The notes under the pieces were generated by a model. The model had not been told where the DNA came from. It searched no databases and saw nothing but the letters and a program-made list of their open reading frames with translations. Below, in pieces: positions 1 to 31,994 of a stretch of 31,994 bases of DNA (within the stretch, counting starts at the first letter, position 1; each line of letters starts with the position of its first letter). The translations under genes were made by a program, and so were the position numbers. The DNA is from a virus, in the IMG/VR virus record IMGVR_UViG_3300017952_000058, positions 1 through 31,994 of that record; one strand, 5' to 3'.

Positions 1-3000
1 GAAGCATTTGCAGTTATAATGGGTTATACCTACAGCAAGACAGCGTGTGCTAGAGATCTTAGAGAATACATAGATGCAGTTAAATGGGATCTACAATGGG
101 GTCAAGAATGGAAGCGCGAATACACAAACAATGTAACAATTTACAGACCTGCTTCTTATAAAGCAACCCTAGCAGCTAGATACTATGTTAATGCTGTAAT
201 AGGTAGCCAAGAAGAAGATTTCTTCTATATGAGAAATGGTACTGGATTGCGTTTGATGACATTTGACGGATTACGCGGAGACTTAACAGCAGAAAATGCT
301 AACGGAACAAGTCGTGTAACAGCAGGTGCATACAGCTCACTCGATCCAGGTTGGGGTCCAGACGATACTCGTGCATGGATTACAGCTCGTTCTCCGTACA
401 TGCAAAACTGTACATGTTTAGGCTACGGTGCAATTGGTCAGAAGATTGACGGAGCACTACACAACGGCGGTAACGACTCTATGGTATCCAACGACTTTAC
501 ACAGCTTATAAGCGATGGCATCGGTGCTTGGATCACTAATAATGGTAGAGCAGAACTTGTATCTGTATTCACATATTACTCTTATATTGGTTATCTTGCA
601 GAAAACGGCGGACGTATTAGAGGTACAAACGGTAACAACTCTTACGGTGTGTATGGTTCTGTAGCTGAAGGTGTTGATCCAGACGAAACACCAGTAACAG
701 CAGTAGTTGATAACGAAACACAATACAATGCTACAATCGGAAATGTATTTACAGATACAGATCAGATACTTGCATTGGAGTTTAGTCATGCTGGTAATGA
801 TTACACAGAAGCAGTAATTGATATTTTTGGAGCAGGCGACGGAGAACAGCTTGTCGCTGATGAATTTAGAGATAATGCAGTTAATCAGGTTAGAATTGTT
901 GAAACTGTAGCTGACAGTGCTGGCGGTAGCGGATATCTTGTTGCGGGTAACACTGCACAAACGGGTTCCAGCACTAGTATAACACTTGCTGCAACAGACG
1001 GTCAATTAAGTACAGCATATCCAGGTATGAAGATACTTATTACAGGTGGTGCAGGTGTAGGTAACTATGGACTGATTAACACATATAACTCAGGTTCAAA
1101 AGTTGCAACTGTTATTAAAGAGTCAGACGGCACAGCAGGTTGGGATCATGTAGTTCCGGGAACTACAATTACTTCTCCTAACTCTAGTTCTACTTACTTT
1201 ATTGAACCAGCAGTTTCATTTACAGATCCTACAAGAAGTGCAACAGATCATACAATTACTTCAGGCAATTGGGACGTTTTAGGTTATTTTGAAACTTCTG
1301 AACAATTTACAGCAGTTTCTGGACTAGCAAGTGCAGACGGATTAAATGCTACATTCAATATAACACGTAACGGTGAAAAGTATTATGTAAGTGTTAATGA
1401 CGGAGGTACAGGTTTTGTTCGCTTAGAAACAGTAACTATTGACGGCGCAGATATTGGCGGAGTTTCTACTACAAACGATCTTGTAATCACAGTAACAACA
1501 ATTAATAGTTCTACAGGTGCTATTGTTGATTTTGACTTTGAAGGAATAGCAGAAAAAGGCTCCTTTGTTGCAATACCAAGCACAGGTACAAGTGCGCAAG
1601 GATCGGTTGATGGGCAGACTTGGTCAAGTGTAACACTTGGATCAAGTGCAACCTGGACAGGATTTGCTTCAGGATTGGCCGATGACGGGTCATCTACTTA
1701 CAAAGAAAGTTTTGCTGTTGTTGCAGGTAATAATGCAAGTTCAGTGCGTACAAATTACAGCACAGACGGAAGTACTTGGACATCAGTTGATATAGCTGGA
1801 ATTGCAGTTACAAGTACTGCTAAAGTAGCATTTGGTAATGTTGGTGCAAATGACAACAGATTTGTTGTTATCGGTGACAACGATACTGACATTGCATATT
1901 CACAAAATGGCGGCCAAACTTATACAACTGTAGCAACAGCATTACCATCAACTGGTTACACAGGACTAGCATATGGTAAAGGATTGTTTGTAGCAGTTAA
2001 GAGTGGAAGCCAAGAAATGGCTTACACATCCGACGGAGGCGAAACTTGGACAACTGTAGCAGCAGGTATGCCTAGTACTGCTGCATGGAGTGATGTTGTA
2101 TGGGGTAATGGAAGGTTTATTGCAATAGCAGCAGGTACAACCAGCGGCGCATACAGTATTGACGGTAGCACATGGGTTGCTGTTACACTTCCTATCACAG
2201 CAAACAAAATTGCATACGGCCAAGGTATGTTTGCAATTAGTGGTGTATCTACTACATCAGTGGGCTATTCACAATACGGACTAGATTGGGATACATTGAC
2301 TATAACTGCTGTAACAACAAGCACAGATGCTATAGCATTTGGTAACCCTGCTAGAACAGGAAAGTTCATTGCATTAGGCGGATCTGCAACCGCAACAGAA
2401 GTTAGAGATTGTAGAATTGGTGCTAAGGCAATGGGTAGAGTTGGTGTTGCTAATCAACAAGTGTTTGAAATTAGAATGACTGAACCTGGTTCAGGTTACA
2501 CAAGTGCGCCAACTATTACTATTACAGATCCAAACAACATTGATGATGTAGAAACTGCTGTAAGACTAAATGATGGCACACTGGCTAACCCAACATTTAT
2601 TAATAGAGGAAGTAGTTTCCTTACAGCAAGTGCCGAAATTGATGATCAAAACTCAAACGGATATGCCGATTTCTTCCAAAACGGACAATTTGTTGCTGTA
2701 AGACGATTGAGTGCAAGACCAGTAAATGGTTCTAACATTGAGTTTGATAGTCTTCCAGGACAATACTTCAAACTGGTTAATACGGTATCATTTGTTGGAT
2801 CAAATGATGGATCATTTACAGGATTCTTACAAATAAGTCCAGATATGACTATAACTGATGCACCAGCTAACGGTGATCCAGTTGAGATGCGTATTCGTTA
2901 CTCACAGGTACGTTTGACAGGACATGACTTCCTTGATATTGGTACTGGTAACTTTACTGATACTAACTATCCTGGAGTACCAGTTAATGATCCGGTGCAA

Positions 3001-3465
3001 GCAAACGAAACACGCGACTCAGAAGGCGGACGAGTGTTCTTCACAGCAACTGACCAAGATGGTAACTTTAGAGTTGGCGACTTGTTTAGTATTGAACAGG
3101 CAACTGGTGTTGCAACATTGAACGCTGAAGCATTTAACATTGCAGGCTTGCAAGAACTTACACTAGGTGAAGTTACACTAGGTGGTAACTCTGCAAGTAT
3201 TAGTGAATTTAGTACAGACCCGTTCTTTACTGCAAACAGCGACAGTGTTGTACCAACACAACGAGCAGTGAAGGCATACATTGAAGCACAGATTGGTGGC
3301 GGCGGCGCATCGCTAAACGTTAACTCTGTAACAGCAGGTGACATTTTTATCAACACCAATCAAATAACTACAGTATCTGGAGAACAGATAAATATAAAAG
3401 CAAATGTTGTATTCACAGGAAACGTACTAGGCTTACCTGAAGCATTTAACTATTTCTTAAGATAA
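1..3465 (+). CDS. Large fibre-like virion structural protein, 5' end outside window
   Basis: This is the 3' portion of a very large beta-rich virion protein of the type found in T4-like cyanophages. The frame is open back to base 1 (E-A-F-A-V-I before the first Met at base 19) and there is no Shine-Dalgarno before that Met, so I read the gene as truncated by the window edge. Numbering from Met19, at least 1148 residues are present. Around residues 530-757 there are about six Asp-box (BNR) motifs of the S-x-D-G-x-T-W type: SVDGQTW, STDGSTW, SQNGGQTY, TSDGGETW, SIDGSTW and a degenerate SQYGLDW. They suggest a beta-propeller like those of sialidases or sortilins, often glycan-binding. The C-terminus (A-x-Q-R-A-V-K-A-Y-I-like helix, then Gly run) resembles fibre-chain ends. 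The likely role is tail fibre or baseplate-associated adhesin. The exact T4 equivalent is unknown. Confidence 0.85.
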   Translation, partial: EAFAVIMGYTYSKTACARDLREYIDAVKWDLQWGQEWKREYTNNVTIYRPASYKATLAARYYVNAVIGSQEEDFFYMRNGTGLRLMTFDGLRGDLTAENANGTSRVTAGAYSSLDPGWGPDDTRAWITARSPYMQNCTCLGYGAIGQKIDGALHNGGNDSMVSNDFTQLISDGIGAWITNNGRAELVSVFTYYSYIGYLAENGGRIRGTNGNNSYGVYGSVAEGVDPDETPVTAVVDNETQYNATIGNVFTDTDQILALEFSHAGNDYTEAVIDIFGAGDGEQLVADEFRDNAVNQVRIVETVADSAGGSGYLVAGNTAQTGSSTSITLAATDGQLSTAYPGMKILITGGAGVGNYGLINTYNSGSKVATVIKESDGTAGWDHVVPGTTITSPNSSSTYFIEPAVSFTDPTRSATDHTITSGNWDVLGYFETSEQFTAVSGLASADGLNATFNITRNGEKYYVSVNDGGTGFVRLETVTIDGADIGGVSTTNDLVITVTTINSSTGAIVDFDFEGIAEKGSFVAIPSTGTSAQGSVDGQTWSSVTLGSSATWTGFASGLADDGSSTYKESFAVVAGNNASSVRTNYSTDGSTWTSVDIAGIAVTSTAKVAFGNVGANDNRFVVIGDNDTDIAYSQNGGQTYTTVATALPSTGYTGLAYGKGLFVAVKSGSQEMAYTSDGGETWTTVAAGMPSTAAWSDVVWGNGRFIAIAAGTTSGAYSIDGSTWVAVTLPITANKIAYGQGMFAISGVSTTSVGYSQYGLDWDTLTITAVTTSTDAIAFGNPARTGKFIALGGSATATEVRDCRIGAKAMGRVGVANQQVFEIRMTEPGSGYTSAPTITITDPNNIDDVETAVRLNDGTLANPTFINRGSSFLTASAEIDDQNSNGYADFFQNGQFVAVRRLSARPVNGSNIEFDSLPGQYFKLVNTVSFVGSNDGSFTGFLQISPDMTITDAPANGDPVEMRIRYSQVRLTGHDFLDIGTGNFTDTNYPGVPVNDPVQANETRDSEGGRVFFTATDQDGNFRVGDLFSIEQATGVATLNAEAFNIAGLQELTLGEVTLGGNSASISEFSTDPFFTANSDSVVPTQRAVKAYIEAQIGGGGASLNVNSVTAGDIFINTNQITTVSGEQINIKANVVFTGNVLGLPEAFNYFLR

Positions 3466-3481
3466 GGACGGAGCAAAAATT

Positions 3482-3805
3482 ATGGCAAAAGGAATATTAG
3501 GAACCCCAACTGCACTAGGTGCAGCAGCAGACACAGTAATTTATACTGTCCCGACAGATAACTTCGCGGTGATAAGTATAAATGTAACAAACAGGAGTGC
3601 ATCACAAAGAAATGTTAGAGTAGCTCTAGCAGCAACAGATTCTCCGACAACGGCAGAATGGATTGAGTATGATGCAGAACTAATCGCAAACGGTGTATTA
3701 GAAAGAAGTGGTATCGTTTTAGATGCCGGCAAGCGTGTGGTTGTTTATGCAAACAGTACAGACGTTAGTGCCATGGTATATGGAATAGAAACATCAACAG
3801 CTTAA
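3482..3805 (+). CDS. Small virion structural protein (107 aa)
   Basis: This is a short Ala/Thr/Val-rich protein with alternating hydrophobic stretches that read as a beta-sandwich (VIYTVP, FAVISINVTNR, NVRVALAA, KRVVVYAN). It starts MAKGILGTPTALGAA, with GGAG about 10 bases upstream of the ATG, and lies 16 bases after the large fibre gene. Similar small proteins sit between fibre genes in T4-like cyanophages from what I remember. No enzymatic motif, signal peptide or membrane segment is visible. A fibre-associated or capsid-decorating role is possible, but the function is inferred only from context. Confidence 0.7.
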   Translation: MAKGILGTPTALGAAADTVIYTVPTDNFAVISINVTNRSASQRNVRVALAATDSPTTAEWIEYDAELIANGVLERSGIVLDAGKRVVVYANSTDVSAMVYGIETSTA

Positions 3806-3815
3806 GGAAATAGAA

Positions 3816-4874
3816 ATGCGTAGAATTACAACAGGTGTCCAAGGCGGTCCGGTATTAGGACAATTTACAGCACTAGATAATAATCTGAAAACAATTCCTA
3901 ATAACACAGATATTATTATAGATCCTAACGGCACAGGCGAAATTAAATTTGGATCCCATGCTCAAGTGCAAGCAGCAGGAACACTAAAATTTAATGATAG
4001 CGACAACAGTAACTATGTAGGTTTAACATCACCGGCAACGGTTAGCTCCAATGTTACATTTACACTTCCAGCGGCTGACGGAACTGCAGGTCAGTTCATT
4101 CAAACAGATGCATCAGGAAATTTAACATTTACTGATTCAGGAATTAACATAGGTAACGACACCACAAGTTCTAGCACATTTTATCCTAATCTTACAACTG
4201 CTACAAGCGGTAAAATTACATCAGCAACAGTAAGCTCAAGTAAATTAAGTTTTCAACCAAGCACAGGTACTTTGTCAGCAACTGTAATAAATGGCGGATC
4301 AGTAGATAGCACAAATAATATAACTGCTGGTAATGTAAGTAAAAGTTCTGATACTGCTATAAGATCACTAGCAGGTGATAGTAACAAATGTGGTTTCGAA
4401 GCATATGGTTCAAACCAAGGCACAGGTTATACATATGTAGGACAAAGTGATTTTGCCAGTGGTTACGGCGGTGGTATGTTCTATAATGGTGATGGAAGTC
4501 CTGCTTTTGCTAGTGGCGAAGCGGCTGATTATAACTGTTTCTATAGAAACTCTGCAGGTACTAAAACTGTAACAGCACGTTATTACTACAATGATAATAA
4601 CTGGTACTTCCATGGACATGTATTACCAAATGGTACATCTAACGATCTTGGAGCATCTGGTTCAAGATGGCGCAACATTTACACAAATGACTTGCAGTTA
4701 AGTAACGGTATTGGTGACTACACTATTGTTGAGGGTGAAGAAGATTTGTTCATCTATAACAATAAAAATGGAAAAACATACAAGTTTATGCTACAGGAAG
4801 TTGATCCATCAATTGTTCCAGCGAAAGCAGATACCGGTGATAGTGGCGAAGCTGACGATATTACTCTAGATTAA
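3816..4874 (+). CDS. Tail-fibre-like structural protein
   Basis: This is a 352-residue low-complexity Ser/Thr/Asn/Gly-rich protein with typical marine myophage fibre modules. A Thr-Leu-Pro-x-A-D-G-T turn with Q-x-I-Q-T-D-x-S-G-N-L-T-F follows at about residues 80-108. Near the C-terminus is the segment L-G-x-S-G-S-R-W-R-N-I-Y-T-N-D-L (about 272-290), a motif often seen before fibre-tip domains. The tail is acidic (ends D-D-I-T-L-D). The ATG is preceded by AAGGAA and lies 10 bases after the previous stop. It forms one operon with the two upstream structural genes. I infer an adhesin or fibre role from composition and neighbours. Confidence 0.75.
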   Translation: MRRITTGVQGGPVLGQFTALDNNLKTIPNNTDIIIDPNGTGEIKFGSHAQVQAAGTLKFNDSDNSNYVGLTSPATVSSNVTFTLPAADGTAGQFIQTDASGNLTFTDSGINIGNDTTSSSTFYPNLTTATSGKITSATVSSSKLSFQPSTGTLSATVINGGSVDSTNNITAGNVSKSSDTAIRSLAGDSNKCGFEAYGSNQGTGYTYVGQSDFASGYGGGMFYNGDGSPAFASGEAADYNCFYRNSAGTKTVTARYYYNDNNWYFHGHVLPNGTSNDLGASGSRWRNIYTNDLQLSNGIGDYTIVEGEEDLFIYNNKNGKTYKFMLQEVDPSIVPAKADTGDSGEADDITLD

Positions 4875-4907
4875 AATCGTTTTGGTAACTAGAGCATAAT
4901 TAATAGT

Positions 4908-5552
4908 ATGCAGAAAGTTATTAGACCATTTAGCCCCCCAATTTATCTCGGAAAAATCTCAGACAAAGAATTGTCTTTTATTAGATCTATTGTTGATAGA
5001 GCTGGCGAAGAAAAGTTACCACCGACCGCAGGACTAGTAGGAAATATAAGAAATCAGTTTGCTATAGATTTTACAGACCTAGGAGAAAAGGGAAAATTTA
5101 AATCTATTTTTATTCCTCATCTAAGTTATTTTGCCAGTAACTGCAATGTTTTAGACAACAGAGAATTAGTAACAACAGAGTTTGATTTTGTTGATGCTAT
5201 ATGGGTAAATTTTCAACGACAAGGCGAATTTCAACCACTGCATTATCATAGCGGATTTCCAGGGCAGCATGTAGTAATTGTTTGGATACAAGTGCCAAAT
5301 GAACTTGTAGAAGAAAATAAAATTTTGCAAGAGCATAGTATAAAACCTTGCGCCGGAAATATAAGTTTTATAAATGCAGGGCAAGAAACACTTTACAGTG
5401 GTCCTGAATTTGATTTCCTTCCAGAAGAAGGAGATATTGTTGTAATACCTGCAGAACAAAGACATTTAGTTTATCCATTTACAAGTGATGCAACTAGAAT
5501 AAGTTTATCTTTTAATATAAGTTCAATGACAAATAGGAGTCCTGATAGATGA
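4908..5552 (+). CDS. 2OG-Fe(II) oxygenase, H-x-H type
   Basis: This is a 214-aa protein with a double-stranded beta-helix layout of the 2-oxoglutarate/Fe(II) dioxygenase superfamily. The metal-binding motif region is F-Q-P-L-H112-Y-H114-S-G, the H-x-H-x-G variant seen in the phage/marine 2OG-FeII_Oxy_5-like group instead of classical H-x-D. The distal His is H186 (E-Q-R-H-L-V-Y-P-F), and R197 (T-R-I-S-L-S-F-N) is the likely 2OG carboxylate contact. The expected chemistry is hydroxylation or another oxidation coupled to decarboxylation of 2OG to succinate. The substrate is unknown. Its stop overlaps the halogenase start by 4 bases (ATGA), which implies translational coupling and a linked job. 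Confidence 0.85.
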   Translation: MQKVIRPFSPPIYLGKISDKELSFIRSIVDRAGEEKLPPTAGLVGNIRNQFAIDFTDLGEKGKFKSIFIPHLSYFASNCNVLDNRELVTTEFDFVDAIWVNFQRQGEFQPLHYHSGFPGQHVVIVWIQVPNELVEENKILQEHSIKPCAGNISFINAGQETLYSGPEFDFLPEEGDIVVIPAEQRHLVYPFTSDATRISLSFNISSMTNRSPDR

Positions 5553-7066
5553 AAATAGTAATTGTTGGTGGAGGAACAGCTGGTTGGTTATCCGCATTGT
5601 TTGTGAGTAAAATACACGACGACCATTCTGTTACACTGATAGAATCATCTAAAATAGGCATTATAGGTGCAGGAGAAGGTAGTACAGGACATTTGCGTGA
5701 CATTGTTACTAACGGTCTTTATGACTTTGGATGTAATGAACAAGACTTTTTTAAAGAAACTGGAGCCACTGTAAAATTAGGAATAAAACATAAAAACTGG
5801 ACACCAAAAAAAGATTGGAGTTATTATGGTCCTATTGACGGTACTATGACCCCCAATGAAGTTCCGGACTATCATTTTTTACATGCTGTAGCTAACGACA
5901 TTCCTGCACACTTAATTACTCAATTAGGTACTCTTATTGACGACAAAAAATCAACATTCTTAACTGAAAGCTACGGAACAGGCAACCATGCATATCATTT
6001 TGATGCCCACAAAGTAGGGCAATACTTTAAAAAAGTTTGTGGAGACAAGGTTAAAAATATAGATGCAGAAGTATTAGATGTTGTATTAGATCCATTTAAT
6101 GGATATATTACTAAATTAAAATTATCTGATGGACAAGAAATAGAAGGCGATTTCTTTATAGATGCCAGCGGATTTAAAAAAGTTTTAATGGAAAAACTTG
6201 ACAACAAATGGATAAGTTACAATGACAATCTTCCAGTGAATAGTGCTATGCCTTTCTTGCTTCCTTATACAGAAGATGACTATAAAGATTTAGAGCCAGT
6301 AACAACTGCATGGGCATGTGATGCAGGATGGATGTGGCAAATACCTACAGTAGATAGATACGGATGTGGCTATGTGTTTGACGACAGATTTATTACACCG
6401 GAACAAGCGCAAGACGAAATAGAAAACAAATTAGGCAAGAAAATTGAACCTATAAAAATATTAAAATTTGAAAGCGGTAGATTACAAGAACCTTGGAAGA
6501 AAAACTGTTTGGCTGTAGGACTAAGTGCAGCTTTTTCAGAACCACTAGAAGCGACAAGTATCCATGCAACAATTATACAGCTAACGTTTTTTGTGTTTGA
6601 ATATTTGCGATCAACACAGAATCAAACAGTGTCCGACGGAAGTGCGTACATGTACAATAGAAGAGTCAATGGCATGTATGACAACTTTAAAGAGTTTTTA
6701 GAAATACACTACATGGGCGGAAGGACTGATACTGATTTTTGGCGATGGATAAATACAGGTGAAACACAAAGTGATCTTGTGAAATCAGTTATAGAACAGT
6801 GTAAGCACAAAGTTCCAGTAGGTCATGATTTTGCTCAAAACTATGGATATGCAGGTTGGGTACTTTGGGCATTTATTTTAAAAGGTACCGGACACATTAG
6901 TAAAGAACTTGCTGGCTTTGAATTAGACTTCTACGGAAAAAGAAAACACGGCGAAGAGATATTTACACAAAACAATCAGTTATGGACACCCTTGCAACAA
7001 CGCTGTTTGTCTATGGAGGAGTTTGTTAGATCTAGACAAAAGATAAATACTAACGGAGATACATAA
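5549..7066 (+). CDS. Flavin-dependent tryptophan-halogenase family protein
   Basis: This is a 505-aa FAD-dependent halogenase homologue at the family's usual length. Residues 7-13 (GGGTAGW) form the FAD-binding glycine-rich loop; GAGEGST at 40-46 and DASGF at 205-209 are further family signatures. WMWQIP at 261-266 fits the diagnostic W-x-W-x-I-P motif. K80 (V-K-L-G-I-K-H) sits where the catalytic Lys79 of PrnA lies, and EPLEATS at 331-337 corresponds to the conserved E-P-L-E-S/A-T segment. Known family members use FADH2, O2 and halide to make hypohalous acid that chlorinates or brominates an indole. Free tryptophan as substrate is not shown here, and no flavin reductase is visible, so the host would have to supply FADH2. 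It is coupled to the upstream 2OG oxygenase by ATGA overlap. A late-type box lies in its last codons. Confidence 0.9.
   Translation: MKIVIVGGGTAGWLSALFVSKIHDDHSVTLIESSKIGIIGAGEGSTGHLRDIVTNGLYDFGCNEQDFFKETGATVKLGIKHKNWTPKKDWSYYGPIDGTMTPNEVPDYHFLHAVANDIPAHLITQLGTLIDDKKSTFLTESYGTGNHAYHFDAHKVGQYFKKVCGDKVKNIDAEVLDVVLDPFNGYITKLKLSDGQEIEGDFFIDASGFKKVLMEKLDNKWISYNDNLPVNSAMPFLLPYTEDDYKDLEPVTTAWACDAGWMWQIPTVDRYGCGYVFDDRFITPEQAQDEIENKLGKKIEPIKILKFESGRLQEPWKKNCLAVGLSAAFSEPLEATSIHATIIQLTFFVFEYLRSTQNQTVSDGSAYMYNRRVNGMYDNFKEFLEIHYMGGRTDTDFWRWINTGETQSDLVKSVIEQCKHKVPVGHDFAQNYGYAGWVLWAFILKGTGHISKELAGFELDFYGKRKHGEEIFTQNNQLWTPLQQRCLSMEEFVRSRQKINTNGDT
7042..7049 (+). promoter_or_regulatory. T4-type late promoter box GATAAATA
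   Basis: GATAAATAC lies at the 3' end of the halogenase gene, 19 bases before the ATG of the first tail paralogue. It matches the T4 late element TATAAATA and the NATAAATA form described for marine T4-like phages. The same spacing class (16-22 bases to ATG) is seen at gp13, gp19 and the 18960 gene. Confidence 0.55.
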
Positions 7067-7068
7067 AA

Positions 7069-7572
7069 ATGGCGATTAATTTTTCAAACGGTAAAGAGAT
7101 TAGCGAACTAGCTGTTAATAAGCTATATGCTGAAGGTAGTATTTGTCAATGTGTGCAAGTAACAAACTCAGGAAATCACAGTGTTGGAAACAATACTTTG
7201 AAAGATATCTTTAATGCCAGTATAACAACAAGTAGAGCTAGTAACAAAGTTTTAACCTATTTTTATGTAACAGAACGTATGGACTTTGGCGGCAACAGAT
7301 GGTCAATTATGTTTAACTATCTAAGATACGACGGACCTTCAGGAGCTAACCAAAATAACAGTTACTTAGTTGATAGTGGCTGGAATGGAACATACAGATT
7401 TTATCTAGGTGCATACGAAAAATACTATTTACATTCACCAGGCGTAGCCGGAACACATACATATACAGTTCGTTGTCAAAGTTACAATGCAGGTACAGGT
7501 TATGTGAATTATGCCGGCAATCAAGGCGGCGACGGAACTGGTGTAATTAGACTTATGGAGGTCGGTGCTTAA
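7069..7572 (+). CDS. Tail-type structural protein, tandem paralogue 1
   Basis: This is a 167-aa protein and the first of three tandem paralogues. It shares the N-terminal pattern M-A-I-x-F-x-x-G-x-x-I and the C-terminal pattern G-x-D-G-x-x-x-x-R-L-M-E-V with the next two genes. The middle is rich in Tyr, Asn, Gly and Trp with alternating hydrophobics, consistent with a beta-sandwich. Its RBS (GGAG) sits 10 bases before the ATG, and a late-type box lies just upstream. Adjacency to a tail-assembly-chaperone-like gene suggests a fibre-tip or tail appendage subunit. No enzymatic motif is seen. Function is inferred from context only. Confidence 0.7.
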   Translation: MAINFSNGKEISELAVNKLYAEGSICQCVQVTNSGNHSVGNNTLKDIFNASITTSRASNKVLTYFYVTERMDFGGNRWSIMFNYLRYDGPSGANQNNSYLVDSGWNGTYRFYLGAYEKYYLHSPGVAGTHTYTVRCQSYNAGTGYVNYAGNQGGDGTGVIRLMEVGA

Positions 7573-8060
7573 TGGCAATTAATTTTTCAACCGGTCAGCA
7601 AATTACAGGTAACGGTACAAGGATTGCACCTGACGGACATATTATCCAAGTTGTAGAACATGTGCATACCAGTAGATTACAAACTAGTAGCACTAGTGCG
7701 CAAAACTTTTTTTCAGGAGCAATAACACTACAAGATTCAAGCCACGGTGTTGCGTGGTATTATAACTGTGCTCAACGCTGTGATAGAGGAGACGGTCCTT
7801 GGAGTTTAGGATACCATGACATGTACAGAGGTGGATACGGTTCCGGAACACGGATGTTCTACAGTGGATACAATGGATTTACTAGTGATAATATTATAAA
7901 CTTTAGTAAATTTGGTGTTGATTATCCTGGTGTTACTAATCCTGGATATTATGTAAGAGTTTGGGCATATCCCGGAGCAAATGTACAGTTTAACAGCCCT
8001 AACAATCAAGGCAATGACGGTAGAGCTGTGTTAAGATTGATGGAGATTAAGCCTTTGTAG
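7572..8060 (+). CDS. Tail-type structural protein, tandem paralogue 2
   Basis: This is a 162-aa paralogue of the preceding protein. It shares M-A-I-N-F-S at the N-terminus, N-Q-G-N-D-G-R-A-V-L-R-L-M-E-I at the C-terminus, and an aromatic-rich middle (M-Y-R-G-G-Y-G-S-G-T-R-M-F-Y-S-G-Y). The start overlaps the previous stop as TAATG, and its SD (GGAGG) lies within the previous gene's last codons, so translation is probably coupled. It is likely a surface or fibre-associated beta protein. The density of exposed Tyr/Trp-type residues next to a halogenase and oxygenases is suggestive but proves nothing. Confidence 0.7.
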   Translation: MAINFSTGQQITGNGTRIAPDGHIIQVVEHVHTSRLQTSSTSAQNFFSGAITLQDSSHGVAWYYNCAQRCDRGDGPWSLGYHDMYRGGYGSGTRMFYSGYNGFTSDNIINFSKFGVDYPGVTNPGYYVRVWAYPGANVQFNSPNNQGNDGRAVLRLMEIKPL

Positions 8061-8072
8061 GTGGAGTAAAGA

Positions 8073-8567
8073 ATGGCAATAATTTTTACAAATGGATCAC
8101 AAATAGATAGCGCCTACTCAAGTGGTAGTTCAAGTCCAAGAATTAATATGGGCAATGGAAACATTGTTCAAACAACATATACTACTTGGACTGGCAGTAA
8201 CTCAAGCGGCGGCAGCGGATTTGTTGATCTTTTTAACCATAGTATCACTGTACGTCCTGGTAATTTAATTCTTGTTGAATTTTTTATGAAGACAAGAGAA
8301 GATGTCGGACAAGGCAGATGGAATTTAAGCCGTCATAGAGTTACAAACACTACTACAGGAACACAAATTTTCCAAAGTGGATTCCACGGAGGACAATGTA
8401 ACACAATTTATCAGTTCTCTGAACATAAACTACATGACCCAGGGTCGGGTGGAACACATACATTCCAAGCAGCATGTAGTGGTTGGACAGGAACAATGTA
8501 CTTTAACAGATCGGGCGGCAACGGCGACGGACAGGCCTGGCTCAGATTAAGCGAAATAGCAAATTAA
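8073..8567 (+). CDS. Tail-type structural protein, tandem paralogue 3
   Basis: This is a 164-aa third member of the tandem family, starting M-A-I-I-F-T-N-G-S-Q-I and ending G-N-G-D-G-Q-A-W-L-R-L-S-E-I. It is the most diverged of the three, with a Ser/Gly-rich stretch near residues 12-22 and 44-52. The RBS GGAG precedes the ATG by about 8 bases. It is followed 10 bases later by the chaperone-like gene. The triplication may give variants of a receptor-binding subunit or a heterotrimer; the sequence does not decide between these. Confidence 0.7.
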   Translation: MAIIFTNGSQIDSAYSSGSSSPRINMGNGNIVQTTYTTWTGSNSSGGSGFVDLFNHSITVRPGNLILVEFFMKTREDVGQGRWNLSRHRVTNTTTGTQIFQSGFHGGQCNTIYQFSEHKLHDPGSGGTHTFQAACSGWTGTMYFNRSGGNGDGQAWLRLSEIAN

Positions 8568-8577
8568 GGAGACACAA

Positions 8578-9066
8578 ATGTTCGGACAAGCAAGACTTAT
8601 AAATTACTCAACAGCACTAGAAGCACTTGTAGATGAGTGGCGTCTAGCTAACAGCATGAAACACGTTGGTTGGAGTATGAAAGCTGAAAATTCAGACGGA
8701 TATTACAACGGCGAAGAAGTTGATCCTTTAAATGATTGGGACGCTATAGAAATCAATTGGGACGAGGACAACGAAATGACCAAACCTACTCTTGAACAAC
8801 TTGATACAAAAAAAGCAGACCAAATTGCAAAAAAGGATCAAGAAGTTGCAAGAGAAATAAGAGATGAACTTATAAAACAAACAGACTGGATCGTTGCAAA
8901 ATCTACTGAAGAGGGCGTAGAAGTACCAGCAGATTGGAAAGCGTATCGTCAATATCTAAGAGATCTTCCTACACTTGCAGACTGGACACCAACATACAAC
9001 GAAGAAAGATTTGTAATGAATCTAAATGAAATTCGTGTTCCGCCTAATGGTGTTCCTTTAACATAA
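8578..9066 (+). CDS. Phage tail-assembly-chaperone-like protein
   Basis: This is a 162-aa hydrophilic protein. Residues about 76-140 contain R-E-I-R-D-E-L-I-K-Q-T-D-W, then W-K-A-Y-R-Q-Y-L-R-D-L-P and D-W-T-P. This is the R-x-x-R-d-x-L-L-x-x-T/S-D-W ... W-x-x-Y-R-Q-x-L-R-D-(L/I)-P signature of the phage tail-assembly-chaperone family (Pfam Phage_tail_APC as I recall). Such proteins assist fibre folding or assembly and usually sit directly after the fibre genes they serve, as here. The N-terminal half is acidic (D-W-D-A-I-E-I-N-W-D-E-D). The RBS AAGGAG lies just before the ATG. It ends the first structural operon. Confidence 0.8.
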   Translation: MFGQARLINYSTALEALVDEWRLANSMKHVGWSMKAENSDGYYNGEEVDPLNDWDAIEINWDEDNEMTKPTLEQLDTKKADQIAKKDQEVAREIRDELIKQTDWIVAKSTEEGVEVPADWKAYRQYLRDLPTLADWTPTYNEERFVMNLNEIRVPPNGVPLT

Positions 9067-9088
9067 TCACTTATATACAATTTTATAG

Positions 9089-9118
9089 GCTTTGCATGTA
9101 AATATCTACATGCAAAGC
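9089..9118. promoter_or_regulatory. 12-bp perfect inverted repeat with 6-nt loop
   Basis: GCTTTGCATGTA (9089-9100) pairs perfectly with TACATGCAAAGC (9107-9118) around the loop AATATC. It lies between the tail-chaperone-like gene and the next oxygenase. No U-run follows on either strand, so it is not a standard intrinsic terminator. The right arm contains the ATG at 9110, so the hairpin could hide that start codon or act as an RNA processing or protection site. Confidence 0.6.
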
Positions 9119-9679
9119 AATCCTATTGACAGTTATATCTCTGTATATAAAAATTTTTTCCCACAAGATTTTTGTGATAAATGGGTAGATTTTTATTCTA
9201 ATAAAATTTACAGTTCTCATCAATGGCAAGATGACAATGACGCTAAATTTAAAATAAATCAACAAGAGTTTGAAGTTTTATACTTAGATAACTATAAAGA
9301 CAAAGAATTTGTGTCTGTGATAGTAAATAATTTATTTAATTGTATGCAAAATTACGAAAACGATTTGAAAACTAGGTGTTATGTAAGTAAGTTTTCTCCG
9401 TTGAGATTAAACAAGTATTCTGCTAGTACAAAAATGAATAAGCATGTTGATCACATACATGATATATTTAATGGCACCGAAAAAGGCATACCTATTCTTA
9501 GTTTTATAGTAAATTTAAATGATGATTACGAAGGCGGCGAATTAGTATTTTTTGACGATGTAAAAATAAAATTAGACAAAGGAGATGTGGTAATTTTTCC
9601 TGCCAACTTCATGTATCCGCATAGGATTGAACCGATAATTAATAGTACTAGATACAGTTTAGTATGCTGGGGATTTTAG
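9110..9679 (+). CDS. 2OG-Fe(II) oxygenase, prolyl-4-hydroxylase-like, H-x-D type
   Basis: This is a 189-aa DSBH oxygenase. The iron triad is H112-V-D114 (N-K-H-V-D-H) with distal H171 (M-Y-P-H-R-I-E-P), and R181 (T-R-Y-S-L-V-C-W) is the likely 2OG contact. The core I-V-N-L-N-D-D-Y-E-G-G-E-L places it in the same subgroup as the 11116 and 18397 proteins. I chose the ATG at 9110. A TTG at 9092 is in frame but has no better SD, and both lie in a 12-bp hairpin. It opens a run of tightly overlapped genes to 15149. The substrate is unknown; this subgroup is prolyl-hydroxylase-like in fold only. Confidence 0.85.
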   Translation: MQSNPIDSYISVYKNFFPQDFCDKWVDFYSNKIYSSHQWQDDNDAKFKINQQEFEVLYLDNYKDKEFVSVIVNNLFNCMQNYENDLKTRCYVSKFSPLRLNKYSASTKMNKHVDHIHDIFNGTEKGIPILSFIVNLNDDYEGGELVFFDDVKIKLDKGDVVIFPANFMYPHRIEPIINSTRYSLVCWGF

Positions 9680-9687
9680 GAGAATTT

Positions 9688-9936
9688 ATGTCAAAGATTA
9701 TAGATCAATATAAGTCACACTTTTTGCACTTTAAAAAAACAGGCGAAATTTACAACAATACTGTTGCTGCATTTTTAGAAAACAATTTTGCAGTATTAAT
9801 TGATACTCCTGACGGAGCAGTGTTTGAAGCTATTCCAACAGTTCAAGGATGGCTTAAAGAAAATTTAGACCCAGACATATGGGGCAGTAGAGAAAAAGTT
9901 GAAGCATATCAATACTACAAAGGTATAGGTAGATAA
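9688..9936 (+). CDS. Small conserved-looking hypothetical protein (82 aa)
   Basis: This is an 82-aa soluble protein with no recognised domain. It has an amphipathic N-terminal helix (S-K-I-I-D-Q-Y-K-S-H-F-L-H-F), a beta-like A-V-L-I-D-T-P-D-G-A-V-F-E-A-I and a C-terminal helix with Trp-rich segments. The ATG at 9688 is chosen over an upstream in-frame ATG at 9664 because AGGAG sits 5 bases before 9688. It lies between two 2OG oxygenases and its stop overlaps the next start (TAATG), which argues for a real, co-translated gene. It might be a small partner of the oxygenases. No function can be assigned. Confidence 0.65.
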   Translation: MSKIIDQYKSHFLHFKKTGEIYNNTVAAFLENNFAVLIDTPDGAVFEAIPTVQGWLKENLDPDIWGSREKVEAYQYYKGIGR

Positions 9937-10529
9937 TGGGCGTAGAAGCTATTTTCCCACAAGTATTGTATAAAACCAAAATTAGAGATTATAAAAAATA
10001 CAATGCACAAATTGAAAATAGATTGAAATTCATTAAGAATGAAGTGCCACCTGGCGGCGCCAATTGGATAGGCTATGTTTATAACACCTGCGGAACTTTT
10101 GAAATACATACAGACCCTGAATTAAAAGAACTTAGTAATCTAATAACAAAACATGTAAATTGGTTTGCAGCAGATTTAGGTGTTGTAAGCGGATTTCGAT
10201 ATGTTCCTGAACAAAGTTGGGCAAACATTTATAATCAAGACGGTTATCAAGAATTTCATTATCACGGAGGATTTAGTTTTAGTGCAGTATATTATGCAAA
10301 AACAACCGAAAACACGCAAATTATATTTGAAAATCCTGTACAAGATATGATTCCGTTGCCAACATCGATGAATACACAATTAACATCAACAATGAAGACC
10401 TATAGACCCGAAGCAGGCGATTTAATAATTTTCCGCAGTCATTTGAGACATAGTGTTCCGCCACATAAAGATAAAGATGAAAGAATTACTCTTGCATTTA
10501 ACTACAAAGAGGAAAAAATAAATGAGTGA
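9936..10529 (+). CDS. 2OG-Fe(II) oxygenase, Oxy_5-like, H-x-H type
   Basis: This is a 197-aa protein with the 2OG-FeII_Oxy_5-type arrangement. S-W-A-N-I-Y precedes F-H108-Y-H110-G-G, then a Y-Y-A-K strand, I-I-F-E-N-P, and P-E-A-G-D-L-I-I-F. The distal His is in R-H172-S-V-P-P-H, and R183 (E-R-I-T-L-A-F-N-Y) is the likely 2OG-binding residue. The start overlaps the previous stop by one base, and the end overlaps the next gene by 8 bases. The substrate is unknown. Proteins of this type are common host-like genes in marine T4-like phages, with no settled role. Confidence 0.88.
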   Translation: MGVEAIFPQVLYKTKIRDYKKYNAQIENRLKFIKNEVPPGGANWIGYVYNTCGTFEIHTDPELKELSNLITKHVNWFAADLGVVSGFRYVPEQSWANIYNQDGYQEFHYHGGFSFSAVYYAKTTENTQIIFENPVQDMIPLPTSMNTQLTSTMKTYRPEAGDLIIFRSHLRHSVPPHKDKDERITLAFNYKEEKINE

Positions 10530-11115
10530 AGTTTATAAAGTACCTAATCCTGTACAAAGACTATTTCCTAACACTATGATTTTAGATTATATTGACGTTG
10601 ATACTAAAACACTAGAAGATTTAGTATGGTGGGCAAAAGCAAATAATTTTGAAAATGTAGGTCATAATCCTTTGTATAGCACACGTTTAGGAGATCAACT
10701 CATACCACCTAAACCTATCTGGGAATACCAACAAGCTCCTGGTATAGATAAAATAATGAACGAAGTTCAACACTATGCTGATATGTGGATAAAAGAACAA
10801 TTAAGTAGCGACAATTACACAGCTCAGCCTGAAATAAGTTGGATAGTAAGTTATGACGAGGGCGGCATGCAATGGCCGCACATACACAAAGAATATAACT
10901 GGACAGCTATCATTGGTTTAAGAAATAACGGAACTCTGTTAATAGAAGATCCTAGACATTTAGCAGTAGGAACAGGACAAACAAATCAAATGTTTTACAA
11001 AGAGGTAATAATTAATCCAGGACAAATATGTATTACTCCTGGTTATCTTGCTCATCTTAGTGTTCCGTGTTATCATAAAGATGGTAGAGACATTTTAGTA
11101 ATTAACGGAAAATAA
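10522..11115 (+). CDS. 2OG-Fe(II) oxygenase-like protein, H-x-H type
   Basis: This is a 197-aa DSBH protein. W-I-V-S-Y-D-E-G-G-M-Q-W-P precedes H120-I-H122-K-E. The distal motif is L-A-H178-L-S-V-P, and R189 (D-G-R-D-I-L-V-I-N) ends the core. The strand I-I-G-L-R-N-N-G-T-L-L-I-E-D-P matches the Oxy_5-type central sheet. It diverges in sequence from the preceding gene, so it is not a recent duplicate. SD AAGAGG lies about 10 bases before its ATG inside the previous gene. It is followed immediately (no gap) by the degenerate family member at 11116. Confidence 0.8.
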   Translation: MSEVYKVPNPVQRLFPNTMILDYIDVDTKTLEDLVWWAKANNFENVGHNPLYSTRLGDQLIPPKPIWEYQQAPGIDKIMNEVQHYADMWIKEQLSSDNYTAQPEISWIVSYDEGGMQWPHIHKEYNWTAIIGLRNNGTLLIEDPRHLAVGTGQTNQMFYKEVIINPGQICITPGYLAHLSVPCYHKDGRDILVINGK

Positions 11116-11628
11116 ATGCAACTAATTGATTACATTAAAGTATATGATTTTGAAGGTGACGGACTACTAGAGTTTCTTAATCAAAGAACTAAATGGAAGC
11201 ACTCGCAAGACAACGACTTTGAAAAAACTGTAGGAGTGTTTGATTATTGTAAGGTAGATAATAGCATCCAAGACTACGGAAAATTATGGAGTATGTTACT
11301 AACCGGACAACTTCAATCTATTAACGAATACATAAAAGATTTTCCTAAAAGTGAATTTAGCGGCGGAAGTGCGTTTTATTTCAGAAAGTATTCAATAAAT
11401 GGTCACACATACGAAGATTGTTATTATGATCCAACAGTGTCTAAACAGTGTAATTTTATAATGAATCTTAATGACGATTATTCAGGCGGAGAACTAAAAA
11501 TTAATGACGAAATTTATAGATTAAAAAAGAATCAGTTAATAATATTTCCTTGTAATTTTATGTATAGGTGGTCACATCAACCAGTTGTGTCAGGCGAAAA
11601 ATATACAATAGAAAGTTTTATAGTATGA
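11116..11628 (+). CDS. Degenerate 2OG-oxygenase-fold protein lacking the iron/2OG residues
   Basis: This is a 170-aa protein that aligns without gaps, from about residue 86 to the end, to the 18397 oxygenase. It shares M-N-L-N-D-D-Y-S-G-G-E-L and L-I-I-F-P-C-N-F-M-Y. At the active-site positions the relatives have H, D, H and R; this protein has D101, Y103, W152 and K162. The canonical triad and 2OG arginine are therefore all replaced. Nearby H97 and H154 might give an altered site, so loss of all activity is not certain. The core is intact and the reading frame is uninterrupted, which suggests a kept scaffold, regulator or partner rather than a decaying gene. It shares an ATGA overlap with the next gene. 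Confidence 0.75.
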   Translation: MQLIDYIKVYDFEGDGLLEFLNQRTKWKHSQDNDFEKTVGVFDYCKVDNSIQDYGKLWSMLLTGQLQSINEYIKDFPKSEFSGGSAFYFRKYSINGHTYEDCYYDPTVSKQCNFIMNLNDDYSGGELKINDEIYRLKKNQLIIFPCNFMYRWSHQPVVSGEKYTIESFIV

Positions 11629-12179
11629 AAGAAAATCATAAAATTTTAAGAAATTTTGTAGATAAAGATCTATGTAAAAGAATGAGTGACTTTATTAAGC
11701 AGAAAGTAAAGCAAGATCAATTCTACTATGATCCACAATGTACTATAAGTCCAGCAATGGAAAATATCTTCTTTGATGTAGGAATACATTTAAAACCAAA
11801 ATTAGAAAAAGAGTTAGGTTGTACTTTAGATCATACTTACAATCATTGCAGATATTATAGAACTGGAGAAATATTACGACCTCATAAAGACAAAGATCAA
11901 TGTGAAATTGCTCTTAGTGTTACACTAGATTATGACAATATGCATAAGCCTTGGCCTATATATGTCTATGATAATAATGAAATTGTAAAAGCAGAACTTG
12001 ACATCGGCGATGTTTTAGTGTATAAAGGTAGTGAAACATTGCATTGGAGAAATCCGTTTAAAGGAACTTGGCAAACACAAGCATTTATTTTTTATGCTAC
12101 AGATGATAGATTTGTAGATCCTTTTATAGGAAAACTTGAAGATGTAAATTTTGTAACGGAGTTTAAAGTAGATGGCTAA
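11625..12179 (+). CDS. 2OG-Fe(II) oxygenase, H-x-D type, atypical 2OG site
   Basis: This is a 184-aa DSBH oxygenase. It has C-R-Y-Y-R-T-G-E-I-L-R-P-H87-K-D89-K-D, then E-I-A-L-S-V-T-L. The motif W-P-I-Y-V-Y is followed by D-I-G-D-V-L-V-Y, and the distal His is in L-H140-W-R-N-P-F. In place of the usual Arg after the distal His the sequence is G-T-W-Q-T-Q-A-F; R142, right after the distal His, may serve instead. I place the start at ATG 11625, overlapping the previous stop as ATGA; a longer in-frame start at 11568 would overlap 61 bases of the previous gene. Its end overlaps the next gene by 8 bases. The substrate is unknown. Confidence 0.82.
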   Translation: MKENHKILRNFVDKDLCKRMSDFIKQKVKQDQFYYDPQCTISPAMENIFFDVGIHLKPKLEKELGCTLDHTYNHCRYYRTGEILRPHKDKDQCEIALSVTLDYDNMHKPWPIYVYDNNEIVKAELDIGDVLVYKGSETLHWRNPFKGTWQTQAFIFYATDDRFVDPFIGKLEDVNFVTEFKVDG

Positions 12180-12783
12180 AATAATGCTAGAAGGTACAGA
12201 TTTAGACGATTTTCATAACGCAGACCCAAATAAAATTTTTGTATTTGACGACATACTTCCTAAATGGTTAGTAGAATATGGTGCTGAAGAACTACTTGAT
12301 TTTGAATGGAGATATGGACAAAGTTCTTATCCAGGCGGCGGCAACTTTTTTGGAAAGTGTTTGTTTGATGGATTTGAAACTGAAGGTAATTGGCCTTCAA
12401 TAATAAAACTTGTGTTAGAAGGATTTAAAGCTCATTGTATAGAAACTGGATTTGAATTTGAAATTGATAACTGTGATAAAATTCTAGTTAATGGACAACT
12501 TCCTAGTACCCCCGCAGATCCTCATATGGACACCATAAAAAACTTCCACTGGACACTAATTTACTATTGCAACGATAGTGATGGCGGAACAGAATTTTAT
12601 AAAAGTAGTAAAGATTTAACTTTAATAAAATCAGTAGATTTTAAACAAGGAAGAATGGTTTTATTTCCGAGTTACTATAATCACAAAGGAATATGCCCAA
12701 CAGAAAAATTTAGGATATCTTTTGGTTATCAAATGAGAGCAAGAACTCCATTAAACACACCATTATCAATGGCTTCATTATGA
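12172..12783 (+). CDS. 2OG-Fe(II) oxygenase, H-x-D type (paralogue of the 15197 gene)
   Basis: This is a 203-aa oxygenase with D-P-H118-M-D120-T, distal N-H171-K-G-I-C-P and R181 (F-R-I-S-F-G-Y). It shares several blocks with the 15197 protein: I-F-V-F/Y-D-D at the N-terminus, P-H-x-D-T followed by F/Y-H-W-T, and V-D-F-K-x-G-R-x-V-x-F-P-S. These suggest an old duplication separated by about 3 kb. It overlaps the previous gene by 8 bases and the next by 4 (ATGA). It is likely a soluble hydroxylase; the substrate cannot be read from the sequence. Confidence 0.85.
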   Translation: MAKIMLEGTDLDDFHNADPNKIFVFDDILPKWLVEYGAEELLDFEWRYGQSSYPGGGNFFGKCLFDGFETEGNWPSIIKLVLEGFKAHCIETGFEFEIDNCDKILVNGQLPSTPADPHMDTIKNFHWTLIYYCNDSDGGTEFYKSSKDLTLIKSVDFKQGRMVLFPSYYNHKGICPTEKFRISFGYQMRARTPLNTPLSMASL

Positions 12784-13346
12784 TAGAACAAAACCTTTTT
12801 AGAAACTTGATATACAAAGATACTTTTGAATTTGATCTACAAAAGTTACTTCCTACGATGAAACAAAGTCTTTTTCAAGACGGAGTTCCGTCAGCGGATA
12901 ATTATGAAACAACACCTGCAGGAGCAACACCGCATCATTGGCCAGAATTCCATGAATTTCTTGTTTGGGCGGCAGAAAGAGCAGAAAAAATTGCCGAAGA
13001 TTGGGAATTGCTACCATTAGAAAAATATATTGCAAGTAGTCATGTCAATAGGCAAGTTCAAGGGCAGTATGTTAGAGAACATTCGCATCCCGGTGTTGAT
13101 ATTGTTATAGTTGCATACATAAGTGCAGAAGAAAATAGCGGGAACATAGAATTTAGAGATCCCTTAGAATATGCCTGGCAAAATCTTCCTAAAGACACAC
13201 ATCCGAGAGATGTATGGAGAGAAGTAAAAATAAAAACAGGTGATGTTTTATTTTTTCCTGGATTTTTAAATCATAGAACTCAAATTAATACAAGCGGTAA
13301 AGACAGATGGACACTAAACACAATGATCAGATCCAGAATAGGATAG
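12780..13346 (+). CDS. 2OG-Fe(II) oxygenase, Oxy_5-like, H-x-H type
   Basis: This is a 188-aa protein with the clearest Oxy_5 pattern in the island. V-R-E-H101-S-H103-P-G-V-D is followed by V-A-Y-I-S-A and S-G-N-I-E-F-R-D-P. Then come K-T-G-D-V-L-F-F-P-G-F-L, distal N-H165-R-T-Q and R176 (D-R-W-T-L-N-T). In related families this layout matches 2OG/Fe(II)-dependent hydroxylases with the second H of H-x-H in the usual Asp position. It starts by ATGA overlap. Its last 40 bases overlap the predicted start of the methyltransferase, a longer overlap than anywhere else in this run. Confidence 0.88.
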   Translation: MIEQNLFRNLIYKDTFEFDLQKLLPTMKQSLFQDGVPSADNYETTPAGATPHHWPEFHEFLVWAAERAEKIAEDWELLPLEKYIASSHVNRQVQGQYVREHSHPGVDIVIVAYISAEENSGNIEFRDPLEYAWQNLPKDTHPRDVWREVKIKTGDVLFFPGFLNHRTQINTSGKDRWTLNTMIRSRIG

Positions 13347-13951
13347 ATTATATAGACATAGAAGCCTGGAATAATTTTTATATAAAACACCCTCAAGGCG
13401 GTCCTTGGGATACTGTTGATTTTTCGCCAGACGAACATGTTGTAGATTTTATAAATTATTTTGATATTAAAACAGGAAAAGTTTTAGATGCAGGTTGTGC
13501 AGACGGCCGAAATTCAAAATACTTATTAGAGCAAGGACTAGACGTAACAGGTATAGACATTTCTGAAGAAGTAATTACTAGAACACAAAAACGTTTTCCT
13601 AACGGAACTTTTATTGTTAAAAACATAGCAGAATTAGATTTTAACAAGGAGTTTGATGCTGTAATTGATGCTGGAGCATTGCATGTAAATCATCCAAAAG
13701 TTTATAGAACAGTTTTTGAAAATTATTATAATGCACTAAAAGAAAATGGAAAATTGTTTATTAGATTATTCTATCATGAAAAACCAGAAAAGATATTTGG
13801 AGTACGTCCTAGCATGCCTGTTTATGGGTTGCATGATCGAGATATTAATAAATTAATTGAAGGCTTGTTTGTTGTTAAAAACAGTGAATATGATCCTATG
13901 TACGGTGCTCATATGAGCGGATGTAATTTTTTGCATATGGAGAAAATATGA
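13307..13951 (+). CDS. Class I SAM-dependent methyltransferase
   Basis: This is a 214-aa Rossmann-fold methyltransferase. Motif I is V-L-D-A-G-C-A-D-G (residues 59-67), followed by G-I-D-I-S with acidic D84 at the end of strand 2, and D-A-V-I-D-A-G-A-L-H around 117-126 as motif IV. It would transfer a methyl group from SAM to an unknown O, N, S or C acceptor. The only in-frame ATG near the N-terminus is at 13307, inside the upstream oxygenase gene, with a weak SD; the start is less certain than the domain. It overlaps the next oxygenase by 4 bases. It is the only non-2OG enzyme in this run, which suggests a shared tailoring pathway. Confidence 0.85.
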   Translation: MDTKHNDQIQNRIDYIDIEAWNNFYIKHPQGGPWDTVDFSPDEHVVDFINYFDIKTGKVLDAGCADGRNSKYLLEQGLDVTGIDISEEVITRTQKRFPNGTFIVKNIAELDFNKEFDAVIDAGALHVNHPKVYRTVFENYYNALKENGKLFIRLFYHEKPEKIFGVRPSMPVYGLHDRDINKLIEGLFVVKNSEYDPMYGAHMSGCNFLHMEKI

Positions 13952-14553
13952 AACTTATAGAGAAAAATAAAGAATGGAAATATCACATTTATCAACTAGA
14001 AACGATTACCGAAGATAATCTTAATGAATGGATGTTTCAGTGCGAAAAAGCAATAGCAAAAATACAAATGTTTTTAAGAGCAGAACAGCAAGGTCAAGAT
14101 ACTACTTTTTATTATTCTAGATATAATATTTGGACAGTTACTCCAGGTAATAAAATGTTCTTTGAGCTATACAAAGAACTCCTAGAATGTATTAAAGACT
14201 TTTGTAAAACTAATGAAGTTACACACGATAAAGGCTTATATTTGCAAAGCTGGTTTAACAATCATAGAAGCGATAACAACCTTGAAAGACATAATCATTT
14301 TAGTCCTATACACGGTTATATTGCTGTAAATCCTCAACACAGCAAAACAGTGTTTTATGAGCAAATGGGGCAAGACGATGTTGCATTTACTATTAATAAC
14401 AAGTTAGGTCAGTTATATATTGGTCCCGGAAACTTAGAACATGAAGTTATAACTACAAAAGAGTACGATGGTCCTAGGTATTCAATTGGATTTGATATCG
14501 ATGACAACGAAGAGACTCATCACTTGAGCATGATACCATTGGTAATAGAATGA
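13948..14553 (+). CDS. 2OG-Fe(II) oxygenase-like, H-x-H type, tandem copy A
   Basis: This is a 201-aa protein with E-R-H115-N-H117-F-S-P-I-H-G-Y, distal L-E-H165-E-V and R177 (P-R-Y-S-I-G-F-D-I). It is clearly paralogous to the next gene: both have D-T-T-x-F/Y-Y-x-R-Y-N, L-x-x-Q-S-W, R-H-N-H-x-S-P-x-H-G-Y, and end L-x-M-I-P-L-V-I. The H-x-H replaces the classical H-x-D. It joins the methyltransferase upstream and its twin downstream through ATGA overlaps, indicating tight co-expression. The substrate is unknown; the pair may act on two related sites or as a heterodimer (inference). Confidence 0.82.
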   Translation: MKLIEKNKEWKYHIYQLETITEDNLNEWMFQCEKAIAKIQMFLRAEQQGQDTTFYYSRYNIWTVTPGNKMFFELYKELLECIKDFCKTNEVTHDKGLYLQSWFNNHRSDNNLERHNHFSPIHGYIAVNPQHSKTVFYEQMGQDDVAFTINNKLGQLYIGPGNLEHEVITTKEYDGPRYSIGFDIDDNEETHHLSMIPLVIE

Positions 14554-15149
14554 AAATAGTAGAAACTAACGATAAACTTTTGTATAATTTATACGAGATA
14601 GAATATATTGCAGAGCAGCAAGAAGAAATAGTTAAAGACTGTTTTACTGCTGTTAAAAAAATAAATGACTTTGTAGAAGCAGAAACAAACAACAAAGATA
14701 CAACTTGGTTTTATACAAGGTATAATGTTTTTTCAATTATGCCAGGAAACATACACTTCTTTAAAATTTTCAAAGAACTTCAACTATGTGCAAAACATTA
14801 TTTTGAACATTATAAAATACAATTTGACGAGCAACTTTGGATACAAAGTTGGTTAAATCATCATACTCATGATACAGTGCTTTCTCGACATAACCACTGG
14901 AGCCCTGTACATGGGTACTTGTCTATAAATCCACAAAATACCGAAACAGTTTTTTATCATAACGATTTTGATACTACAGAAATGTTTGCTGTGCAAAACC
15001 GTCCAGGACTAGTTTATTTAGGTCCAGGAAAACGGGAACACAGTGTTAGGAATCTAACAAACTATGATGGAACTAGATTTACTATAGGATTTGATATAGA
15101 CGATATGGATACAACGGAACACTTAGGTATGATTCCTTTAGTAATTTAG
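14550..15149 (+). CDS. 2OG-Fe(II) oxygenase-like, H-x-H type, tandem copy B
   Basis: This is a 199-aa twin of the previous protein, with S-R-H114-N-H116-W-S-P-V-H-G-Y, distal R-E-H164-S-V and R176 (T-R-F-T-I-G-F-D-I). The extra His-rich stretch L-N-H-H-T-H-D (about 102-108) is not in copy A (F-N-N-H-R-S-D). Both copies keep all expected metal and 2OG residues, so neither looks decayed. It ends the overlapped run; its stop is directly followed by a consensus sigma-70-type promoter for the next gene. Confidence 0.82.
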   Translation: MKIVETNDKLLYNLYEIEYIAEQQEEIVKDCFTAVKKINDFVEAETNNKDTTWFYTRYNVFSIMPGNIHFFKIFKELQLCAKHYFEHYKIQFDEQLWIQSWLNHHTHDTVLSRHNHWSPVHGYLSINPQNTETVFYHNDFDTTEMFAVQNRPGLVYLGPGKREHSVRNLTNYDGTRFTIGFDIDDMDTTEHLGMIPLVI

Positions 15150-15150
15150 C

Positions 15151-15179
15151 TTGACAACTGCTATATTACCGTGTATAAT
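15151..15179 (+). promoter_or_regulatory. Perfect sigma-70-type promoter
   Basis: TTGACA at 15151-15156 and TATAAT at 15174-15179 are both exact consensus hexamers with exactly 17 bases between them. It lies in a 47-base gap, just after one oxygenase gene stops and upstream of the AAGGAG-ATG of the next. Host RNA polymerase should read it without phage late factors, so the downstream genes may be expressed early. Confidence 0.85.
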
Positions 15180-15196
15180 AAGGAAAAGGAGTTAAA

Positions 15197-15853
15197 ATGC
15201 AAAGCACAATGATACCACTTTCACAATTAAAACAGTCATATCCTGATTATTGTAGTAGCAATATTTTTGTTTATGATGATGTATTTCCCGCCTGGCAGGT
15301 TGCAGATCATGCAAGACAATTACAACTTATACAATGGGAATACGGTCATATGACCGATGCCACTAAGTTGGGAGAATACGATAGATTTTTTGGACGTCAG
15401 CTATTCCATCTTGCACAAAATCATTCAGAAAATATGCCTCCTGTAGTAACAAATATTGCAGCAGCTATAGAAGGAGCCCTTTGTCATAATATTGATAAAG
15501 ACGGTGAATTTAGAGGAATTTACAGAGTTAGTTTAAACGGCCAAACAAAAGGTATGCGGCCAGGGCCACATGTTGATACAGTTGAAAAAAATTATCACTG
15601 GACGGCTGTTTATTTTGCAAATGAAGCTGATGGTGATCTTCAATTTTATGACAATATTAAAGATTTAAACCCTACAGATTGTGTGGATTTTAAACTTGGA
15701 CGTATTGTAATATTTCCAAGCGGCTATGCACACGAAGCTCTTGCTCCAACTACACCTTGGCGTGTAAGTATTGGTATAATGTTTGAACACAAAACAGACA
15801 GACAATATAAAATTTTAAAAGAAGAAGATTTGCAAGATGCTGAAAGTGATTGA
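15197..15853 (+). CDS. 2OG-Fe(II) oxygenase, H-x-D type, first gene after sigma-70 promoter
   Basis: This is a 218-aa oxygenase with G-P-H125-V-D127-T-V, distal A-H179-E-A-L-A-P and R189 (W-R-V-S-I-G-I). The N-terminal I-F-V-Y-D-D-V-F-P-A-W and central Y-H-W-T-A-V-Y-F blocks mark it as a paralogue of the 12172 protein, but it is longer, with an extra charged C-terminus (Y-K-I-L-K-E-E-D-L-Q-D). A strong SD AAGGAG precedes the ATG and an exact-consensus promoter lies upstream. It overlaps the next gene by 17 bases. It is the best placed of the oxygenases for high, early expression. Confidence 0.87.
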   Translation: MQSTMIPLSQLKQSYPDYCSSNIFVYDDVFPAWQVADHARQLQLIQWEYGHMTDATKLGEYDRFFGRQLFHLAQNHSENMPPVVTNIAAAIEGALCHNIDKDGEFRGIYRVSLNGQTKGMRPGPHVDTVEKNYHWTAVYFANEADGDLQFYDNIKDLNPTDCVDFKLGRIVIFPSGYAHEALAPTTPWRVSIGIMFEHKTDRQYKILKEEDLQDAESD

Positions 15854-16382
15854 TGATATCTTTGACGAAGAATCTCTCGAACAAATAGACGGATTATTTA
15901 ACGGACTTTCAAACAGTGCGGTTTGGACTACTAATGGTGGGCTATTTCCTTCTTACATAAATCAAAATCCTGGATGTGTTTTAGTACATATGCTAGGACA
16001 AATTTATACAGATGAAATTGTAAAATATTTTATTGAACAAGATATCTTTACTAGAACACCATCTTTTGCTGACGGATTTCTGTATATAGGATATCCTGGC
16101 AGTAGTTTAAGTTGGCATCAAGATGGACATAATGATTTTGGCGGTAAGCGCACAGCAATTAGTGTATATTTAAATAAAGAATGGAAAGATCATTGGGGAG
16201 GTTGGTTTAGTTATCAAGACAACGACGAAATTAAATCTATTATTCCTAAGTATAATAGAGCAGTAATCATGTATGAAGACTACAATCATTGTACTACTGT
16301 AATTGCAAACGAAGCAGATAGACGTTTCAGTTTTCAATTATTTTTTGAAAAAGACGCACTCAACTTAAATTACGGTAAATGA
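15837..16382 (+). CDS. 2OG-Fe(II) oxygenase, H-x-D type
   Basis: This is a 181-aa P4H-like DSBH protein. The N-terminal L-K-V-I-D-D-I-F-D-E-E-S-L is a typical family opening. The triad is W-H94-Q-D96-G-H, with distal Y-N-H151-C-T-T-V, and R163 (D-R-R-F-S-F-Q-L-F) is the expected 2OG contact. The central V-Y-L-N-K-E-W and G-G-W-F-S-Y resemble the L-N-x-x-W ... G-G-x-L strand pair of hydroxylases. The start at 15837 overlaps the previous gene by 17 bases and has an AAGAAG-like SD. The substrate is unknown. Confidence 0.87.
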   Translation: MLKVIDDIFDEESLEQIDGLFNGLSNSAVWTTNGGLFPSYINQNPGCVLVHMLGQIYTDEIVKYFIEQDIFTRTPSFADGFLYIGYPGSSLSWHQDGHNDFGGKRTAISVYLNKEWKDHWGGWFSYQDNDEIKSIIPKYNRAVIMYEDYNHCTTVIANEADRRFSFQLFFEKDALNLNYGK

Positions 16383-16385
16383 TAT

Positions 16386-17111
16386 ATGCCCAATCTTGTA
16401 TTTGAAAAAGTTTTTAGAGGTAATTTAGTTTGTGATAATCAGGATTTTTATAACCAAAAACCTGTTCCGGCAAAACGTTTTTTACCTGATTGGATTAAAA
16501 ATATAGACAATAAAAACAAAACGTCTATTAAAAAGTGTCCTCCTGTAATTGACTATTTAATAAGTGGATACTGCATTCTATCTCCTGCAACTTATCACTT
16601 TAAAAGAGAAGTTATTAATGGAGAAGAAGAAATATCTGTTGATGGCGATATTTTTATGACACTTGATATGAGCGAAGTTGAAGGAGCACCTGCCTGGACA
16701 GAAATACAAACAATTAGTAAGCACGAATTTCATCAAGCACCTTTAGAAATTAACGGTATTAGAAAAAGTATATTTAAAATTTATACCTACTGGCTTATTA
16801 AACCCCCAGAAGGATATTCCTTAGCATATGTACCTTTAAATTTACATTTTTTACCTTTTGAAATTTTACCTGCTATAGTAGATGCTGATGATAAGTGGTT
16901 AGCACCGCCCAGTTTCCCGGCTATGTGTAGTTTTAATGATAACGGAACTTATGAATGGACTATAAATGCAGGTGATCCTATTGCAAAAGTTATTCCTATA
17001 AAAAGAGAAGAATGGTCAAGTAGTACAGAAAATAATTTAGATAAAGAATACTATGAAGGACACGAGCACGGTGAATACAAAGACTGGCATGTGAAAAAGA
17101 AGTATGACTGA
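16386..17111 (+). CDS. Unknown protein, K-x-C-P family, copy 1
   Basis: This is a 241-aa soluble protein that I do not recognise with confidence. It shares a layout with the next two genes: an N-terminal F-L-P-D-W-I-K, then K-K-C-P-P-V-I-D-Y-L (about 49-59), G-Y-x-I-x-S-P, a middle F-K-I-Y-T-Y-W-L-I, and P-P-S-F-P-A ahead of Y-E-W-T-I-N-A-G-D-P-I-A-K-V-I-P-I near the C-terminus. It ends in a charged tail (H-E-H-G-E-Y-K-D-W-H). From memory the K-x-C-P plus G-D-P-I-A layout recalls domains of unknown function found near oxygenases in marine phages and bacteria, possibly DUF6065, but I cannot check this. No metal triad or nucleotide-binding motif is seen. It overlaps the next gene by 8 bases. 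Confidence 0.65.
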   Translation: MPNLVFEKVFRGNLVCDNQDFYNQKPVPAKRFLPDWIKNIDNKNKTSIKKCPPVIDYLISGYCILSPATYHFKREVINGEEEISVDGDIFMTLDMSEVEGAPAWTEIQTISKHEFHQAPLEINGIRKSIFKIYTYWLIKPPEGYSLAYVPLNLHFLPFEILPAIVDADDKWLAPPSFPAMCSFNDNGTYEWTINAGDPIAKVIPIKREEWSSSTENNLDKEYYEGHEHGEYKDWHVKKKYD

Positions 17112-17733
17112 TATTAATGTTTCTCCTGTGTTTCCTATAAAGTATATGGAAAATTATTGTAGTCCGCCTCAACATGCTAAGAAAAATATTCCAACATGGT
17201 TTAAAGACATTAATACAAGTGTAAAAAATATAAAAAATTGTCCGCCAGTAACAAACTTTTTAACTGAAGGATTTTATATTCCGAGTCCGGGAAATTTTAA
17301 ATTTTTAAGATATGTTGTTGGTAAAGAAGAACACATTGACATATCCGGTGATTTGGTTGTAAATATACAAGAAGGAAATAATAGTTTTTCAACACCTACT
17401 ATGAGCGATCAGACATATGATCAAATACCTTTAGTGAAAAATGGTATAAAGAAAAGTATTTTTAAGTTCCATTATTTTTGGACAATTGACGCTAAAAACA
17501 AAAGCATTTTATACATTCCTACACAAATGCAAATGCAGTGCTTTTCTATATTTCCAGCTATAATTGATTCTTGGAACACGCCTCCAAGTTTCCCTGCATA
17601 TTGTAATTTTGACGATAAACATACATACGAATGGGAAATAAAGAAAGGCGAACCTATAGCATACGGTATTCCTATTGAAAGGAACCATATAAAAATAAAT
17701 TTACAGGACTTTAAAGGACCAGACAATGACTAA
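17104..17733 (+). CDS. Unknown protein, K-x-C-P family, copy 2
   Basis: This is a 209-aa paralogue of the previous protein. Shared blocks are I-P-T-W-F-K-D-I, K-N-C-P-P-V-T-N-F-L, G-F-Y-I-P-S-P-G, I-K-K-S-I-F-K-F-H-Y-F-W-T-I, I-F-P-A-I-I-D, P-P-S-F-P-A-Y-C-N-F, and Y-E-W-E-I-K-K-G-E-P-I-A-Y-G-I-P-I-E-R. It lacks the long charged tail of copy 1. The mean hydropathy looks soluble with no signal peptide. Overlaps of 8 bases on both sides make a three-gene set. Function unknown. Confidence 0.65.
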   Translation: MTDINVSPVFPIKYMENYCSPPQHAKKNIPTWFKDINTSVKNIKNCPPVTNFLTEGFYIPSPGNFKFLRYVVGKEEHIDISGDLVVNIQEGNNSFSTPTMSDQTYDQIPLVKNGIKKSIFKFHYFWTIDAKNKSILYIPTQMQMQCFSIFPAIIDSWNTPPSFPAYCNFDDKHTYEWEIKKGEPIAYGIPIERNHIKINLQDFKGPDND

Positions 17734-18406
17734 AATTAAATGGTGTATATATAAAAGCAATCCAATGAACGATGCCTGGAAAGATCTAGGATTCTTTGCA
17801 CCTGAACCAATTGACGCCTTTAAAAACAGAAAAGGTACATACAAAGCCTGCCCTGCATTCAAACAAAGTGTTAATGATTATTATGCAATCAAATCTCCTG
17901 TAGATTTTACTATAGAATGGAGCGAAGATCAAGAGCATCTTACAATTTTAGGTGCTCCTGGGCTAGTTCAAGAAAGAGTTTATGATCAAGGAAAAGACGA
18001 TCCTCGTCTTGTAACACTTTTATTTCAATATATTTTTTATGCTGAAAAGGATGTTAATGCAGAAGTCTTTACACCGTTCTTTTCTGAAGAGCCGCTGTCT
18101 TGGCATGTTCTACCGGGAAGATACAATGTAGGTGCATGGGTCAGACCTATAGATGTAACGATAGAACTTAAAACTAAAAAAGGCAAGATGAAAGTGAAAC
18201 GCGGTGATGTATTAATGTATGTTAAATTTACCAGCGAAAAACTTGATGATAAGTTTGATTTAGAACAAGTAGAATTTAATGAAAAGATTTGGCAACAATC
18301 TATGGCTTGCACTAGTTTTAAAGATCAAATAAAATATCTTAGTTTGCAAGAGATGTATAAAGTTTTTAAGAAAAGCATAGTAAGTAAAATGCACAAATGG
18401 TTTTAG
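17726..18406 (+). CDS. Unknown protein, diverged K-x-C-P family, copy 3
   Basis: This is a 226-aa protein that keeps the outline of the two preceding ones. It has Y-K-A-C-P-A-F-K-Q-S, Y-Y-A-I-K-S-P-V-D-F, and K-R-G-D-V-L-M-Y-V-K-F where the others have G-D/E-P-I-A, but the rest has diverged. It lacks the P-P-S-F-P-A block. The C-terminus is basic and helical (Y-K-V-F-K-K-S-I-V-S-K-M-H-K-W-F). It overlaps the previous gene by 8 bases and the next oxygenase by 10. Membership in the same family is an inference from motif order, not from overall identity. Confidence 0.6.
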   Translation: MTKIKWCIYKSNPMNDAWKDLGFFAPEPIDAFKNRKGTYKACPAFKQSVNDYYAIKSPVDFTIEWSEDQEHLTILGAPGLVQERVYDQGKDDPRLVTLLFQYIFYAEKDVNAEVFTPFFSEEPLSWHVLPGRYNVGAWVRPIDVTIELKTKKGKMKVKRGDVLMYVKFTSEKLDDKFDLEQVEFNEKIWQQSMACTSFKDQIKYLSLQEMYKVFKKSIVSKMHKWF

Positions 18407-18924
18407 AAGATTATATAAAAATATTTGAGTTTGAAGACGACTTATATTCTGAATGCCTAAAGCTCAAACACAATTTAATACCTTCATTGACAGGCAATGG
18501 GCTAACAACTCATCGCACTTGCAGTGAGTTTTATCTACATCCAGGTAACGAAGAACATACTGACCAAGAATTATATAAGCGCATTGAAAAAATAGTTTTT
18601 GACGCTGTAGAAAAATACAAAAAAGATATACCAGATGCTGGTAAATCTATACACGGAAGTCATTCAGGATTTCACATATTGAGATATCAACAAAGTCAAG
18701 AGTTTGATACACACATCGATGACTTTGCTAACGCTTTTAGAAGAATAAGTATTACACTTAATTTAAATGATTGCTACGAAGGTGGTGATTTTGTAATAAA
18801 CAACAAAACTTTTAAATTAAAGCGTAATCAAATACTGATATTTCCTAGTAATTTTGTATTTCCACACAAAGTTACTCCTGTTTCTAGTGGAGAACGCTGG
18901 TCCATCGTAACTTGGATTATATAA
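18397..18924 (+). CDS. 2OG-Fe(II) oxygenase, prolyl-4-hydroxylase-like, H-x-D type
   Basis: This is a 175-aa oxygenase with a complete active site. H106-I-D108 is in F-D-T-H-I-D-D-F, distal H157 is in V-F-P-H-K-V-T-P, and R167 is in G-E-R-W-S-I-V. The core L-N-L-N-D-C-Y-E-G-G-D-F and L-I-F-P-S-N-F-V-F match the 9110 and 11116 proteins. It is the best intact reference for showing that 11116 has lost its residues, since the two align without gaps over the catalytic half. It is the last gene of the sigma-70-driven group. The 35 bases after it hold a hairpin and a late box. Confidence 0.87.
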   Translation: MVLEDYIKIFEFEDDLYSECLKLKHNLIPSLTGNGLTTHRTCSEFYLHPGNEEHTDQELYKRIEKIVFDAVEKYKKDIPDAGKSIHGSHSGFHILRYQQSQEFDTHIDDFANAFRRISITLNLNDCYEGGDFVINNKTFKLKRNQILIFPSNFVFPHKVTPVSSGERWSIVTWII

Positions 18925-18954
18925 TTTCCGATAAATATGTTATAATCGGGAATT
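18923..18954. promoter_or_regulatory. Imperfect hairpin overlapping a late-type box
   Basis: AATTTCCGAT (18923-18932) pairs with ATCGGGAATT (18945-18954), ten pairs including one G-U, around a 12-base loop. GATAAATA (18930-18937) overlaps the left arm and the loop, 22 bases before the ATG of the next structural gene. The sequence after the hairpin on the + strand is A-rich rather than U-rich, so it is not a clear terminator. Confidence 0.5.
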
Positions 18955-18959
18955 AAAAA

Positions 18960-20246
18960 ATGTCAAATCAAGCACCAGTAGTAGATAGAATACGAATCAT
19001 TCCAAGACCGGACGACTTTTTAGATAGGAACGTTGGATCTAGTGGAGAAGTATTTTTTGACGGACAAGCAAAAACACTAAGATTGTTCGACGGCAAAATT
19101 AAAGGCGGAGTAACAGTTTATACCTCCGAGAATCTTGCTAGAGAAATATATCAATCAGGAATAGCATCAATTACTAGAGAAATTACAGTTGATGTAGATC
19201 CTGAAGCAGTATATTCACAAGCATTTTATATAGACGGAGAAGCTAATCCTGGTATTACACTAGTACGAGGCTACTCTTACATTTTTGATCAATCCGATAA
19301 CAGCAATATAAGTTTCAATTCTGCTATTCATCCGTTTATAATTAAAAATGGTAGTGATTACTATACGCAAGGCGTAACCTATGTATTAGGAGATAATCCT
19401 GTATCTGCAGAAACTTACATTAGCAAATTTAATTCTTATACTGAAAGAAAAACTATTTTTTCAGTAAGTAGTTCTACTAGCAGCGGTCTTACATATGACG
19501 GCGGCGTCAATTCTAATATGGGTAATACCATTACCCTAGCTGATCCAGGAACAGGAACAGGAGCAGCATCAAGCGGTGCAAGTATAGATGTATCGGACAC
19601 TGCACCAGTTTCTCCAGAATCGGGTAATATTTGGTATAATAGTACAAATGGTAGATTGTATGTTTATGTAGAAGATACAGATAGCAGTCAATGGGTGCAA
19701 CCATCTGTTCCTATTCCGGATACAAGTGCGTTTAAAAATATAGCATTCAACGATAGCACACAGTTCAGTGCATCAGGCGATGATACCCTAACACTAAAGG
19801 ATGGGTTTGGTATTGAAATTACTTCAGACGCTATTGAGAAATCACTTACTATAGCTATACCTAGTAGTTACGAACCTATACTTAGAGTATCTGACGGAAC
19901 AGTAGGGCAAGTTTTAACTACAGACGGTGCAGGTAATTATACATTCCAAGATACAGCAAGTGGATCTAATCAAGGACTTGATACTACAGACGATGTTGTA
20001 TTCAACAGTGTTTCAGCTGATACTTTTACTAACACAGGTGTTGGAGCAGCTGATATAACAAGTGCAAGTACATTAACACTTACAGCACCTGACGGGGTGA
20101 TTGTTTCTCAAGGTCCTTTTAGGCTACCTAGTTTTACAACAGTTGATAAAGACGGGTTAGCAGCAGTTAATGGTGACATGGTATATGATACAGACTTGAA
20201 CAAAGCGCAAGTTTATGAAAACGGAGCCTGGGTGAGCTTAGTATGA
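18960..20246 (+). CDS. Virion structural protein with cupredoxin-like domain lacking metal ligands
   Basis: This is a 428-aa structural protein. It opens with the marine-myophage pattern I-P-R-P-D-D-F-L-D-R-N-V-G-S-S-G-E-V-F-F-D and L-R-L-F-D-G (residues 14-45). Residues about 100-195 contain G-Y-S-Y-I-F-D-Q-S-D-N-S-N, H124-P-F and T-Q-G-V-T-Y, the outline of a cupredoxin-like domain. Its expected C-x-x-H-x(3)-M segment reads G-V-N-S-N-M-G, so the Cys and His ligands are absent. S-G-N-I-W-Y-N-S-T-N-G-R-L-Y-V-Y (221-236) is a common fibre module. Residues 257-300 carry a repeat unit shared with the 21867 protein. The C-terminus D-G-L-A-A-V-N-G-D-M-V-Y-D resembles fibre tips. It overlaps the protease gene by 4 bases. 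Confidence 0.75.
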   Translation: MSNQAPVVDRIRIIPRPDDFLDRNVGSSGEVFFDGQAKTLRLFDGKIKGGVTVYTSENLAREIYQSGIASITREITVDVDPEAVYSQAFYIDGEANPGITLVRGYSYIFDQSDNSNISFNSAIHPFIIKNGSDYYTQGVTYVLGDNPVSAETYISKFNSYTERKTIFSVSSSTSSGLTYDGGVNSNMGNTITLADPGTGTGAASSGASIDVSDTAPVSPESGNIWYNSTNGRLYVYVEDTDSSQWVQPSVPIPDTSAFKNIAFNDSTQFSASGDDTLTLKDGFGIEITSDAIEKSLTIAIPSSYEPILRVSDGTVGQVLTTDGAGNYTFQDTASGSNQGLDTTDDVVFNSVSADTFTNTGVGAADITSASTLTLTAPDGVIVSQGPFRLPSFTTVDKDGLAAVNGDMVYDTDLNKAQVYENGAWVSLV

Positions 20247-21856
20247 TAGAAAAAGAATATGTAGTAGTTGTTAAAAAAGGAATCGATTTAAGCGAAGTAG
20301 ATTCTGAAATAGCAGCATCTACCGGATCAGGACCCATCCCAAATCGAAGTGTAGATATTGCTAATCCACGTATAGGCTCTAAGCGCATGACTCACTGGAT
20401 GCTAACTGACGAAGAAGCCGCACAATTATCAACAGATCCTAGAATATTAAGTGTTGAGATTCCAGCTGAAAAGCGTGACGATATACAAATGGTAAAATTT
20501 GCCTCTCAAACAGCAGACTTTACTAAAACAACTTCGATATCTGGTTATACTAATTGGGGATTACGAAGATGTATCGAATCAACTAATATCTACGGAGCAG
20601 ACACTGTAACAACTGGAGATTACGAATACGCACTAGACGGAACAGGCGTTGATATTGTAATCCAAGATTCAGGAATACAAGTAGGACATCCAGAATGGTT
20701 AGACGCTAACGGCGAAACAAGACTACAAACAATAGATTGGTATGCTGCAAGTGGATTATCAGGAACACAAAGCGCCAATCACGATAGAGATTGGGACGGA
20801 CACGGAACTCATTGTGCAGGAATAGCAGCAGGTAGAAGATATGGATGGGCTAAAGGCGCACACATATACGCACAAAAATTAGGAGGACTTGAAGGACCAG
20901 GAGACAGTGGAGGTATTCCTGTAGCAGATGCGTTTGATGCAATTAGATTATGGCATGCAGCAAAAACTAACGGACGTCCTACAGTTGTAAATATGAGCTG
21001 GGGGTATGGCAGTACAGTTGCTGGCGACCCAACCGGCGGATTATTATATAATGATGTGACTACAAATATGGACGCTTGGAGTTATGGTGCTACTAATTAT
21101 GCAACTGCAATCGAAGCATGGCAAAATGCAGGTGTAGTTGTTCCTGTAATATCAGGAATATTTAGAAGAATACCAGCTCGAGTAGCATCAGTAGATGCAG
21201 AAATTGATGATATGATTGCTGCCGGGATACACGTATGCATTGCATCTGGAAACGATTACTATGTAAATTATCTTGACCCGGGGTTAGGAATAAACGGACA
21301 TTATAACGACGAAGTTTATATAGGTGGTACAACTTATTACTATCATAGAGGTAGTAGTCCAAGAAGTACAGGAACAGATGATTGCTTTGTAGTAGGTAAT
21401 ATAGACACTGATGTGTTATCTAATCAAGATAAAGTTGCAGCAAGCAGCACATCAGGACCAATGACAAACATACACGCACCTGGAACAAATATTGTAAGTT
21501 CTTGCAGTACAGTAAATGATGGATACAGCACACAGTCACATCCAGATGATCCTGCATACCTAATTATGAATATTTCAGGAACAAGTATGGCATCTCCACA
21601 GGTTGCAGGCGTGTGCGCTCAACATTTGCAAGCACAACCTAATTTAACACCTACGCAACTGGTAACAAAAATGTATAATGATAGCAAAAGTGTTATATTT
21701 GACCAAGCTGTTGGAACACAACCAGATTATTTTAACAGTTATGACAGAGCATTGTATGGTGCTCCTAACAGAATGCTATATACAAGATATGGACAACAAC
21801 CTATAACTTCAACTAGAACAAGCGTTTCCGGTTCAGTTACTATTAATACGAATTAA
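20243..21856 (+). CDS. Subtilisin-like (S8) serine protease, virion-associated type
   Basis: This is a 537-aa protease of the subtilase family with a complete catalytic set: D142 (V-I-Q-D-S-G-I), H187 (D-G-H-G-T-H-C-A-G), oxyanion N337 (C-I-A-S-G-N-D) and S448 (S-G-T-S-M-A-S-P-Q). The first ~75 residues (E-Y-V-V-V-V-K-K-G ... D-P-R-I-L-S-V-E-I) read like an I9-type inhibitory propeptide, suggesting synthesis as a zymogen. No signal peptide is visible. It lies inside a structural operon and is joined to the preceding fibre-type gene by ATGA overlap, so a role in virion maturation or in digesting host surface protein during entry is inferred. Similar S8 proteins occur in T4-like marine phages from memory. 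Confidence 0.88.
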   Translation: MIEKEYVVVVKKGIDLSEVDSEIAASTGSGPIPNRSVDIANPRIGSKRMTHWMLTDEEAAQLSTDPRILSVEIPAEKRDDIQMVKFASQTADFTKTTSISGYTNWGLRRCIESTNIYGADTVTTGDYEYALDGTGVDIVIQDSGIQVGHPEWLDANGETRLQTIDWYAASGLSGTQSANHDRDWDGHGTHCAGIAAGRRYGWAKGAHIYAQKLGGLEGPGDSGGIPVADAFDAIRLWHAAKTNGRPTVVNMSWGYGSTVAGDPTGGLLYNDVTTNMDAWSYGATNYATAIEAWQNAGVVVPVISGIFRRIPARVASVDAEIDDMIAAGIHVCIASGNDYYVNYLDPGLGINGHYNDEVYIGGTTYYYHRGSSPRSTGTDDCFVVGNIDTDVLSNQDKVAASSTSGPMTNIHAPGTNIVSSCSTVNDGYSTQSHPDDPAYLIMNISGTSMASPQVAGVCAQHLQAQPNLTPTQLVTKMYNDSKSVIFDQAVGTQPDYFNSYDRALYGAPNRMLYTRYGQQPITSTRTSVSGSVTINTN

Positions 21857-21866
21857 GGATAAAAAA

Positions 21867-22754
21867 ATGGCAATAAATTTTCCAATAAATCCATCAAATG
21901 GAGACACAATAACAGAAGGTGATACAACTTGGCAGTTTGACGGAACATCTTGGAACGTAGTTGTTTCATCGTCAAGCGTGTCTATACCTAATGTGTTTAA
22001 TACTATTTCGGTATCTGGTCAAAGTGATATTGTAGCAGGATCTACTAATGATACTTTAAATATTGCTGAAGGCTCCAACGTTACAATTACCACAGAACCT
22101 GGAACAAACACCTTAACTATTGCATCAACAGGCGGTGGCGGCGGCGAAGGCGGCGAGCCTAACCAAAATGCATTTTCTAATATTGCAGTTTCTGGCCAAA
22201 ATACCATTGAAGCAGACAATACTACTGACACTCTAACGTTAGTTGCAGGTGCAGGAATTAATATTATTACAAACCAAGGTACTGATTCTATTACTTTATC
22301 AGCATCAGCAGCAGCAGTATCTGATTTTACTGACTTAAATGATGCTACTACAGCTGGAATGAGTGTTGATAAGTTCTATGAACATGCAATACAAACTTTC
22401 CGGTTAGTTAATAATTCAGCCAGTGCATATAGGTTTTCAGATCATTATGGTATTACTGATAATCCTACAATTTACGTTATAAGTGGAACTACAGTTGCAT
22501 TTGATCTAAATAATATTTCAGGACACCCTTTTGAAATACAAGATAGTACAGGCACTCAATACAACACTGGCCTGGTTCATGTTGCAAACGATGGGACGGT
22601 AGTTACCGGTTCAAATGCCCAAGGCAAAGAAAGTGGTACTTTATATTGGAGAATTCCGGAAACAACTACATCGCCGCCTAACTTTAGGTACCAATGTACG
22701 CTACATGCAGCAATGGTTGGTGCAATAACAATTAAAGATTTTAGTGCTCTTTAA
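21867..22754 (+). CDS. Virion structural protein with two repeats and a cupredoxin-like H-C-H-M motif
   Basis: This is a 295-aa structural protein. Residues 43-87 and 102-146 are two copies of a ~44-aa unit (F-x-N-I-x-V-S-G-Q-x-x-I ... D-T-L-x-L/I-x-x-G ... L-T-I/I-T-L) separated by a Gly-rich linker. A related unit lies at 257-300 of the 18960 protein. The C-terminal ~100 residues read as a cupredoxin-like fold with H220 (S-G-H-P-F-E), C277, H280 and M283 in Y-Q-C-T-L-H-A-A-M-V-G, the ligand order of a type-1 copper site. Metal binding is not shown. RBS AAGGA is upstream. Its stop overlaps the convergent gene's end by 14 bases. Confidence 0.75.
   Translation: MAINFPINPSNGDTITEGDTTWQFDGTSWNVVVSSSSVSIPNVFNTISVSGQSDIVAGSTNDTLNIAEGSNVTITTEPGTNTLTIASTGGGGGEGGEPNQNAFSNIAVSGQNTIEADNTTDTLTLVAGAGINIITNQGTDSITLSASAAAVSDFTDLNDATTAGMSVDKFYEHAIQTFRLVNNSASAYRFSDHYGITDNPTIYVISGTTVAFDLNNISGHPFEIQDSTGTQYNTGLVHVANDGTVVTGSNAQGKESGTLYWRIPETTTSPPNFRYQCTLHAAMVGAITIKDFSAL
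22732..22754. terminator. Weak AT-only hairpin at convergent gene ends
   Basis: TTAAAGA (22732-22738) and TCTTTAA (22748-22754) form a 7-bp stem around a 9-base loop exactly where the + and - operons converge. ATCTTTT follows on the + strand. It has almost no G-C pairs, so I list it only as a possible bidirectional transcription end. Confidence 0.25.
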
Positions 22755-23010
22755 CATCTTTTAGAAGTTTAGCAAATTCTTTACGTATTTTTATCATTTC
22801 GATAACAAACTCTTGATTAACATTTGGTTTTATGTAACCATTGTTATTAGTGTCATGCGCACTGTCTATATATCGAGAATATTCTATAAATTTCTGAAGT
22901 AGATTTGTAAAATATTGCTTATTCTTTCCTAACTTAATTTTACTAATAGCATTTTTATAAGACTCTACATCAGACTGCATTTTTTTGCTGTGTTTTAAGA
23001 ATAAAGACAT
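22741..23010 (-). CDS. Small hypothetical helical protein (89 aa)
   Basis: This is a basic, predominantly helical 89-aa protein (K-H-S-K-K-M-Q-S-D-V-E-S-Y-K-N-A then F-V-I-E-M-I-K-I-R-K-E-F-A-K-L-L) with no known domain, metal site or membrane segment. I use the ATG at 23010, which overlaps the cupin-like gene's stop as TGATG; the in-frame codon just upstream is TTG. It is the last gene of the minus-strand operon and ends in a 14-base tail-to-tail overlap with the + strand structural gene. The coupling argues that it is expressed. Function unknown. Confidence 0.6.
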   Translation of the reverse strand: MSLFLKHSKKMQSDVESYKNAISKIKLGKNKQYFTNLLQKFIEYSRYIDSAHDTNNNGYIKPNVNQEFVIEMIKIRKEFAKLLKDVKEH

Positions 23011-23372
23011 CAAAATAAACCTTCCGCAGCAATAAAAAATAAATCTTCTTCATTTTGTTCAGTAGATGCTTCAGAAATGCTTCCATTTTCTGTCAAACAT
23101 TCTAAACTTGTTGGCACAAGTGGAAAAACTTCCCAAGTACTGCCTTCTTTAAGTTCATTATGGTAGAATTTTCCGTCCTTTGGGTTGATATACCTGACAA
23201 TAAATTCTCCGCTATTGACAAACCATGTTTTCTTAACATCTTTATGGTATATAAAGTCCGTTTTATTGTGCTTGTTGTCAAATATTAAAAACTTTGCACA
23301 ATATTTTTCATTAGATGCCCAAGTAACCTCAGTACCCCAGATAAATTTCTTAATTTTATCATTTTTTGACAT
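23010..23372 (-). CDS. Cupin-like protein
   Basis: This is a 120-aa protein with an N-terminal W-G-T-E-V-T-W-A-S-N-E-K-Y-C-A-K-F-L-I-F that resembles the opening of sugar-phosphate-isomerase-type cupins, then F-I-Y-H43-K-D-V-K-K-T-W-F-V-N-S-G-E-F in the place of cupin motif 1. The usual H-x-H ... E set is reduced to one clear His, so metal binding is doubtful. The acidic tail (E-Q-N-E-E-D-L-F-F-I-A-A-E) is often seen in such cupins. It stands between the Nudix hydrolase and the helical orphan, with a 1-base overlap to the latter. It may bind a sugar or nucleotide-sugar; this is inference. Confidence 0.6.
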   Translation of the reverse strand: MSKNDKIKKFIWGTEVTWASNEKYCAKFLIFDNKHNKTDFIYHKDVKKTWFVNSGEFIVRYINPKDGKFYHNELKEGSTWEVFPLVPTSLECLTENGSISEASTEQNEEDLFFIAAEGLF

Positions 23373-23373
23373 A

Positions 23374-23805
23374 TTAATTCACCAAATCAATAACTTTGAA
23401 CACAGTTTCCAATTTTGTAATGTTTGTTTTGTTTTGTAAAGTATTTTTTAGTCCTTGATGCAACGGCTTCGGCCAGGATTTGAAGGATACCCATGCATAA
23501 CCATCATGTTCATTGTTAAGTTGAGGAATAAACTCTTCAGCAACTACACACAAGTATGTGTGGAACAAGAATTTAGAGTCATTTGATACAAAGGTTTCTA
23601 GTGGTATAGTTTTTTTGATAGAAATTTCTCCAATTTCTTCAAAAATTTCTCTTTGTAGTCCTTCCCATGGAGTTTCGGTGTGCTCATTGGTGCCGCCAAC
23701 CAGCCCCCAAAGGTTACTTTGCCTACCCTGTGTTCGATGCAAGAACAAAAATCTTTTTGTTTTTAATGAATATATTAGTGCGCCACTACAAACTATACTG
23801 TCCAT
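23374..23805 (-). CDS. Nudix hydrolase
   Basis: This is a 143-aa Nudix-fold protein. The Nudix box runs from G38 to E60: G-x5-E44-x7-R52-E53-I-F-E56-E57-I-G59, matching G-x5-E-x7-R-E-U-x-E-E-x-G except that the final hydrophobic residue is E60. Members cleave nucleoside diphosphates linked to another moiety; T4 itself has a Nudix gene, but this is not shown to be its orthologue. I place the start at ATG 23805 (M-D-S-I-V-C-S-G-A-L-I-Y), 13 bases after the gp15 stop, because the longer in-frame ATG at 23862 would overlap gp15 by 44 bases. Co-transcription with gp15 means it would be late, unusual for a nucleotide-metabolism enzyme. Confidence 0.82.
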   Translation of the reverse strand: MDSIVCSGALIYSLKTKRFLFLHRTQGRQSNLWGLVGGTNEHTETPWEGLQREIFEEIGEISIKKTIPLETFVSNDSKFLFHTYLCVVAEEFIPQLNNEHDGYAWVSFKSWPKPLHQGLKNTLQNKTNITKLETVFKVIDLVN

Positions 23806-23818
23806 ATAGTTAATTATC

Positions 23819-25264
23819 TTAGTATTGCAAACGCCATGACCCGTTTGGATATTCACCTTCAAATGCTAGTAACCATTCACCGGTATCCCACTTATACTGA
23901 ACGCCTGTATTAAGATTTGTTTGGTATATTGTGTCTGTTGAGCTACTTGCATCGAATACAATACTCCATTTAGTACCATCCCATTCAACAATATCGTTTT
24001 CACTAGCAACAAAATCAGTGCCGTCCGCATTTTTCCAGGCGTCTGCACCATCTTCGTTATCAACATCGCCAATTGGAGCTAGTATAAGTATCCTTGGGTT
24101 GCCAGTAAGTCCTAAATCTTGAGGATTTGACTTTTGAGGATCTATGATATAATCAATTTTACTTCTGTCACCTAACGAAGATGTAATAACAGAGTCGGAA
24201 GGTAACGAATCTTCATCCCAATTAACAATAGCAAACGCTGGGTCGTTCTCATTAATTGCTAGTGTTCCTGAAATTTCATTATCTAAATCATTTCTTGCTA
24301 ATCGTACCTGTGTAACACCAGATTCGAATTCATAAGGTAACGCTTTCAAATAACTGATCCAGTCTTCACCGCCAACAATTCCTTTTTTAACAAGTTGAAT
24401 GGTGTTATTCATTACCAATAGATTAGGTTGGTTGTGACTCATACCCATAACAATATCAACACCTGATCGCACAAGTTCTTGTTTTTCTTGAATATTTTTA
24501 ATTTCACCGGTAGGAACAACAGCCAGCTTCGGTCTAATTAATGCTTCTGCATTTCCGGAACTTTGTCCTAAGCCATCTCCCAGATCAACTGATCCTTGCT
24601 CGTTGAAAATACTAGTTACAATGTCCGTAACAACACCTAAACGTTTTACTTTGGCTGGTGGGGAAATATAAATTGGTGTAGTAAATCCTAAAGTAGCAAC
24701 ATCTATCTCAGTTTCTGTTCCTACTGGTATGCTTCTACTACTGAAAGTTAAGTTTTCTAAATTAACTACACTTAAACTAGTCCAATCGATATAGTTGTCT
24801 GTGGTTTGTATTTCTAAACTAGGATTAAACAACATCAAAATTTGTTCCATGATTTGTAATTTCATGTCTGTGTTAGTTGTCCAGATATCTACATTCACGC
24901 TAAGTGTGTATGGTGTGGGCATTAATCTTTCAACAGTGTAGTTTTTGCCTTCCTTTTTTAGATATTCTTTTCCTTCACTATCGTATGCACGTTCTCTAAT
25001 ATTTACTTTACTTACATAACTGGAATCTCCAGTCCTGTCTCTGTCCATTTCTATGCCTGTGACATAAACAGCCATGCGAGGGGCACTAGGAATTTTGTTT
25101 TCGCTGTTATCTCTTAGTATAGAACCTACTTGTCTAGTTATATCTCCGTACATAACAGGCACTTGCACCAGCTGACCCTTGCCATCCTTATAACTAAAAT
25201 TACTCATCATACGCACTATCTGCGTAATATACCTTCTAATTTGTCCGTCATAAAAATGTTGCAT
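23819..25264 (-). CDS. 15: Tail completion / sheath stabiliser protein, T4 gp15-like
   Basis: This is a 481-aa homologue of T4 gp15 (272 aa), which caps the tail tube and sheath and docks to the neck. The N-terminus (H-F-Y-D-G-Q-I-R-R-Y-I-T-Q-I, then V-P-V-M-Y-G-D) and the segment P-T-P-Y-T-L-S-V-N-V-D-I-W-T-T-N-T-D ... Q-I-M-E-Q-I-L-M-L-F-N-P match the gp15 core. The C-terminal ~200 residues are an extension ending G-S-W-R-L-Q-Y, seen in marine T4-like gp15 from memory. It overlaps gp14 by 1 base (TAATG). It is read on the minus strand, opposite to gp13, gp18 and gp19. Confidence 0.85.
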   Translation of the reverse strand: MQHFYDGQIRRYITQIVRMMSNFSYKDGKGQLVQVPVMYGDITRQVGSILRDNSENKIPSAPRMAVYVTGIEMDRDRTGDSSYVSKVNIRERAYDSEGKEYLKKEGKNYTVERLMPTPYTLSVNVDIWTTNTDMKLQIMEQILMLFNPSLEIQTTDNYIDWTSLSVVNLENLTFSSRSIPVGTETEIDVATLGFTTPIYISPPAKVKRLGVVTDIVTSIFNEQGSVDLGDGLGQSSGNAEALIRPKLAVVPTGEIKNIQEKQELVRSGVDIVMGMSHNQPNLLVMNNTIQLVKKGIVGGEDWISYLKALPYEFESGVTQVRLARNDLDNEISGTLAINENDPAFAIVNWDEDSLPSDSVITSSLGDRSKIDYIIDPQKSNPQDLGLTGNPRILILAPIGDVDNEDGADAWKNADGTDFVASENDIVEWDGTKWSIVFDASSSTDTIYQTNLNTGVQYKWDTGEWLLAFEGEYPNGSWRLQY

Positions 25265-26424
25265 TAGTTATCCGCCTTAGGTCTAAGTGCTTGAGACAAA
25301 CTTTGTCGTTCTTGAACTGTTTCACCACCAATTTCGTCAGTGTTGGTGTTATTAACAAATGTTCCTTTTTGTGTAAGTCTGTTGTCGGTATTTGTCATTG
25401 TCATGCGCACGTTCTCTTCTAGTTTAACCCAACGTGATCCGTCATATCTAAACAGTCTATTTGGAAAAAAGTCAGTTCTTAAAAAATAATCATCCACTGT
25501 TGCTCCTGAAGGAAATTGAATTCCGTGTCCGAACGCTTCTCCATTAGGCGGAATACCATCACCTAACAAGTATCCTGAATAACCTTCTCTATCCGGAGGT
25601 GACATTATTCTGTCAGCAGTTAAATCAGCACCACTTGCATCGAGTACTGTTTGGTCTGCTCTGTTAAGTTGTGTGTCACCGTTATCGTCAATGTTTAATG
25701 TAAAGAAATGACTGGTATCGTACCCCGATTTTGCAGCATCTGCTTCTGCTTGATTCAAGATTGCATTATTAATTTGCATTTCCTGTTCATAGGTTGAAAG
25801 CAAATCTCTAAGTGTTTGTGTTTCGCCTTCTTCTGCAGGAAGGTCTAGTATCTCTTTAAACTCTTGACTATCAACAATTTGTTTAAGTTTTAATCTGTAC
25901 AAATGAGGATACCACGTTTGTGTAAAACCCTCTGCTGCACGATTAATGTCTTCGACTACATAGAAGCGTTTCAATGCAAGAGAAAAATCATTTAATGCAT
26001 ATTCATCTTTTAGATGCGGCAATTCTATTACATCACCTGGCATAATCTTTCTGCCTAATGTCTTAACGCTGCTTCTAATATGCACAGTGAGCATAATAGT
26101 ATCATCATTAGCTAAGAACAACCCAAACTGACTTAGATTAAAATCTAAATCTTGGACATTGTAAATTCCTCGTATAGTATAAACATCCGGATCGTATTTA
26201 CGATCTCTGTTCTCCATAAACAGCAGGTCTTGTATGTTAGTTTCTTTGACAGCATCATATTGCGGCTTATCCGCAGTTGCCGATGCGTCATCTGGATTTT
26301 CGGGACCTAGATACTTATGGACATGTAAGTCTGTACCGCCGACTGAAAACATTTCTAGTATCTGTCGATCTAGGAATTCGTAGTCGTTGCCCTTTTCTGG
26401 TTTGTATAAAGATAGTCTTGGCAT
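25264..26424 (-). CDS. 14: Neck protein, T4 gp14-like
   Basis: This is a 386-aa homologue of T4 gp14 (256 aa), a neck component joining head and tail. Supporting segments are L-Y-K-P-E-K-G-N-D-Y-E-F-L-D-R (near the N-terminus), G-G-T-D-L-H-V-H-K-Y-L-G-P, L-S-Q-F-G-L-F-L-A-N-D-D-T, I-M-P-G-D-V-I-E-L-P, and F-T-Q-T-W-Y-P-H-L-Y-R-L-K. The C-terminus is an extended variable region. I start at M-P-R-L-S-L-Y-K (ATG 26424). In-frame ATGs at 26430 and 26466 exist, but none has an SD, and the last abuts the gp13 start. A late-type box on this strand ends 5 bases upstream of 26424, so the mRNA may be leaderless. It overlaps gp15 by one base. Confidence 0.85.
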   Translation of the reverse strand: MPRLSLYKPEKGNDYEFLDRQILEMFSVGGTDLHVHKYLGPENPDDASATADKPQYDAVKETNIQDLLFMENRDRKYDPDVYTIRGIYNVQDLDFNLSQFGLFLANDDTIMLTVHIRSSVKTLGRKIMPGDVIELPHLKDEYALNDFSLALKRFYVVEDINRAAEGFTQTWYPHLYRLKLKQIVDSQEFKEILDLPAEEGETQTLRDLLSTYEQEMQINNAILNQAEADAAKSGYDTSHFFTLNIDDNGDTQLNRADQTVLDASGADLTADRIMSPPDREGYSGYLLGDGIPPNGEAFGHGIQFPSGATVDDYFLRTDFFPNRLFRYDGSRWVKLEENVRMTMTNTDNRLTQKGTFVNNTNTDEIGGETVQERQSLSQALRPKADN

Positions 26425-26429
26425 ACACA

Positions 26430-26450
26430 TATTTATCGATACGATAAATA
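26430..26450. promoter_or_regulatory. Divergent back-to-back late promoter (symmetric TATTTATCG/CGATAAATA)
   Basis: TATTTATCG (26430-26438) and CGATAAATA (26442-26450) are perfect inverted copies separated by ATA. Each strand therefore carries GATAAATA, the late-box form, pointing at gp13 (+) and at gp14 (-). The + box ends 16 bases before the gp13 ATG, with GGAG between. The - box ends only 5 bases before the gp14 ATG at 26424. Confidence 0.65.
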
Positions 26451-26466
26451 CTATGGAGAACTTCAT

Positions 26467-27225
26467 ATGGCAAATTTAGCAACAAAGAAACAAGAAGTAT
26501 ATGATTATGTAAATGCTATGCTCGGCGGCGGAATGATCGACGTTGAATTAGATCCTATTCATTATGAAACTGGACTTAATAAAGCATTGACTAAGTTTAG
26601 GCAGCGTTCAGACAACTCAGTTGAAGAATCATATATTTTCTTGCCTACAGTCATTGATCAAAACGAATATACACTTCCTGCAGAAATTGTTGAAGTTCGT
26701 AAGTTATTCCGCAGAAGTATAGGATCACGTACCGGCGGCGGCGACGGCGGCACATTGTTTGAACCATTTAACATGGCTTATACAAATACATACTTGTTAA
26801 GCTCATCTAATATGGGTGGCCTTGCAACTTACGAGCTATTTGCTGGATATCAAGAATTAGTAGGGCGTATGTTTGGTTCATTTATAGAATTTAAATGGAA
26901 CACACAAACTAAAAAATTAACACTACTACAACGTCCTAGAGCAGAAGAAGATCTATTACTTTATTGTTATAACTATCGCCCAGACGAATCATTATTAGAT
27001 GATTACCTAGCAAAGCAATGGATTAAAGATTATACACTTGCTAGTTGTAAGTTTATGCTAGGTGAAGCAAGAAGTAAGTTTGCTACTATTGCTGGCCCAC
27101 AAGGCGGATCAACACTAAACGGTGATGCACTTAAAGCAGAAGCAACTGCTGAAATGGAAAAACTTGAAAAAGAAGTTCAAGAAGCAGTAGCAGGCGGTGC
27201 AGGCTACGGTTTCTTAATAGGGTAA
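26467..27225 (+). CDS. 13: Neck protein, T4 gp13-like
   Basis: This is a 252-aa homologue of the T4 neck protein gp13 (309 aa), which binds the portal/neck and completes head-tail joining. It has the N-terminal V-Y-D-Y-V-N-A-M-L-G-G-G-M-I-D-V-E-L (gp13 proteins show I-I-N-V-E-L-T here), L-N-K-A-L-T-K-F-R-Q-R, and a conserved L-P-A-E-I-V-E-V-R-K-L-F-R. The middle is rich in Gly (R-T-G-G-G-D-G-G-T), and the C-terminus has D-Y-T-L-A-S-C-K-F-M-L-G-E-A-R. GGAG precedes the ATG. It diverges from gp14 through the symmetric late element and sits ahead of the kinase gene with a sigma-70-type promoter between. Confidence 0.87.
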   Translation: MANLATKKQEVYDYVNAMLGGGMIDVELDPIHYETGLNKALTKFRQRSDNSVEESYIFLPTVIDQNEYTLPAEIVEVRKLFRRSIGSRTGGGDGGTLFEPFNMAYTNTYLLSSSNMGGLATYELFAGYQELVGRMFGSFIEFKWNTQTKKLTLLQRPRAEEDLLLYCYNYRPDESLLDDYLAKQWIKDYTLASCKFMLGEARSKFATIAGPQGGSTLNGDALKAEATAEMEKLEKEVQEAVAGGAGYGFLIG

Positions 27226-27232
27226 AAAATAC

Positions 27233-27261
27233 TTGACATCTTACTAATTTTTCCGTATAAT
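27233..27261 (+). promoter_or_regulatory. Perfect sigma-70-type promoter
   Basis: TTGACA (27233-27238) and TATAAT (27256-27261) are exact consensus hexamers with 17 bases between. They lie 28 bases upstream of the kinase-like ATG at 27290, which has CGGAG before it. Between two late structural genes this should give the kinase separate, early expression. Confidence 0.85.
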
Positions 27262-27289
27262 ATAAAATATATTGTGCGGAGATTAATTT

Positions 27290-27874
27290 ATGCTACCTAA
27301 ATTATTAGTAGTAGGTCATGGTCGTCATGGCAAAGATACTGTTTGCGAATTATTAGAAAAATACGGATACACATTTCAATCAAGTTCTAAGTTCTGTTCA
27401 GAGCTTTTTATATTCAACGATCTAAAAGACAAGTACGGTTACGCAGACGAAGAAGAGTGTTATGCAGATCGTCACAACCATCGCACTGAATGGTACAATA
27501 TGATCCACGACTACTGTAAAGATGATTTAGCAAGACTAGGCAGAAATTTGTTTGAACAAAACAATATCTATTGCGGACTACGTAACAAGCGTGAATTCTT
27601 CGCAATGCAAAACGAAGAAATCTTTGACTATGCAATTTGGGTAGATCGTTGCGATCATTTGCCTACTGAAGATCCTAGTTCAATGAGCATTGAACAATGG
27701 ATGTGCGATTACACTATTGACAACAATGGTGATTTAGCTAGACTAGAAAGAAATGTTGATACACTTATTCGTACTATCTTTAGAAATCAGGGACTAGGTC
27801 ACCTTGCTTCCAGCGCACCCCGTCCTTTTGAAGAAGACGCTGACAGTTGGCGCATATCGTCTTCAGGTTGTTAG
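27290..27874 (+). CDS. P-loop (deoxy)nucleoside monophosphate kinase-like protein
   Basis: This is a 194-aa P-loop kinase. Walker A is G9-H-G-R-H-G14-K15-D16-T17 (G-x4-G-K-D-T, as in T4 gp1 dNMP kinase). Further family-like blocks are Y-C-G-L-R-N-K-R-E-F (about 94-103), Y-A-I-W-V-D-R (114-120), and D-Y-T-I-D-N-N-G-D-L-A-R-L near 140-152, the typical I-D-N-x-G-x-L region. The reaction would be phosphorylation of dNMPs from ATP to feed DNA synthesis; the exact nucleotide is not shown. It has a sigma-70-type promoter, fitting early expression. Its last ~32 residues are read from the DNA that also encodes, on the other strand, the C-terminus of the HNH endonuclease, so that tail may be an acquired extension. 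Confidence 0.7.
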   Translation: MLPKLLVVGHGRHGKDTVCELLEKYGYTFQSSSKFCSELFIFNDLKDKYGYADEEECYADRHNHRTEWYNMIHDYCKDDLARLGRNLFEQNNIYCGLRNKREFFAMQNEEIFDYAIWVDRCDHLPTEDPSSMSIEQWMCDYTIDNNGDLARLERNVDTLIRTIFRNQGLGHLASSAPRPFEEDADSWRISSSGC

Positions 27875-28115
27875 GACGACAATTATTTAAATCTCCGTCT
27901 ATATGGAACACATTAAACTGTTCTGAATGTTTTGATTTAAATCCGCATTTTTCACAGGTATCTCCCTTAGTATAACCTTTTTGCTTCCATTTGGGTATTC
28001 CGTGATGAATGCCGTTGCGCAAGCAGGTTTCACAGAGCTTGCGATAGTAAGTTCTGTTTCCTTTTTTGTAATTTATAGCAGCAGGACGCTGGCCGCACTT
28101 GCATAATGGTCGCAT
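27780..28115 (-). CDS. HNH endonuclease, zinc-finger type
   Basis: This is a 111-aa HNH nuclease. It has Cys pairs at C5/C7, C28/C31, C54/C57 and C88/C91 that could bind zinc. The core is H-I-D-G-D (H71-D75), with N82-N83-L-K and the C-terminal T-I-C-A-N-C-Q, giving the H ... N-N-L pattern. The C-terminus V-R-W-K-Q-G-D-L-V-P-D-F resembles other phage HNH proteins. Free-standing genes of this type are often homing endonucleases. It is tail-to-tail with the kinase gene, overlapping 95 bases, and divergent from gp18. GGTGAGG lies about 10 bases before its ATG. No intron or split gene is evident around it. Confidence 0.85.
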   Translation of the reverse strand: MRPLCKCGQRPAAINYKKGNRTYYRKLCETCLRNGIHHGIPKWKQKGYTKGDTCEKCGFKSKHSEQFNVFHIDGDLNNCRPNNLKTICANCQRLLQKDGVRWKQGDLVPDF

Positions 28116-28229
28116 ACTGTATTTACCTCACCTTTTCGGTCCCTTTTCTATAGGTGTTTAACATGATTTTTTATTAGATAATGGTAAATACATACAGCAA
28201 ATAAAATTAATTCCTACAGGAGAAACAAA

Positions 28230-31200
28230 ATGGCATTAGTATCACCAGGTGTTGAGGTTAAGGTAATTGACGAGAGTTTTTACACTCCCGCTGAACCCGG
28301 CACTACCCCAATGATTTTTGTTGCCAGTGCGCAAGATAAGGCAAATGCAAGCGGCACAGGCACAGCACAAGGAACACTGGCAGCAAATGCTGGTAAGCCT
28401 TACTTGCTAACATCTCAAAGAGATCTAGCAGATACATTTGGAGATCCAGTTTTCCAAGTTGATAATAACAATAACCCAATACACGCTGGAGAGCTTAATG
28501 AGTACGGCTTACAGGCAGCTTATTCATTCTTAGGTGTTTCCAACAGGGCATGGGTTGTAAGAGCAGACATTGATTTGAACGAGATTCAACCAAGTTCAAC
28601 TGCACCAGCAGCTAACCCAGAAGCTGGTACTTATTGGTTTGATACTTCGGTTACTGCATTTGGTATTCAACAATGGAACAGTGCGCCAGTTACAACAGCA
28701 GGCGGTCAGTCATTTACCGCACAAACACCAATCGTAATTACAAACGTTTCTCAAGTAACAGGAAGCATTACATCACGAGGAGCACCAAAATCTTCTGTAG
28801 GTACAGTAGGTGATTATGCTATTGTTGCAATTACAACTACAAACAGACTTTGGTACAAGTCAGAAGGTAATGCACCTGCATTATCAACTGGTGAGTGGGT
28901 AGAAGTAGGAAGTGCAGATTGGATTCAAAGCTGGCCTACTATCCAAGGCAGCAATGCAAACCCAACATTCTCAGTAGCGTCTGCAACAATTACACTAAAT
29001 GGTACGGATGTAACAGTTACATCAAGCGATCAAGTAGCAGATGTTGCTTCAACAATTAATGGATTATTAATCCCAGGACTAAGTGCTGCCGCAGTAGATG
29101 GTCGCTTAGAAGTTTATAGTGATGGTACAAGTTCAGGTGCTGACGACTCGTCATTAGGCGGTCCTATTGTAGTAGGCGGCGATGCCGATACATTGGATCT
29201 ATTAGGAATTAATGTAGGTTCATATTATCCTCCAGCACTAGCAATTAGCAAACACACTGTTGTTCCAGAATGGAAAACAAATGACACATATCAACGTCCA
29301 TCGGGCAGTGTTTGGATTAAAACAACTGAACCTAACCAAGGCGCACGTTGGAGAGTTAAAGTTTGGAACGATGCTACATTACTATGGGATACTGTAGAAG
29401 CACCTTTATATCCAAACAACGAAAACGCACTGTACGAATTAGATAGAACAGGTGGCGGCGCAAATCTTGCAGTTGGTGACTTGTATGTTATGACAAACGT
29501 AGCAGCAGACAGTCAAAAGCTAGGAACATTTAAAATTTTCCGCAGACAGAATGTAGGATCAACAACTATTACAAGTTCTAAAATACTTACAGGAACTATA
29601 ACTTCTGGTAGTAATAGAACATTTACTATTGCAAGCACAGATAACGGAAGTAGCTCATTTAGCTCTGCTACAACTGTTACTGTACCTAGCTTGACAGGTT
29701 CTAGCACTGATGCAGAAGCGATTGCAGCAGCAATCACAGATGCTAACATTACTAATGTTACAGCAGACGTTGATACTTCAAACAGAGTTGTTATTTCACA
29801 CGCACTAGGTGGAGATATTAGATTTGTTGATACAGACGGTGTATTAACTGAAATGGGTTACGCTGCATTTGTTAGTTCAACAAGCGGCACACCAAATCTA
29901 TATTATGTACCTGGTACAGATGGCAGCACATCACCACTAGAATTACAAGCAAGTAACTGGAAAGTTCTTACTTACACTGCAAGTGATGATCCTGTAACTG
30001 CACTAACAGCACAAGGTGCTAAATGGTATAATTCAATTGTCGATGAAGTTGATCTAATGATCCACGATGGTAGCAACTGGGTTGGTTACTTAACTTCAAC
30101 ATCACCTTATTACAATGCAGACGAAGCAGAACAAACAGATCCAAATGGACCTATTGTTTCTGCAAGCACTCCTGTATTACAGAGTGACGGCACTGCACTT
30201 AAAAATGGTGACTTGTGGATTGACACTTCAGACATTGAAAACTATCCACAAATTTACAAGTTTAATGCAAACAAGCTAAACACACCAATTGCAAATCGTT
30301 GGGAACTGCTAGACAAAGCAGACCAAACTACAGAAAATGGTGTGTTATTTGCAGATGCACGTTGGGCAACAGCCGGTAGTGAAAGCGATGCAGCAGACAT
30401 TGATGTACTACTAGAAAGCAGATACTTAGATCCAGATGCTCCAGATCCAGCACTATATCCAAAAGGTATGTTGTTATGGAACCTACGTAGAAGTGGATTT
30501 AACGTAAAACGTTTTGAGCGTAACTACATTGATGTTAATGGCGACAACGAACGTAACGGTGACGAAGCAATGGAAAACTACTATCCACACCGCTGGGTTA
30601 CAGAATCAGGTAACCAGAACGACGGTTCAGGTAGCTTCGGACGTAAAGCACAGCGTAAAGTTGTTGTACAAGCTCTACAAGCAGTTGTTAATAACAATGA
30701 TGATATTAGAGATGATGAAGCAAGACTGTTTAACCTAATGGCTTGCCCAGGGTATCCAGAACTGATTGGTGAAATGATTAGTCTAAACTATGACAGAGGA
30801 CTAAGTGCATTTATTGTTGGCGATTCTCCAGCAAGACTAACACCAGATGCTACTTCATTAAATGAATGGGCAACTAACGTTAATTTGGCAGTAGAAGACA
30901 ATGACGAAGGACTTGTTTCTAGAGATGAGTACATGGGTATATTTTATCCATGGGGCTTCACAAGTGACAACTTTGGTAACAATGTTGTAATTCCTCCAAG
31001 TCACATGATGCTTAGAACTATTGCACTAAGTGACCAAGTTTCTTACCCATGGTTTGCACCAGCAGGTACAAGACGTGGCGGAATCACTAACGCAAGCTCA
31101 ACAGGTTATATTGATGCAGAAGGCGAATTTGTACCAGTTGCACTTAACGAAGGACAGCGCGATACACTGTACGCACAAAATGTTAATCCAATTACATTCA

Positions 31201-31580
31201 TTACAGGTGCAGGACTTCTTAACTACGGTCAAAAGACTCGTGCAAGAGGCGCAAGCGCACTAGACAGAATCAACGTAGCACGTTTGGTAATTTACCTACG
31301 CAGCCAGTTGAATCAACTTGCTAAGCCTTACATCTTTGAACCAAATGATAAGATCACACGTGATGAGATCAAACAAGCAGCAGAGAGCTTAATGCTTGAG
31401 CTTGTAGGACAACGAGCACTGTACGACTTCTTGGTAGTTTGTGATGAATCAAACAATACACCAAGTAGAATTGACAGAAATGAGCTCTACTTAGATATTG
31501 CAATTGAACCAGTCAAAGCAGTTGAATTTATTTACATTCCATTGCGTTTGAAAAATACTGGGGAAATAGCAGGTCTATAA
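28230..31580 (+). CDS. 18: Contractile tail sheath protein, T4 gp18-like, enlarged
   Basis: This is a 1116-aa sheath protein, much longer than T4 gp18 (659 aa). The N-terminal ~115 residues (S-P-G-V-E-V-K-V-I-D-E-S, then Y-L-L-T-S-Q-R-D-L) and the C-terminal part (E-N-Y-Y-P-H-R-W-V-T, M-A-C-P-G-Y-P-E, N-Q-L-A-K-P-Y-I-F-E-P-N-D, ending in the conserved I-Y-I-P-L-R-L-K-N-T-G) match gp18 family cores. The extra length lies in the middle (about 120-720), where two segments (about 248-330 and 460-545) resemble flagellin-hook IN-type modules. The ATG has ACAGGAG upstream. It polymerises around the gp19 tube and contracts on infection. Confidence 0.9.
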   Translation: MALVSPGVEVKVIDESFYTPAEPGTTPMIFVASAQDKANASGTGTAQGTLAANAGKPYLLTSQRDLADTFGDPVFQVDNNNNPIHAGELNEYGLQAAYSFLGVSNRAWVVRADIDLNEIQPSSTAPAANPEAGTYWFDTSVTAFGIQQWNSAPVTTAGGQSFTAQTPIVITNVSQVTGSITSRGAPKSSVGTVGDYAIVAITTTNRLWYKSEGNAPALSTGEWVEVGSADWIQSWPTIQGSNANPTFSVASATITLNGTDVTVTSSDQVADVASTINGLLIPGLSAAAVDGRLEVYSDGTSSGADDSSLGGPIVVGGDADTLDLLGINVGSYYPPALAISKHTVVPEWKTNDTYQRPSGSVWIKTTEPNQGARWRVKVWNDATLLWDTVEAPLYPNNENALYELDRTGGGANLAVGDLYVMTNVAADSQKLGTFKIFRRQNVGSTTITSSKILTGTITSGSNRTFTIASTDNGSSSFSSATTVTVPSLTGSSTDAEAIAAAITDANITNVTADVDTSNRVVISHALGGDIRFVDTDGVLTEMGYAAFVSSTSGTPNLYYVPGTDGSTSPLELQASNWKVLTYTASDDPVTALTAQGAKWYNSIVDEVDLMIHDGSNWVGYLTSTSPYYNADEAEQTDPNGPIVSASTPVLQSDGTALKNGDLWIDTSDIENYPQIYKFNANKLNTPIANRWELLDKADQTTENGVLFADARWATAGSESDAADIDVLLESRYLDPDAPDPALYPKGMLLWNLRRSGFNVKRFERNYIDVNGDNERNGDEAMENYYPHRWVTESGNQNDGSGSFGRKAQRKVVVQALQAVVNNNDDIRDDEARLFNLMACPGYPELIGEMISLNYDRGLSAFIVGDSPARLTPDATSLNEWATNVNLAVEDNDEGLVSRDEYMGIFYPWGFTSDNFGNNVVIPPSHMMLRTIALSDQVSYPWFAPAGTRRGGITNASSTGYIDAEGEFVPVALNEGQRDTLYAQNVNPITFITGAGLLNYGQKTRARGASALDRINVARLVIYLRSQLNQLAKPYIFEPNDKITRDEIKQAAESLMLELVGQRALYDFLVVCDESNNTPSRIDRNELYLDIAIEPVKAVEFIYIPLRLKNTGEIAGL

Positions 31581-31583
31581 GAT

Positions 31584-31591
31584 GATAAATA
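31584..31591 (+). promoter_or_regulatory. T4-type late promoter box GATAAATA
   Basis: GATAAATAG lies in the short gap between gp18 and gp19, 20 bases before the gp19 ATG and ahead of AGGAG. The spacing matches the late boxes at 7042, 18930 and 26443. It would give the tail tube a separate late transcript, useful because the tube and sheath are needed in large equal numbers. Confidence 0.6.
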
Positions 31592-31611
31592 GATATAACA
31601 GGAGCAAATAA

Positions 31612-31994
31612 ATGGCAATTTCAACACTATCAAAAATTACAGTGCCACTAGCAAGCGGAGATTCCGCTAGTAACCAGGGCTTGTTAATGCCAAAGCTACA
31701 ATACCGCTTTAGGGTATCACTGGAAAACTTTGGTGTATCTACACCAACAACTGAACTAACAAAGCAAGTGGTAGATGTAACTAGACCACAGGTTGCTTTT
31801 GAACCAATTGAAATTCCAGTATATAACTCCAAAGCATATCTAGCAGGAAAGCATACATGGTCACCGATTACTTTGAACTTACGTGAAGACGTTAATAATA
31901 ATGTTCAAAAGCTAGTTGGAGAACAATTACAGAAGCAATTTGACTTCTTCGAACAGTCAAGTGCAGCATCGGGTCAGGATTACAAATTTACAAC
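31612..31994 (+). CDS. 19: Tail tube protein, T4 gp19-like, cut by window end
   Basis: The first 127 residues of a tail tube subunit are present and the gene runs off the window. The N-terminus M-A-I-S-T-L-S-K-I-T-V-P-L, the stretch L-L-M-P-K-L-Q-Y-R-F-R-V-S-L-E-N-F-G-V and E-I-P-V-Y-N-S-K-A-Y-L-A-G-K-H-T-W-S-P-I match the gp19 family (T4 gp19 is 163 aa). Position directly after gp18, with AGGAG and a late box upstream, supports the call. The tube is the channel for DNA passage and the inner partner of the sheath. Confidence 0.9.
   Translation, partial: MAISTLSKITVPLASGDSASNQGLLMPKLQYRFRVSLENFGVSTPTTELTKQVVDVTRPQVAFEPIEIPVYNSKAYLAGKHTWSPITLNLREDVNNNVQKLVGEQLQKQFDFFEQSSAASGQDYKFT

What the first reader, a model, noticed from the sequence alone, without database searches (positions are those of the whole stretch)
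4908..18924. Thirteen 2OG-oxygenase-fold genes in one phage island
Starts at 4908, 9110, 9936, 10522, 11116, 11625, 12172, 12780, 13948, 14550, 15197, 15837 and 18397 all encode DSBH-type proteins. Six carry H-x-D (9110, 11625, 12172, 15197, 15837, 18397), six carry H-x-H (4908, 9936, 10522, 12780, 13948, 14550), and one has neither. Single or few such genes are common in marine T4-like phages; an array this dense, overlapped and joined with a halogenase and a methyltransferase is striking. Because several distinct subgroups are present, not just copies of one gene, I infer a multi-step modification of a shared polymer or protein rather than simple gene dosage.
Basis: partly seen in the sequence, partly recalled or inferred. 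Interest (0 to 1): 0.78.

Follow-up and report, generated by a model that had tools for sequence, protein, structure and literature searches.

The report
Tail-fibre-linked oxygenase and halogenase cassette
A phage carries thirteen different oxygenase-type genes, a halogenase and a methyltransferase packed among its tail-fibre genes, an arrangement kept in order in distant relatives, which suggests (but does not yet prove) that the phage chemically decorates the tips it uses to grab its host.

Summary
All 13 ORFs exist at the stated starts, and the motif tally (six HxD, six HxH, one neither) is exactly right. Profile searches support the 2OG-oxygenase fold for at least twelve; g11625 rests mainly on its motif. 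The array sits between tail-fibre genes and includes a tryptophan-type halogenase, three paralogous small 'tip' proteins, a tail-chaperone-like protein, a methyltransferase and three unknown proteins. It is not an assembly artefact. Three diverged contigs keep most of it in nearly the same order, gene by gene (11/11 reciprocal best hits with one). Paralogues are mostly under 35% identical, so gene dosage is excluded. One member, g11116, is a confidently predicted oxygenase fold without metal ligands, and two relatives lack them too: a conserved pseudo-oxygenase. The parts are not new: fibre-halogenase-oxygenase runs already lie unremarked in cyanophages Syn9, P-TIM40, S-RIM44 and S-WAM1, and many 2OG genes per phage is published. 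The window is not a Kyanoviridae phage; its sheath and neck are closest to jumbo phages. Best reading: a cassette that hydroxylates, halogenates and methylates tail-fibre tip proteins. Catalysis is likely; the substrate is inferred from location only.

The parts
19..3465 (+). long tail fibre protein
   Evidence: phrog_9851 tail fiber E 5e-77
3482..3805 (+). small fibre-linked protein
   Evidence: phrog_11338 tail fiber E 3e-11; kept in L056, L058, L060, L071
3816..4874 (+). fibre-region protein (C-terminal 'RWRNIYTNDLQLSNGIGDYTIVEGEEDLF' module)
   Evidence: no family hit; kept in L056, L058, L059, L060, L071
4908..5552 (+). 2OG-fold, HxH (HYH), PF13759
   Evidence: PF13759 E 5e-12, phrog_81 E 3e-23
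5549..7066 (+). flavin-dependent tryptophan-type halogenase
   Evidence: PF04820 311 bits; PDB halogenases to E 3e-61 incl. VirX1 E 3e-43; GGGTAGW and WMWQIP conserved with L009
7069..7572 (+). tip paralogue 1 (candidate substrate)
   Evidence: paralogous to 7572 and 8073 (27-32% id); 65% to its own L009 counterpart
7572..8060 (+). tip paralogue 2 (candidate substrate)
   Evidence: 74% to its own L009 counterpart
8073..8567 (+). tip paralogue 3 (candidate substrate)
   Evidence: 62% to its own L009 counterpart
8578..9066 (+). tail fibre assembly / tail assembly chaperone-like protein
   Evidence: PF16778 Phage_tail_APC over cut-off; phrog_4912 E 6e-14
9110..9679 (+). 2OG-fold, HxD, prolyl-hydroxylase-like
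   Evidence: PF13640 E 6e-14; phrog_61 E 4e-33
9664..9936 (+). small conserved protein of unknown function
   Evidence: kept at the same place in L056, L058, L071
9936..10529 (+). 2OG-fold, HxH, PF13759
   Evidence: PF13759 E 1e-18; phrog_81 E 4e-41
10522..11115 (+). 2OG-fold, HxH (HIH)
   Evidence: phrog_81 E 7e-6, Pfam sub-threshold; kept in L056, L058, L071
11116..11628 (+). pseudo-oxygenase: DSBH fold without HxD or distal His
   Evidence: PF13640 27.9 bits vs cut-off 27; model pLDDT 85.4, best PDB matches vCPH and PHD2; ligands also lost in L056 and L058
11625..12179 (+). 2OG-fold (motif-based), HxD...H
   Evidence: phrog_2954 E 6e-30; H87/D89/H140 invariant in 4 homologues; hhalign to P4H group E 1.7e-4
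12172..12783 (+). 2OG-fold, HxD
   Evidence: PF13640 27.1 bits; phrog_274 E 7e-25
12780..13346 (+). 2OG-fold, HxH
   Evidence: PF13759 E 1e-11
13307..13951 (+). SAM-dependent methyltransferase
   Evidence: PF13649 E 1e-17; kept in L056 and L071
13948..14553 (+). 2OG-fold, HxH (HNH)
   Evidence: phrog_2696 E 1e-35, phrog_81 E 8e-10
14550..15149 (+). 2OG-fold, HxH (HNH); 45% to 13948
   Evidence: phrog_2696 E 2e-39
15151..15179 (+). perfect sigma-70 promoter consensus TTGACA-N17-TATAAT
   Evidence: same syntenic place in L056 at 18389-18417
15197..15853 (+). 2OG-fold, HxD; 35% to 12172
   Evidence: phrog_274 E 9e-24
15837..16382 (+). 2OG-fold, HxD
   Evidence: PF13640 E 1e-10
16386..17111 (+). 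UFAM unknown protein (phrog_7084)
   Evidence: beta-rich low-confidence model, dUTPase-like matches
17104..17733 (+). UFAM unknown protein (phrog_7084)
   Evidence: 39% to 16386
17726..18406 (+). UFAM unknown protein (phrog_17480)
   Evidence: 57% to its L009 orthologue
18397..18924 (+). 2OG-fold, HxD, prolyl-hydroxylase-like
   Evidence: PF13640 E 1e-17; phrog_61 E 5e-29
18960..20246 (+). fibre / baseplate-linked protein
   Evidence: phrog_9729 tail fiber E 1e-9

Best explanation
A tail-fibre tailoring cassette. Twelve probably active 2OG-fold oxygenases of several subfamilies, one flavin-dependent halogenase and one methyltransferase oxidise, halogenate and methylate side chains of the phage's own fibre and tip proteins before or during assembly. 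The three small tip paralogues next to the halogenase are the likeliest substrates. A conserved catalytically dead oxygenase (g11116) probably acts as an adaptor or scaffold. Shown here: fold and motif homology, conserved order, catalytic-residue conservation, the loss of ligands in g11116, and physical linkage to fibre, tip and chaperone genes in several phage lineages. Inferred: enzymatic activity, a protein substrate, the tip as target, and the adaptor role.
For: Motifs are kept in every orthologue pair except g11116, so catalysis appears to be under selection. Eleven of 11 L056 array genes are reciprocal best hits in the same order. The cassette lies inside the fibre region: fibre genes on both sides and a tail-assembly-chaperone-like protein. 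The same layout (fibre, small tip paralogues, chaperone-like gene, one or two halogenases, mostly UFAM, overlapping 2OG run) occurs in Syn9, P-TIM40, S-RIM44 and S-WAM1; in S-RIM44, P-TIM40 and S-WAM1 the tips are two or three glycine-rich paralogues. Halogenase and tips are the most conserved parts between the window and L009 (62-74%, against 39-58% for the oxygenases), and L059 keeps halogenase, tips and chaperone without any 2OG gene. The HxD group's nearest solved relatives by profile include PHD2 protein prolyl hydroxylase, and the g11116 model is closest to viral collagen prolyl hydroxylase vCPH and PHD2.
Against: No substrate, activity or modified residue has been observed. No collagen-like repeats exist in the window's fibre proteins, so the classical prolyl-hydroxylase substrate is absent. 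In P-SSM2 and HTVC008M many 2OG genes lie away from fibres, near replication, terminase and neck genes. VirX1, to which Syn9 gp42 is essentially identical, was reported to iodinate diverse substrates (title cited in PMC10452541; the paper itself is not held). A consensus sigma-70 promoter inside the array suggests that part of it may be expressed early, before fibres are made.
Confidence: 0.5

Rival explanations
1. Auxiliary host metabolism: the oxygenases draw down or use 2-oxoglutarate or hydroxylate small metabolites or lipids, reprogramming host nitrogen or energy metabolism.
For: This is the published proposal for cyanophage 2OG genes (PMC3037559; PMC9602691). One member matches PhyH weakly. 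Many phages scatter such genes through the genome.
Against: Consuming 2OG would need one good enzyme, not 12 divergent lines each kept as an orthologue. The PhyH match is below its cut-off. Linkage here is to fibre genes.
Confidence: 0.18
2. Modification of a host or phage-made glycan or lipid at the cell surface, for receptor recognition or superinfection exclusion, with tips as readers rather than substrates.
For: Location next to adhesion genes; methyltransferase and oxygenases could act on sugars or lipids.
Against: No glycosyltransferase, sugar-nucleotide or transport gene was identified in the array.
Confidence: 0.12
3. A phage-encoded natural-product or RiPP-like pathway making an oxidised, halogenated small molecule or peptide.
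For: Halogenase, methyltransferase and serial oxygenases resemble tailoring sets of natural-product clusters (general knowledge); the 90-aa protein at 9664 is conserved in the array.
Against: No NRPS, PKS, leader-type precursor, export or self-resistance gene seen; 9664 is conserved along most of its length, unlike a leader/core precursor.
Confidence: 0.08
4. DNA or nucleotide repair or hypermodification (AlkB/TET-like, or a 'DNA endonuclease V' role as annotated).
For: Published suggestion for phage 2OG genes near uvs genes (PMC9146016, PMC3037559); phrog_274 is named DNA endonuclease V.
Against: No member passes the PF13532 (AlkB-like) cut-off. Two cyanophage 'DNA endonuclease V' proteins pass the PF13640 oxygenase cut-off and none of three matches a DNA-repair family. 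No DNA-metabolism gene lies in the array.
Confidence: 0.06
5. Non-catalytic structural jelly-roll proteins of the virion.
For: g11116 has lost its metal ligands; location among fibre genes.
Against: Twelve of 13 keep ligands, and do so across diverged phages. The virion proteome of S-SZBM1, which encodes nine 2OG genes, is described as 24 structural proteins, one cytidylyltransferase and five unknowns, no 2OG named; the S-SCSM1 text read here names none among its virion proteins of predicted function either.
Confidence: 0.05

Closest known systems
Fibre-adjacent halogenase/2OG run of Synechococcus phage Syn9 (gp34-gp60); also P-TIM40, S-RIM44, S-WAM1
   Same: Fibre, small tip paralogues or fibre proteins, chaperone-like gene, halogenase(s), UFAM (not in S-WAM1), then an overlapping 2OG run
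   Different: 4-8 oxygenases instead of 13; tips are glycine-rich and unrelated in sequence; no methyltransferase of this family found there; different phage family (Kyanoviridae)
2OG-Fe(II) oxygenase expansion of cyanophages (S-SCSM1 with 24; P-SSM2, S-SSM7, HTVC008M about 20 each)
   Same: Many divergent 2OG genes of the same PHROG families in one phage (PMC9602691)
   Different: Scattered or in smaller runs there; here one fibre-embedded cassette with conserved gene order
VirX1-type viral flavin halogenase (PDB 6qgm)
   Same: Halogenase homologous (E 3e-43); Syn9 gp42, essentially identical to VirX1, sits in the corresponding module
   Different: Window halogenase is a diverged line; its substrate is untested
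Viral collagen prolyl 4-hydroxylase vCPH (PBCV-1) and PHD2
   Same: Closest solved folds to the HxD/P4H-like subgroup
   Different: No collagen-like repeats in the window's fibres; the modelled member itself lacks the metal ligands
PF13759 proteins 2rg4 and 3bvc
   Same: The HxH subgroup matches them at E 3e-21; HxH...H...R is invariant in 14 members of this subgroup
   Different: Those entries are described only as uncharacterized proteins

Membership tests
2OG-Fe(II) oxygenase superfamily (DSBH) | Family profile or fold match | tested here: met
   8 over Pfam cut-off, 4 more by PHROG, 1 (11625) by motif plus weak profile-profile match; g11116 model matches DSBH enzymes at TM about 0.7
2OG-Fe(II) oxygenase superfamily (DSBH) | Canonical HxD/E...H metal triad | tested here: inconclusive
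   Met in 6, replaced by invariant HxH...H in 6 (PF13759-type), absent in g11116
2OG-Fe(II) oxygenase superfamily (DSBH) | 2OG- and Fe-dependent turnover | not testable with these tools
   needs purified protein
Flavin-dependent tryptophan halogenase (PF04820) | Profile match and GxGxxG / WxWxIP motifs | tested here: met
   311 bits vs cut-off 21; GGGTAGW and WMWQIP present and conserved
Collagen-type prolyl 4-hydroxylase with collagen-like fibre | Collagen-like Gly-X-Y repeats in a linked fibre protein | tested here: not met
   no (Gxx)4+ run in any window protein tested; present only in L059, which lacks the oxygenases
AlkB-like DNA repair dioxygenase | PF13532 over its cut-off | tested here: not met
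   best 18.2 bits vs 31.2
Kyanoviridae / T4-like cyanophage | Structural genes closest to that family | tested here: not met
   sheath best to Atu_ph07 and Phosso (42%) and PA5oct-like phages; neck best to Phosso (47%) and PA5oct group
Adhesin/tip proteins (7069, 7572, 8073) | Homology to a known receptor-binding or tip family | tested here: inconclusive
   no PHROG hit and no Pfam hit over cut-off; tip assignment rests on position and the analogous cyanophage arrangement

The most novel reading that the evidence does not exclude
Phages assemble a many-enzyme oxidative maturation line, RiPP-like in logic, that rewrites their own receptor-binding tips with hydroxyl, halogen and methyl groups, organised around a conserved pseudo-oxygenase, so that host recognition depends on chemistry that is not directly encoded in the tip gene.
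Probability: 0.25. Interest if true: 0.9.

Novelty: new variant of a known kind. Interest (0 to 1): 0.6.

Why it matters
[quoted passage not shown] A conserved cassette tied to fibre, tip and chaperone genes turns that open question into a concrete, testable claim about one set of virion proteins, and gives a genomic context for viral halogenases such as VirX1. If true, phage tips would carry post-translational chemistry invisible to sequence-based host-range prediction.

Tried and rejected
UFAM proteins as extra DSBH oxygenases: the model is beta-rich but matches dUTPases, at low confidence (mean pLDDT 64.6), so not counted. Profile comparison of g11625 with alignment A2 (E 1e-24) discarded because A2 contains g11625 itself. 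Close DNA relatives among isolated phages: none. Collagen-like substrate in the window: none. Cellular source of the halogenase: only 27-34% identical halogenases in proteobacterial genomes; their neighbourhoods were not examined. Small-molecule and DNA-repair labels in PHROGs (ferrochelatase, DNA endonuclease V) judged misnomers. Two related-loci queries with the UFAM family gave nothing new. PMC library searches for phage fibre modification by 2OG enzymes found no description of such a module; the library lacks most subscription papers, and I did not have the original Syn9 genome paper.
Full report
OBSERVATION. The window is a whole IMG/VR contig of 31,994 bases. The 13 ORFs lie on the + strand at the stated starts. 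From 9110 onward the genes mostly overlap or abut; the longest gap is 47 bases. Pfam gives 2OG-oxygenase domains over cut-off for eight of them (4908, 9110, 9936, 11116, 12172, 12780, 15837, 18397). PHROGs connect four more (10522, 13948, 14550, 15197) to the phage 2OG families phrog_81, phrog_2696 and phrog_274. The 13th, 11625, has no Pfam hit over cut-off: it rests on phrog_2954, on H87/D89/H140 being invariant in four homologues and on a weak profile-profile match with the HxD columns aligned. The HxH group matches solved proteins 2rg4 and 3bvc at E 3e-21, and HxH...H...R is invariant in 14 members, so HxH is a subfamily trait and not damage.

SURROUNDINGS. The array is embedded in tail-fibre genes. 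Upstream are a 1148-aa fibre (19-3465) and two smaller fibre-region proteins, then oxygenase 4908, a tryptophan-type halogenase (5549, PF04820 311 bits), three mutually paralogous 162-167-aa proteins (7069, 7572, 8073; 'tips' by position) and a tail-assembly-chaperone-like protein (8578, PF16778). The 2OG run with a methyltransferase (13307) and three UFAM proteins (16386, 17104, 17726; phrog_7084/17480; UFAM is my own label) follows, then another fibre-linked protein (18960), a subtilase and a gp10-like connector. The sheath and neck proteins are closest to jumbo phages (Agrobacterium phage Atu_ph07, Sinorhizobium phage Phosso, Pseudomonas PA5oct group), so the phage is not a Kyanoviridae cyanophage.

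CONSERVATION. Near-identical copies occur in contigs 3300022935_000162, 3300022937_000127, 3300018424_000411 and 3300018428_003595, which argues against an assembly artefact. Three diverged contigs keep the cassette. 3300033182_000579 (L009/L056) has 11 oxygenases, the methyltransferase, halogenase, three tips, chaperone and one UFAM in the same order at 38-74% identity. 3300010885_039077 (L071) has 13 oxygenases in a slightly rearranged order. 3300021142_000292 (L058) has nine before the contig ends. Reciprocal best hits are 11 of 11 for L056, 11 for L071 and 8 for L058. Paralogues inside the window are mostly below 35% identical. This excludes recent copying or gene dosage and supports distinct, separately inherited roles.

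PSEUDO-OXYGENASE. g11116 lacks HxD, the distal His and the Arg, and so does its L056 orthologue; the L058 protein at the same place lacks HxD and the distal His but keeps Arg (the L058 protein scores equally to g18397, so its orthology rests on position). L071 lacks the gene. The AlphaFold2 model of g11116 is confident (pLDDT 85.4, pTM 0.83) and its best solved matches are viral collagen prolyl hydroxylase vCPH and PHD2. So a 2OG-fold protein without metal ligands appears to be kept at a fixed place. An adaptor role is my inference.

HOW COMMON. With the same three profiles (phrog_81, phrog_274, PF13640) I counted hits in 22 records. The window has 10 in 14 kb (13 real). P-SSM2 and S-SSM7 have 23 per genome, HTVC008M 20, S-WAM1 17; the densest 14-kb stretch in any of the 15 reference phage records is 8 (Syn9) (one hit list was truncated at weak E-values, so the counts are lower bounds). 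Syn9, P-TIM40, S-RIM44 and S-WAM1 all show fibre, small tip-like or fibre genes, chaperone-like gene, one or two halogenases and an overlapping 2OG run, with UFAM in the first three. In S-RIM44, P-TIM40 and S-WAM1 the genes before the chaperone-like gene include two or three glycine-rich paralogues, homologous across these phages and Syn9. Syn9 gp42 in this run is essentially identical to VirX1, the solved viral halogenase (1271 bits over the full length). UFAM genes in the isolates lie within about 0.4 kb of a 2OG gene in four of five cases, where chance would give about 0.07-0.19 each. The arrangement therefore recurs; the window and L071 are its largest examples found here. L059 keeps halogenase, tips and chaperone without any 2OG gene, so the halogenase-tip-chaperone core is separable from the oxygenases.

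MECHANISM. Most likely (0.5) the cassette modifies the phage's own fibre and tip proteins. For: linkage to fibre, tip and chaperone genes in several lineages; strong conservation of halogenase and tips; conserved catalytic residues in 12 members; nearest solved folds of the HxD subgroup being protein prolyl hydroxylases; and the published virion protein descriptions of S-SZBM1 and S-SCSM1 not naming 2OG proteins although those phages encode 9 and 24, which fits enzymes rather than structural parts. Against: no modified residue is known, there is no collagen-like substrate, and in other phages many 2OG genes lie elsewhere. Published alternatives are 2OG/nitrogen signalling and DNA repair (PMC3037559, PMC9146016); neither readily explains a set of divergent, individually conserved oxygenases inside a fibre region.

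REGULATION. A perfect sigma-70 consensus promoter lies at 15151-15179, just upstream of 15197; the diverged relative L056 has one at the same syntenic place (about 0.03-0.1 expected by chance). This suggests a second transcription unit (15197 to 18924 and beyond) read by host-type RNA polymerase, which may be expressed earlier than the fibres. A consensus match is not proof of a promoter.

LIMITS. Substrate, activity and timing are not shown. The tip identity of 7069/7572/8073 rests on position. The g11625 fold rests on its motif. The literature search covers open-licence PMC papers only.

Noticed in passing
window 15151-15179 and 27233-27261; L056 18389-18417: Perfect sigma-70 promoters TTGACA-N17-TATAAT; two in the window where 0.1 are expected, the first conserved in position in a diverged relative.
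   Followed up: partly
window 16386-18406: Three tandem UFAM proteins (phrog_7084/17480), also in cyanophage 2OG runs and haloarchaeal tailed viruses; low-confidence model matches trimeric dUTPases.
   Followed up: partly
PHROG families phrog_274, phrog_2954, phrog_3531; P-SSM2 PSSM2_163 and S-RIM12 RW010310_022: Labels 'DNA endonuclease V' and 'ferrochelatase' look wrong: two cyanophage 'DNA endonuclease V' proteins pass the PF13640 oxygenase cut-off, and window members of the 'ferrochelatase' families carry the HxD...H motif.
   Followed up: partly
L059 3787-5319: Fibre-region protein with long collagen-like Gly-X-Y repeats near halogenase, three tips and chaperone, but no 2OG gene nearby.
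   Followed up: no
L065 and L060: Contigs with four and three halogenase genes respectively mixed with UFAM and 2OG genes.
   Followed up: no
window 23010-26466 (- strand): Reverse-strand block with a cysteine-dioxygenase-like protein (phrog_7851), a nudix hydrolase, and sheath-stabiliser-like and virion structural genes between the fibre and sheath regions.
   Followed up: no
window 20243-21856: S8 subtilase gene in the tail region directly after the fibre genes (PF00082, phrog_9158).
   Followed up: no
window 28230-31580: Long 1116-aa tail sheath protein, closest to jumbo phages Atu_ph07 and Phosso.
   Followed up: partly
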